DNA from: Porpolomopsis calyptriformis
Taxonomy: Eukaryota > Basidiomycota > Agaricomycetes > Agaricales > Hygrophoraceae
NCBI GenBank assembly: GCA_951640195.1
Contig: OX621173.1
Span: 41,780-105,779 of the forward strand
DNA: 64,000 nt
Reading direction: 5' to 3'
The notes below the pieces were generated by a model, which did no database searches, was not told where the DNA came from, and was given only the letters and a program-made list of their open reading frames with translations. This document shows, in pieces, positions 1 through 64,000 of this stretch (positions are counted from its first letter, which is position 1; every line of letters starts with the position of its first letter). The position numbers were made by a program, and so were the translations under genes.

Positions 1-122
1 GACATGAGTCCATCCTGGGTGGTGTTTTTGATATAGCATCGTGAGGATAGCGGAACCGTGGCCTGCGGGACCTTTCCAACAGGCCACCAGCTAGTTTCGA
101 GAGCATGCAAATCAGTCTCCAT
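1..122 (-). CDS. AT-hook protein, first part only (left copy, runs off window)
   Basis: These bases equal 28274-28395, the 5' coding part of the gene annotated at 26389-28395. The reading frame runs leftwards out of the window from an ATG at 122-120. Its presence here is what shows that the tandem array continues to the left. Confidence 0.6.
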   Translation of the reverse strand, partial: METDLHALETSWWPVGKVPQATVPLSSRCYIKNTTQDGLM

Positions 123-780
123 GGATTTTATCAAGAGATTTAGCAAGATGCACTAAAGTGATCGGGGCAAGTATGGTTTGTTTGTCGAGATTTATCAGCT
201 ACGCCTGCTATACTTCACTGCATATACCGTATTGAGTCGATGGAGCTGTAGATTGAGCTAAAAAGTAGAGGACAACTGTGGAATAACACTGCGCCATTCG
301 ATCCTGATCCTGCCACCTTCTTCTACCTGCCCTTCTCCCTTGCGTTCACTTAGAGGCCTGGCTGAAATAAATGCATTCCGTTTGAAGCAAAGGTTGGAGA
401 GCAGTCTAACAGAGTTTCAGTGTACTCCTCTGAACCGAACCGCTCTGTTCCGAACAGAGTGTACTTGGTTAAAAGGTGGTGATACATTGTGGTGCAGTGA
501 AGCTAAGAGGCAAGAACCAGGCCGACCGAAGGTGAATGGTAACATAGCGCTGTGTAGCACTGACTAACTGCATGACGCATGCAGCGTTCGCTGACAGGAC
601 ATGAACCTACCGCGGTCTGAGAATTAAGGGGCGAGAAAACCAAGCCAATCGACAGTGAGCGTGGGCAGAGCTCGTTTGCCACAAGCCACAATAATCGTGG
701 CATCCACACTATAAAATCCCCTCATTTTTTCTCGACCCCAATTCTCCACTTTCTCCCTAAGCCACCACCCACCATCCATC
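123..780. other. Divergent intergenic region, no gene seen
   Basis: It lies between the AT-hook gene (-) and the first F-box gene (+). No supported ORF was found. A TATA-like TATAAAA at 710-716 sits about 65 bp upstream of the F-box ATG, and a near-perfect palindrome lies at 443-459. Confidence 0.6.
443..459. promoter_or_regulatory. 17-bp palindrome, possible dimer binding site
   Basis: CTCTGTTC and GAACAGAG form perfect 8-bp arms around one C. Weaker symmetry extends outward (GTACTC on the left, GAGTGTAC on the right). It sits in the divergent upstream region of two genes, which suits a binding site for a dimeric regulator, but the function is inferred. An identical copy lies at 28716-28732. 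Confidence 0.35.
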
Positions 781-1524
781 ATGATCCTCCTTCCCCTAGA
801 GCTGTGGTTCAAAATAATCTCCCACATTCAGGACAGGCCCAGGGATCTACTCGCACTATCCCTAGTGAATAGGGATGTTTCCTCCGCTGTGTTGCCCTCC
901 CTGGCCCAATATGCCATCGTCAATCCATTGCCACAGCCGCGACACCCTATCCACCTTGTTGAGTTCACCGCCATTTCGGAGTGGGGCGGCGATTTGGTTC
1001 AGGAACATCTGGAGATGGCCGGGAGTAACCTGTGGGTCGCCAGGTTGGGATTCGATGCCTCCGGATGTCAGTGTTTTAGTTTATTCCTATATGTCTGGGC
1101 TTTATCACTAATCCCGCATAAAGATGACTGCCTAGAACTCGAGCGGTTAAGCTTTTCCCGCAACTTATACCTCAGGGAAGTTACCCTCTCTGGATTACGA
1201 CTAAAAATGCCGGGTCACTACGACACAATCGATATCTCGAGAATATTTGCTGGATGTCTGATGAGTGCTTTGACCAAGTTCACTCTGGATCTTACACGGG
1301 CCAACCTGGATAACTGCGTCAACGTCAATTGGGCCCTCCTCGACGCATATCTTTCCTCGAGACCTTCCCTTCAATCTGTGCACATTTTAGGCCCTCTGTT
1401 TGTGATAGAGGTCAACGATATCATGCCACTGATTGGCACCAAGGGCATCCTTAGGGTGACATCCATGCCAACCCTGCCGGAACCATCGGTACCATGGCCA
1501 TCCCTATCGTGGGTGGGTATGTAA
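781..1524 (+). CDS. F-box protein (left copy, plus-strand paralogue)
   Basis: Single-exon gene of 247 residues. The N-terminus (LPLELWFKIISHIQ, then DLLALSLVNR about 10 residues later) has the spacing of an F-box, the roughly 45-residue module that docks substrate adaptors onto Skp1 in SCF ubiquitin ligases. The remaining 200 residues have no repeat I can name and would be the substrate-recognition part. The ATG is supported by a TATA-like box at 710-716 and by the aligned start of its paralogue on the other strand (2301-3104). The two genes lie tail to tail. Identical in the right copy (29054-29797). SCF function is inferred from the F-box alone. Confidence 0.75.
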   Translation: MILLPLELWFKIISHIQDRPRDLLALSLVNRDVSSAVLPSLAQYAIVNPLPQPRHPIHLVEFTAISEWGGDLVQEHLEMAGSNLWVARLGFDASGCQCFSLFLYVWALSLIPHKDDCLELERLSFSRNLYLREVTLSGLRLKMPGHYDTIDISRIFAGCLMSALTKFTLDLTRANLDNCVNVNWALLDAYLSSRPSLQSVHILGPLFVIEVNDIMPLIGTKGILRVTSMPTLPEPSVPWPSLSWVGM

Positions 1525-1937
1525 GCGAGGCAGGAAGAAGTTTTGAAGAAGGAAGGGTAGTGGAAGGGGGCAGGATACGGGTTGAATGGGAATGTGGTGA
1601 CGTTATCCTGTAGCCATCTGTTGCAATGGATCGCGTATGATGACCCTGCCTGATACTGATGAGTCTGGATTGGAAGATATCGTCCTCTTGAGACGACCCA
1701 AGCCCAAGGCGGAGAACACAGAGAGAGATCGTTGTCATTGTTGCTGCATCTGTGTCTACTTTTTATATGTATACGACATCGAAGGGGTCTAACCTACAAA
1801 GCGAAGCGCTTTGTGATCCTTTGATAGCACGATATTACTGAGAAGAAAGATTGTTGGATTGCGCAGCGGCTGCAAGTAATATCGAACTGTTGCTTTTGTC
1901 ACCCACGCAGATTCGCCCTGCCATTTCCCATCGGAGA

Positions 1938-2075
1938 GATCCCTAAAGCTAAATATGTAGCAACTCGTGCTGCAAAGGAAGCCTTATGGCTCCGCACCTT
2001 TATTGGTGAAGTATTTGGCCCAATCCCGTCTCAACTATCTTTTCAAACAACCAATCGGCTATCGTGCTATCAAAG
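1938..2075 (+). pseudogene. Ty1/Copia RNase H fragment
   Basis: One frame reads KAKYVATRAAKEALWLRTF followed by IGEVFGP. This matches the well-known Copia RNase H signature (EAEYxAxxxAxxEAxWLR). It is short, has lost the leading acidic residue, and ends where the right F-box arm begins, so it is a relic. It marks an old retroelement insertion or capture in the hinge of the inverted repeat. Same fragment at 30211-30348. Confidence 0.65.
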
Positions 2076-2300
2076 GATCACAAAGCCCTGACCCCTTTGA
2101 TGTCGCATACATATAAAAAGTAGACACAGATGCAAATGTATGTAGTAACAATGACAACGATCTCTCTCTGTGTTCTCTGACTTCGGCTTGGGTAGTCTCA
2201 AGAGGACAATATCTTCCACTTCGGACTGGTCAGTATCAGCCAGGGTCATAACGGATCCATTTCAACAGATTGTTACAGGATAACATTGCCCCGTTCCTAT

Positions 2301-3104
2301 TCAACCTGTATCCTGCCCCGTTCCACTCCCCTTCCTTCTTCGAAACTTCCTCCTACGTATCCGCCCAGATATAGATGGCCATGGTACCAATGGTACCGAT
2401 GGTTCCGGCAAAGTTGGCCTGAACGTGACATCAAGGATGCCCTTCGCGGTGACCAGTGGCATGATATCGCTGACCTCCATCACAGACAGAGGGCCTAAAA
2501 TGTGCACAGATTGAAGGGAAGGTCTCGAGGAAAGATATGCGTCGAGGAGGGCCCAATTGACTTTGATGCAGTTATCCCAGTTGGCCCGTGTAAGATCGAG
2601 AGTGAACTTGGTCAAATCTTCCATAGAACATCCAGCAAATATCCTCGAGATATCGATTAGGTTGACGTTACCCGGCCGTCTTAGTCGTAATCCAGAGAGG
2701 GTAACTTCCCTGAGCCACACGTTGTGGAAAAAGTTTAGGTGCGTGAGTTCGACGCAGTCATCTTCATGCGGGGTTAGCGATAAAACCCAGACACATAGGA
2801 ATAACCTGAAACACTGACAACCGGACGTATTGAATCCCAACCTGGTGACCCTCAGGTTGCTCCCAGCCCTCTTCAAATTTTGCTGAACCCAACCGCCGTG
2901 CCAATTCCTGATGGAGGTGAATTCAAGGAAACGAATCGGGTGTTGCGGCTTTGGCATTGGATCGACAAGCATGTATCGGGCCAGGAATGGAAACACAACG
3001 GAGGCAAAGTTCCTGTTTACTAGTGCCAGTGCGAGCAGATCTTGGGACGAGTTCTGAATGTAGGGGATAATTTTGAGCCACAGATCTATGGGAAGGGAAA
3101 TCAT
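2301..3104 (-). CDS. F-box protein (left copy, minus-strand paralogue)
   Basis: Single-exon gene of about 267 residues, clearly paralogous to the gene at 781-1524 along its whole length. Shared blocks include LVNR, GFNTSGCQCF, DISRIFAGC and LDAYLSSRPSLQSVHILGP. The F-box region is LPIDLWLKIIPYIQ. An in-frame ATG upstream would add 26 residues, to 3182. I chose the inner start because it aligns with the paralogue. The C-terminus differs: it ends in an Arg/Lys-rich tail (RIRRRKFRRRK), which could be a nuclear localisation signal. A CACGTG box lies upstream at 3198-3203. Identical protein in the right copy. Confidence 0.75.
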   Translation of the reverse strand: MISLPIDLWLKIIPYIQNSSQDLLALALVNRNFASVVFPFLARYMLVDPMPKPQHPIRFLEFTSIRNWHGGWVQQNLKRAGSNLRVTRLGFNTSGCQCFRLFLCVWVLSLTPHEDDCVELTHLNFFHNVWLREVTLSGLRLRRPGNVNLIDISRIFAGCSMEDLTKFTLDLTRANWDNCIKVNWALLDAYLSSRPSLQSVHILGPLSVMEVSDIMPLVTAKGILDVTFRPTLPEPSVPLVPWPSISGRIRRRKFRRRKGSGTGQDTG

Positions 3105-3219
3105 GATGGATGATGGTGGTTTTGGGAGACTTTCGGCTGCTCTATATACTAAGTCGACCTCGACGCTTTGACTCACTCTCAACTAAAATCGATTATTCAC
3201 GTGGCTAGGGTCGCTTAAA

Positions 3220-3459
3220 ATGCCACAGTTTGACAGGGTGAACCTGAACGGTCCTCTACTACGACCATCTCCAGCAGTCTTCTTCATGACTGTGTCCGCG
3301 TCGCCTCACTTGGCCACTAGATCTCAATCTCAGAGGGTTACGACCTCAGACCAGATGGAGGGTGAGGGAAACCCCATGGGACCAGGATCTGCGGGGAATC
3401 AAAGTCACGCTGCCCAACATCACCAGGTGAGCTTGCTCTTTTCCTTTTTTTCAGGTTGA
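3220..3459 (+). CDS. Small hypothetical ORF (left copy)
   Basis: 79 codons, not recognised. It starts 38-116 bp from the divergent F-box gene and shares its CACGTG-containing upstream region. A GT...AG stretch near its end (3427-3454) is only 28 nt, too short to trust as an intron. It is identical in the right copy, which says nothing about selection given how recent the duplication is. Confidence 0.25.
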   Translation: MPQFDRVNLNGPLLRPSPAVFFMTVSASPHLATRSQSQRVTTSDQMEGEGNPMGPGSAGNQSHAAQHHQVSLLFSFFSG

Positions 3460-3485
3460 CAGAGGGGACGTGTTAGGCGAATGAG

Positions 3486-3785
3486 ATGAACATCCCCAAA
3501 GCTGTCAGCCCGAGAAGAAGAAAGCAATGGAAGGCCAAATTTTTGTCGGATGAGGAAACTGAAGAAACACTACCGACCGTCTATGTCAATTCAAAGAACA
3601 CGAAGATGACAACCATAGCAGAGCCGTCGGTAAACACCCAGTCGACAATGGATGGCGATGGCAAGATAGCCGAAGAGATCCAGCAAACAATCCACTGTGG
3701 GATCGTCACTGCGCCAACCCAGCCGGGGACTGATAATGACCCCATTGGACCACAGTCGACGGAGAGCCATGGGATTGATGGTTAG
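3486..3785 (+). CDS. Small hypothetical ORF (left copy)
   Basis: 99 codons with a basic N-terminal patch (RRRKQWKAK) and then an acidic, Thr/Gln-rich stretch. No domain recognised. It follows the previous small ORF by 26 bp and could be a second exon of the same gene. Composition is protein-like, but support is weak. Confidence 0.25.
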   Translation: MNIPKAVSPRRRKQWKAKFLSDEETEETLPTVYVNSKNTKMTTIAEPSVNTQSTMDGDGKIAEEIQQTIHCGIVTAPTQPGTDNDPIGPQSTESHGIDG

Positions 3786-5023
3786 GGGTCAGAGAGATCA
3801 AAACGATTTCAAACGGTTACGGCGAGAGGATGGAAATGCTGAGGTTGGGATCGAACGGTAAGGCTTTCATTAAAAAATCTGAATATCAGGCCCCTGTGTT
3901 GAATAATATGGTTATCAAGATTCGGCACGCAATCTCTCAGATGCAGTAGAGAAGCATGGATGGTGACCCTTGCCATCCCTCCCGTCTGTAGATTCCACCT
4001 TGTTCTCCCTTAGCCAACTTCCTCTTTACCTTCTTCTCAGGGTGGCCCTCGTACCCATTCTCACTCCCGCACTCTCTTTTCCTACATTTCATCTGCTCAC
4101 GCACGTCGGATATTCCCTATGAATTGAATTTTCATTATGACCTTTTGTGTTGGTATCCAGATGACCACTCACCAAGGTGCAAACCATTCACCGCTTCTCC
4201 AACATCATCAAGGATGGCAGTCACGCTCCATTACAAAGTGAGAAATAAGTGATTCTGAGTCGTCTGAAGAAGCACAAAGATGTCTTTCAGCCGTACTTTA
4301 ATCTTATGTTGCTATACTAGGTGTACCCGAGGCCCTTTACCTTGGCATGTCGTAGATTGACGGCATTTAAAGTTTTCTTAGCAGGCAAGTATTGCGTTCC
4401 ATAATACAGGCTATCGATAAGGTTGAAGACATTAGCAAACCTTTGCCAAAATGAGACTGTTGGAAGGAAGGGAAGGGAAATCAACGAAAAACAGTAACTA
4501 AATCACTCAATCACCCCCTCACATCTTTTCAGTGATGAAAATTTCTAGTTACTGAAAAACAATACCACAGAGTAGGTTTGTAGGTGCGGATCATTAGCAA
4601 ATTGGAAAACTTACATTTAGCTAAGGCGGCAGCTGACTAGTCTACATTAAATTGACTTCACCATGCCCAAAGTACATCTAATCATTGCATGATCACCACG
4701 AATCAGTGCCAGTTGATCTGTTTATCAGTAAATTTCAGTTACGAATGCTGTAATACAATGAGAAAGTCGCTACTATTCAAACGAGAAAAAGAGACCTTCG
4801 GTGATAAAATTTCATCGATTTTAGTTCCAATGGAGATGACCTCAACATCTCACTTGATTTTATGGTTCATCCTTCTTTTATAATTACACTCACGATTGTC
4901 CAAACTGCCTCTTTTGAAGTGCGCAGCCAAGCATAAGTTATGCTGGGCTCGATTTGAACACCTACCAAATATAGGATTAACAAACATTCACAAGTTCCGA
5001 AAGCACTACCGAATCCGAATCCA
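3786..5023. other. Intergenic, no gene seen
   Basis: About 1.2 kb of AT-rich sequence without a convincing ORF. A pair of inverted AGTTACTG/CAGTAACT words occurs near 4490-4560. It presumably holds the promoter of the gene starting at 5024. Same content at 32059-33296. Confidence 0.5.
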
Positions 5024-6458
5024 ATGGCAGATCTCGATTTTATTCTCAACGATACCCATAGATGGCAGGATGGCATCTCAGAGGTTCAACCAAGCAGCTG
5101 GCTGTGTCTATTTGAATTGGAGAATTCAAAGAACTACCTGTTCAAACCGATGGGTTCCGACACAAAGATACGCTGGAAGTATTTTCCATTGGAATTCATT
5201 GCCTTTAATATCATCACGAATCAGTCTCGCCACTTTTCCTTGCCATTCATGCTGTGCCAACAGGTTGCGTTTCTTGATCTTCAATATTGGGCTAGCCTGG
5301 TTTCTGGAGATAAATCGATGTCGCGCTATTTAGAGCTGCTAAGGGATGACCTCCTTGAAGAATTCTTCGCAATGGAACCCCCTTCCAGCTTTAATGAACA
5401 ACCTTGGAGTACCCGGCCTTGGGCCGTTCGAACGATGCACTCCTTTGGCCACTCAAAGCCTGACCGTGACGCTTATCTCACCACATGCAGAGAACAGGGC
5501 TGGGAGAGTTATATGCATGGCGACCCATTGGAATATCGTACGTGATGAATCGCTCCCAAAGTCCTGATGGTTTATACTACGTTCTATAATAGGATGGACA
5601 GATATTTTCAACAAATATAAAAAACAAAATACCTGGATGAATTCGGGTCATCGTATTATAGACAGCCTTGCAAGCGCACTGAACAAAGCGAGGGAACATA
5701 TCTCTGTGGGCCCTTCAAACGTTTTACTCTCTGCAGCCGACCTTCTCGACAAAGGCGACACCTGTTTGGCACAACAAGCTGGTGTGTGAATGGGATCCAT
5801 CGCTCTCATGCTACATCAGATATCCTGACTAAACGATCAGCCACAGTCAAGATCCCTGAGTTCGATATAAGTATCGACCCAACACATGTGGATAAATCAC
5901 CATTGGATGTCGCATTGGCACATTCTACCTCAAAAGCTGGTACGTGAATGGGATCTATGGGTCTCATGCCACACCAGATATCAAATATCTAGACTGATGA
6001 TGATGATCAGCCACAGAGGAGATTTCTTCTTCATTCGCAGGCGAAATCGAACAGAGGCTTAGGGCTCCATTGCCAACATGCATCGTGCAGCCAAACAAGT
6101 TAGTTCATTCAGCCGCTCGATAACTTAGCATCCTTTGACTACTGTATAGCAGACAATCATCTACACGTGTGGCCGTGGTACGAACCTCGGAACCTCCAAG
6201 TAGGCAGGCTACTCAACGTGAATTTATTTATTGCGTATTGATTTATTAACTTATTCTTATTCTTATTTCTCTCCCACTTCAACAGCACAGGTTGAACGAG
6301 GGAAAAACTACAAACAAAACAAGTGGAAGCGGAATAAAAAGAAGAAAATGAAGGCAGCTCTATTACGAGAGACAGAGGCTGAGTTAGCTGCGCGCAACCC
6401 ACCCAGCCAACCGACGCGACCCAACCATTCAACCACACGGGTGAACCGAGGGAGATAA
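5024..6458 (+). CDS. FGHS-domain protein with basic tail (left copy)
   Basis: Six exons (about 5024-5537, 5593-5781, 5841-5939, 6011-6098, 6150-6217, 6286-6458) sum to a clean 376-residue frame. Residues 1-175 carry the uncharacterised FGHS domain: an aromatic-rich first half with FLDLQYWASL, then PWAVRTMHSFGHS, a Cys-x3-x-GW stretch, DPLEY, and an invariant Trp straight after a phase-1 intron. The C-terminus (KWKRNKKKKMKA) is strongly basic and suggests nuclear or nucleic-acid binding. Introns 2 and 3 and the exon starts after them look like tandem duplicates. I know no function for this domain. The same domain is fused to Ulp1 (24647-26254) and to JmjC (6789-9468). Confidence 0.75.
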
Positions 6459-6788
6459 TAGCTTCAAGGGTGTAGCGCATCTGCTGGGCCAAACACTAAC
6501 CGCAAGTACAACGTGGGGCTCTATCTCCCTAAGGGATAGGGAGTCCAGAAGCTGCCACCTTTCTGTATATGTAAATAAAGCAGATTGTGTTCGGCATATC
6601 TACTAGGTTACATGAGGTTGTAATTGGTTTCATCGCAGGCAAGGTAATGTATGTATTCATGTATGTTTTTTTTTTTTCACGTGAGACATGAGCATCAAAG
6701 TCCAACTCAATTGTATCGATTGTAAAACTGTAACAAAGTACAGGCATATGATAGCAGCACATCAATAGATAATGAATAGAAACTGTCC
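6459..6788. other. Convergent 3' intergenic region
   Basis: 330 bp between the stop of the basic-tailed FGHS gene (+) and the stop of the JmjC gene (-). It contains an AATAAA-type word and a T-tract near 6667-6677. No gene seen. Confidence 0.5.
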
Positions 6789-9468
6789 CTATGGCGGTGG
6801 AAGAAAAAGTTCGGTGGATAAACATTTTTCTTCACTGAGCGCCATCCAATGCTCTCCACTGACGAGTACTTCTGACTCCATAGCTGTCAGGCTGATTCCT
6901 GCCCTTTCTAGTATCGCCTTGATCTGTTTCTGGGCCTCGTTGATTTCTCCTTCTTCCTCCTGAAAAAGGACATCCCACTCGGTCATCGGAAGGTCTGGCC
7001 TTTTCTGCTCACCCGGCAAAAGGTACTCATTCGATTTGAGAATCATTCTGGCCAGCGCCAAGAATGGCCGTCGATATATTTCTGGAAAGCTAGCTTTTAA
7101 ACAAAAATGAGGGGATATCATTCATTCATGTGCTCACTTCGACTTTTGGCGACATGTGGAAGCGCTAAAACCATGCGAGAAAGCAACCTTGAGACGTGGT
7201 GATTTGCATTTGTTGAAAAATGACCATGCATATGGTCGAAGTCCCGCGATTGTTCAGTGAGGTGAAGCGTCTCATAGGTATAAAAGTGACCTCCCGAACA
7301 ATAGCTTGGTGTGGGGGTGTATACGGCATGCCAAATGCCAGGAGGCATAATTCTGACACATAGAATCAATATATGAGCATGAGTAATCAATTTTTAGAGC
7401 GTTAATAATATAAAAACTTACAGAATCTCCCCTGCAGAAAGAAACGTCGTGAAAATCTGAGCATGTTGATTCAGTTGGTGTAGTTGACTGAAGCAAATAT
7501 CCTTGTGCAGGCTGCGCAACTTGTTCCGGGAGTTGTGACTTTTTGTGTATCTAGGTCGAATAATGGCCCAAATTTTTATCCCGGCGTGCGCATAGATCCA
7601 GGTACACAAGCCGTTAGCATCCTTGTGGGGGAATGTTACGAAGCCAGCATGCGTCAGCAGGTTCCACTGCATCATTTGCCAGGTGCACATCCGAATAACC
7701 TGTGGCCCTGGAAGGACTAGTTCTTGTCGAGTATTCGGCATCTTGTGATGCTTCGACTTGTCCTTTGGAGGGTGCTTCCAAAACTTCGCGAATGATTCAT
7801 GTTTTGTGAGCTGGAATGCGAGTGCTTCGTCACTTATTCGACTGTTAAGGTTACTTGTTGAAATAAGCCAATGTACAAGCTCTCAGCACTCTTACCATAT
7901 AATAGAGGGGGCGGCATTTCTCAGTGAAGGGGCATCCAGGATATTTCCACAGATGTCTACACCCTCAGATGCCTCGATAAACTCCCCCAGGGAAGAGTGG
8001 CTGTGGATGATGCCATCTGACTCCTTCTTGGACCTACCGACTGCACGCAATCTTGCGTCTATACAATATTAAACCACAGTAATCGTAGAGATGGATTTTA
8101 CGTACCATGCCACTGAACTGGCTGGCTTAATGGACCCCTTGCTGCCTCGATCTCCTCCTTACAAAACGTCTCCGGACCTTCAAGATGTTGACCCTGTAAT
8201 ATAATGCATCGCTGATTAGCGAGATGGAGTCGCACGGCTTCATCGATGGCATGAAGTGGTTGGGAAGGTTCTCTTGGTGGGATAACGACATAGTTAGTTT
8301 CATCCAAGTCCCAGTTGTTTATCGAATGGGTTGCAGATGAACCATCAGGTGATTTGGCAAGCACCTCAACTAATTTAGCGTCCTTAACAAAGCTTCAGTT
8401 AGCTGATCAAGAACGAGCACAAAATGATGGACGGACTGCATTTTGATGGCCCGGAACGTGAACCCATGGAAGTACGGTTTGCGACCCATTGGCCCATTGA
8501 ATCGAGGATGCGTCCTGGGGAAAGTTCACTCCCCTCAACGAAGTAAAGTAGTCGTGCTTATTCTGGGTGAGGGGTGCTGATGTTATGCGTTATCTTCTTC
8601 TTCATAAGGATGATGCGATGCGAATAACTTCACATACCAGATATCGTAGCTGGTTGATGTTTTTTTCGACTCGTGGGTTCTTCATCATCGGACAAAGATC
8701 GTTTTTGGGGAAGACTAGCGGCGCTCACTCCTTGGCCCAGTTCATTGGGATGGTTGATGAATCCGATCGCAATAAGATATTGCAGCGAGTCAGATTTCTC
8801 TTGAGCGGCATCGCTTGAAGTGCCAGCCGTCGCTGGAGAGTCTGACCAAGTGTCGGTCGCAAGCATCTCGTTCCCAAATGACACGACCCTGGATATGTGA
8901 CTCTTCCAATCTTCAGTGAGCGATTTAATATCAGCTGTTGCACCCAATATTGATAAGATTACTCACCATATTGAGTCGGATCGTCATCTTCATAAGGCAG
9001 ACGGTTCTCGTTTTTGCAACGATCGGCATAGAGTTGGCGACCTGTTTGAGAGTGTCCAAATGAATGGTAGACTCTGACGGCCCATTGCTTCACCGTCTTC
9101 AATCGCAATGATGCTTGAGTGAGCAGTTTACGATCCTCAAACCACAACTCATGCTGCACGGCCAAACAGAGGTTCTGGAGGTACTGTTTGATTCGTCCTG
9201 CATGTCGTACCTGGTTCTCTGCTTCAAGGCAGCTGTGGCGATGACTCAGGTCAAGGAAAGCAAGGATAGAGCGGTAATGGATGTGTATTTCGCGAGATCG
9301 CAGTGAGTTGTTGTGGTAGAAAAAGAGCTTGAATGTTGTTTGGGTTGATAATTCTGAGAAGCGCCAGAAATTGGACGGTTTATTCAAGAGGGTGGATGTC
9401 TTGGCTGGCCATAAAGCCTCATCATCAAATAGCTCTCCTTCTTTGTTGGCTATCGGTTGGGTGGCCAT
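6789..9468 (-). CDS. FGHS-JmjC domain protein (left copy)
   Basis: Eight exons (9468-8967, 8910-8638, 8576-8437, 8382-8106, 8058-7896, 7841-7422, 7352-7138, 7093-6789) give a clean 764-residue frame. Residues 1-170 are the FGHS domain (QWAVRVYHSFGHS, DDPTQY, then Trp after a phase-1 intron). About 450-640 form a JmjC fold, the Fe(II)/2-oxoglutarate dioxygenase domain of histone demethylases and protein hydroxylases. The iron ligands are visible: His524 and Asp526 in FPHKDANGL and distal His600 in MPPGIWHAVYTP, with GGHFY following. The C-terminus holds an acidic helix. The substrate is unknown. I place the start at the second Met because it follows the CACGTG box at 9493-9498. The right copy differs by a Ser-to-Leu and a Gly-to-Asp change outside the iron site. 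Confidence 0.85.
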
Positions 9469-9495
9469 GATAATGAACGTATGTGTGGGGGTCAC

Positions 9496-10117
9496 GTGGG
9501 TATTTATTCGATTAAAGAGTTTGAAAGCTACAAAGACGATATGATTCTATCCAGGACTTGGATTAGATCATGTGCTATAAATGAATGCCGTATTCTCAAG
9601 TTTGAGGGTGACAAAGAAGCCCTGACATTTTCTTTGCCATTTGATTCATTCCACTACTCCTTCATCTGGTTGAAGGAGTTATAAATATTACGGTGAAAAC
9701 CATCATCCTCATTATAATTTATTGAAGTGAAGGATACAGATTGTGGAGGTGTGAGGTATACCGCTGAGGAAAGGTGGCTACAATGATCTGTAAGTCCCAT
9801 GGTAACTTGCAGCTGCTGTTCGCATGTAAAAAAACAAAAAACATCAAGAAACTTTCATTATCATCTTCGTCTTCATCTTCGTCTTCATCTTCCTTTCGAA
9901 TCGTGGAGGAATGGTAACACTGTTATCGGAGAATTGAGGCTGCCCCCCCTCTATCTCAGCTTGGATCTTGGATCAGTATCAGCTTGGTAAATTCATCTGA
10001 ATGAAATGCACCATGGGATCCCACTGGCTGATCATTATCAGCTGAAAGATTCATTGCTAGCTGTGAAATACTAAATGATCACAATGAGTGAATGTGAACC
10101 ATGTGTGTCTTACAGAC
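9496..10117. other. Intergenic, promoter of JmjC gene
   Basis: No gene seen. It contains CACGTG at 9493-9498 just upstream of the JmjC start and a short CTTCAT/CTTCGT microsatellite near 9863-9895. Confidence 0.5.
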
Positions 10118-11040
10118 CTACCCAAGATCAGCCTCATGGGTAGGTGATGATGTATTTACACCGTATCCATGGGAATCTGGGTTGATATTCTTCTCCTGAA
10201 CATCGTTAGCCCACTGTTGGGCTGTATTTTCATTGATGCCAGTAGCAAAGAGAAGCATATAGCATTAGAGCATCCCTAAGCCAAGATGTTGATTTCATTT
10301 ACTCTCACCGTTAACTCCAGGGAACAAAGCAAGCGCACAGGTCACAGAGTGCCCTCTGTCAAACCGGGGAGGTTTCGTGTGTGATTCTAGCTGCTGGAGA
10401 CATAGCTGGAACCCCCTGCTTAGCCAGTTTGTATGGGTTTCGAATAAAGTATGCCATTCTATGTAGTTTGAATTGGAAAGCATGATGAGATAAGGGAAGC
10501 TTGTGTATGCAGAAGCTGCCTCTTACGGTATAAGGTTGGGTCTTCATGGGTGTATGGAGTCCACCCATTTGCCTTGCATTTCTGAAGGTACTCCCGTCTG
10601 CCGAAGAAAGAGTGGCCAAAAAAGTGATTCATTCTAACTGCCCACGGTATTGTCGTTTTAGGTTGGAAGCTAGAGCCAAAGCTGCCATGGTTTTGTGATA
10701 ACTCAACCCAGAGATCAGACCTGAGCCTTTCCAGGTAACGTGTGATACGATTTGCACTGGGATGAGGGTTAGCAATATTCGCCCAGTATTCAAGGTCAAG
10801 AAGAGCGATCTGAAGTGTGGTCGATAGAGGGAGAGTGTAGTGTCGATGTTTGTTTCTGCTTTTGCAAAAAGCATGTAAAATGATCTGCTTTTGCTGGTTC
10901 AATTTGAGGGTCAAGTCAGGTTGTGTGAAAGGGTGGCTGATTTCCTCAAAGAGCCAGATGGTGTCGCTTGGTGGAACAGGAGAGCGATCGTTCGACCACC
11001 GATTATTATCCGCATCCAAGCATCGAGAAGAACACATCAT
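10118..11040 (-). CDS. Stand-alone FGHS-domain protein (left copy)
   Basis: Three exons (11040-10527, 10458-10309, 10221-10118) sum to 255 residues. The first exon is 514 nt, the same length as the first exon of the FGHS gene at 5024. It holds the whole FGHS domain: ALLDLEYWANI, RYLERLRSDLW, PWAVRMNHFFGHS, a Cys/GW segment, DPTLY, and Trp directly after the phase-1 intron. The short C-terminal part has no recognisable domain. An upstream in-frame ATG would add 22 residues; I prefer the inner Met but cannot exclude the longer form. Encoded next to and in the same direction as the sirtuin and BAH genes. Function unknown. Confidence 0.7.
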
Positions 11041-11574
11041 TTGGTTCCAAGGGTAGTTACATTTGGGGGTGGGTGGATAACTGCATGAAAACAAGATAAT
11101 CAGCATAAAATTTATCTAGATGTGGTGAAAAAATAAGCATTCATTCAATCGCATGCGTATAGCCATTGTGGTGCTGGAAGTAGTTTCGTGTGTGAGTCAC
11201 AGCTCTTGATCACTACTTAGGCTCCTCACACATCACTTCATAGCACATCACTTCATAAGTACATAACAGCTAGTTGATATTCACGCATACACAGACAAGA
11301 TAGCTGGGAGTTAATCAATACAGTATCAAAGCAACTTGATATGTTATGCGTGACATCACATTTGCATACCAAAATGGGATGGGAGTGGCGCATGTGAACT
11401 TGCTAATTTACACCTGCACACAGCTCAACATGTCTACACAGGTTTAGCACAAATCGTATGTAGTAGACTTATATAGTAACTAGCTTGGAATGCAGCAATA
11501 CAAGTTGATTAATATTTGTGGAAAGTTTGATGCGACATGCATGCAGCGTAATAGATGCTAATTCAGTAATTTTA
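11041..11574. other. Intergenic, no gene seen
   Basis: About 530 bp between the sirtuin stop and the FGHS gene start. It contains a short direct repeat (ACATCACTTCATA) near 11229-11258. No supported ORF. Confidence 0.5.
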
Positions 11575-12725
11575 TCAAGACCATAACCTCCATGATGGTC
11601 TGTAGTTAAGCTTTCTGTCTCCATAGAGAACCTGAACCTGAGTGTGGTTGCTTTCGAGCATTTCACCTGACGCAATCATCTCCTCCATCCTTTTCAATGC
11701 CAACCGTGCAAACTCTTCACAGTCCATGTCTATCCAAGCGTCGAATATACCAGCCCACGTAGCTGTGTTTGTAAAGGTATTATTGAGATATATAACTTGA
11801 GGCGATGCTTGTAAACTGGATTTGGGGGAATTTTTTGCTAAGATTCTAGCGGACTGCTTGATAAAGTCAGTAGTACCCTTCACTTTCAAGCTAGTGCCAA
11901 CCACAAGGAGAAGATCTAGTTGGCGACTGGGGGTGGTAGTTAACCCAAGATCATTTTGCTGCACGTTTGCTATTTCTTCTCCTCGAGGATGTGGTTCTCC
12001 GTAAAGAATGATATTGGGTCGGAGTCGAGGCACAGTCGTTCTGCGTTTGCCCTGCTCTACCCTCTTTTCCATATTGATTTGACATTCAGTGCATTCTGGT
12101 AGTTGGCCCTCTTTCAAAGAGGGGTAGTATGGTTCGAGGATAAAAATGGAGGAGCAGCCAGGGCATCGTAGTTCCTCTAGGGATCCATGCAATGGAATGC
12201 ATCGGGCTGGTCCATCACTGGGGTGAATTTCTGAGGACATATGTAACCCAGCCTTGAGCTCCAAACCATCGATATTTTGAGTGTAAACACGGAGTAACAC
12301 TCCTTGGAGGTCTAGAGCACGAAGGAAATGGTGGAAGGCAGTGGGTTGTGCGATCGCCGCTTTCTCAGCAAGGGTGGCAATGAGCTGACAATGCAGTGAT
12401 TGTTGCTTTTGGGTCTAGAACATTAACTTGGTCAACTAATCCTCACTTGAACATATATTTCTCACTACGAGGGATGAGCTAGTAAGCAGATCAGTCAGGT
12501 TGACTCCGGTAAATCCAGATAGTGCGTTGCCAGTATATAAGCCGTCTGGTCCTCTAAAACATGGAATACCTGCAGCCACGGATATTCCTGCTCCTAGAGA
12601 GTAGGTAAGTATTTGAATGAAACATGATGATGGGTCGATTTACCACAGAGCACGACGATTCTCTTTGCTTTCAGTATTCCATCCATTAGATCTGTTGCAC
12701 TTTGTTTTATAGTGGAGGGGAACAT
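11575..12725 (-). CDS. Sirtuin (SIR2-family NAD-dependent deacylase), left copy
   Basis: Three exons (12725-12644, 12593-12469, 12414-11575) give 348 residues in frame. All sirtuin landmarks are present in order: KRIVVLCGAGIS with AGIPCFRG (NAD-binding Rossmann loop), TQNIDGLE, the catalytic His in LHGSLEELRC, two zinc Cys pairs (CPGC and CTEC), PNIILYGE, and VVGTSLKVKG. The first Met lies just upstream of the Rossmann strand, so there is no long N-terminal extension. Sirtuins remove acyl groups from lysines, classically on histones. It starts 73 bp after the stop of the BAH gene on the same strand, suggesting the two act together. No key residue is missing. Identical protein in the right copy. 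Confidence 0.9.
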
Positions 12726-12797
12726 AATAGCTGAGTTTTTAGCAGTAACACGGTGAAGGATAGTAGGTATTAGATAAGCTAGAAGAATGGTAAGGTA

Positions 12798-14163
12798 TCA
12801 AATAAGCAAATCTGAGCTACACCGAGGGCAAGTATAGTATGTTTGGTCTGTAACGACTAATGGCTCATAAGAGTCTGTGTTATCTATGCCGAATTCTGCC
12901 TCAAGCCAGTTTTCCCAGTCAGTGTCTATCATATTTAACCGAGACTCCTCAATGAGGTGAGCAGCTATCCATCCAGAGGCTTGGACGACACTGCGTTCCT
13001 GTGAAGAAAGCAACTTTCTAGCCTTGTTCACGATCCTAATATTTCCGGCTGTAAAATAAGTGAGACCTCCCCTAGCTGTGGGTTGGAAAGCAACTTGAAG
13101 TATAATTTTTGGGGTGTCGGCAAACTTCTCTATAGCATAGAGATTGTTAAGATACTGCTGCTGGGTAATGTTGGCAGGGGTTCCTAGGCAAGTAAGATGG
13201 GACCATCTTTTGCAGGACCAGCAGTAGCGTTGTTCCTCTGTATCGGGGGACCAAAGTGAATAACAGTGAGTTGCGCCACATATTTCTGGCTCGCCCTACC
13301 ACCCAATAGATTACTACAGGGTATATGTTTAGTTCAATGAATGCACCTTCAATGCCTGCCTATGCCCATCCCAGAAGTATCTAATAGAAATTTTAGTATA
13401 ATAGATGGGTTGGTATTATCGTCAAGCTTACCGCATGTAATACGCGGTTACTGGAGGTTGATCTTCAATCTGATTTTTAATAATAACAATGTCGATTGTA
13501 TCTACAGTTTAATTTTCAGTTCAGTTCAGTTCATTCTTTTATATCTGCTTCTCGATATAATAACCCTCACCTTCCAAGGCTTGCGCATCAATGATATCTG
13601 TAGAATCAGAGCCACACAGCTCTTGCTTTCCAAATGTGTTTATATACCTGTCAAGAGTAAGAAGAACATAGAGTGACAGGAGAAGGAGTAGGTTTTGAGA
13701 TGCAACCTTTTAGTATCAGCCTTAACATCACTTCTCTCCAACAACTGCTTGGCTGTATACATCCATGAAACCTTAGCAAGATACTTGTTCTAAAGCACAT
13801 TGTCAACATTGGGTAGGGTAGCTTGAGCAGGTGTATCACCTTAGTAGTTTTTCTTATTTGTAGGATCAAACCTTTCCAGTAGTCGTCCATTATAATATTA
13901 TTTTCTTCCTTTGCATGGAGGCCAAGGTGACGGATGAGGCAGCTGTGTTTGAGGGAAATAATCAAATGACTACTATTCAAGCATTATCGATAAACACTTA
14001 CAAGTCATTCTTAACGAATTTGCAAGGAGAGCCTATAAAGTTTTGATTCGGAACAAATAGAACAAGGCATAGGTGATATCTCACCATCATTTGGATTAGG
14101 AACCTCGAGGTATTCTACGACTTTTGCAGATTTCCATTGTTTTTCCTCGGTTGTAGGTGCCAT
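12798..14163 (-). CDS. BAH-domain protein with split PHD-like zinc finger (left copy)
   Basis: Eight exons (14163-14085, 14032-14002, 13942-13840, 13789-13707, 13647-13571, 13501-13432, 13380-13347, 13295-12798) sum to 324 residues. Residues about 25-115 read as a BAH domain: KNDFCLIRHLGL, DDYWKGLILQIRK, KYLAKVSWMYTAKQLL, ELCGSDSTDIIDAQALEG, the strand order of chromatin-reading BAH modules. Then comes a zinc-finger pattern (CGATHC, YCWSCKRWSHLTC). The final Cys pair (YYTCPRC) lies only at the C-terminus, so a helical insert of about 110 residues splits the finger. It shares a 129-bp divergent promoter with the giant gene. The likely role is a histone-mark reader; this is inferred. The right copy has one Ile-to-Val change. 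Confidence 0.8.
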
Positions 14164-14292
14164 AATAATAAATCTACGGACCAATGTTGATTATTCGTAT
14201 TATATTCCCACAGCTATATATATGTCACGTGAATGTAGATACACTTTGTCTCGACTATTGTACAAACATAGCTCTCGATCTTAACCTCCAAT
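14164..14292. promoter_or_regulatory. Divergent promoter with CACGTG box (left copy)
   Basis: 129 bp separate the ATGs of the BAH gene (-) and the giant gene (+). It contains a TATATATA run and CACGTG at 14226-14231, an E-box of the kind bound by bHLH factors. One T/C difference between copies lies near 14260. Confidence 0.6.
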
Positions 14293-17200
14293 ATGGCAAA
14301 CCAGGCAAATGAAGGTGCAGATTATGACAGTGATATAGATAGGATCATAGCTATGTCCTCACTAGCCAAGGTAAGCCTATCCCTAGTAGTTATGTATCTA
14401 ATTCGATTCACACAATTAAATCATTACGAGGCTAATAAAACCATAATAAACCAGGAAGGGGATTCGACTTCTAGTGGTTCAGATGATAGTGATATACGTA
14501 ATATCCTGAATATGCCTTGTGCAGAGAAGATGCCAATGCCAATACCGATGCTAGGAGAAAAACATATGCCTTCCAAAAAACATATATTAATCAACAAAAA
14601 GCCAGTATACTCAGTAAGTGTATATCTGTTTTCAAGGTTAAAGTGCTCACATTATTACAGACAACGTTAATTAGCCTAAATCATCTTAACATCCAGAATT
14701 CGGATCAGCAATATATATCGATACCTCCATTGGCTCCCTTAGGTCCCCAGCCAGGTCCTTCAAGGGTCCAAAACGCAATAAGTAGAAAGGATAATGACGC
14801 TGTATGTCTCAATTAACCTATGACAATAATAACTTACATTTATTTATTTTCCAGGTGGCGAAAGCATGGTATGTATTTTAAGAGAAATCATAAGATACTT
14901 GCGTATTAATACTGGTTAGGTTTAGTGATTATAGCTCTCCTTCAGAGCCTTCGGTGGATATTAGAAGGAACAACTCGCGATTTGAAACCAGACACCGGTG
15001 AATAAATCTATCATTCGAAATGTTAGGTTAAATACTAAACTTTTAGAAGCTCAACAAGCCGATCATCGTCGCCAGCTAGCAATAACGGATCAGATTTCAT
15101 TGGATCCAGTGAAAGTGACAGCGCTCATTCTCATTTACTAGCAAAAAATGCCATTCGATTGAATCTACCACGATCTGAGCAAGAGCTTTTTATAGGTATG
15201 TTCTTATATTATTGGTGGTGATTAGACTCATTAAGGATATTAGACACGAAGCTAGCAGATCCAAGGATATGGGCTTCAGCTTGTCAATCATTGGGATCTG
15301 CTAAGCCTGGAAACCACCTGGATCACGCGGTCATAGAAATTTACCTTTTGAAATCATGGTATATGTCCATTCAACCCCAGATGCCATCTCAGAGATATTC
15401 CTACTATCTAGACTCGGAAACGGTGAGCAGGGTAATAAGAGAAGAAGAAGACATCCTGTCTACCGAAATCCATAAAACTCTCCTTCTTCCACCTCACGTT
15501 GCTATCCCGAAAAAGCCTGTGTTATTTTTCCCTCCACTATCATGGCAATCTTCTGCAACCCAAAGGCTAGCTTTATTTGATTACCAGCAGGAGAAGGTTC
15601 TTGTTTTTAGCCATGGAGCTCCACTCGAAACCAATATGTACTCAGATTGGACGGAGTGGAATGGCAACTACTATTGGAGGGCTATTGCTAATGTGTTTGG
15701 GTGGATCCTGGGTAGTGAGTTGGATGAGCGAGGTCCCCAAGTAATCGAACCGAATTGGAATACGGTGAAAATCTCGTTTCTATACAGAAGAAGCATATTC
15801 ATATACATATTTCAACAGAGTGAGGCCGACACTGGTTCCTGGATGGCATCGCTTTGCCAAGAAATCTTTGATAATGGTTGGATGTATTCCACAGACATTA
15901 ACCAACACCCACTTGCACCCAAATTGCAATGTGTTCATGCGATGCGAGAGAGAATATTTCTCACTGCGCTTCAAACTGTACAAAAATCATATGACTTCTG
16001 GAACAAGACTCAGACCCTGCTTCGGTATTCCATGGAACCCAATTCTGAGGTTGTGAATGATATGAAGGCTGGGCTTTTAAAATTCAAGCGTTTCGAGGTA
16101 ATAGCACTTGCGCTTGCAACTGCTCGTATGAAGTGTGAGTATTATCTCATTCCGATTACCTGTGATAATCAATCTAAAGAGGCTACCTATATTAATCAAC
16201 TAGGCCATCTTCTGGATAGTCACGACAAGGATGGCAATGCCAGCAATGACGACAACAATCACAATGATGATGACAATGACAATGACAATGATGACAACGA
16301 TGATGATTCCATTGTAATCAACCTACCACCTCAGCCTTCCAGAAGGTCTCTACCTGAAATCCAACTTCCAGAGGTTGAGCTAAATGGGAATGGGGGTGAA
16401 GAAGCATTAGCAACAAGCGTTGATGAGCGGCCTTTTGATGACTACGAATCAGCTATGTTGGTTTGCTCCGAGGATCAAGCTGATATCATTCCAAACACGT
16501 GGACCTTTGACACCAATGGAATGCTTGTATTGGGCAAGCACTGGAGTATCTGGAGGGATAGAGGCTATAGGTTGCAGGCCGATTTTTTCTCTATGTTCAA
16601 TAACCAGGAACCGGTTCTCCTCAATGACCACCTTCTTCCACACTGGGATTCAAGTGATCAAGCAAGTGGATGTTTACCATCATCTCCAGTTGCATACCCA
16701 TCCTCGTTATCTTCTCATTCTTCTGAGGTGCTGAATTCCCTACCAGCTATGGACAACCCAGATGTGACTGTGATGGGTGCTCAGGATATGTTGGATGAGG
16801 CGGGAGGGGTGGAAGGGACATCAGAGAGCCAGGGTGTGTTTGTAAAAGGTAAAGCACGCAACAACAAATTCATCTACTTCGACTTGGAGAAGGATAGAGT
16901 AAACCTGGACGATGAAGAAGTGTCAGTGTCGGTGGATATCGACAGCGTCATATGGGTCACGCATAAACCACAGTTCATTGGTCCAATCAATATTCACCTT
17001 CTTCCACTGTTAGACGACAAACCTCCATTCTCTATCAACAATCATGTCTATGTCCAGGTTCTACAACCACCTACCACTCGAAATCCTAGGCAGAGGTCTA
17101 AAAGGTATCCACTTAGTGCCTTGCCACATACCCATTTCGGGCAGATGGGTCAAGGATCAGGCCAATTTAACACCTACGTCTTCTTCCCTCGTATGATTAG

Positions 17201-19660
17201 GAAAGACCCAGGAACGCATAGAATGACTACTCTGATGCCAAGGGAGGTACAGGAGTTGTGGTTCTCACAAGTGATCATGCCTGCTCTGCCAGTGGTTTTA
17301 GCCAACTACACCGGAATTATGGAGTATCTTCCTACAAGCGTCAGTAATCTCCAATGGAAAATAGGGACAAGACGTACGACCAAGACCATTCCCCTCACAC
17401 CTGAAGCATTTTCTTCCATGCGAACCACTCTCTGCGACATCATAAATAACCAGCCCGATCTCCTAGGCCGATTCGGGTCCTTTTTCTTTGTTGTAGATGC
17501 TCGAGGTATCAAACTGCTCTCTAAGCAGCACCACCCAACCGAGAATATATATCAGGCACTCTGTTCGATGATTCCTAACATGGACTGGGATTATATGAAG
17601 GACCGATCGCATGGAGAACTCTTGCTTGATCTTGGGATTTCATACCATCCTCCTTCTAGGGAGGATCAGGAGCCATTGGTAGGGCTGTGGAGGTTAGATA
17701 GGATCGACGACTCGTACGACCTTATGGGGATGAAAAAAGGAATGACCCATTATACTGCCATGTTTGGAGCTTATGGAGGGAGACAGGCTGAAACCAAGTT
17801 GAAGAAAAGTCGGCTTGTACACCTTTGCTTCCGATCCAGCTACAACCTTTGCTTTGAGGTGGTGCGACTTCCTGGCCAAACGAACTACCTATGTGATGAC
17901 TGTGATGCAGTCAAGACAAATGACCGATTCATGACTAGCTGTGATCACTGGAAAAAGCTGTTTCAATCTTCTCAAATCCAGTCATTCGGCGTTAGAGAAG
18001 AAGTTAGAGGGAGTGGGTTAGCCATTATAAAGCTTCTTGATGTAGCATCTGAAAAGGTAAGCAGCGAAATAACTGCAAACTAGAAATGTCTAATGATTGC
18101 CAGGCACAAGACTATATGTCATCTGACCCTATCATTTGGATCAAGTCGAGCCTCTTTTTCAAGTTGTTGGCAAGAAGGCTAGCAGAGTTTCAAAACGTCC
18201 AACTACACCTTTCACGAAATCGACCAAGCAACTATGGAATGATGGCTACGCTTATCATCCACCTGATTAAGCACACCATGGTCACGCCAAGGATAAAGCA
18301 CACATTCTTGAATGATGTGTTGCGAGACCTTCGTTTCAGTTCGATAATGTGGAGGTTCGGAATGTTCTTTCTTCACGACCTCAAGTTGAAGAAAGGAGTG
18401 CTATCTCTAAGAGAACTACCGGAGGAGGATCCAGCTGAGGTTATCCAAGCGTATGGACAGTCCTTGAAGAAGCCACAGGCAACTCAAGCCAACCAGCCAT
18501 ATCACCTTATTCAAATGTATCAGCAAGATGCGTGCCCTTGGGGTCCCGATCCATCTTGGTCAAGAATTCAGAAACTGTTGGAAACCGAGCCAGAGATTTT
18601 CCTTAGGGAATGGAGGTTGGATGATGACTGGGAAGCTCCTGAACTGCTTTACACGAAGCTGTTGTTTGTTGAGTTCACGCATCAGCTGTGGCTAAGTCTG
18701 GCAGAGCAGTTTGCATCAGCAGGTGTTTTACCCAAGCCAACCACAGTTCAGGAAGCAATGGAGACTTGGACGGTACCTGCGATTCAGCATATCATAGGCA
18801 TTGACCGTTGCCGATTCCTTCCTTCGAGCTGTGGCCTTAAAGGAAAGCTTCCTTTGAGTCACTCCCGTGATCTATCATTTTCAGCACGTCGGGCAACCTT
18901 CTTCCCTGAACAAACTATCCAGATCCCAGAGAATTCAGTCTGGAAACCATACACCAAGCCTGGAGGATATATCTCCACTTACCACCAATATCTTGTGGAT
19001 TGGGATATGGATGAAGGTGATCAGCTCTGCCGTGAATTGGACAACATATTTGGCCAGTTACAATGCCTTCCTGTAGGTGGCCTATCGAATAAAAAGGGGA
19101 AACAAGTCATATGGGGGATGAAATCAGGCAAGATCAACTTTATTTCGAATTCAAAGTTCTATCGGATTGAAGAAATTGGGAAAGAGGTGGCTGCGCGTCC
19201 ACGAACTCAGGTCCTAAAAAGGCCTCATGCTTCAAAGAATATACTTCAGAGACGACTAGATGAAACCTTGGGGAGATCGATAAAACCACCTATTCGGAGC
19301 CGAAAGTCTGCCAAAATCTACCAAAAACGAAAGCCTCCTGTGAGACGGAAAGCAGACAACAATCCTTCAGGTTCAGAGAGCGGGAAAGAGCAACAGGTTA
19401 GGGTTACTCGCTCAAAGGCCAAGGCTGCCCAGAAAGACGAGGGAAGAAAGGGGGTGAGTGGTGTGCGGATAACTCGGTCAAGAATGAACGCTGCTAGGAA
19501 AGATGCGGAGAGAGAAGATTCAGGTTCAGGAAGACATATAGTAGGTAGATCTCAGTCAAGAGTCAAGGCTGCTAGGGAACGGGCAGATTTAGAGTCTGAT
19601 TCCGATTCCGATTCATTAGAGTACACAGATGAGCCAGGATCAGAGCAATCTAGTAGCTAA
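14293..19660 (+). CDS. Giant hypothetical protein with degenerate Ulp1-like region (left copy)
   Basis: Eight exons (14293-14370, 14455-14613, 14661-14801, 14855-14868, 14920-14997, 15047-15195, 15244-18056, 18104-19660) give 1662 residues. A 54-nt in-frame stretch at 15765-15818 with GT...AG ends may be an extra intron. The N-terminus (about 200 residues) is Ser/Asp-rich and disordered. Around residues 300-400, DWTEWNGNYYW, then GW, NWN and ADTGSW resemble the Ulp1-like proteases of mushroom elements, where DCG would hold the catalytic Cys. Here Cys is replaced by Thr and the His and Gln positions are not recognisable, so it would be inactive. An Asp/Asn run follows near residue 540. The last 150 residues are Arg/Lys-rich with repeated TRSKAKAA-like motifs, then acidic. 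The middle is unrecognised. It may be a scaffold or the element's own enzyme. Confidence 0.75.
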
Positions 19661-19714
19661 TGTATCGATTTGAAGATTATATATTCACAGGTCTATTCTA
19701 CCTATATGTGTTAC

Positions 19715-21770
19715 ACTGCTCATTGTGGTACCCCAATCAGTCTGCCCATGGGGATGTGGTTATTCTGGGATGTTATCACACTAATGCTATTGATTGAACA
19801 TAACATGCTGATGGTTAGAGAGCTCGGTGAGAAGTTGAAGGTATAACCTCTGATACCTCTTGCATGCTAATTACGGTACCCCAATTATTCCGCACATGAG
19901 GATTGGACTACTCCTGATGTTTGTAGCACCAATGCTATTGATTGAACATAAAATCCTGATGCTTAGAGGGCTCTCTGATAAGTTGAAGGTATACCCTCCC
20001 ATACCTGTTGTATACTTATTGCGGCACCCTAGTTAATCCACACGTGATGATTGAACTATTCCTAACCTTTGTAATACTCATGCTATTGATTGAACATAAA
20101 ATCCTGATACTCGGAGAGCTCTGTGATAAGTTGAAGGTATATCATCTGATACTTCTTACATACTATACCCCAATCATTCCACACATGAGGATTAGACTAC
20201 TCCTGACCTTTGTAACACTAATGCTGTTGATTTAACATAAAATCCCGATGATTAGAGAGCTCTCTGATAAGTTAAAGGTATACCACCCCATGATATCTTA
20301 TATACTTATTGCGGCACCCTAGTCAATCCATACACGAGGATTAGACTATTCCCAATGTTTATAACACTGATGCTATTGATTGAACATGAAATCCTGATGC
20401 TCAGAGAGCTCTGTGATAACTTGAAGGTATACCCCCCCCTACCTCCTGTATACTTCTTGCGGCACCCCAGTCTATCTACACATGATGATTGGACTATTCC
20501 CAATGTTTGTAACACAGGTGCTATTGATTGAACATGAAATCCTGATGCTCAGAGAGCTCTGTGATAAGTTAGAGATATACCCCCCTATACCCCTTATATA
20601 GCTTATTGCAGTGCCTCATTCTGTCCATATATTGTCATTCCGAGCATCTGTAACACTGGTGCTATTGATTGAACATGAAATTGTGATGTTTAAAGAGGTC
20701 TGTGATAAGTTGGAGATATACTCCCCCATACCCCTTATATAGCTTATTGCAGTACCTCATTCTGACCATATATTGTTATTCCGAGCATCTATGACACTGG
20801 TGCTATTGATTGAACATGAAATTGTGATGTTTAAAGAGGTCTGTGATAAGTTGGAGATATACTCCCTCATACCCTTTATATACCTTATTGGAGTGCCTTA
20901 TTCTACCCATATATTGTTATTCCGAGCATCTATGACACTAGTGCTATTGATTGAACATGAAATTATGATGTTTAAAGATGTCTGTAATAAGTTGGAGATA
21001 TACCCCCCCATACCCCTTATATAACTGATTGCGGTACCCCAAATGGTCTATAACTTAGGATTTTTGTATTCCCCACCTCTATGACACTGGGGCTATTGAT
21101 TGAATATAAAACCCAGGTTTTTAAAGACCTCTGTAATAAGTTGGAGATATACCCCCCCATACCCCTTATATGGCTTATTGCAGTACCTTATTCTGCCTAT
21201 ACATCAGGATTTTGTTATTCCGAGCCTCTATGACACTACTGCTATCGATTGAACATGAAATCCTGATTTTTAAAGACCTCTGTGATAAGTTGGAGATATA
21301 CCCCCCCATACCCCTTATATAGCTTATTGCGGTACCCCAAATGGTCTATAAATCAGGATTTTTGTATTCCCAGTATCTGTGACACTAGTGCTATCGATTG
21401 AACATAAAATCCTGATTTTTAAAGAGCTCTGTGATAAGTTGGAGATATACCCCCCCATACCCCTTATATCACTGATTGCGGTACCCCAAATGGTCCATAA
21501 ATCGGGATTTTTGTATTCCCCACCTCTATGACACTGGGGCTATCGATTGAATATGAAACCCCGATTTTTAGAGCAGTCTATAGCTACTTATACTTATGCC
21601 TCCTCCTAAAACCTTACTATCTTCCACCACGACATACCAAATGCTCTAAAAATCGGAATTTTCTGTGGGCCCACCATTAGTTTACTGTGCCTATCGAATG
21701 GACATGAAATTGTGATTTATAGAGTGCAATACAATAGCTGGGCTGCATAATGGTATAAATGGAGTATTTT
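19715..21770 (+). repeat. Minisatellite, about 14 units of 141-150 bp (left copy)
   Basis: GCTATTGATTGAACAT or close variants recur at about 19786, 19934, 20082, 20223, 20372, 20520, 20661, 20802, 20943, 21092, 21241, 21390, 21540 and, degenerate, 21690. Units share a CTGTGATAAGTTGGAGATAT block and a C-tract. Two size classes (141 and 148-150) cluster by position, as expected from local unequal exchange. It starts about 55 bp after the giant gene stop. The array plus an AT-rich tail forms the right end of the cassette. No coding sense seen. Confidence 0.9.
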
Positions 21771-21904
21771 ACATATATCTCAAGAATGGGACCGCCGATT
21801 TTTTTAATTTATGGCTTAAACTGATTGTATTGGGATGCCCTAACGATCCCCCAAAGAATTTTGAATTAATTTTGTGCCAGCATTTTGGTCATTTTGTTAA
21901 TAAT

Positions 21905-21925
21905 GGGTCCCTGAAGTCCTCCAAC
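21905..21925. other. Head-to-tail junction of the tandem copies
   Basis: Left of this point sequence matches the right end of the right copy (ending GGGTCCCTGA at 50336). Right of it starts the next unit. The junction falls 22 bp past the splice donor of the PHD gene's last visible exon, so that gene is cut here. Confidence 0.85.
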
Positions 21926-21935
21926 AACTACTTAC

Positions 21936-24238
21936 TTCGGTGATGTGGGCGTGGCGGTTGGTTTTGGCCCCTGGGAATGCGTAGACTAACTCCCCCGTTT
22001 GAACTGTAGTATGGCCTTCAAGGACGACAAGGACTGCTGAGTTCGGGAATCGCTTTATCCACTCCACCGCTTGTGAGCGCAATGCTTTGAGAGTGCGTCC
22101 ATTATTCAAGTAAACGTATATAGTCTGGAGCTGTTTATAGAATACCATAAGCCTAAATCACTCGGTCATTCGAGGAAACGTCCCTCACCTGGTCATCCTG
22201 CTCGTGCTTGTAAAAGTCTTTCAATCGCCCTGCGATATTCGGGGCGGTTAGTGTCTCTTTGACCATTCTTGCCTCACATGTGTATATGTGGATGTAGAGG
22301 AGGGGGGTTATAACCCTCCCCCCGTGGAAGAATGATTTTATTCGTGAGTTGATTGTATACTGAAGAAGGAAAATCAGTGGTGTTGTCTTGCATGAAGTAG
22401 ATCCAAACCTTGGGAAGTATTTTTTTGAGGCGACAATGCCTCAGGCAGTACCATGGAGTTCCCTCAGGAACATCCCACTGGACACACGCAGTCGAGTCCG
22501 AGGAAACACACAGCATGACACCACACCCTGGTTCACTGCATACCACAAATGACCCACCATCACTACAATATTGGCAAAACTATCCAAAACATGCAGCATA
22601 TTAGCGGGACTCGTAATAAATTATTTTTCCTCCCATCTTCTTACCATCTTTGCCGACCCCTTGCCTTGTGCTTCATCATCATCTTGAGATGATGATGCCG
22701 TTTCCGACGTCAGTTTATCCATGTTCTCCAATGAATGGAGAAAGTCTTCGCCAGGGTTTCCTGGCAGTGCATCCGTGATGCAGGTTGACGTGTGAAACCC
22801 ATAGCGCCGTCGCTTCACTGCACGGCCACCTGCAGCAGCCTTCCTCTTCCTCTTCTCGGGCACACGGTTGGAAGTCTGTTTTTTCGTCGCTCCACTTGAC
22901 GAACTCCTCCTCTCTGCACCCACATGCTTCGCATTGGGTTGAGATGGTGGATCCAGGGAGGGGGAGGATGCAGGCAACGGATGGTTGTTGATTGAAGATG
23001 ATGCTGTGAGCATCGGATCAATGCCGAAGTTTTCATCCTGAAGTGGAGGTGATGTTGGCTTGCCTCCGCTCGAGCTGGTTGCTTTGTTTAAAAAGAGTGT
23101 GTAATGTCAACAACTGTTCATCAAAGAAACAATGTAGGATGATGTACATGGAATGTTTGCCAAGTCACCGAGGTCGAAATTGAACTCGGGCTGGTTCTCT
23201 GCTATACTGCCGCGCATCACAGCAGCAGGTTGATTAGCTGTATCCTTGGCTGGGGCGGCAGGGTTGGCAGGGGCGGCAGGTGTCGCAGGGGCAGTGGATT
23301 TGGCTGGGGGGGCGGATTTAGCTGGGGGGGCGGATTTGGCTGGGGGGGCGGATTTGGCTGGGGCAGCAGGGTTGGCGGTGGCGGCGGGTTTGGCTGGGGC
23401 AGTGGTTTGGGCTGGGGCGGCGGGTTTGGCAGGGGCGGTGGATTTGGCAGGGGCAGTGGGGTTGACAGTGGCGGATTTGGCTGGGGCAGCAGGGTTGGCG
23501 GTGGCGGCGGTTTTAGCTGGGGCGGTGGTTTGGGCTCGGGCGGCGGTTTTAGCTGGGGCGGTGGTTTGGGCTCGGGCGGCGGGTTTGGCAGGGGCGGTGG
23601 GTTTGGATGCAGGAATGGGCTGGGCTGGGGCGGTGGCTTGGTTGCCGGTATTTTCAAATGTTGCGAGCATTAGTTTGTTTCCGACTTGCACCTGTTCCAA
23701 TGCTGCCAACAATGGCTCTAGACTACCACAGAATGTGGGTCATTATGCTATGCCACAGATCAGATCCAATACATACCTGTGTGAGTCGGCCTTGTCTTTC
23801 GTGAGATCGATGGGCCGAGATGTGGAGGTAGATGGAGATGGAGCCGACTGGTGGGTCTGTTCACCTACTTGGCGCTCTTGGCCAGGATCGGAAGGAGGCT
23901 GGGTGGCTTGGGTAAGGGGTGGTTGGTGGATGAGGGCATTTGGCTGCGTGCTAGTTGGTGATGATATGTTAATAAAGAGACATAAAGATATGTTTGTTTG
24001 TTTGTTCATACTCTATGCCGCGTGCAGAAATTTTGGGAGAAGGTGAGATGTTCAGGAAATCGTTGGGATTCCAACCACCTTCATTGGGTTCAGGGGTATA
24101 GCGTGGTGAAGGTTGATTGGTTGTGTGGCCTTGGGTCGGGGAGATATTCATCGGAGAGGGTGGGTTGCCTTGGGAGGAATCACTATCAGAGTAATCATCC
24201 CCATGAAAGTTGCTAGTCGCTGATTGTGTATGGGGCAT
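21936..24238 (-). CDS. PHD-finger protein with Ala-Pro-Lys repeat tract, 3' end lost at junction
   Basis: A multi-exon gene starting near 24238. Exons encode in order: a Ser/Pro/Asp-rich start; a tract of about 130 residues of AAPAKP/TTAPAKP-type repeats (23210-23640); a basic nuclear-signal region (KRKRKAAAGG with KRRR); then a PHD-type zinc finger (FCQYCSDGGSFVVC, GCGVMLC, WYCLRHC) at 22420-22580, a class that usually reads histone tails. A last exon (LQTIYVYLNNGRTL to AHITE) ends at a GTAAG donor at 21935. The next 22 bp reach the copy junction, so the downstream exons are absent. It may still make protein by reading into the neighbouring copy. Divergent from the Ulp1 gene with a CACGTG box between them. 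Confidence 0.6.
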
Positions 24239-24646
24239 TGCAGCTAATCGTGTATGAAAAGTCTGTTGTAACGGCGCTAAGGAAAAAGAGACTCACGTGA
24301 TTTGATTTTTTTTTTTTTTTTTTGAATTCAGCAAATGTATGCGCTAAGATGCACTAGTTAGTTCTATATTACTATACACAACCAACTCTGCAACTTTGTT
24401 CGCAGCCTTATAAGTGGGTTGTCCCAGGGCTTTGGCTCACGCAGTGAGTTTCATGAGTTGTGTCGTGATTTGATTTAATCGACAGGCAAACGAAGGCTGC
24501 AAGAAGTGAAGTAAAGTGAACTGGTGGCTAGTCCTATAAGGATTTCTAGGAAACCCCGAAGCCTCACATAGAGTCGCTTTGTGAGGTGAGTGTTTATGTG
24601 TGGGTTCCATTAGTGTACGCGAATCAACTTAAGCTGGAATTAAGGA
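24239..24646. promoter_or_regulatory. Divergent promoter region, PHD gene / Ulp1 gene
   Basis: About 400 bp without an ORF. It contains CACGTG at 24294-24299 and a poly-T run just after 24306. This region is seen once in the window because the left copy's equivalent lies outside it. Confidence 0.5.
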
Positions 24647-26254
24647 ATGGCTGAAGTTTTCGCCAACGATGAAAGCCTCTGGAATCAGTCGACAACCCCC
24701 CCCGTTAGCAAGTTCACTAAATGGACCTTTGGACGTAATTTCATCTGGATAGGCACGATATGCTGCGAATTGCATGATGATGGCCTCCCAGCATTCGAGC
24801 TTGCGCTCTTTGATGCGCACTACATGTATTGGCATACAAGTGCTACTGGCCAGTACAGCCATAACTACAACTACCACACTCGGTTGCGTGCTGCCATAGA
24901 GGACTACTTCAAGGGGGTGAAGGGGCATAATTTGCGCTCGCCTGAAGTCCTCACCCCATGGCTATGGCGAACATTCTGTGGATGCACCCATATCCCAGAG
25001 GGCCGCAATGACTTTATGGAACTCATTAAGAGATATGGTGCCTGGAAGGATGAAGGCATGCCTGCACCCTCTCTGGACGGTGAGTGTAATGAGATATTTA
25101 TTCACACTTCGATTTTAATTTTAATTGACACGCAGAGTGGGAAAGGGCTTTAAAAACCCCCAGTGTCCAGCTTTATCTGCCCAGGTGGCTAGAAATTTCA
25201 AAAGACCACCTAGGCTTCCCAGAGAAAAAGACAAGACTTTACGCCTGGCAATTCCATGTGTTTTTGCGAGCATGCCCAGGCAGTACTATTGCAGCTGGTA
25301 AGACATTGCGTTTTCTCTGCTTGTTGAAGACTAACTATTTGGTGTAAAAGAGGCAAACAAACCATTGAAATTTGTCGACACCCCGATCTATGCCTTTTTC
25401 TCCAAGGAAGAGCGTTCCACGATGCCTTGGATACGTCTGCTTGCAGACCCATCCTTGGTATGCCCACGCTCCACCTCCCTCGTTGACCACAAAGCTCTAC
25501 AAAAGCTTAACCCAGGCGCCGAATTGGATGACTCTATCCTAGGCTCATACATCGATCTCTGTCGGGCTCAGAATAAGGATAAAGAAGTAAAACTGATATC
25601 GACATATTTCTGGCCTCAGGTATCAAACCTAGACCACAAGGATTATGGTGGCGCAACAAGGTTGCTCTCTGCAGAGTTGGTAAGCCCTTTTCCCAAACGT
25701 TTCCTTCCTTCCATCGATCTGACAGGTTACCAAGAATGGCCAAAAGGTCAAACGTGGATGGTATGCAGCTGCTTTGTCCTCCATCAACGAGACGTTGGAA
25801 ACCTTGAAGTCCCTTTATATCCCCGTAAACCAAAACCAAAATCACTGGCTGCTGCTGAGGATGAACTTCACGGATCGACGCTGGGAGTTCTATGATAGTA
25901 TGACTGCATGCGGAAATGCGAAGACCCGGGCAGGCATTATTAAAGTGAGATTTTCAAGCCACAGAGTTCCTGATTAAATGCTGACAGGTGTCGAAAAAGG
26001 CTGTCAGCGATTATCTCACCACTGAGGTGAATTATAATCTCTCTGGGTGGAATTGCGAAACAGATATGTCTGTGCCGCAACAAAAAGGGTCCACAGATTG
26101 CGGGGTGTATACCTGTCAATATCTCAAGTGGCTGGTCAACGGTATGGCTATACCTTCAGTTTTGGAAGAGGCTGATGTTGCTGATTTTCGGAATATGATG
26201 ATCATGGAGCTGGTTTCTGGGAAGCTTAGGATTGGCGATCGCAAGGAATCTTAA
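24647..26254 (+). CDS. FGHS-like domain fused to Ulp1 (C48) cysteine protease
   Basis: Five exons (24647-25079, 25136-25297, 25351-25679, 25726-25944, 25988-26254) give 469 residues. The N-terminal 145 residues are a diverged FGHS domain: LALFDAHYMYWH, PWLWRTFCGC, RYGAW, SLDE, then Trp straight after a phase-1 intron at the same place as in the three paralogues. The C-terminal 230 residues are a Ulp1/SENP-type protease, the family that cleaves SUMO and related modifiers. The triad is complete: His348 (QNHWLLL), Asp365 (EFYDS), oxyanion Gln413 and nucleophile Cys419 (QQKGSTDCGVYTCQY). DDSILGSYIDLC matches the substrate-groove helix. Similar proteases ride on several eukaryotic DNA transposons. 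The natural target is unknown. Confidence 0.85.
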
Positions 26255-26388
26255 TATACACTCACTGTACTATTCACCTGGTTTTTGTCTGAAGATGGGG
26301 TAGCTTTATTAGCTGTAATAGCATTCAGCATTCGTTCAGCATTCGTTCATTCAGCCATTCTATTCATTTGTGCATCGCAACCTTGTCT

Positions 26389-28395
26389 TCATTTCATCAT
26401 TTCCTCAACATACTTATGAAAGTTGTGCATGGCACCTTTGGCAATGAGGGCGTGTATGCCTTTGAACGTTCTCTTCATGAAAACCAACTCGTCGTTGTCC
26501 TCAAACATAGTGAAATTTGCCAAGTCTTGTCGCTTTTTCCACTCCATCACCAGATTCTTGATCTAGTCAGAAAAATGGATGGATGCAATACCCCCATATT
26601 CGACAGAAAGACATACCATGTCTACATCAAAGTGTGACAAATCGACCCATATGCCTTTCTTGTCGTATCCTTTCGTTGCATCCGATAGATCAAGGAGGTG
26701 GGTTGCGAGGTCATCTGCATTACCGCTGAGTGGCTGAAGGAGCAATTTCACCCAACGTGGGATGGGTTCTGGTTCTAGCTTATCGTGACCATCATCCACG
26801 ACCTAGAAGAAAAAGGATGGCTACCGTCACCATCCATCTGGACTTGTACTCCGAATGACTCGAATGCAAGCCTGATACCCACCAGAGTGGTGTCTGTAGC
26901 GCGCCCCTTCCCCTTCGTATCCTAGGAGACATACATATAAGCATACACGAGGCACATGATGGGGAAAATACTATACCCTTTTCCTTTTCTCAACCTCTAT
27001 TTCTGGATCCAGACCTACAAGCAGGCTTTCGGATAGATTTCGATTTCGATTTTTCTGGACGAATTCTTGGATAAATCGCCATTGCTTCTGACTAGGTATG
27101 AAGAAGATAAGACCCACCTGCTGAGGGTGATTCACAGATGGTATAGCTGAGGAGGGTATACGCCTTGCCAATGAGGGCTGCTTAGGGCGTCTTACCTGTA
27201 CAAATCATTCAAATACAAACATAAAACTACAAACAAACCTGGAAGTCCTTGCCAGGAGAAGCAGGTAGTGACTTTGCTGAGACACCTGCTTCTGCTTCTG
27301 GTTTTGTATTCGCTTGAATTCTCTGTGTATGGTGAATATGACGCCATTGAAAAATAACATAGTCGGTACCTTTCTCATGGCCTTTTTTCTGGGGACATCA
27401 CCCCCCGTTAATGCAGGGAGGGTCTGAAAGAAATCCATAGGGCAAGATGCAACCCTCTCTCCACTCCTCAGAATCCGTGCTTTGGGGAAATCATTAGATA
27501 ATTCAACATGCTTGTCCTTGCGTGGGCGTCCTCGCTTCCTTTTTGGAGCTCATGAAATTAATTGAATGATAAGTACTTAACAAGCTATCGAATTGACATC
27601 AGGATCACACACCTTCACCTTCACCCTCACCTTGATCGTTATCATCTTGTTCATATTCGTGTTCGTGTTCATACCCAGGTCCAAGTTCAAGCTCAGGTAC
27701 ACGCTCAAGTTCCACGCAGGAGATCGCGACAGCCTCCAAACGATTGGTGAACCCAAATAAGATGCAGTCTGCTTCGAAACCGTCAAGCCAGGTGGTGCAA
27801 TTCGATCGGTCACTGAAAGGATCAACGGATTTTAGGACTTGGGGAAGCCAGTAGAATTCTTTGCTCTGCTTCCAGGATAAAAGGTCTGGGTATACAAGCA
27901 TTTATTACTCAAGCCTAGCCTTGAAAATATCGATATCTTACCATACCACCAGTGTTGTCTGGAAGAATAATGGCTTCTAAGCTCGGCTTCGAATGCTTTG
28001 AGTTTTTTGGGCTGGTGGGCCTTCCCTAGCTCCAGTCGAACACAGAACCGATGAACGACATCAGGAATCCAAAGACTGCCAGATGCAGGCTTTTCTCTTT
28101 GCGCTTCCTTTATGATATACGTCCTAAGCATGTCATACCATACCATCAACTTTCCAAGATGACTCCCTCCATCCTCTTTTTGAAATTGCAGCTGAAGCTG
28201 GCACAAGTCAATGACGGTGAATATTGGCCTCCACTTTATCGGGAGAGAACAAATATGTTGGGCCGCTTGGACTGACATGAGTCCATCCTGGGTGGTGTTT
28301 TTGATATAGCATCGTGAGGATAGCGGAACCGTGGCCTGCGGGACCTTTCCAACAGGCCACCAGCTAGTTTCGAGAGCATGCAAATCAGTCTCCAT
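26389..28395 (-). CDS. AT-hook hypothetical protein
   Basis: Multi-exon gene ending at 26389. The first coding exon reads METDLHALETSWWPVG from an ATG at 28395; an upstream 5' exon is possible. Later exons encode a Trp-rich segment (KEFYWLPQVLKSVDPF), a Glu/His/Asp run, and KRKRGRPRKDK near 27515-27550, a canonical AT-hook (core GRP) that binds the minor groove of AT-rich DNA. The last exons (IKNLVMEWKKRQDLANF to a stop) follow a clear GTATGT...TAG intron. Exact middle exon borders are uncertain. It spans 28273/28274 without a break, so the coordinate where the period happens to restart is not a real junction. No catalytic domain recognised. Confidence 0.6.
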
Positions 28396-29053
28396 GGATT
28401 TTATCAAGAGATTTAGCAAGATGCACTAAAGTGATCGGGGCAAGTATGGTTTGTTTGTCGAGATTTATCAGCTACGCCTGCTATACTTCACTGCATATAC
28501 CGTATTGAGTCGATGGAGCTGTAGATTGAGCTAAAAAGTAGAGGACAACTGTGGAATAACACTGCGCCATTCGATCCTGATCCTGCCACCTTCTTCTACC
28601 TGCCCTTCTCCCTTGCGTTCACTTAGAGGCCTGGCTGAAATAAATGCATTCCGTTTGAAGCAAAGGTTGGAGAGCAGTCTAACAGAGTTTCAGTGTACTC
28701 CTCTGAACCGAACCGCTCTGTTCCGAACAGAGTGTACTTGGTTAAAAGGTGGTGATACATTGTGGTGCAGTGAAGCTAAGAGGCAAGAACCAGGCCGACC
28801 GAAGGTGAATGGTAACATAGCGCTGTGTAGCACTGACTAACTGCATGACGCATGCAGCGTTCGCTGACAGGACATGAACCTACCGCGGTCTGAGAATTAA
28901 GGGGCGAGAAAACCAAGCCAATCGACAGTGAGCGTGGGCAGAGCTCGTTTGCCACAAGCCACAATAATCGTGGCATCCACACTATAAAATCCCCTCATTT
29001 TTTCTCGACCCCAATTCTCCACTTTCTCCCTAAGCCACCACCCACCATCCATC
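28396..29053. other. Divergent intergenic region, no gene seen (right copy)
   Basis: Equivalent of 123-780. It contains the 17-bp palindrome at 28716-28732 and the TATA-like box at 28983-28989. It lies between the AT-hook and F-box genes. Confidence 0.6.
28716..28732. promoter_or_regulatory. 17-bp palindrome (right copy)
   Basis: Same CTCTGTTC-C-GAACAGAG palindrome as at 443-459, unchanged between copies. Confidence 0.35.
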
Positions 29054-29797
29054 ATGATCCTCCTTCCCCTAGAGCTGTGGTTCAAAATAATCTCCCACAT
29101 TCAGGACAGGCCCAGGGATCTACTCGCACTATCCCTAGTGAATAGGGATGTTTCCTCCGCTGTGTTGCCCTCCCTGGCCCAATATGCCATCGTCAATCCA
29201 TTGCCACAGCCGCGACACCCTATCCACCTTGTTGAGTTCACCGCCATTTCGGAGTGGGGCGGCGATTTGGTTCAGGAACATCTGGAGATGGCCGGGAGTA
29301 ACCTGTGGGTCGCCAGGTTGGGATTCGATGCCTCCGGATGTCAGTGTTTTAGTTTATTCCTATATGTCTGGGCTTTATCACTAATCCCGCATAAAGATGA
29401 CTGCCTAGAACTCGAGCGGTTAAGCTTTTCCCGCAACTTATACCTCAGGGAAGTTACCCTCTCTGGATTACGACTAAAAATGCCGGGTCACTACGACACA
29501 ATCGATATCTCGAGAATATTTGCTGGATGTCTGATGAGTGCTTTGACCAAGTTCACTCTGGATCTTACACGGGCCAACCTGGATAACTGCGTCAACGTCA
29601 ATTGGGCCCTCCTCGACGCATATCTTTCCTCGAGACCTTCCCTTCAATCTGTGCACATTTTAGGCCCTCTGTTTGTGATAGAGGTCAACGATATCATGCC
29701 ACTGATTGGCACCAAGGGCATCCTTAGGGTGACATCCATGCCAACCCTGCCGGAACCATCGGTACCATGGCCATCCCTATCGTGGGTGGGTATGTAA
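29054..29797 (+). CDS. F-box protein (right copy, plus-strand paralogue)
   Basis: Identical in protein to 781-1524: 247 residues, N-terminal F-box (LPLELWFKIISHIQ...LVNR), no recognised substrate domain. An SCF ubiquitin-ligase adaptor role is inferred from the F-box. It forms a tail-to-tail pair with 30574-31377. Confidence 0.75.
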   Translation: MILLPLELWFKIISHIQDRPRDLLALSLVNRDVSSAVLPSLAQYAIVNPLPQPRHPIHLVEFTAISEWGGDLVQEHLEMAGSNLWVARLGFDASGCQCFSLFLYVWALSLIPHKDDCLELERLSFSRNLYLREVTLSGLRLKMPGHYDTIDISRIFAGCLMSALTKFTLDLTRANLDNCVNVNWALLDAYLSSRPSLQSVHILGPLFVIEVNDIMPLIGTKGILRVTSMPTLPEPSVPWPSLSWVGM

Positions 29798-30210
29798 GCG
29801 AGGCAGGAAGAAGTTTTGAAGAAGGAAGGGTAGTGGAAGGGGGCAGGATACGGGTTGAATGGGAATGTGGTGACGTTATCCTGTAGCCATCTGTTGCAAT
29901 GGATCGCGTATGATGACCCTGCCTGATACTGATGAGTCTGGATTGGAAGATATCGTCCTCTTGAGACGACCCAAGCCCAAGGCGGAGAACACAGAGAGAG
30001 ATCGTTGTCATTGTTGCTGCATCTGTGTCTACTTTTTATATGTATACGACATCGAAGGGGTCTAACCTACAAAGCGAAGCGCTTTGTGATCCTTTGATAG
30101 CACAATATTACTGAGAAGAAAGATTGTTGGATTGCGCAGCGGCTGCAAGTAATATCGAACTGTTGCTTTTGTCACCCACGCAGATTCGCCCTGCCATTTC
30201 CCATCGGAGA

Positions 30211-30348
30211 GATCCCTAAAGCTAAATATGTAGCAACTCGTGCTGCAAAGGAAGCCTTATGGCTCCGCACCTTTATTGGTGAAGTATTTGGCCCAATCCC
30301 GTCTCAACTATCTTTTCAAACAACCAATCGGCTATCGTGCTATCAAAG
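30211..30348 (+). pseudogene. Ty1/Copia RNase H fragment (right copy)
   Basis: Same KAKYVATRAAKEALWLRTF relic as at 1938-2075, unchanged, in the hinge of the inverted repeat. Confidence 0.65.
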
Positions 30349-30573
30349 GATCACAAAGCCCTGACCCCTTTGATGTCGCATACATATAAAAAGTAGACAC
30401 AGATGCAAATGTATGTAGTAACAATGACAACGATCTCTCTCTGTGTTCTCTGACTTCGGCTTGGGTAGTCTCAAGAGGACAATATCTTCCACTTCGGACT
30501 GGTCAGTATCAGCCAGGGTCATAACGGATCCATTTCAACAGATTGTTACAGGATAACATTGCCCCGTTCCTAT

Positions 30574-31377
30574 TCAACCTGTATCCTGCCCCGTTCCACT
30601 CCCCTTCCTTCTTCGAAACTTCCTCCTACGTATCCGCCCAGATATAGATGGCCATGGTACCAATGGTACCGATGGTTCCGGCAAAGTTGGCCTGAACGTG
30701 ACATCAAGGATGCCCTTCGCGGTGACCAGTGGCATGATATCGCTGACCTCCATCACAGACAGAGGGCCTAAAATGTGCACAGATTGAAGGGAAGGTCTCG
30801 AGGAAAGATATGCGTCGAGGAGGGCCCAATTGACTTTGATGCAGTTATCCCAGTTGGCCCGTGTAAGATCGAGAGTGAACTTGGTCAAATCTTCCATAGA
30901 ACATCCAGCAAATATCCTCGAGATATCGATTAGGTTGACGTTACCCGGCCGTCTTAGTCGTAATCCAGAGAGGGTAACTTCCCTGAGCCACACGTTGTGG
31001 AAAAAGTTTAGGTGCGTGAGTTCGACGCAGTCATCTTCATGCGGGGTTAGCGATAAAACCCAGACACATAGGAATAACCTGAAACACTGACAACCGGACG
31101 TATTGAATCCCAACCTGGTGACCCTCAGGTTGCTCCCAGCCCTCTTCAAATTTTGCTGAACCCAACCGCCGTGCCAATTCCTGATGGAGGTGAATTCAAG
31201 GAAACGAATCGGGTGTTGCGGCTTTGGCATTGGATCGACAAGCATGTATCGGGCCAGGAATGGAAACACAACGGAGGCAAAGTTCCTGTTTACTAGTGCC
31301 AGTGCGAGCAGATCTTGGGACGAGTTCTGAATGTAGGGGATAATTTTGAGCCACAGATCTATGGGAAGGGAAATCAT
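30574..31377 (-). CDS. F-box protein (right copy, minus-strand paralogue)
   Basis: Identical in protein to 2301-3104: about 267 residues with an F-box (LPIDLWLKIIPYIQ) and an Arg-rich tail absent from its plus-strand partner. The longer in-frame start at 31455 is possible. Upstream CACGTG at 31471-31476. Confidence 0.75.
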   Translation of the reverse strand: MISLPIDLWLKIIPYIQNSSQDLLALALVNRNFASVVFPFLARYMLVDPMPKPQHPIRFLEFTSIRNWHGGWVQQNLKRAGSNLRVTRLGFNTSGCQCFRLFLCVWVLSLTPHEDDCVELTHLNFFHNVWLREVTLSGLRLRRPGNVNLIDISRIFAGCSMEDLTKFTLDLTRANWDNCIKVNWALLDAYLSSRPSLQSVHILGPLSVMEVSDIMPLVTAKGILDVTFRPTLPEPSVPLVPWPSISGRIRRRKFRRRKGSGTGQDTG

Positions 31378-31492
31378 GATGGATGATGGTGGTTTTGGGA
31401 GACTTTCGGCTGCTCTATATACTAAGTCGACCTCGACGCTTTGACTCACTCTCAACTAAAATCGATTATTCACGTGGCTAGGGTCGCTTAAA

Positions 31493-31732
31493 ATGCCACA
31501 GTTTGACAGGGTGAACCTGAACGGTCCTCTACTACGACCATCTCCAGCAGTCTTCTTCATGACTGTGTCCGCGTCGCCTCACTTGGCCACTAGATCTCAA
31601 TCTCAGAGGGTTACGACCTCAGACCAGATGGAGGGTGAGGGAAACCCCATGGGACCAGGATCTGCGGGGAATCAAAGTCACGCTGCCCAACATCACCAGG
31701 TGAGCTTGCTCTTTTCCTTTTTTTCAGGTTGA
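31493..31732 (+). CDS. Small hypothetical ORF (right copy)
   Basis: Identical to 3220-3459 (79 codons). Not recognised. Weak support. Confidence 0.25.
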   Translation: MPQFDRVNLNGPLLRPSPAVFFMTVSASPHLATRSQSQRVTTSDQMEGEGNPMGPGSAGNQSHAAQHHQVSLLFSFFSG

Positions 31733-31758
31733 CAGAGGGGACGTGTTAGGCGAATGAG

Positions 31759-32058
31759 ATGAACATCCCCAAAGCTGTCAGCCCGAGAAGAAGAAAGCAA
31801 TGGAAGGCCAAATTTTTGTCGGATGAGGAAACTGAAGAAACACTACCGACCGTCTATGTCAATTCAAAGAACACGAAGATGACAACCATAGCAGAGCCGT
31901 CGGTAAACACCCAGTCGACAATGGATGGCGATGGCAAGATAGCCGAAGAGATCCAGCAAACAATCCACTGTGGGATCGTCACTGCGCCAACCCAGCCGGG
32001 GACTGATAATGACCCCATTGGACCACAGTCGACGGAGAGCCATGGGATTGATGGTTAG
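31759..32058 (+). CDS. Small hypothetical ORF (right copy)
   Basis: Identical to 3486-3785 (99 codons, basic start then acidic). Not recognised. Possibly an exon of the ORF before it. Confidence 0.25.
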   Translation: MNIPKAVSPRRRKQWKAKFLSDEETEETLPTVYVNSKNTKMTTIAEPSVNTQSTMDGDGKIAEEIQQTIHCGIVTAPTQPGTDNDPIGPQSTESHGIDG

Positions 32059-33296
32059 GGGTCAGAGAGATCAAAACGATTTCAAACGGTTACGGCGAGA
32101 GGATGGAAATGCTGAGGTTGGGATCGAACGGTAAGGCTTTCATTAAAAAATCTGAATATCAGGCCCCTGTGTTGAATAATATGGTTATCAAGATTCGGCA
32201 CGCAATCTCTCAGATGCAGTAGAGAAGCATGGATGGTGACCCTTGCCATCCCTCCCGTCTGTAGATTCCACCTTGTTCTCCCTTAGCCAACTTCCTCTTT
32301 ACCTTCTTCTCAGGGTGGCCCTCGTACCCATTCTCACTCCCGCACTCTCTTTTCCTACATTTCATCTGCTCACGCACGTCGGATATTCCCTATGAATTGA
32401 ATTTTCATTATGACCTTTTGTGTTGGTATCCAGATGACCACTCACCAAGGTGCAAACCATTCACCGCTTCTCCAACATCATCAAGGATGGCAGTCACGCT
32501 CCATTACAAAGTGAGAAATAAGTGATTCTGAGTCGTCTGAAGAAGCACAAAGATGTCTTTCAGCCGTACTTTAATCTTATGTTGCTATACTAGGTGTACC
32601 CGAGGCCCTTTACCTTGGCATGTCGTAGATTGACGGCATTTAAAGTTTTCTTAGCAGGCAAGTATTGCGTTCCATAATACAGGCTATCGATAAGGTTGAA
32701 GACATTAGCAAACCTTTGCCAAAATGAGACTGTTGGAAGGAAGGGAAGGGAAATCAACGAAAAACAGTAACTAAATCACTCAATCACCCCCTCACATCTT
32801 TTCAGTGATGAAAATTTCTAGTTACTGAAAAACAATACCACAGAGTAGGTTTGTAGGTGCGGATCATTAGCAAATTGGAAAACTTACATTTAGCTAAGGC
32901 GGCAGCTGACTAGTCTACATTAAATTGACTTCACCATGCCCAAAGTACATCTAATCATTGCATGATCACCACGAATCAGTGCCAGTTGATCTGTTTATCA
33001 GTAAATTTCAGTTACGAATGCTGTAATACAATGAGAAAGTCGCTACTATTCAAACGAGAAAAAGAGACCTTCGGTGATAAAATTTCATCGATTTTAGTTC
33101 CAATGGAGATGACCTCAACATCTCACTTGATTTTATGGTTCATCCTTCTTTTATAATTACACTCACGATTGTCCAAACTGCCTCTTTTGAAGTGCGCAGC
33201 CAAGCATAAGTTATGCTGGGCTCGATTTGAACACCTACCAAATATAGGATTAACAAACATTCACAAGTTCCGAAAGCACTACCGAATCCGAATCCA
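32059..33296. other. Intergenic, no gene seen (right copy)
   Basis: Equivalent of 3786-5023; AT-rich, no supported ORF. Confidence 0.5.
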
Positions 33297-34731
33297 ATGG
33301 CAGATCTCGATTTTATTCTCAACGATACCCATAGATGGCAGGATGGCATCTCAGAGGTTCAACCAAGCAGCTGGCTGTGTCTATTTGAATTGGAGAATTC
33401 AAAGAACTACCTGTTCAAACCGATGGGTTCCGACACAAAGATACGCTGGAAGTATTTTCCATTGGAATTCATTGCCTTTAATATCATCACGAATCAGTCT
33501 CGCCACTTTTCCTTGCCATTCATGCTGTGCCAACAGGTTGCGTTTCTTGATCTTCAATATTGGGCTAGCCTGGTTTCTGGAGATAAATCGATGTCGCGCT
33601 ATTTAGAGCTGCTAAGGGATGACCTCCTTGAAGAATTCTTCGCAATGGAACCCCCTTCCAGCTTTAATGAACAACCTTGGAGTACCCGGCCTTGGGCCGT
33701 TCGAACGATGCACTCCTTTGGCCACTCAAAGCCTGACCGTGACGCTTATCTCACCACATGCAGAGAACAGGGCTGGGAGAGTTATATGCATGGCGACCCA
33801 TTGGAATATCGTACGTGATGAATCGCTCCCAAAGTCCTGATGGTTTATACTACGTTCTATAATAGGATGGACAGATATTTTCAACAAATATAAAAAACAA
33901 AATACCTGGATGAATTCGGGTCATCGTATTATAGACAGCCTTGCAAGCGCACTGAACAAAGCGAGGGAACATATCTCTGTGGGCCCTTCAAACGTTTTAC
34001 TCTCTGCAGCCGACCTTCTCGACAAAGGCGACACCTGTTTGGCACAACAAGCTGGTGTGTGAATGGGATCCATCGCTCTCATGCTACATCAGATATCCTG
34101 ACTAAACGATCAGCCACAGTCAAGATCCCTGAGTTCGATATAAGTATCGACCCAACACATGTGGATAAATCACCATTGGATGTCGCATTGGCACATTCTA
34201 CCTCAAAAGCTGGTACGTGAATGGGATCTATGGGTCTCATGCCACACCAGATATCAAATATCTAGACTGATGATGATGATCAGCCACAGAGGAGATTTCT
34301 TCTTCATTCGCAGGCGAAATCGAACAGAGGCTTAGGGCTCCATTGCCAACATGCATCGTGCAGCCAAACAAGTTAGTTCATTCAGCCGCTCGATAACTTA
34401 GCATCCTTTGACTACTGTATAGCAGACAATCATCTACACGTGTGGCCGTGGTACGAACCTCGGAACCTCCAAGTAGGCAGGCTACTCAACGTGAATTTAT
34501 TTATTGCGTATTGATTTATTAACTTATTCTTATTCTTATTTCTCTCCCACTTCAACAGCACAGGTTGAACGAGGGAAAAACTACAAACAAAACAAGTGGA
34601 AGCGGAATAAAAAGAAGAAAATGAAGGCAGCTCTATTACGAGAGACAGAGGCTGAGTTAGCTGCGCGCAACCCACCCAGCCAACCGACGCGACCCAACCA
34701 TTCAACCACACGGGTAAACCGAGGGAGATAA
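33297..34731 (+). CDS. FGHS-domain protein with basic tail (right copy)
   Basis: Same six-exon, 376-residue gene as 5024-6458: N-terminal FGHS domain (PWAVRTMHSFGHS, DPLEY, phase-1 intron, Trp) and Lys/Arg-rich C-terminus. One coding difference, GTG to GTA at codon level near 34716, is silent. No break. Confidence 0.75.
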
Positions 34732-35061
34732 TAGCTTCAAGGGTGTAGCGCATCTGCTGGGCCAAACACTAACCGCAAGTACAACGTGGGGCTCTATCTC
34801 CCTAAGGGATAGGGAGTCCAGAAGCTGCCACCTTTCTGTATATGTAAATAAAGCAGATTGTGTTCGGCATATCTACTAGGTTACATGAGGTTGTAATTGG
34901 TTTCATCGCAGGCAAGGTAATGTATGTATTCATGTATGTTTTTTTTTTTTCACGTGAGACATGAGCATCAAAGTCCAACTCAATTGTATCGATTGTAAAA
35001 CTGTAACAAAGTACAGGCATATGATAGCAGCACATCAATAGATAATGAATAGAAACTGTCC
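34732..35061. other. Convergent 3' intergenic region (right copy)
   Basis: Equivalent of 6459-6788; no gene seen. Confidence 0.5.
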
Positions 35062-37741
35062 CTATGGCGGTGGAAGAAAAAGTTCGGTGGATAAACATTT
35101 TTCTTCACTGAGCGCCATCCAATGCTCTCCACTGACGAGTACTTCTGACTCCATAGCTGTCAGGCTGATTCCTGCCCTTTCTAGTATCGCCTTGATCTGT
35201 TTCTGGGCCTCGTTGATTTCTCCTTCTTCCTCCTGAAAAAGGACATCCCACTCGGTCATCGGAAGGTCTGGCCTTTTCTGCTCACCCGGCAAAAGGTACT
35301 CATTCGATTTGAGAATCATTCTGGCCAGCGCCAAGAATGGCCGTCGATATATTTCTGGAAAGCTAGCTTTTAAACAAAAATGAGGGGATATCATTCATTC
35401 ACGTGCTCACTTCGACTTTTGGCGACATGTGGAAGCGCTAAAACCATGCGAGAAAGCAACCTTGAGACGTGGTGATTTGCATTTGTTGAAAAATGACCAT
35501 GCATATGGTCGAAGTCCCGCGATTGTTCAGTGAGGTGAAGCGTCTCATAGGTATAAAAGTGACCTCCCGAACAATAGCTTGGCGTGGGGGTGTATACGGC
35601 ATGCCAAATGCCAGGAGGCATAATTCTGACACATAGAATCAATATATGAGCATGAGTAATCAATTTTTAGAGCGTTAATAATATAAAAACTTACAGAATC
35701 TCCCCTGCAGAAAGAAACGTCGTGAAAATCTGAGCATGTTGATTCAGTTGGTGTAGTTGACTGAAGCAAATATCCTTGTGCAGGCTGCGCAACTTGTTCC
35801 GGGAGTTGTGACTTTTTGTGTATCTAGGTCGAATAATGGCCCAAATTTTTATCCCGGCGTGCGCATAGATCCAGGTACACAAGCCGTTAGCATCCTTGTG
35901 GGGGAATGTTACGAAGCCAGCATGCGTCAGCAGGTTCCACTGCATCATTTGCCAGGTGCACATCCGAATAACCTGTGGCCCTGGAAGGACTAGTTCTTGT
36001 CGAGTATTCGGCATCTTGTGATGCTTCGACTTGTCCTTTGGAGGGTGCTTCCAAAACTTCGCGAATGATTCATGTTTTGTGAGCTGGAATGCGAGTGCTT
36101 CGTCACTTATTCGACTGTTAAGGTTACTTGTTGAAATAAGCCAATGTACAAGCTCTCAGCACTCTTACCATATAATAGAGGGGGCGGCATTTCTCAGTGA
36201 AGGGGCATCCAGGATATTTCCACAGATGTCTACATCCTCAGATGCCTCGATAAACTCCCCCAGGGAAGAGTGGCTGTGGATGATGCCATCTGACTCCTTC
36301 TTGGACCTACCGACTGCACGCAATCTTGCGTCTATACAATATTAAACCACAGTAATCGTAGAGATGGATTTTACGTACCATGCCACTGAACTGGCTGGCT
36401 TAATGGACCCCTTGCTGCCTCGATCTCCTCCTTACAAAACGTCTCCGGACCTTCAAGATGTTGACCCTGTAATATAATGCATCGCTGATTAGCGAGATGG
36501 AGTCGCACGGCTTCATCGATGGCATGAAGTGGTTGGGAAGGTTCTCTTGGTGGGATAACGACATAGTTAGTTTCATCCAAGTCCCAGTTGTTTATCGAAT
36601 GGGTTGCAGATGAACCATCAGGTGATTTGGCAAGCACCTCAACTAATTTAGCGTCCTTAACAAAGCTTCAGTTAGCTGATCAAGAACGAGCACAAAATGA
36701 TGGACGGACTGCATTTTGATGGCCCGGAACGTGAACCCATGGAAGTACGGTTTGCGACCCATTGGCCCATTGAATCAAGGATGCGTCCTGGGGAAAGTTC
36801 ACTCCCCTCAACGAAGTAAAGTAGTCGTGCTTATTCTGGGTGAGGGGTGCTGATGTTATGCGTTATCTTCTTCTTCATAAGGATGATGCGATGCGAATAA
36901 CTTCACATACCAGATATCGTAGCTGGTTGATGTTTTTTTCGACTCGTGGGTTCTTCATCATCAGACAAAGATCGTTTTTGGGGAAGACTAGCGGCGCTCA
37001 CTCCTTGGCCCAGTTCATTGGGATGGTTGATGAATCCGATCGCAATAAGATATTGCAGCGAGTCAGATTTCTCTTGAGCGGCATCGCTTGAAGTGCCAGC
37101 CGTCGCTGGAGAGTCTGACCAAGTGTCGGTCGCAAGCATCTCGTTCCCAAATGACACGACCCTGGATATGTGACTCTTCCAATCTTCAGTGAGCGATTTA
37201 ATATCAGCTGTTGCACCCAATATTGATAAGATTACTCACCATATTGAGTCGGATCGTCATCTTCATAAGGCAGACGGTTCTCGTTTTTGCAACGATCGGC
37301 ATAGAGTTGGCGACCTGTTTGAGAGTGTCCAAATGAATGGTAGACTCTGACGGCCCATTGCTTCACCGTCTTCAATCGCAATGATGCTTGAGTGAGCAGT
37401 TTACGATCCTCAAACCACAACTCATGCTGCACGGCCAAACAGAGGTTCTGGAGGTACTGTTTGATTCGTCCTGCATGTCGTACCTGGTTCTCTGCTTCAA
37501 GGCAGCTGTGGCGATGACTCAGGTCAAGGAAAGCAAGGATAGAGCGGTAATGGATGTGTATTTCGCGAGATCGCAGTGAGTTGTTGTGGTAGAAAAAGAG
37601 CTTGAATGTTGTTTGGGTTGATAATTCTGAGAAGCGCCAGAAATTGGACGGTTTATTCAAGAGGGTGGATGTCTTGGCTGGCCATAAAGCCTCATCATCA
37701 AATAGCTCTCCTTCTTTGTTGGCTATCGGTTGGGTGGCCAT
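35062..37741 (-). CDS. FGHS-JmjC domain protein (right copy)
   Basis: Same eight-exon, 764-residue gene as 6789-9468, with the FGHS domain followed by a JmjC dioxygenase domain whose HxD and distal His iron ligands are intact. Relative to the left copy it has TTG for TCG (Ser to Leu, third exon, CpG lost here) and GAT for GGT (Gly to Asp, fifth exon). Other differences are silent or intronic; one intronic change creates a CACGTG at 35400-35405. Both copies look functional. Confidence 0.85.
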
Positions 37742-37768
37742 GATAATGAACGTATGTGTGGGGGTCAC

Positions 37769-38390
37769 GTGGGTATTTATTCGATTAAAGAGTTTGAAAG
37801 CTACAAAGACGATATGATTCTATCCAGGACTTGGATTAGATCATGTGCTATAAATGAATGCCATATTCTCAAGTTTGAGGGTGACAAAGAAGCCCTGACG
37901 TTTTCTTTGCCATTTGATTCATTCCACTACTCCTTCATCTGGTTGAAGGAGTTATAAATATTACGGTGAAAACCATCATCCTCATTATAATTTATTGAAG
38001 TGAAGGATACAGATTGTGGAGGTGTGAGGTATACCGCTGAGGAAAGGTGGCTACAATGATCTGTAAGTCCCATGGTAACTTGCAGCTGCTGTTCGCATGT
38101 AAAAAAACAAAAAACATCAAGAAACTTTCATTATCATCTTCGTCTTCATCTTCGTCTTCATCTTCCTTTCGAATCGTGGAGGAATGGTAACACTGTTATC
38201 GGAGAATTGAGGCTGCCCCCCCTCTATCTCAGCTTGGATCTTGGATCAGTATCAGCTTGGTAAATTCATCTGAATGAAATGCACCATGGGATCCCACTGG
38301 CTGATCATTATCAGCTGAAAGATTCATTGCTAGCTGTGAAATACTAAATGATCACAATGAGTGAATGTGAACCATGTGTGTCTTACAGAC
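37769..38390. other. Intergenic, promoter of JmjC gene (right copy)
   Basis: Equivalent of 9496-10117. Two transitions relative to the left copy lie near 37863 and 37901, in opposite directions. No gene seen. Confidence 0.5.
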
Positions 38391-39313
38391 CTACCCAAGA
38401 TCAGCCTCATGGGTAGGTGATGATGTATTTACACCGTATCCATGGGAATCTGGGTTGATATTCTTCTCCTGAACATCGTTAGCCCACTGTTGGGCTGTAT
38501 TTTCATTGATGCCAGTAGCAAAGAGAAGCATATAGCATTAGAGCATCCCTAAGCCAAGATGTTGATTTCATTTACTCTCACCGTTAACTCCAGGGAACAA
38601 AGCAAGCGCACAGGTCACAGAGTGCCCTCTGTCAAACCGGGGAGGTTTCGTGTGTGATTCTAGCTGCTGGAGACATAGCTGGAACCCCCTGCTTAGCCAG
38701 TTTGTATGGGTTTCGAATAAAGTATGCCATTCTATGTAGTTTGAATTGGAAAGCATGATGAGATAAGGGAAGCTTGTGTATGCAGAAGCTGCCTCTTACG
38801 GTATAAGGTTGGGTCTTCATGGGTGTATGGAGTCCACCCATTTGCCTTGCATTTCTGAAGGTACTCCCGTCTGCCGAAGAAAGAGTGGCCAAAAAAGTGA
38901 TTCATTCTAACTGCCCACGGTATTGTCGTTTTAGGTTGGAAGCTAGAGCCAAAGCTGCCATGGTTTTGTGATAACTCAACCCAGAGATCAGACCTGAGCC
39001 TTTCCAGGTAACGTGTGATACGATTTGCACTGGGATGAGGGTTAGCAATATTCGCCCAGTATTCAAGGTCAAGAAGAGCGATCTGAAGTGTGGTCGATAG
39101 AGGGAGAGTGTAGTGTCGATGTTTGTTTCTGCTTTTGCAAAAAGCATGTAAAATGATCTGCTTTTGCTGGTTCAATTTGAGGGTCAAGTCAGGTTGTGTG
39201 AAAGGGTGGCTGATTTCCTCAAAGAGCCAGATGGTGTCGCTTGGTGGAACAGGAGAGCGATCGTTCGACCACCGATTATTATCCGCATCCAAGCATCGAG
39301 AAGAACACATCAT
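38391..39313 (-). CDS. Stand-alone FGHS-domain protein (right copy)
   Basis: Same three-exon, 255-residue gene as 10118-11040 (PWAVRMNHFFGHS, DPTLY, phase-1 intron, Trp). No protein difference seen. Function unknown. Confidence 0.7.
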
Positions 39314-39847
39314 TTGGTTCCAAGGGTAGTTACATTTGGGGGTGGGTGGATAACTGCATGAAAACAAGATAATCAGCATAAAATTTATCTAGATGTGGTG
39401 AAAAAATAAGCATTCATTCAATCGCATGCGTATAGCCATTGTGGTGCTGGAAGTAGTTTCGTGTGTGAGTCACAGCTCTTGATCACTACTTAGGCTCCTC
39501 ACACATCACTTCATAGCACATCACTTCATAAGTACATAACAGCTAGTTGATATTCACGCATACACAGACAAGATAGCTGGGAGTTAATCAATACAGTATC
39601 AAAGCAACTTGATATGTTATGTGTGACATCACATTTGCATACCAAAATGGGATGGGAGTGGCGCATGTGAACTTGCTAATTTACACCTGCACACAGCTCA
39701 ACATGTCTACACAGGTTTAGCACAAATCGTATGTAGTAGACTTATATAGTAACTAGCTTGGAATGCAGCAATACAAGTTGATTAATATTTGTGGAAAGTT
39801 TGATGCGACATGCATGCAGCGTAATAGATGCTAATTCAGTAATTTTA
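39314..39847. other. Intergenic, no gene seen (right copy)
   Basis: Equivalent of 11041-11574; one CpG transition (GCG to GTG) near 39622. Confidence 0.5.
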
Positions 39848-40998
39848 TCAAGACCATAACCTCCATGATGGTCTGTAGTTAAGCTTTCTGTCTCCATAGA
39901 GAACCTGAACCTGAGTGTGGTTGCTTTCGAGCATTTCACCTGACGCAATCATCTCCTCCATCCTTTTCAATGCCAACCGTGCAAACTCTTCACAGTCCAT
40001 GTCTATCCAAGCGTCGAATATACCAGCCCACGTAGCTGTGTTTGTAAAGGTATTATTGAGATATATAACTTGAGGCGATGCTTGTAAACTGGATTTGGGG
40101 GAATTTTTTGCTAAGATTCTAGCGGACTGCTTGATAAAGTCAGTAGTACCCTTCACTTTCAAGCTAGTGCCAACCACAAGGAGAAGATCTAGTTGGCGAC
40201 TGGGGGTGGTAGTTAACCCAAGATCATTTTGCTGCACGTTTGCTATTTCTTCTCCTCGAGGATGTGGTTCTCCGTAAAGAATGATATTGGGTCGGAGTCG
40301 AGGCACAGTCGTTCTGCGTTTGCCCTGCTCTACCCTCTTTTCCATATTGATTTGACATTCAGTGCATTCTGGTAGTTGGCCCTCTTTCAAAGAGGGGTAG
40401 TATGGTTCGAGGATAAAAATGGAGGAGCAGCCAGGGCATCGTAGTTCCTCTAGGGATCCATGCAATGGAATGCATCGGGCTGGTCCATCACTGGGGTGAA
40501 TTTCTGAGGACATATGTAACCCAGCCTTGAGCTCCAAACCATCGATATTTTGAGTGTAAACACGGAGTAACACTCCTTGGAGGTCTAGAGCACGAAGGAA
40601 ATGGTGGAAGGCAGTGGGTTGTGCGATCGCCGCTTTCTCAGCAAGGGTGGCAATGAGCTGACAATGCAGTGATTGTTGCTTTTGGGTCTAGAACATTAAC
40701 TTGGTCAACTAATCCTCACTTGAACATATATTTCTCACTACGAGGGATGAGCTAGTAAGCAGATCAGTCAGGTTGACTCCGGTAAATCCAGATAGTGCGT
40801 TGCCAGTATATAAGCCGTCTGGTCCTCTAAAACATGGAATACCTGCAGCCACGGATATTCCTGCTCCTAGAGAGTAGGTAAGTATTTGAATGAAACATGA
40901 TGATGGGTCGATTTACCACAGAGCACGACGATTCTCTTTGCTTTCAGTATTCCATCCATTAGATCTGTTGCACTTTGTTTTATAGTGGAGGGGAACAT
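39848..40998 (-). CDS. Sirtuin (SIR2-family NAD-dependent deacylase), right copy
   Basis: Same 348-residue, three-exon gene as 11575-12725, with GAGIS, TQNIDGLE, catalytic LHG and two CxxC zinc pairs intact. No protein difference seen. Located between the stand-alone FGHS gene and the BAH gene, same strand. Confidence 0.9.
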
Positions 40999-41070
40999 AA
41001 TAGCTGAGTTTTTAGCAGTAACACGGTGAAGGATAGTAGGTATTAGATAAGCTAGAAGAATGGTAAGGTA

Positions 41071-42436
41071 TCAAATAAGCAAATCTGAGCTACACCGAGG
41101 GCAAGTATAGTATGTTTGGTCTGTAACGACTAATGGCTCATAAGAGTCTGTGTTATCTATGCCGAATTCTGCCTCAAGCCAGTTTTCCCAGTCAGTGTCT
41201 ATCATATTTAACCGAGACTCCTCAATGAGGTGAGCAGCTACCCATCCAGAGGCTTGGACGACACTGCGTTCCTGTGAAGAAAGCAACTTTCTAGCCTTGT
41301 TCACGATCCTAATATTTCCGGCTGTAAAATAAGTGAGACCTCCCCTAGCTGTGGGTTGGAAAGCAACTTGAAGTATAATTTTTGGGGTGTCGGCAAACTT
41401 CTCTATAGCATAGAGATTGTTAAGATACTGCTGCTGGGTAATGTTGGCAGGGGTTCCTAGGCAAGTAAGATGGGACCATCTTTTGCAGGACCAGCAGTAG
41501 CGTTGTTCCTCTGTATCGGGGGACCAAAGTGAATAACAGTGAGTTGCGCCACATATTTCTGGCTCACCCTACCACCCAATAGATTACTACAGGGTATATG
41601 TTTAGTTCAATGAATGCACCTTCAATGCCTGCCTATGCCCATCCCAGAAGTATCTAATAGAAATTTTAGTATAATAGATGGGTTGGTATTATCGTCAAGC
41701 TTACCGCATGTAATACGCGGTTACTGGAGGTTGATCTTCAATCTGATTTTTAATAATAACAATGTCGATTGTATCTACAGTTTAATTTTCAGTTCAGTTC
41801 AGTTCATTCTTTTATATCTGCTTCTCGATATAATAACCCTCACCTTCCAAGGCTTGCGCATCAATGATATCTGTAGAATCAGAGCCACACAGCTCTTGCT
41901 TTCCAAATGTGTTTATATACCTGTCAAGAGTAAGAAGAACATAGAGTGACAGGAGAAGGAGTAGGTTTTGAGATGCAACCTTTTAGTATCAGCCTTAACA
42001 TCACTTCTCTCCAACAACTGCTTGGCTGTATACATCCATGAAACCTTAGCAAGATACTTGTTCTAAAGCACATTGTCAACATTGGGTAGGGTAGCTTGAG
42101 CAGGTGTATCACCTTAGTAGTTTTTCTTATTTGTAGGATCAAACCTTTCCAGTAGTCGTCCATTATAATATTATTTTCTTCCTTTGCATGGAGGCCAAGG
42201 TGACGGATGAGGCAGCTGTGTTTGAGGGAAATAATCAAATGACTACTATTCAAGCATTATCGATAAACACTTACAAGTCATTCTTAACGAATTTGCAAGG
42301 AGAGCCTATAAAGTTTTGATTCGGAACAAATAGAACAAGGCATAGGTGATATCTCACCATCATTTGGATTAGGAACCTCAAGGTATTCTACGACTTTTGC
42401 AGATTTCCATTGTTTTTCCTCGGTTGTAGGTGCCAT
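41071..42436 (-). CDS. BAH-domain protein with split PHD-like zinc finger (right copy)
   Basis: Same eight-exon, 324-residue gene as 12798-14163. One Ile-to-Val change lies in the insert that splits the zinc finger; two further differences (GGC/GGT, CTC/CTT) are silent. The BAH strands and all Cys/His of the finger are conserved. Confidence 0.8.
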
Positions 42437-42565
42437 AATAATAAATCTACGGACCAATGTTGATTATTCGTATTATATTCCCACAGCTATATATATGTCA
42501 CGTGAATGTAGATACACTTTGTCTCGACTATTGCACAAACATAGCTCTCGATCTTAACCTCCAAT
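42437..42565. promoter_or_regulatory. Divergent promoter with CACGTG box (right copy)
   Basis: Equivalent of 14164-14292; CACGTG at 42499-42504. Confidence 0.6.
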
Positions 42566-45500
42566 ATGGCAAACCAGGCAAATGAAGGTGCAGATTATGA
42601 CAGTGATATAGATAGGATCATAGCTATGTCCTCACTAGCCAAGGTAAGCCTATCCCTAGTAGTTATGTATCTAATTCGATTCACACAATTAAATCATTAC
42701 GAGGCTAATAAAACCATAATAAACCAGGAAGGGGATTCGACTTCTAGTGGTTCAGATGATAGTGATATACGTAATATCCTGAATATGCCTTGTGCAGAGA
42801 AGATGCCAATGCCAATACCGATGCTAGGAGAAAAACATATGCCTTCCAAAAAACATATATTAATCAACAAAAAGCCAGTATACTCAGTAAGTGTATATCT
42901 GTTTTCAAGGTTAAAGTGCTCACATTATTACAGACAACGTTAATTAGCCTAAATCATCTTAACATCCAGAATTCGGATCAGCAATATATATCGATACCTC
43001 CATTGGCTCCCTTAGGTCCCCAGCCAGGTCCTTCAAGGGTCCAAAACGCAATAAGTAGAAAGGATAATGACGCTGTATGTCTCAATTAACCTATGACAAT
43101 AATAACTTACATTTATTTATTTTCCAGGTGGCGAAAGCATGGTATGTATTTTAAGAGAAATCATAAGATACTTGCGTATTAATACTGGTTAGGTTTAGTG
43201 ATTATAGCTCTCCTTCAGAGCCTTCGGTGGATATTAGAAGGAACAACTCGCGATTTGAAACCAGACACCGGTGAATAAATCTATCATTCGAAATGTTAGG
43301 TTAAATACTAAACTTTTAGAAGCTCAACAAGCCGATCATCGTCGCCAGCTAGCAATAACGGATCAGATTTCATTGGATCCAGTGAAAGTGACAGCGCTCA
43401 TTCTCATTTACTAGCAAAAAATGCCATTCGATTGAATCTACCACGATCTGAGCAAGAGCTTTTTATAGGTATGTTCTTATATTATTGGTGGTGATTAGAC
43501 TCATTAAGGATATTAGACACGAAGCTAGCAGATCCAAGGATATGGGCTTCAGCTTGTCAATCATTGGGATCTGCTAAGCCTGGAAACCACCTGGATCACG
43601 CGGTCATAGAAATTTACCTTTTGAAATCATGGTATATGTCCATTCAACCCCAGATGCCATCTCAGAGATATTCCTACTATCTAGACTCGGAAACGGTGAG
43701 CAGGGTAATAAGAGAAGAAGAAGACATCCTGTCTACCGAAATCCATAAAACTCTCCTTCTTCCACCTCACGTTGCTATCCCGAAAAAGCCTGTGTTATTT
43801 TTCCCTCCACTATCATGGCAATCTTCTGCAACCCAAAGGCTAGCTTTATTTGATTACCAGCAGGAGAAGGTTCTTGTTTTTAGCCATGGAGCTCCACTCG
43901 AAACCAATATGTACTCAGATTGGACGGAGTGGAATGGCAACTACTATTGGAGGGCTATTGCTAATGTGTTTGGGTGGATCCTGGGTAGTGAGTTGGATGA
44001 GCGAGGTCCCCAAGTAATCGAACCGAATTGGAATACGGTGAAAATCTCGTTTCTATACAGAAGAAGCATATTCATATACATATTTCAACAGAGTGAGGCC
44101 GACACTGGTTCCTGGATGGCATCGCTTTGCCAAGAAATCTTTGATAATGGTTGGATGTATTCCACAGACATTAACCAACACCCACTTGCACCCAAATTGC
44201 AATGTGTTCATGCGATGCGAGAGAGAATATTTCTCACTGCGCTTCAAACTGTACAAAAATCATATGACTTCTGGAACAAGACTCAGACCCTGCTTCGGTA
44301 TTCCATGGAACCCAATTCTGAGGTTGTGAATGATATGAAGGCTGGGCTTTTAAAATTCAAGCGTTTCGAGGTAATAGCACTTGCGCTTGCAACTGCTCGT
44401 ATGAAGTGTGAGTATTATCTCATTCCGATTACCTGTGATAATCAATCTAAAGAGGCTACCTATATTAATCAACTAGGCCATCTTCTGGATAGTCACGACA
44501 AGGATGGCAATGCCAGCAATGACGACAACAATCACAATGATGATGACAATGACAATGACAATGATGACAACGATGATGATTCCATTGTAATCAACCTACC
44601 ACCTCAGCCTTCCAGAAGGTCTCTACCTGAAATCCAACTTCCAGAGGTTGAGCTAAATGGGAATGGGGGTGAAGAAGCATTAGCAACAAGCGTTGATGAG
44701 CGGCCTTTTGATGACTACGAATCAGCTATGTTGGTTTGCTCCGAGGATCAAGCTGATATCATTCCAAACACGTGGACCTTTGACACCAATGGAATGCTTG
44801 TATTGGGCAAGCACTGGAGTATCTGGAGGGATAGAGGCTATAGGTTGCAGGCCGATTTTTTCTCTATGTTCAATAACCAGGAACCGGTTCTCCTCAATGA
44901 CCACCTTCTTCCACACTGGGATTCAAGTGATCAAGCAAGTGGATGTTTACCATCATCTCCAGTTGCATACCCATCCTCGTTATCTTCTCATTCTTCTGAG
45001 GTGCTGAATTCCCTACCAGCTATGGACAACCCAGATGTGACTGTGATGGGTGCTCAGGATATGTTGGATGAGGCGGGAGGGGTGGAAGGGACATCAGAGA
45101 GCCAGGGTGTGTTTGTAAAAGGTAAAGCACGCAACAACAAATTCATCTACTTCGACTTGGAGAAGGATAGAGTAAACCTGGACGATGAAGAAGTGTCAGT
45201 GTCGGTGGATATCGACAGCGTCATATGGGTCACGCATAAACCACAGTTCATTGGTCCAATCAATATTCACCTTCTTCCACTGTTAGACGACAAACCTCCA
45301 TTCTCTATCAACAATCATGTCTATGTCCAGGTTCTACAACCACCTACCACTCGAAATCCTAGGCAGAGGTCTAAAAGGTATCCACTTAGTGCCTTGCCAC
45401 ATACCCATTTCGGGCAGATGGGTCAAGGATCAGGCCAATTTAACACCTACGTCTTCTTCCCTCGTATGATTAGGAAAGACCCAGGAACGCATAGAATGAC

Positions 45501-47933
45501 TACTCTGATGCCAAGGGAGGTACAGGAGTTGTGGTTCTCACAAGTGATCATGCCTGCTCTGCCAGTGGTTTTAGCCAACTACACCGGAATTATGGAGTAT
45601 CTTCCTACAAGCGTCAGTAATCTCCAATGGAAAATAGGGACAAGACGTACGACCAAGACCATTCCCCTCACACCTGAAGCATTTTCTTCCATGCGAACCA
45701 CTCTCTGCGACATCATAAATAACCAGCCCGATCTCCTAGGCCGATTCGGGTCCTTTTTCTTTGTTGTAGATGCTCGAGGTATCAAACTGCTCTCTAAGCA
45801 GCACCACCCAACCGAGAATATATATCAGGCACTCTGTTCGATGATTCCTAACATGGACTGGGATTATATGAAGGACCGATCGCATGGAGAACTCTTGCTT
45901 GATCTTGGGATTTCATACCATCCTCCTTCTAGGGAGGATCAGGAGCCATTGGTAGGGCTGTGGAGGTTAGATAGGATCGACGACTCGTACGACCTTATGG
46001 GGATGAAAAAAGGAATGACCCATTATACTGCCATGTTTGGAGCTTATGGAGGGAGACAGGCTGAAACCAAGTTGAAGAAAAGTCGGCTTGTACACCTTTG
46101 CTTCCGATCCAGCTACAACCTTTGCTTTGAGGTGGTGCGACTTCCTGGCCAAACGAACTACCTATGTGATGACTGTGATGCAGTCAAGACAAATGACCGA
46201 TTCATGACTAGCTGTGATCACTGGAAAAAGCTGTTTCAATCTTCTCAAATCCAGTCATTCGGCGTTAGAGAAGAAGTTAGAGGGAGTGGGTTAGCCATTA
46301 TAAAGCTTCTTGATGTAGCATCTGAAAAGGTAAGCAGCGAAATAACTGCAAACTAGAAATGTCTAATGATTGCCAGGCACAAGACTATATGTCATCTGAC
46401 CCTATCATTTGGATCAAGTCGAGCCTCTTTTTCAAGTTGTTGGCAAGAAGGCTAGCAGAGTTTCAAAACGTCCAACTACACCTTTCACGAAATCGACCAA
46501 GCAACTATGGAATGATGGCTACGCTTATCATCCACCTGATTAAGCACACCATGGTCACGCCAAGGATAAAGCACACATTCTTGAATGATGTGTTGCGAGA
46601 CCTTCGTTTCAGTTCGATAATGTGGAGGTTCGGAATGTTCTTTCTTCACGACCTCAAGTTGAAGAAAGGAGTGCTATCTCTAAGAGAACTACCGGAGGAG
46701 GATCCAGCTGAGGTTATCCAAGCGTATGGACAGTCCTTGAAGAAGCCACAGGCAACTCAAGCCAACCAGCCATATCACCTTATTCAAATGTATCAGCAAG
46801 ATGCGTGCCCTTGGGGTCCCGATCCATCTTGGTCAAGAATTCAGAAACTGTTGGAAACCGAGCCAGAGATTTTCCTTAGGGAATGGAGGTTGGATGATGA
46901 CTGGGAAGCTCCTGAACTGCTTTACACGAAGCTGTTGTTTGTTGAGTTCACGCATCAGCTGTGGCTAAGTCTGGCAGAGCAGTTTGCATCAGCAGGTGTT
47001 TTACCCAAGCCAACCACAGTTCAGGAAGCAATGGAGACTTGGACGGTACCTGCGATTCAGCATATCATAGGCATTGACCGTTGCCGATTCCTTCCTTCGA
47101 GCTGTGGCCTTAAAGGAAAGCTTCCTTTGAGTCACTCCCGTGATCTATCATTTTCAGCACGTCGGGCAACCTTCTTCCCTGAACAAACTATCCAGATCCC
47201 AGAGAATTCAGTCTGGAAACCATACACCAAGCCTGGAGGATATATCTCCACTTACCACCAATATCTTGTGGATTGGGATATGGATGAAGGTGATCAGCTC
47301 TGCCGTGAATTGGACAACATATTTGGCCAGTTACAATGCCTTCCTGTAGGTGGCCTATCGAATAAAAAGGGGAAACAAGTCATATGGGGGATGAAATCAG
47401 GCAAGATCAACTTTATTTCGAATTCAAAGTTCTATCGGATTGAAGAAATTGGGAAAGAGGTGGCTGCGCGTCCACGAACTCAGGTCCTAAAAAGGCCTCA
47501 TGCTTCAAAGAATATACTTCAGAGACGACTAGATGAAACCTTGGGGAGATCGATAAAACCACCTATTCGGAGCCGAAAGTCTGCCAAAATCTACCAAAAA
47601 CGAAAGCCTCCTGTGAGACGGAAAGCAGACAACAATCCTTCAGGTTCAGAGAGCGGGAAAGAGCAACAGGTTAGGGTTACTCGCTCAAAGGCCAAGGCTG
47701 CCCAGAAAGACGAGGGAAGAAAGGGGGTGAGTGGTGTGCGGATAACTCGGTCAAGAATGAACGCTGCTAGGAAAGATGCGGAGAGAGAAGATTCAGGTTC
47801 AGGAAGACATATAGTAGGTAGATCTCAGTCAAGAGTCAAGGCTGCTAGGGAACGGGCAGATTTAGAGTCTGATTCTGATTCCGATTCATTAGAGTACACA
47901 GATGAGCCAGGATCAGAGCAATCTAGTAGCTAA
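42566..47933 (+). CDS. Giant hypothetical protein with degenerate Ulp1-like region (right copy)
   Basis: Same eight-exon, 1662-residue gene as 14293-19660. Apart from one silent TCC/TCT change near the 3' end, no difference was seen in 5.4 kb. The region resembling Ulp1 (DWTEWNGNYYW to ADTGSW) again lacks the catalytic Cys. The final Arg/Lys-rich tail and acidic end are preserved. Confidence 0.75.
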
Positions 47934-47987
47934 TGTATCGATTTGAAGATTATATATTCACAGGTCTATTCTACCTATATGTGTTAC

Positions 47988-50192
47988 ACTGCTCATTGTG
48001 GTACCCCAATCAGTCTGCCCATGGGGATGTGGTTATTCTGGGATGTTATCACACTAATGCTATTGATTGAACATAACATGCTGATGGTTAGAGAGCTCGG
48101 TGAGAAGTTGAAGGTATAACCTCTGATACCTCTTGCATGCTAATTACGGTACCCCAATTATTCCGCACATGAGGATTGGACTACTCCTGATGTTTGTAGC
48201 ACCAATGCTATTGATTGAACATAAAATCCTGATGCTTAGAGGGCTCTCTGATAAGTTGAAGGTATACCCTCCCATACCTGTTGTATACTTATTGCGGCAC
48301 CCTAGTTAATCCACACATGATGATTGAACTATTCCTAACCTTTGTAATACTCATGCTATTGATTGAACATAAAATCCTGATACTCGGAGAGCTCTGTGAT
48401 AAGTTGAAGGTATATCATCCGATACTTCTTACATACTATACCCCAATCATTCCACACATGAGGATTAGACTACTCCTGACCTTTGTAACACTAATGCTAT
48501 TGATTTAACATAAAATCCCAATGATTAGAGAGCTCTCTGATAAGTTAAAGGTATACCACCCCATGATATCTTATATACTTATTGCGGCACCCTAGTCAAT
48601 CCATACACAAGGATTAGACTATTCCCAATGTTTATAACACTGATGCTATTGATTGAACATGAAATCCTGATGCTCAGAGAGCTCTGTGATAACTTGAAGG
48701 TATACCCCCCCCTACCTCCTGTATACTTCTTGCGGCACCCCAGTCTATCTACACATGATGATTGGACTATTCCCAATGTTTGTAACACAGGTGCTATTGA
48801 TTGAACATGAAATCCTGATGCTCAGAGAGCTCTGTGATAAGTTAGAGATATACCCCCCTATACCCCTTATATAGCTTATTGCAGTGCCTCATTCTGTCCA
48901 TATATTGTCATTCCGAGCATCTGTAACACTGGTGCTATTGATTGAACATGAAATTGTGATGTTTAAAGAGGTCTGTGATAAGTTGGAGATATACTCCCCC
49001 ATACCCCTTATATAGCTTATTGCAGTACCTCATTCTGACCATATATTGTTATTCCGAGCATCTATAACACTGGTGCTATTGATTGAACATGAAATTGTGA
49101 TGTTTAAAGAGGTCTGTGATAAGTTGGAGATATACTCCCTCATACCCTTTATATACCTTATTGGAGTGCCTTATTCTACCCATATATTGTTATTCCGAGC
49201 ATCTATGACACTAGTGCTATTGATTGAACATGAAATTATGATGTTTAAAGATGTCTGTAATAAGTTGGAGATATACCCCACCATACCCCTTATATAACTG
49301 ATTGCGGTACCCCAAATGGTCTATAACTTAGGATTTTTGTATTCCCCACCTCTATGACACTGGGGCTATTGATTGAATATAAAACCCAGGTTTTTAAAGA
49401 CCTCTGTAATAAGTTGGAGATATACCCCCCCATACCCCTTATATAGCTTATTGCGGTACCTTATTCTGCCTATACATCAGGATTTTGTTATTCCGAGCCT
49501 CTATGACACTACTGCTATCGATTGAACATGAAATCCTGATTTTTAAAGAGCTCTGTGATAAGTTGGAGATATACCCCCCCATACCCCTTATATAGCTTAT
49601 TGCGGTACCCCAAATGGTCTATAAATCAGGATTTTTGTATTCCCAGTATCTGTGACACTAGTGCTATCGATTGAACATAAAATCCTGATTTTTAAAGAGC
49701 TCTGTGATAAGTTGGAGATATACCCCCCCATACCCCTTATATCACTGATTGCGGTACCCCAAATGGTCCATAAATCAGGATTTTTGTATTCCCAGTATCT
49801 GTGACACTAGTGCTATCGATTGAACATAAAATCCTGATTTTTAAAGAGCTCTGTGATAAGTTGGAGATATACCCCCCCATACCCCTTATATCACTGATTG
49901 CGGTACCCCAAATGGTCCATAAATCGGGATTTTTGTATTCCCCACCTCTATGACACTGGGGCTATCGATTGAATATGAAACCCCGATTTTTAGAGCAGTC
50001 TATAGCTACTTATACCTATGCCTCCTCCTAAAACCTTACTATCTTCCACCACGACATACCAAATGCTCTAAAAATCGGAATTTTCTGTGGGCCCACCATT
50101 AGTTCACTGTGCCTATCGAATGGACATGAAATTGTGATTTATAGAGTGCAATACAATAGCTGGGCTGCATAATGGTATAAATGGAGTATTTT
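47988..50192 (+). repeat. Minisatellite, about 15 units of 141-150 bp (right copy)
   Basis: Same array as 19715-21770 with one additional 149-bp unit near 49640-49940, where two successive units are almost the same. Differences from the left array are denser than in the genes and include a few transversions and C-tract changes, as expected for a minisatellite. It is followed by an AT-rich tail to 50336. Confidence 0.9.
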
Positions 50193-50339
50193 ACATATAT
50201 CTCAAGAATGGGACCGCCGATTTTTTTAATTTATGGCTTAAACTGATTGTATTTGGATGCCCTAACGATCCCCCAAAGAATTTTGAATTAATTTTGTGCC
50301 AGCATTTTGGTCATTTTGTTGATAATGGGTCCCTGATAT

Positions 50340-51720
50340 GTGCATAAGCACTAATGGGCGCTCGCTCATAGTGGGGGCTACAAGGCTCCAAAAGAATAGG
50401 CTCTAAAGCCCATTTTTTGTATCCTCTGGGACTGTTCCAAGCCTGCGCAGGTGTCAGGACCGAGGTTCCAAGGGGGTTCTCTGGGCCTAACACGACACAA
50501 TCAGGGTTGGAAAGCATTCCAAAGAAGCTATTGGATTCGAGGCGGAACCACAGTATGTAGACGAGTAAGTCAAAACTAGAGTAGTCTACTATAAAATGTG
50601 TATGTTATATATGCGTAGCAAATAAAGGGTTTTTATGAAGAACTAAGAGGAACGAACATCTAAGGGTCATAAGGACCTTGTATGTAAGGGGAAGTCATCT
50701 ACAATATAGCCTTCAAAGGGGACTCTAACAGAATGTATGGGATAAAAAGTAGAAAGGGAAGAAAGGGACCATTATGGATGGTCCGAACGGTGGAGTGGCT
50801 CAGAGTGCACCAGTCAAGTGCACTCGGATGGCGCACAGCTTTTAGGGATTCCAACAAACCAATTTTGGAATGAATCCGATCAGTAGATCTTGAGTTATCT
50901 TTGGTTTAGTACGCAGGATGAGTACGCTCGGATCGCGCAAGATAATATGACATCATCCAAAGGTGCGCAAAACGAGTGTGTTCAGATGGCGCAAGGTATT
51001 GGGTTTGAGATTTCTGACAGCAGGTGTATAAAAGTGGTTATGGTTATGGCTATTATGGTTAGCTGGGGTGATCCTGGATGAAGAGGCAGTGGTGGTTAGT
51101 AGTTAGCAGCAAATAATAGCACAGAAAGAGTGGACCTTGGAGGTCTACTCATCTGATACTCACTAGGGCCTAAGCAGGATGTAGTGGTCACTGCGATTGA
51201 GAGTGATCAGTGATATAAGCTTGAGTCAGCCTCACGTTACTAGTGTAACTAACTTGAGTTGCACAATATCCAGTAGTTAGAATCACTTCAAAATTCATAC
51301 AGTATATCCCCTATTGTATGCAAATTGGACTACCTGATTACATGTGCTCAGATATAGTGGTTCATATGCTGTATTCAAGTCAATCCCATAATAATACTAT
51401 TGTATTGTCACTATATTTTCACAATGTTTAATAGTCAAAATCACCTCAGACTTAATACTGAATGTCCACTAGTATGTACCCATTGCCCCACCTAATTTTG
51501 TGTGTCTGGGTGCAGTGGTTCTTGTGCTGGACATGTATGAGTCCTATAATGACACCCTAGTATTCTCACCAACCTTTGGCAACATCTAATAGCCAGAATC
51601 ACTTTGAATTTGGTCCCAGATATCTATCATTATATATCCATCACCTGGCCAAATTTCATGTCTCTGCATTAAGCAGTTCCTGTGCTGTATTTGAATGAAC
51701 TTTGTATTACAGGGGCAGAG
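50340..51720 (+). repeat. Dispersed repeat, CpG-decayed copy
   Basis: Matches 54715-55525 in the same orientation, with about 560 bp extra around 50470-51020. CG dinucleotides of the other copy appear here as TA, TG or CA (for example near 51035-51062). It contains three related subrepeats (AATTTCRTGTGTCT-type words) at 51330-51700. It begins 3 bp after the cassette ends, so the cassette sits against this repeat. No gene seen. Confidence 0.75.
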
Positions 51721-52050
51721 GGAAACCATTGCCTCCACATGGTGTAGGAATTCAATGGAATTGCTCCCCAGTCCATACATCCATGATATGTGAATATCTG
51801 TATATTTTACAAGTTAAAATTATTTCGAAACTTTTTTTCAACTTAGAAAAAAAAAGGGGGATCATCTTTCAACTACATCCACGTTATAATCTAATCGAGA
51901 GACTGCTCGCCATGGCCAGCACACTTAAACCATTATTGGGTTATATAGTTTATCTCCAAATTGCTCGCCATGGCCAGCAAATATAACTAGAGGCTTAGTA
52001 GTCAATTGACAATCTGCGGGGGCTTAAATCCCATAGGAACGACGCCTCTG
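51721..52050. other. Repeat debris, no gene seen
   Basis: Starts with GGCAGAGGG as in the repeat at 55514, but the following ATGGACTGGGGAGCAATTCC block (51737-51783) is inverted, so two repeat pieces are joined in opposite sense. GCTCGCCATGGCCAGCA occurs twice, near 51905 and 51963. Confidence 0.5.
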
Positions 52051-52052
52051 GC

Positions 52053-52139
52053 CTTGGGTGGATTAGAACCCTCAGCCTCAATGCACTCCATAGAGTGTTC
52101 AACAAATTATACAATGTTAACCATTATACCAAATCATCA
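52053..52139 (-). repeat. tRNA-derived relic or SINE head
   Basis: On the minus strand, TGGTATAATGGTTAA (52131-52117) resembles an A box. GGTTCTAATCC (52070-52060) differs by one base from a B box. Between them CACTC-TATG-GAGTG could be a long variable arm as in Leu/Ser tRNAs. Acceptor pairing is poor, so it is not called a working tRNA. Confidence 0.35.
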
Positions 52140-52521
52140 TATATTATTTGCATATATCTATCTACAAATGACCCTCACACAGTGTCTCTGCCCCATTGTC
52201 CCTCTGCTAAATACCTGTGAGGTTGGCATGTAGGGTGGTCAGCACCCAGATGGTCCTCGTGGCCAGCTAATGCCCACTTGCAGGGTTTCTCAGCCTTGTC
52301 GTATCGTCCTTGTGACTGGTAAACGCGTGCGAGGTTGTCCATCGATGTAAGCGCGCGCGGGGCGGGGTGGGGTGGTTGGTGCGTCGCCGACGTAAGCGTG
52401 GATGGGTGGTCGGCGTCTCATCAACGAGGGGGTGGGGATCAAGGGCAAGGCCCTAACGCCCACCCGTCTTGGTCGTTGGTCGGGGGCGGTTGGTGGTGGT
52501 GGTGGTGTAGGGATAAGCCGC

Positions 52522-52557
52522 GCGAAACGGGTGAGCCCTAATGCTCACCCGTTTCGC
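52522..52557. repeat. Perfect 15-bp palindromic hairpin
   Basis: GCGAAACGGGTGAGC and its exact complement flank a 6-nt loop (CCTAAT). Confidence 0.85.
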
Positions 52558-52914
52558 ACTCAGGAGACCCCTCCTACCTATCGTGTCGTCCCGAGTTGTA
52601 AACGTCCGCGAGGTTGTGCATTGATGTAAGTGTGGATGCGTGGACAGCGCCCCCTCGAGGGGTGCCTAAGCCTCGTCGTACCATCCTTGTGAGTTGTAAA
52701 CGCCCGCTCGAAGAGGGCCCCGGCCTCATCGTATCGTCCTTGTGACCGGTAAACGCGTGCGAGGTTGTTCATCGACGTAAGCGCGGGTGGGTGGGGTGGT
52801 TGGCGCGTCGCCGACGTAAGCGTGGGTGGGTGGTCGGCGTCTCGTCAACAAGGGGGTGGGGGGTCAAGGGCGAGGCCCTAACGCCCACCCGTCTCGGTCG
52901 TTGGTCGGGGGTCG

Positions 52915-53057
52915 TTGGTGGTGGTGGTGGTGGGGATGGTGGTGGCCGTGGTGAAGATGGTGGTGGTGGTGGGGATGGTGGGGATGGTGGTGGTGACGAT
53001 GGTGGTGGTGACAGTGGTGGTGGTGACGGTGGTGGTGGTGACGGTGGTGGTGGTGGT
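52915..53057 (+). repeat. GGT/GAT-type trinucleotide microsatellite
   Basis: A run of GGT with interspersed GAC/GAT/AGT codon-like triplets. It produces long spurious His-, Gly- or Val-rich frames on both strands. A second such tract is at 53385-53535. Confidence 0.85.
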
Positions 53058-53072
53058 GTAGGGACAAGCCGC

Positions 53073-53108
53073 GCGAAACGGGTGAGCCCTAATGCTCACC
53101 CGTCTCGC
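53073..53108. repeat. 15-bp hairpin, second copy
   Basis: Same stem and loop as 52522-52557 with one T-to-C change in the right arm. Confidence 0.8.
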
Positions 53109-53384
53109 GCTCAGGAGACCCCTCCTACCCGTCGTGTCGTCCTTGTGAGTTGTAAACGCCCGCTCGAAGAGGGCCCCAGCCTCATCGTATCGCCCTGGTG
53201 ACGGATAAACAAGCGCGAGGTTGTCCATCGACGTAAGCGTGGGGGGGTGGGGTGGTTGGCGCGTCGCCGACGTAAGCGTGGGTGGGTGGTCGGCGTCTCG
53301 TCAACGAGGGGGTGGGGATCAAGGGCGAGGCCCTAACGCCCACCCGTCTCGGTCGTTGGTCGGGGGTCGGGGGTCGGGGGTCGT

Positions 53385-53535
53385 TGGTGGTGGTGGTGGT
53401 GGTGGTGGCGATGGTGGTAGCCGTGGTGGCGATGGTGGTGGTGGTGACGATGGTGGTGGTGACGATGGTGGTGGTGACAGTGGTGGTGGTGACAGTGGTG
53501 GTGGTGACGGTGATGGTGGTGGTGGTGGTGGTGGT
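53385..53535 (+). repeat. GGT/GAT-type trinucleotide microsatellite
   Basis: Second tract of the same composition as 52915-53057, again followed directly by the GTAGGGACAAGCCGCGCG block and a hairpin. Confidence 0.85.
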
Positions 53536-53550
53536 GTAGGGACAAGCCGC

Positions 53551-53585
53551 GCGAAACGGGTGAGCCTAATGCTCACCCGTTTCGC
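53551..53585. repeat. 15-bp hairpin, third copy
   Basis: Perfect stem with a 5-nt loop (one C lost from the loop). Confidence 0.85.
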
Positions 53586-53619
53586 ACTCAGGAGACCCCC
53601 CCCCACCTTGTGTTGAGGT

Positions 53620-54310
53620 GAAGGGGTTGTGGGGGGTTGGGACGCGGTGGGGGGTTGGGACGCGGTGGGGGGGCAAGGGGATGTAGGGGGTCGGGGGTCG
53701 GGACGCGGTGGGGCGAGGGGAGGTGGAGGTGGAGGTGGTGTTGGTGGTGCTCGGGTACCACGAGTCAGCGCGAACGAACAGGGATCTCCGCCCGTTCGTT
53801 CCGTGCGCTAGGCGATTCGCTCGGTCGCCCCGGCCGTGCGTAAGGCGGGGGCGAGGGCGTGGGGGGTCGGGACGCGGTGGGACGGCGAAGGGTGGTCGTG
53901 GGTGGCCGTGGTCGGGCACCACAAGTCAACGCGAACGAGCGGGCATCTCAGCCCGTTCGTTCCGTGCTCTGGGCGATTGGCTAGGTCGTCCCTGTCGTGC
54001 GTGGGACGGGGGCGAGGGTGTGGGGGGTCGGGACGCAGTGGGACGGCGAGGGGTGGTGATGGTGGTGGTGGTCGGGTAACATGACTCACCGCCAACGAAC
54101 GGGCGTCTCCGCCCGTCCGTTTCGTGCCCCAGTCGAACCTCTGGTTCGTTTCGCCCGCGCGTAGGGCGGGGGTGAGGGCGTGGGGGGTTGGGACGGGGTT
54201 GAGCGGCGAGGGGGGGTCGTGGGTGGTCGTGGTCGGGCACCACGAGTCACCGCGAACGAGCGGGCATCTCCGCCCGTTCGTTTCGTGCGCCTGGGCTCGT
54301 CTCGGTCGTG
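53620..54310 (+). repeat. GC-rich minisatellite, period about 160 bp, with palindromes
   Basis: AACGARCGGGC...GCCCGTTCGTT-type palindromes occur near 53772, 53932, 54092 and 54254, each preceded by GGGGGTCGGGACGCGGT-like sequence. Rich in intact CpG. Long ORFs here are low-complexity artefacts. Confidence 0.75.
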
Positions 54311-54389
54311 CCTAGGGCGGGGACGACGTCGTGGGGGGTCGGGATGCGGTTGAGCGGCGAGGGGGGGTGGTGGGGGGGGGGGGGCAAGG

Positions 54390-54610
54390 GCACACCCCCA
54401 GAACGGGCACGTCTGCCCATTCTGGGGGGGCTCCCTCCACCGCTGGTCTGTCGGCCGTACGACCCAGAGGGCCGTCTCCGTCGTTCGGAGGGCGGGGTTG
54501 CGGTCGCGGGGGGTCGGGACGGGGTCGAGCGAGGAGGGGGTCGCGATGGGGGGAGAGCAAGAGCACACCCCCAGAACGGGCACATCTTCCCATTCTGGGG
54601 GTGCTCCCTC
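54390..54610 (+). repeat. Two-unit hairpin repeat
   Basis: CCCCAGAACGGGCA...TGCCCATTCTGGGG near 54399-54429 is repeated with a small change near 54569-54600 (about 170 bp apart). Each is followed by CTCCCTCCACCGCTG. Confidence 0.7.
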
Positions 54611-54714
54611 CACCGCTGTTGTGTCGGCCGGGATTCGCGAGGGGATGGGGGACGGGGGCAAGGAGGAGGAGGCGGCAGAGGCGGTGATGATGGTAGTGGT
54701 GGTGAGGGTGTTCG

Positions 54715-55525
54715 CTGATGTAAGCGCCAATGGGCGCTCGGTCGTGGTGGGGGCTGCAAGGCCCCGAAAGAATGGGCCCTAAAGCCCATTCTTTGTGTCC
54801 TCTGAGACTGTTCCAAGCCCGGGTGGGTGCATGGAAGTGGTCGTGGTCGTGGCCGTCGCGGTCAGCTGGAGCAGTCCTGGATGAAGAGGTGGTAGTGGTT
54901 AGCAGTTGGCAGCAAATGACAGCGCGAAAAGAGTAGACCTTGAAGGTCTACTCGTCTGATGCTCACTGGGGCCTAAGCAGGGTGTGGCGGTCAGTATGAA
55001 CGAGAGTGATCAGTGACATAAGCTCTCGTTGCCCTCACGTCACCAGTGTAACTCACTTGAGTTGCACAATATCCAGTGGTTGGAATCACTTCAAAATTCA
55101 TACAGCATATCCCCCATTGTATGCCAATTGGCCCACCTAATTTCGTGTGCTCAGATGCAGCGGTTCTTGTGATGTATTCAAGTCAATCCCATAATGACAC
55201 TGTCATATTGTCACTTTATTTTCACAATGTCTAATAGTTGAAATCACTTCAAATTTAATCCCAAACATCCACCGGTATGTATCCATTGCCCCGCCTAATT
55301 TCGTGTGTCTGGGTGCAGCAGTTCTTGGGCTGGATGTGTATGAGTCCCATAATGACACCCTAGTATTCTCACCAACCTTTGGCAACATCTAATAGATGGA
55401 ATCACCTCAGATTTGGTCCCAGATATCTATCATTATATATCCATTGTCTGGGCCAAATTTCGTGTCTCTGCATTCAGCAGTTCTTGTGCTGTATTTGAAT
55501 GAACTTTGTGTTATAGGGGCAGAGG
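54715..55525 (+). repeat. Dispersed repeat, CpG-rich sister of 50340-51720
   Basis: Same order of blocks as 50340-51720 but keeps CG where that copy has TA/TG/CA. It lacks the 560-bp internal segment. It ends in GGCAGAGGG, where the next repeat begins. No gene. Confidence 0.75.
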
Positions 55526-56305
55526 GAGACCATTGCCTCTACAGCAACAACAAATGGATGTATGGACTGGGGAGCAATTCCATTGAATTCCCACACCTAA
55601 ATCGTCTTATTTGCCTACACAGTAAGAGCAGGTTGAAAGTGGGGATACTGAGGAATGACCTTGCCTAGTATGGTGCATGGGGGGGGTATAACTCCCTCTG
55701 GGCCTAATCTCCAAGCCTTATGGTGAATGGAATAAGCAATGGCATGATGGGCAACACTCTGTACCAAATCTAGAGTGAATCAAATCAGTGGAAGTTGAGA
55801 TTTGGAACTGGGGGGGAGGATAAGAGATATCTATATTTCCACATAAAGGGTGAATCCCCGTAGCCTGTTGTGAATGGGGTGAGTAATAGCATATGGGGCA
55901 ATGCTCTGTATCAAATCTGGCATGAATCCAATTACTGCAAGGTGAGATCTGGAATTGTGAGGGGGAAGGAGAGACATAAAGGCCTAACTCTGAGTAGTAA
56001 GTTCTATCTCCTTCAGTTTACTAGTAGTGCTTCTAATTCCTTGGTGAAGTATAATACAGCCAAGAAAGTGCTGCTAATAAAGGTTTCACTTATTGCAACT
56101 AAAAATAATATATTAATATGATCCTCACCCTGACTAACTAATAACTTGAATCGTAACCAGCTAACTGTTACCTTTTAACTAAAACAGTTAATTAAAACCT
56201 TATTTGCATAATGGTTTGTCTGAGTTGGTCTACATAAGGGCCTGTCTGACTGGTTTGCATGACTGCTGCATCTGCATCTTCTTCTTACTATACCATATCC
56301 TTTAC
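55514..56305 (+). repeat. LTR-like repeat, left copy
   Basis: Matches 62758-63549 at an exact offset of 7244. About nine differences seen, all transitions. It contains an AATAAAG word near 56075 and ends in a block (TTACTATACCATATCCTTTAC) that also occurs near 61985-62005. It resembles the 3' part of an LTR, but TG...CA ends were not proven. Confidence 0.6.
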
Positions 56306-58330
56306 GGAGACTAGTGGCTCTGCAGTGGTAACCAGTGGCTCTATCCACTTGGGGTCAATTCCATTGAATTCCTACAGTCAAACAACCCCGAATTGACCCC
56401 CAGTAAGAGTCGGTTACTAGGGGGGGATGTTGAGTAATGTAATTACCTATTATAAGGGGGGGAGGAAGATTAGTGGCTCTACAGTGGCAACCAGTGATCC
56501 AATCAACTTGGGATTGGTTCCATTGAATTCCTACAGCGGAATAACCCTGAATTGACCCCCAGTAAGAGTCAGTTACAAGGGGGGATGTTGAGCAATGTAA
56601 TTACCTATTATAAGGGGAGAGGGAGGATAGTGGCTCTACAGTGGCCACCAGTCACCATATCAACTTGGGATTGGTTCCATTGAATTCGTACAGTGAAATA
56701 ACTCTGAATTGACCCCCAGTAAGAGTCAGTTACTAGGGGGGATGATGAGCAATAGTGGCTACCTCTTATAAGGGGGTAAGAGGAGACTAGTGGCTCTGCA
56801 GTGGTAACTAGTGGGTCTATCCACTTGAGGTCAATTCCATTGAATTCCTGCAGTCAAACAACTTCGAATTGACCCCCAGTAAGAGTCAGTTACTAGGGAG
56901 GGATGTTGAGTAATGTAATTACCTATTATAAGGGGGGGAGGGAGACTAGTGGCTCTACAGTGGCAACCAGTCACCCAATCAACTTGGGATTGGTTCCATT
57001 GAATTCCTACAGCGGAATAACCCTGACTTGACCCCCAGTAAGAGTCAGTTACTAGGGGGGGATGTTGAGCAATCATGGTTGCCTATTATAAGGGGGGGAG
57101 GAAGACTAGTGGCTCTATAGTGGCAACCAGTCACCCAATCGACTTGGAATTGGTTCCATTGAATTACTGCAGTGAAATAACCCCGAATTGACCCCCAGTA
57201 AGAGTCAGTTACTAGGGGGGATGTTGAGCAATGTAATTACCTATTTTAAGGGGGAAGGAAGATTAGTGGCTCTACAGTGGCAACCAGTTGCCCAATCCAC
57301 TTGGGATCGATTCCATTGGATTCCTACAGCGGATTAACCCCAAATTGGCCCCCAGTAAGAGTCAGTTACTAGGGGGGACAATGAGCAATAGTGGCTGCCT
57401 CTTATAAGGGGTAAGAGGAGACTAGTGGCTCTGCAGTGGTAACCAGTGGCTCTATCCACTTGGGGTCAATTCCATTGAATTCCTACAGTCAGACAACCCC
57501 GAATTGACCCCCAGTAAGAGTCAGTTACTAGGAGGGGATGTTAAGCAATCATGGTTACCTATTATAAGGGGGAGGGAGACTAGTGGCTCTACAGTGGCAA
57601 CCAGTGACCCAATCAACTTGGGATTGGTTCCATTGAATTCCTACAGCAGAATAACCCTGAATTGGCCCCCGGTAAGAGTCAGTTACTAGGGGGGATGTTG
57701 AGTAATGTAATTACCTATTATAAGGGGGGGAGGAAGACTAGTGGCTCTATAGTGGCAACCAGTCACCCAATCAACTTGGGATTGATTTCATTGAATTCCT
57801 ACAGCAGAATAACCCTGAATTGACCCCCAGTAAGAGTCAGTTACTAGGGGGGATGTTGAGCAATGTAATTACCTATTATAAGAGGGGAGGAAGACTAGTG
57901 GCTCTACAGTGGCAACCAGTTGCCCAATCCACTTGGGATCGATTCCATTGGATTCCTACAGCAGCTTAACCCCGAATTGGCCCCCAGTAAGAGTCAGTTA
58001 CTAGGGGGGATGATGAGCAATAGTGGCTGCCTCTTATAAGGGGGTAAGAGGAGACTAGTGGCTCTGCAGTGGTAACCAGTGGCTCTATCCACTTGGGGTC
58101 AATTCCATTGAATTCCTACAGTTGATTAACCCCGAATTGACCCCCGGTAAGAGTCAGTTACTAGGGGGGGATATTGAGCAATCACAGTTGCCTATTGCAA
58201 AGGGTAGGGTAAGACTAGTGGCTCTGCAGCAGCAACCAGTGGTCCTATCCACTCGGGGTTAATTCCATTGAATTCCTGCACCCAAATAACCCCGAATTGA
58301 CCCCCAGTAAGAGTCAGTTGCAAGGGGGGT
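56306..58330 (+). repeat. Minisatellite, about 13 units of 158-160 bp
   Basis: Each unit begins GACTAGTGGCTCTRCAGTGG and holds CCATTGAATTCC, GACCCCCAGTAAGAGTCAG, a TAGGGGGGATGTTGAG block (polypurine tract followed by TG) and TAATTACCTATTATAAGGGG. Starts at about 56311, 56470, 56629, 56788, 56946, 57105 and onward. It looks derived from a retroelement border. Confidence 0.85.
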
Positions 58331-58339
58331 AAAGGGTGA

Positions 58340-58545
58340 TTCAGCTGCTTGCTCCTCGTGCCCCCTCTAACGCGGTACTCTGGAGGGACGAAACACCTCC
58401 TAGCGCGGCAACCAGGAAGTTCCAAGCGAAAAAAAAATCCTCTTGGTGATCGGGAGAGTGAGGGCTATCTAATGGCCTTCTCAGTAAATAGCGCTTTTGA
58501 CTAAAAGTTACTGGGCACCCCAGTAAGCCGATAATATAGTTAGGC
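58340..58545 (+). repeat. Repeat end abutting truncated gene
   Basis: AGCGCTTTTGAC, AAAGTTNCT and ATAATATAGTTAGG (58490-58543) recur in the same order at 62708-62760. The zinc-finger gene stops inside this block. Confidence 0.6.
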
Positions 58546-61468
58546 ATCTTCCCCCCATAAAATCCAGGCAAACTCTTTCTCCATTGGCCTAATCACCAGC
58601 AAGTAGAACTGGAGAAGTTTGGCAAACAGGGGATTAAGTTTGGTTGGTACAAAAACCTCCTTTTTAATGAGGTTTTCATACTTGACACGACGTGTGACAA
58701 ACCAAGTATCCCCATCATTTCCATAAAAGTAGTTTCTAGGCCTAGTGGAGTTCTTCACTTTGAGATCCATAAACTCTGCTCCTCGTGAAGGTTGGCCACA
58801 GGTAGCAAATCCAAGGACAGATAACTTCTTGTTAATATCTGTAGCAGCCTGCATTACCTTCAGCATTGCTGCTGTATTGTAGTGGATTTCTCCATCACAA
58901 TCCAAAGTGGCTAGCTGAGGATTTGAGTTACCTAAGAGAATCTTGATAAGAGGGTGACTTTCTTGAAGGAAGTCTCCATGATCAAGCCAGCTATATTTGC
59001 GTGTTTCCACAGTCCAATCATCAGGTACTTGAGTGGGGATGTTGATTGGAATATCTTCTCCTTGGCATAAGACTTTGATATCCTCTTGGACTTCAGTATA
59101 CAGGGTATGAAGTCCAGTAATCCATGTAGGAATATCTAGAGTATATTCCTTGTAGGAGATTTTGGTGCCATCATCAGAGATATGAGTATGAGGTGGGGAG
59201 GATTGAGACATAGCTAGAGATGAAGCGTAACGTTGGTAGTCAATGATGGTATTAAAGGGGGAGATGATTCCAGGCTTGAGACTTTTCAAAGCATAGAATT
59301 CAACAGCTCTAATAAATAATATAGAAAATTTACTTTCAAGATTACCAATATAATATAAATTAGACTTACTTGTATGGATCATTGTTAAAATGAGTCTTGT
59401 TCTTCAAGGCTTCATAAAGAGTAGTTCCTCTGCAAGCATACTCTAGCTTGGCAAAGATCTGGGTAACATCCTTGGCCTGTTTGAAATTCCCATCTTCTTT
59501 AAGACAGGAAATGGCTAGAAAACATTCAACCACCTCATCCCATTTGCTGTATTCAGCATAATCATCTTGGTTGGAATAATCACAGCCCAAGAGAAAGGGT
59601 GAAATGAAGTGGTGAAAGGCTAAGATAGGATCTCTAGCTTCTGTCTCTTCTTCATCCAAGATTCTGAGAAGAGAGAACCCAGTATTTTCTTGATCCTTGG
59701 TAAGAGGGAACTTGTAGTTGGAGGAATGCCCTTGGAGAGTAAGAAGAATAGCATAGGAAAGGGTGTGGAGAATATGACTGTAAGCGCGAAGGGTTTGGTC
59801 ACTAGAGTGGGGGTGCCAGTGTGCTCCCTTTTGACTAGAGCTAATTTATAAATAATCAAGTCAATATTTAACTAGTAAAAAAAGAAAAAAAAGAAAAGAA
59901 CTTTACCGAGGACATTCCATAAGCAAACACCTAATACTAATGGCTGAACTTTGTGCCATTGATCTGATCTCCTTCATATAGTCAAAGGCAATATCCCTAA
60001 GTTTATCCAGTCCTTTAGGTTCCTTGGCAAACGGTGGTCGAACCAAGGAGAGAAGTGTTTTAACACTGGTCTGAGTTTTGATATGATCAACCAAATGAAG
60101 ATGCCAACCAGTCACTTGAAGTAGAGGGGGGATTTCATGGGTGTGAACAGGGGCACCAATTAAAGTAGATGCAAACTTGGGAACTTGTTTCTGCAGATAG
60201 ACTGCAAAAACACTTTGAGTGAGTGAACCTGGTTGAACTAGCAATACTTCAAACCACTGCTGAGGAGAAGGGTTGAAAAAGGTTTGAATGAAGCCAAGGT
60301 GAAAAGCAGAGGTAGCAGGTATCTTGTTCTCTTTGTGAGCTAGTGACCAATGCTTTTTGAAAGCATTAAAGGTAGGTACGCAATAGTTGCATTTGTTGCA
60401 ACAATGGCCATCAGAAGTAATGGCCAAACATTCCACAGGTGGACCTCTAGGCTCTGGGGTAGCTATATTGGTTGTAGTGCAAACACCTAGCTCTGCTATA
60501 GTTTGGTGGAATTGAGTTGTTTGAGCTTGGGTAAGCTTGATGTTGTGGACCTTTAAATGACGAAGTGTGGCAGTAGGTAAGGATATAGTGTGGCAAATAG
60601 TGCAGTGAAGGGTTTTGTGTATAGAATGCACTTGGAGTGAGAAGGAAGTTAAGAAGTTGTTGGATATAAGCAGGGAAGTGGTTGAATTGGCAGGAGGAAT
60701 ACCAGATTCTACTGAATAAATAAACTGATAAAAGGAAATAAAGTAATTAATCACAGAATTACTTACCAGTATTTTCAGATTGAGATATTAAAGGTTGAAG
60801 GCCAGAGAGTGAAGAAGAGAGATGACTCTCAGTAGCACCAATAGGGGCAGCAGGAATAGTGGTGGTAGTGGGAAGAGTCAGTTTGGATTTTTTAGACCTT
60901 GAACTGGATTGGTGGATGCTAGGACGCTTTACCCCTTTTGTAAAATCTTGATGATGATGTTGGCTATCATCATAATTTGTTAATGATAAGGGTACAGAGG
61001 CAGGATCAGAATCAAAATCAACTGCCTTCCATTCCACTTTAGTAGCAGAATGAATACTTGTAAGGTGATTGCAAAACATTTGAATGTTTGCATGCTCCTG
61101 TATACACCCCTTGGTGGTACACCTGAGAAGCTCACTTTTATCGGAGCGATAAACTTGGATAGTTCCTTCTATGAATTATTATTATGATTAGAGGATATTA
61201 GTAGAGTAAAGAAGAAGCAGAAAAAAAAACCCAACTTACTATCAGTAGTAATTTCATAAGAGAGGTGATGGCAGAAGGCTAAATGATTCTTCTGGTTTCC
61301 ACGAGGGACAACAATTTTGCAAACAGAACAGAGAGGCCTAAACCAGACCAAAACCCAGAAAAAGGAATTGTCAGTTTGGATTGATATAAACTGTTTGAAA
61401 TGTACATAATCTAACTAAAAAGATCCACTGAAAAAAATGAAAACCAATAAGTTCAATAGTTACTCACA
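58540..61468 (-). CDS. Four-C2H2-finger protein, 3'-truncated
   Basis: Multi-exon gene, not named with certainty. Four zinc-finger-like units: PLCSVCKIVVPRGNQKNHLAFCHH, split here into CSVC and HLAFCHH; RCTTKGC...H...H; HCTICHTISLPTATLRHLKVH; CNKC...HWSLAH. A serine/lysine-rich linker (61079-60770) separates fingers two and three. Then comes a long alpha-helical region ending RGAEFMDLKV, RPRNYFYGNDGDTWFVTRR, KEVFVPTKL, LWGEDA and a stop. From memory this resembles the region before RecQ-like helicases in agaricomycete repeat-associated proteins. If so, the helicase half is missing, replaced by the repeat at 58340-58545. The start codon appears to be split: AT at 61468-61467, a 129-nt intron, then G at 61337. 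Confidence 0.6.
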
Positions 61469-61736
61469 TGGCAGATGATTGGATAGGAAAGTAGGCAGTT
61501 AACAAGCTAAGCAGGTGAAGAACAAAAGCTCTTTTAATAGTGGTAGTGGTGGTAAAGTGATGATGGTGGTAGTGGTGAAAGAGAGAAGTTGGAGTATATT
61601 TGGTTATATTTGGTGTTTGTTGTTTTGATAATTAAAGTTTGACCAACTGTACAGATTATGTAATCAGAGTTTAGCTATCTGCTAAAAGGGAATATAAGTT
61701 ATTTTATTAGATGTAATACTAAGAGAGAAAGGAAAG
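61469..61736. other. Promoter side of zinc-finger gene, no gene seen
   Basis: AT-rich, with a GGTGGTAGTGGT microsatellite near 61540-61577. No supported ORF. Confidence 0.4.
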
Positions 61737-62005
61737 CCTAAAGGCCTAACTCTGAGTAGCAAGTCCTATCTCCTTTAGCTTGCTAGTAATAATAATATAT
61801 TAATATGATCCTCACCCTGACTAACTAATAACTTGAATCGTAACCAGCTAACTATTACCTTTTAACTAAAACAGTTAACTAAAACCTTATTTGCATAATG
61901 GTTTGTCTGAGTTGGTCTGCATAAGGGCCTGTCTGACTGGTTTGTATGACTGCAAGCACTGCTGCTGCATCTGCATCTTCTTCTTACTATACCATATCCT
62001 TTACT
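61737..62005 (+). repeat. LTR-like repeat, internally deleted third copy
   Basis: Matches about 55975-56305 from TAAAGGCCTAACTCTGAGTAG to CATATCCTTTAC, lacking roughly 70 bp in the middle. After CCTTTAC the sequence diverges, which fixes the repeat's right edge. Confidence 0.65.
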
Positions 62006-62019
62006 TGGCTGTTAGTAGC

Positions 62020-62757
62020 AGTAGTGCATTTTGCAATAAAGATACTGCTGCAGTATGGGAACTAGGAAGGCAGGAGCTTAACTAAGTCAGCCATTGCAAT
62101 CACATTATCATGGAGCACCCCCCCAGGTGCTTAGTTAATAGTAGTTTTAATGCAAGTTTCTTGCCCCCCCCCAGAAACTTTGCAATAAAGAAACCACTGC
62201 AGCATAGGAACTAGGAAGGCAGGGGCTTAACTAAGTTAGCCATTGTGATTGCATCATCAGAGAGTACCCCCCTAGGTTCTCTATCAACAGCAGTTTTAAT
62301 GCAAGTTTCTCGCCCCCCCCTAGAAACTTTGCAATAAAGAAACCACTATAGCATGGGAACTAGGAAGGCAGGAGCTTAACTGAGTTAGCCATTGCGATCG
62401 CATGATCAAGCAGCACCCCCCTAGGTGCTTAGTTAACAGCAGTTTTAATGCAAGTTTTCCCCCCCCCTCTAAAAAAACTTTTCAGGTGGAAGCTTAACTG
62501 AGGTAGCCAAATGGATTGCGTGGCCCTCCCGCACCCCCCCAGGTACTTTACAACTAGCGGTTTCATCGAAAGTTTCTCGCCCCCCCCCCAGAAACTTTGA
62601 AACTAAAGAAGCAGTGGTAACTCAGCAATCCGGATAGTGAGAGCTTAACTGAGGCAGCCAAATGGATCGCGCACCCCTCCCGCACCCCCCCAGGTCTATT
62701 AGAACTAGCGCTTTTGACCTAAAGTTTCTTGGTACCCGAGAAACCGTATAATATAGT
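62020..62757 (+). repeat. Tandem repeat, about 5 units of 145-150 bp, with C-tracts
   Basis: AACTAGGAAGGCAGGAGCTTAACT-type starts (here abbreviated as GAAGGCAGGAGCTTAACT) at about 62060, 62210, 62359 and degenerate ones near 62485 and 62630. Each unit has two runs of C. It ends with the ATAATATAGTTAGG block also found at 58531-58543. Confidence 0.75.
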
Positions 62758-63549
62758 TAGGGGCAGAGGGAGACCATTGCCTCTACAACAACAACAAATG
62801 GATGTATGGACTGGGGAGCAATTCCATTGAATTCCCACACCTAAATCGTCTTATTTGCCTACACAGTAAGAGCAGGTTGAAAGTGGGGATACTGAGGAAT
62901 GACCTTGCCTAGTATGGTGCATGGGGGGGGTATAACTCCCTCTGGGCCTAATCTCCAAGCCTTATGGTGAATGGAATAAGCAATGGCATGATGGGCAACA
63001 CTCTGTACCAAATCTAGAGTGAATCGAATCAGTGGAAGTTGAGATTTGGAACTGGGGGGGAGGATAAGAGATATCTATATTTCCACATAAAGGGTGAATC
63101 CCCATAGCCTGTTGTGAATGGGGTGAGTAATAGCATATGGGGCAATGCTCTGTATCAAATCTGGCATGAATCCAATTACTGCAAGGTGAGATCTGGAATT
63201 GTGAGGGGGAAAGAGAGACATAAAGGCCTAACTCTGAGTAGTAAGTTCCATCTCCTTCAGCTTACTAGTAGTGCTTCTAATTCCTTGGTAAAGTATAATA
63301 CAGCCAAGAAAGTGCTGCTAATAAAGGTTTCACTTATTGCAACTAAAAATAATATATTAATATGATCCTCACCCTGACTAACTAATAACTTGAATCGTAA
63401 CCAGCTAACTGTTACCTTTTAACTAAAACAGTTAACTAAAACCTTATTTGCATAATGGTTTGTCCGAGTTGGTCTGCATAAGGGCCTGTCTGACTGGTTT
63501 GCATGACTGCTGCATCTGCATCTTCTTCTTACTATACCATATTCTTTAC
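62758..63549 (+). repeat. LTR-like repeat, right copy
   Basis: Direct repeat of 55514-56305 (offset 7244). Together they flank the 58330-62757 segment. Confidence 0.6.
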
Positions 63550-64000
63550 GGAGACTAGTGGCTCTGCAGTGGTAACCAGTGGCTCTATCCACTTGGGGTC
63601 AATTCCATTGAATTCCTACAGTCAAACAACCCCGAATTGACCCCCAGTAAGAGTCGGTTACTAGGGGGGATGTTGAGTAATGTAATTACCTATTATAAGG
63701 GGGGGAGGAAGATTAGTGGCTCTACAGTGGCAACCAGTAACCCAATCGACTTGGGATTGGTTCCATTGAATTCCTACAGCAGAATAACCCTGAATTGACC
63801 CCCAGTAAGAGTCAGTTACAAGGGGGGATGTTGAGCAATGTAATTACCTATTATAAGGGGAGAGGGAGGATAGTGGCTCTACAGTGGCCACCAGTCACCA
63901 TATCAACTTGGGATTGGTTCCATTGAATTCGTACAGTGAAATAACTCTGAATTGACCCCCAGTAAGAGTCAGTTACTAGGGGGGATGATGAGCAATAGTG
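63550..64000 (+). repeat. 159-bp minisatellite, second array (runs off window)
   Basis: At least 2.8 units matching 56306-56760 in order, including the unusual third unit (CACCAGTCACCATATC), so whole array segments, not just units, were duplicated. Confidence 0.8.

Follow-up and report, generated by a model that had tools for sequence, protein, structure and literature searches.

A candidate mobile chromosome-terminal block carrying chromatin and SUMO enzyme genes in Porpolomopsis calyptriformis

The window analyzed here, a 64,000-nucleotide stretch of Porpolomopsis calyptriformis DNA, contains a cassette of chromatin and SUMO enzyme genes. This cassette may belong to a mobile block that forms the end of a chromosome, of which it would be the centromere-proximal part. 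The block would have a fixed inner end, be copied as DNA and replace chromosome ends; the probability of this reading is put at about one half. The block, up to ~53 kb in size, seems to be added repeatedly at chromosome ends via one fixed, sequence-specific end.

The repeated unit and its fixed inner end

The gene-rich unit is present twice in the window with a period of 28273 (Table 1). Units 1 and 2 differ at 25 places in their first 21503 positions, past which the register is shifted by one additional 149-bp repeat. The terminus of unit 1 joins unit 2 inside gene 1, and the target at this joint is G^AA (the caret marks the joint). Position 21915, which the initial annotation took as a natural border, is not one, and 21915-50336 was rejected as a complete unit: copies on C1, C2, C3, C5, C8 and C16 continue leftward of 21915 (the longest adds ~25 kb), and the window copy is cut within a gene. 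The longer copies carry extra TET/JBP-like and alpha-kinase genes. The TET/JBP-like gene matched with E 6.7e-6 (raw frame 6.1e-5), its 25.9 bits lying under the cut-off of 34.9.

Table 1. Coordinates of features in the window
Feature	Coordinates	Strand	Remarks
Unit 1	1..21914	+	proximal part of a block copy; cut by window start; fixed terminus at 21914
~149-bp tandem repeats ahead of terminus	unit 1: 19778-21570; unit 2: 48051..49992	+	
Fixed terminus, unit 1	21893..21914	+	TTTTGTTAATAATGGGTCCCTG plus A
Unit 2	21915..50336	+	block copy, left-truncated at 21915 within gene 1; fixed terminus at 50336
Gene 1, cut by truncation	21936..24238	-	Ala/Pro-rich repeats, then Cys-rich finger; exon borders uncertain
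Gene 2, Ulp1/C48 SUMO-protease-like	24647..26254	+	462 residues, 5 exons; Pfam 5e-22
Gene 3, AT-hook-like motif protein	26971..28395	-	motif by eye; no Pfam match
F-box-like open frame (weak)	29051..29797	+	E 0.0071; arm of inverted repeat
Second F-box-like open frame (weak)	30574..31455	-	E 0.0026; inverted duplicate of the 29051..29797 frame
Gene 6, no assigned identity	33297..34731	+	N-terminal domain common to genes 6, 7 and 8
Gene 7, JmjC dioxygenase, KDM2-like	35062..37741	-	JmjC after the N-terminal domain common to genes 6-8
Gene 8, no assigned identity	38117..39313	-	N-terminal domain common to genes 6, 7 and 8
Gene 9, sirtuin (SIR2)	39848..40998	-	Pfam 8.6e-30
Gene 10, weak PHD-like zinc finger	41071..42436	-	one relative, P0011
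Gene 11	42566..47933	+	1690 residues, two large exons, no Pfam match
Fixed terminus, unit 2	50315..50336	+	TTTTGTTGATAATGGGTCCCTG plus A
Target side	50337..64000	.	other subtelomeric DNA outside the unit; GC-rich repeats
Decayed OrsD-matching gene, target side	58540-61407	-	

At the right border, 50336, the unit ends in a fixed terminus with the sequence ...GGGTCCCTG^A, which occurs 104 times in the genome (the reversed pattern, used as a control, occurs 0 times). The termini on C5 (332515/347961), C6 (125565, 127483) and C10 (150418) are ambiguous. Of the listed termini, 79 lie within 250 kb of the end of a chromosome-size contig. Sixty-eight of these face inward; the 11 that face outward count against the preferred reading. 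All 36 distinct flanks next to the terminus begin with A[A/T]. Where an uninterrupted reference is available (21 cases), 18 targets read G^A[A/T] and 20 have the G; GA[A/T] makes up 3.9% of positions. The fixed ends are joined at many different sites, often within an older copy of the same orientation (all 14 in-element targets share the orientation of the newcomer), and the truncation points are spread over the block. At its outer side one unit, on C16, follows ~25 telomere units and runs ~53.3 kb to its terminus (this copy was read in part). It is the single unit seen meeting a telomere, a further point against the preferred reading.

Nine outward-facing terminus pairs suggested a transposon of 28.8 or 52 kb with terminal inverted repeats. 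This candidate was rejected because the left outer flank in eight of the nine is the same dispersed 208-bp repeat, followed by fatty-acid-synthase-like or Gypsy-like sequence (both identified by eye), and the right flanks differ among the pairs. None of the nine pairs showed matching target flanks around inverted ends, the mark of such transposons, KDZ included. A KDZ transposase was also rejected as the mover, its 19 genome matches all lying outside the located units (the nearest ~2 kb outside a terminus on C8).

The proposal that these genes move as a group on a repeated, apparently mobile unit is well supported by the SIR2 scores and by full-length copies of the Ulp1 gene. For SIR2, 65 of 74 genome-wide matches score like unit copies (assigned by score, not by the flanks of each). 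The scattering at host loci that would speak against a cassette was not seen for SIR2, the sole named domain family searched genome-wide. The Ulp1 gene aligns over its full length, introns included, in 39 of 40 scored copies, and introns are retained in unit copies. Diverged copies contain 0-2 stops per gene with dN/dS of 0.40-1.16, values that weigh against the preferred reading.

Genes of the cassette

Exon-joined gene models were produced with our own simple splice-aware predictor and contain errors. The sirtuin and the Ulp1 protease of the initial annotation are confirmed. The SIR2 match of gene 9 is above the Pfam cut-off (nearest solved chain 5ol0, 2.3e-19), and re-reading one splice junction in the DNA brought out its CGAGIS and TQNID motifs and its Cys pairs. 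Gene 2 likewise passes the Pfam cut-off for Ulp1/Peptidase_C48; its nearest match is SENP1 (9.6e-9), with which the catalytic His/Asp/Gln/Cys align. The JmjC assignment of gene 7 stands in part. The HxD, Lys and distal His that bind Fe/2OG align with KDM2A, the nearest match (4.7e-5), but the Pfam match (2.3e-4, 22.0 bits) is just below the cut-off of 24. Two relatives of this gene occur in Lentinula and Suillus. The catalytic residues claimed to be intact in the sirtuin, JmjC and Ulp1 proteins are present in all three, and two of these three domains pass curated cut-offs.

The remaining chromatin and ubiquitin domains are less distinct. An AT-hook-like KRKRGRPRKDK can be seen by eye in the gene 3 model (minus strand), in line with the AT-hook reported earlier. 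The two F-box proteins and the PHD finger correspond to matches that are weak and all below Pfam cut-offs: E 0.0026-0.0077 for the F-box-like frames, which form an inverted repeat of 82%, and E 0.0042-0.0051 for the PHD-like match in gene 10. The Cys-rich finger of gene 1, which is without a Pfam match, may be the PHD that the annotation had in mind. A BAH domain had also been named; neither the gene 10 model, itself uncertain, nor three raw frames gave a Pfam match to it. Gene 11 is conserved in other sequences, with six relatives at 43-66% identity; viral contigs and plasmids yielded no relative. Its predicted structure has a mean pLDDT of 31.4.

How the block might be copied

In the preferred reading a trans-acting enzyme would cut at G^A[A/T] close to the end of a chromosome, joining the fixed end there. 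DNA copying would then extend the block to the telomere and replace the distal arm, and the 28-52 kb tandem periods could afterwards spread among ends by ordinary recombination. The chromatin and SUMO enzymes would be cargo that aids expression, spread or tolerance of the block in silenced subtelomeres; it is plausible that the cargo opposes silencing. The idea of the initial annotation that the cassette may edit chromatin is tentative, given PHD and F-box matches that are weak and a BAH domain without support, and its account included neither the fixed inner end nor a telomeric outer end. Three further points count against the preferred reading: the scanned parts of the block contained no mobility gene, a left end of the block's own, or left remnants past the contigs or since lost, may exist, and an assembly of 50-kb repeats may contain errors.

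A giant DNA transposon with two ends, possibly driven by a rolling-circle (HUH) enzyme, is unlikely, although several observations resemble what it would produce. Its left end would be unseen, nested insertions at G^A[A/T] would truncate older copies, and left remnants would lie beyond the contigs or have been lost. The ...CCCTGA end agrees with the CTRR consensus of Helitrons, target duplication was not observed, and the genome has 35 Helitron_like_N matches. Single-strand insertion, for which IS608 is reportedly a precedent, could account for polarity. Against this stand the uniform orientation of the 14 in-element insertions and the two telomere-bearing ends followed in full past the outermost unit (C12 left, C1 right), where the left part of the block has no match between the telomere and that unit. 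The fixed end also lacks a stable hairpin, its fold of -3 kcal/mol being equaled or bettered by 193 of 200 shuffles. On a RepHel gene in the block the evidence is ambiguous: the Helitron_like_N matches lie elsewhere in the genome, and no RepHel gene was matched in the block models and open frames scanned. One of the matches is 51.7 kb inward of a terminus on C10, and 3 kb of sequence from that place matches no unit sequence. The idea that the fixed end is the 3' end of a resident Helitron was refuted, since the RepHel element beside one terminus ends 1.9 kb short of it. No 5' TC end in common with an autonomous copy was found; with up to 3 mismatches allowed, the genome has just two occurrences of the 5' end of the nearest RepHel element. 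The target G^A[A/T] is not a Helitron-type A/T insertion: with the A assigned to the element, the following base is T in 18 of 36 flanks and A in the other 18. A relation of the 149-bp repeats to the resident Helitron 5' end (local score 27; the highest of 1000 control segments scored 25) had been chosen post hoc and was discarded.

Ordinary subtelomeric exchange with break-induced replication, as in Y' or helicase-gene subtelomeres, would make the terminus an inherited shared breakpoint. Near-identical copies at many chromosome ends, the telomeric location and exact periods (29310 and 49281, for example) are all what such exchange would give. An inherited breakpoint would, however, retain a single flank, and this one is joined to 36 distinct flanks with A[A/T] invariant. 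As the sole process exchange is contradicted by these flanks and quite improbable; as a secondary amplifier it is likely. Least probable is a telomere-attaching retroelement of the HeT-A or Penelope type, RNA-copied and 5'-truncated. In form, such an element would match the constant inner end, the polarity and the outer truncation, and the portion of PMC7473861 drawn on here reports Penelope-like elements at Agaricus bisporus chromosome ends. The block nevertheless keeps its introns and has genes on both strands, and no reverse transcriptase was found in the models and open frames scanned (a subset of frames).

More tentatively, and on balance doubtfully, the DNA-copied block could represent a class of one-ended mobile elements, with a site-specific inner terminus and the telomere as the other end. 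Such elements would replace the arm from G^A[A/T], and their sirtuin, demethylase, SUMO-protease and TET/JBP genes would keep a heterochromatic home permissive. To our knowledge, every mobile element that attaches to telomeres is a retroelement. If true, a block copied as DNA and having a sequence-specific inner end would be a further way of rebuilding chromosome ends, and it would explain the origin and sustained identity of subtelomeric gene arrays. Its cargo makes a selfish-DNA response to chromosome-end silencing directly testable.

Comparison with known systems

Starships of the Pezizomycotina are giant cargo-carrying mobile DNA in fungi. The block is also giant and carries cargo, but the frames scanned gave no Pfam match to DUF3435, the tyrosine recombinase that is the Starship captain, and two-ended insertion was unseen. 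Yeast Y' elements are multi-copy, near-identical DNA by telomeres, a description that fits the block as well. It also fits the subtelomeric RecQ/telomere-linked helicase regions of A. bisporus (PMC7473861, in part). No site-specific fixed inner end is reported for either in the literature consulted, and the gene content of the block differs.

Helitrons, including HELPO of Pleurotus, share with the block intron-bearing or captured genes, a CTRR-like end and no target duplication seen (PMC4289320, sections consulted). HELPO elements, according to the same sections, reach 13.7 kb and have a 5' TC end, a hairpin and RepHel, none of which was found for the block. In fungal DNA transposons with TET/JBP genes, the dioxygenase is proposed to help the element escape methylation (PMC12730594, excerpted), and the block is alike in being apparently mobile DNA with a putative dioxygenase that might counter silencing. 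The transposons described in those excerpts carry a transposase (KDZ, Plavaka, EnSpm, Helitron and others), whereas none was found for the block, whose gene set is wider.

The block forms polar head-to-tail arrays whose inner end is constant, a feature of telomeric retrotransposons. The telomeric arrays of Drosophila HeT-A, TART and TAHRE consist of RNA-copied retroelements of a few kb. Like copies of the block, these lie head to tail at chromosome ends, with fixed polarity, a constant inner end and truncation that varies on the telomere side. Unlike them, the block is ~53 kb long, contains introns and genes on both strands, is joined at G^A[A/T], and has an outer telomere repeat in the one copy where that end was seen.

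Gene content and copy number of the unit

The window (C11:41780-105779 of a 33.5 Mb genome in 17 contigs) contains two near-identical units arranged head to tail with a period of 28273 bases. About 11 genes per unit come from our own splice-aware predictor and, for the inverted F-box pair, from open frames. In the initial annotation, this set was described as a chromatin and SUMO/ubiquitin toolkit. Two of its enzymes are confirmed by Pfam matches above cut-off, SIR2 (8.6e-30) and Ulp1 (5e-22). The JmjC domain falls slightly below cut-off (2.3e-4), but its catalytic residues align with those of KDM2A, the nearest solved relative. Matches to F-box and PHD domains are present but weak, and the proposed BAH domain has no Pfam match. 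Genes 6, 7 and 8 have an unnamed N-terminal domain in common (phmmer 2.5e-32 to 1.5e-11), so part of the gene set arose by duplication. Gene 7, the JmjC gene, has two relatives, named as Lentinula and Suillus proteins, as would be expected in an Agaricomycete. Gene 11 lacks a Pfam match in the two exon frames scanned; it has six relatives at 43-66% identity and is thus conserved beyond this genome. Among the open-licence papers listed in literature searches, including PMC7473861, PMC4289320, PMC9674265 and PMC12730594, none was recognised as a description of this gene set or end structure.

A SIR2 search of the genome gave 74 matches, 65 with E ≤ 9.3e-20; these 65 best are read as unit copies, by E value rather than by a check of each flank. 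Counts for gene 11 and the Ulp1 gene are lower bounds because only part of their candidate places was scored (40 of 78 and 40 of 56). The places lie mostly close to contig ends. In diverged copies each gene has 0-2 stops, and dN/dS is 0.40-1.16; maintenance therefore does not extend to every copy, which counts against the terminal-block reading given below.

The fixed inner terminus and its target

The right, centromere-proximal end of the block is fixed. Its sequence, TTTTGTTRATAATGGGTCCCTG, occurs 104 times in the genome at ≤2 mismatches, and the reversed pattern 0 times. Location and orientation rest on the 100 listed places. Among these, 93 are on the 14 chromosome-size contigs, 79 of them ≤250 kb from a contig end, and 24 of the 28 ends carry a listed terminus. 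The left end of contig C13, which begins inside a terminus, is a 25th.

Forty-nine junctions with ≥40 bases of flank were analysed, 36 of them distinct. The first flanking base is A in all 36, and the second is divided equally between A (18) and T (18). An uninterrupted reference was available for 21 distinct targets: G precedes the joint in 20, and the target is exactly GA(A/T), joined after the G, in 18, whereas this motif occupies 3.9% of element positions. The remaining three have a reference unlike the flank, either at 90-93% identity or unmatched in the first five bases. By our count, all 14 block-internal targets are in the same orientation as the newcomer.

The outer side of the block and the chromosome ends

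Position 21915, taken initially as the left border of the cassette, is instead a truncation inside gene 1, joined there to the terminus of unit 1. The block continues leftward past this point in C1, C2, C3, C5 (only ~1 kb), C8 and C16, and truncation positions are scattered. The extra left DNA read in C1 carries a TET/JBP-like gene, an alpha-kinase (1.4e-14), a TPR protein and a Copia gag fragment. The outermost C16 unit, traced by its two ends, SIR2 and Ulp1, extends ~53.3 kb from its terminus to the stretch of ~25 telomere units that closes the contig. The inner units of the C16 array begin at about base 2870 of the C1 reference.

At C12 left, a helicase-like gene (RecQ type, by eye) lies next to the telomere, and inward of it comes a truncated unit. 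At C1 right, the order inward from the telomere is a kinase-like fragment (by eye), GC-rich repeats and then a truncated unit. The block's left part has no match in either telomere-to-unit stretch. The helicase-gene DNA ends inward in the same 30 bases at both ends, joined to two different block positions, and a perfect hairpin of 7 bp lies 14 bases upstream of CTAG. Two copies of this DNA were seen, and it may represent another terminal block whose end is fixed and, in this case, Helitron-like. The telomere repeat at C12 left, C1 right and C16 right mixes TTAGG with TTAGGG, and four perfect TTAGGG units were searched for without a match.

Coordinates of features in and around the block
Feature	Location	Fetched stretch	Strand	E value	Remarks
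Decayed gene matching OrsD (PF12013)	window 58540-61407		-	5.1e-8	few relatives in genome, matches at five places
G-skewed tandem repeats	window 52200-54950				GC-rich (up to 67%); like DNA near C12 and C1 telomeres
Extra left DNA	C1:97001-120870				
P-loop-like protein (by eye) of longer copies	C1:100331-103375	L029			884 residues, no Pfam match
TET/JBP-like dioxygenase gene of longer copies	C1:116728-118767	L030-L031		6.7e-6	below Pfam cut-off
Terminus of outermost C16 unit	C16:165567				
Inner boundary of helicase-gene DNA, C12 left	6526-6556 of stretch	L040			
Same boundary, C1 right		L105			
Helitron	C11:432038-444337	L093-L094			common 5' boundary at AGTATCTATACT, CTAG end; RepHel gene interrupted by Gypsy element
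Helitron_like_N match, 51.7 kb inward of fixed terminus	C10:202111; terminus at C10:150418				3 kb there matches no unit sequence

Proposed mode of spread

A terminal block joined to a cut chromosome end best explains the features of the copies: the fixed inner end, the sequence-specific joint, the polarity, the varying extent of truncation towards the telomere, and the telomere at the outer end. A cut end would receive the block through its fixed inner end. Inward-facing termini make up 68 of the 79 near contig ends. The 11 facing outward count against this reading, as does telomere contact in one unit only. Of nine outward-facing pairs examined, eight have on their left outer side a dispersed 208-bp repeat with TGT...ACA ends (40 scored among 155 candidates), which adjoins several such termini (L095-L098; flanks on C4, C7, C9, C13 and C15); with that flank, the pairs resemble subtelomere pieces that were duplicated or inverted. 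A further point against the reading is that repeats like the units are prone to assembly errors.

Ordinary recombination does not suffice as the sole source of the junctions, since it would not join a single breakpoint to 36 distinct flanks. Copying through RNA is disfavoured: the five-exon Ulp1 gene aligns full length in 39 of 40 scored copies (the other stops at base 1551 of 1608), and the scanned frames gave no match to a reverse transcriptase. The block does not agree with Helitrons in hairpin, 5' end or target, and one apparent link to Helitrons was refuted. Known systems drawn on for comparison are HeT-A, the Y' elements, IS608 and the Starships.
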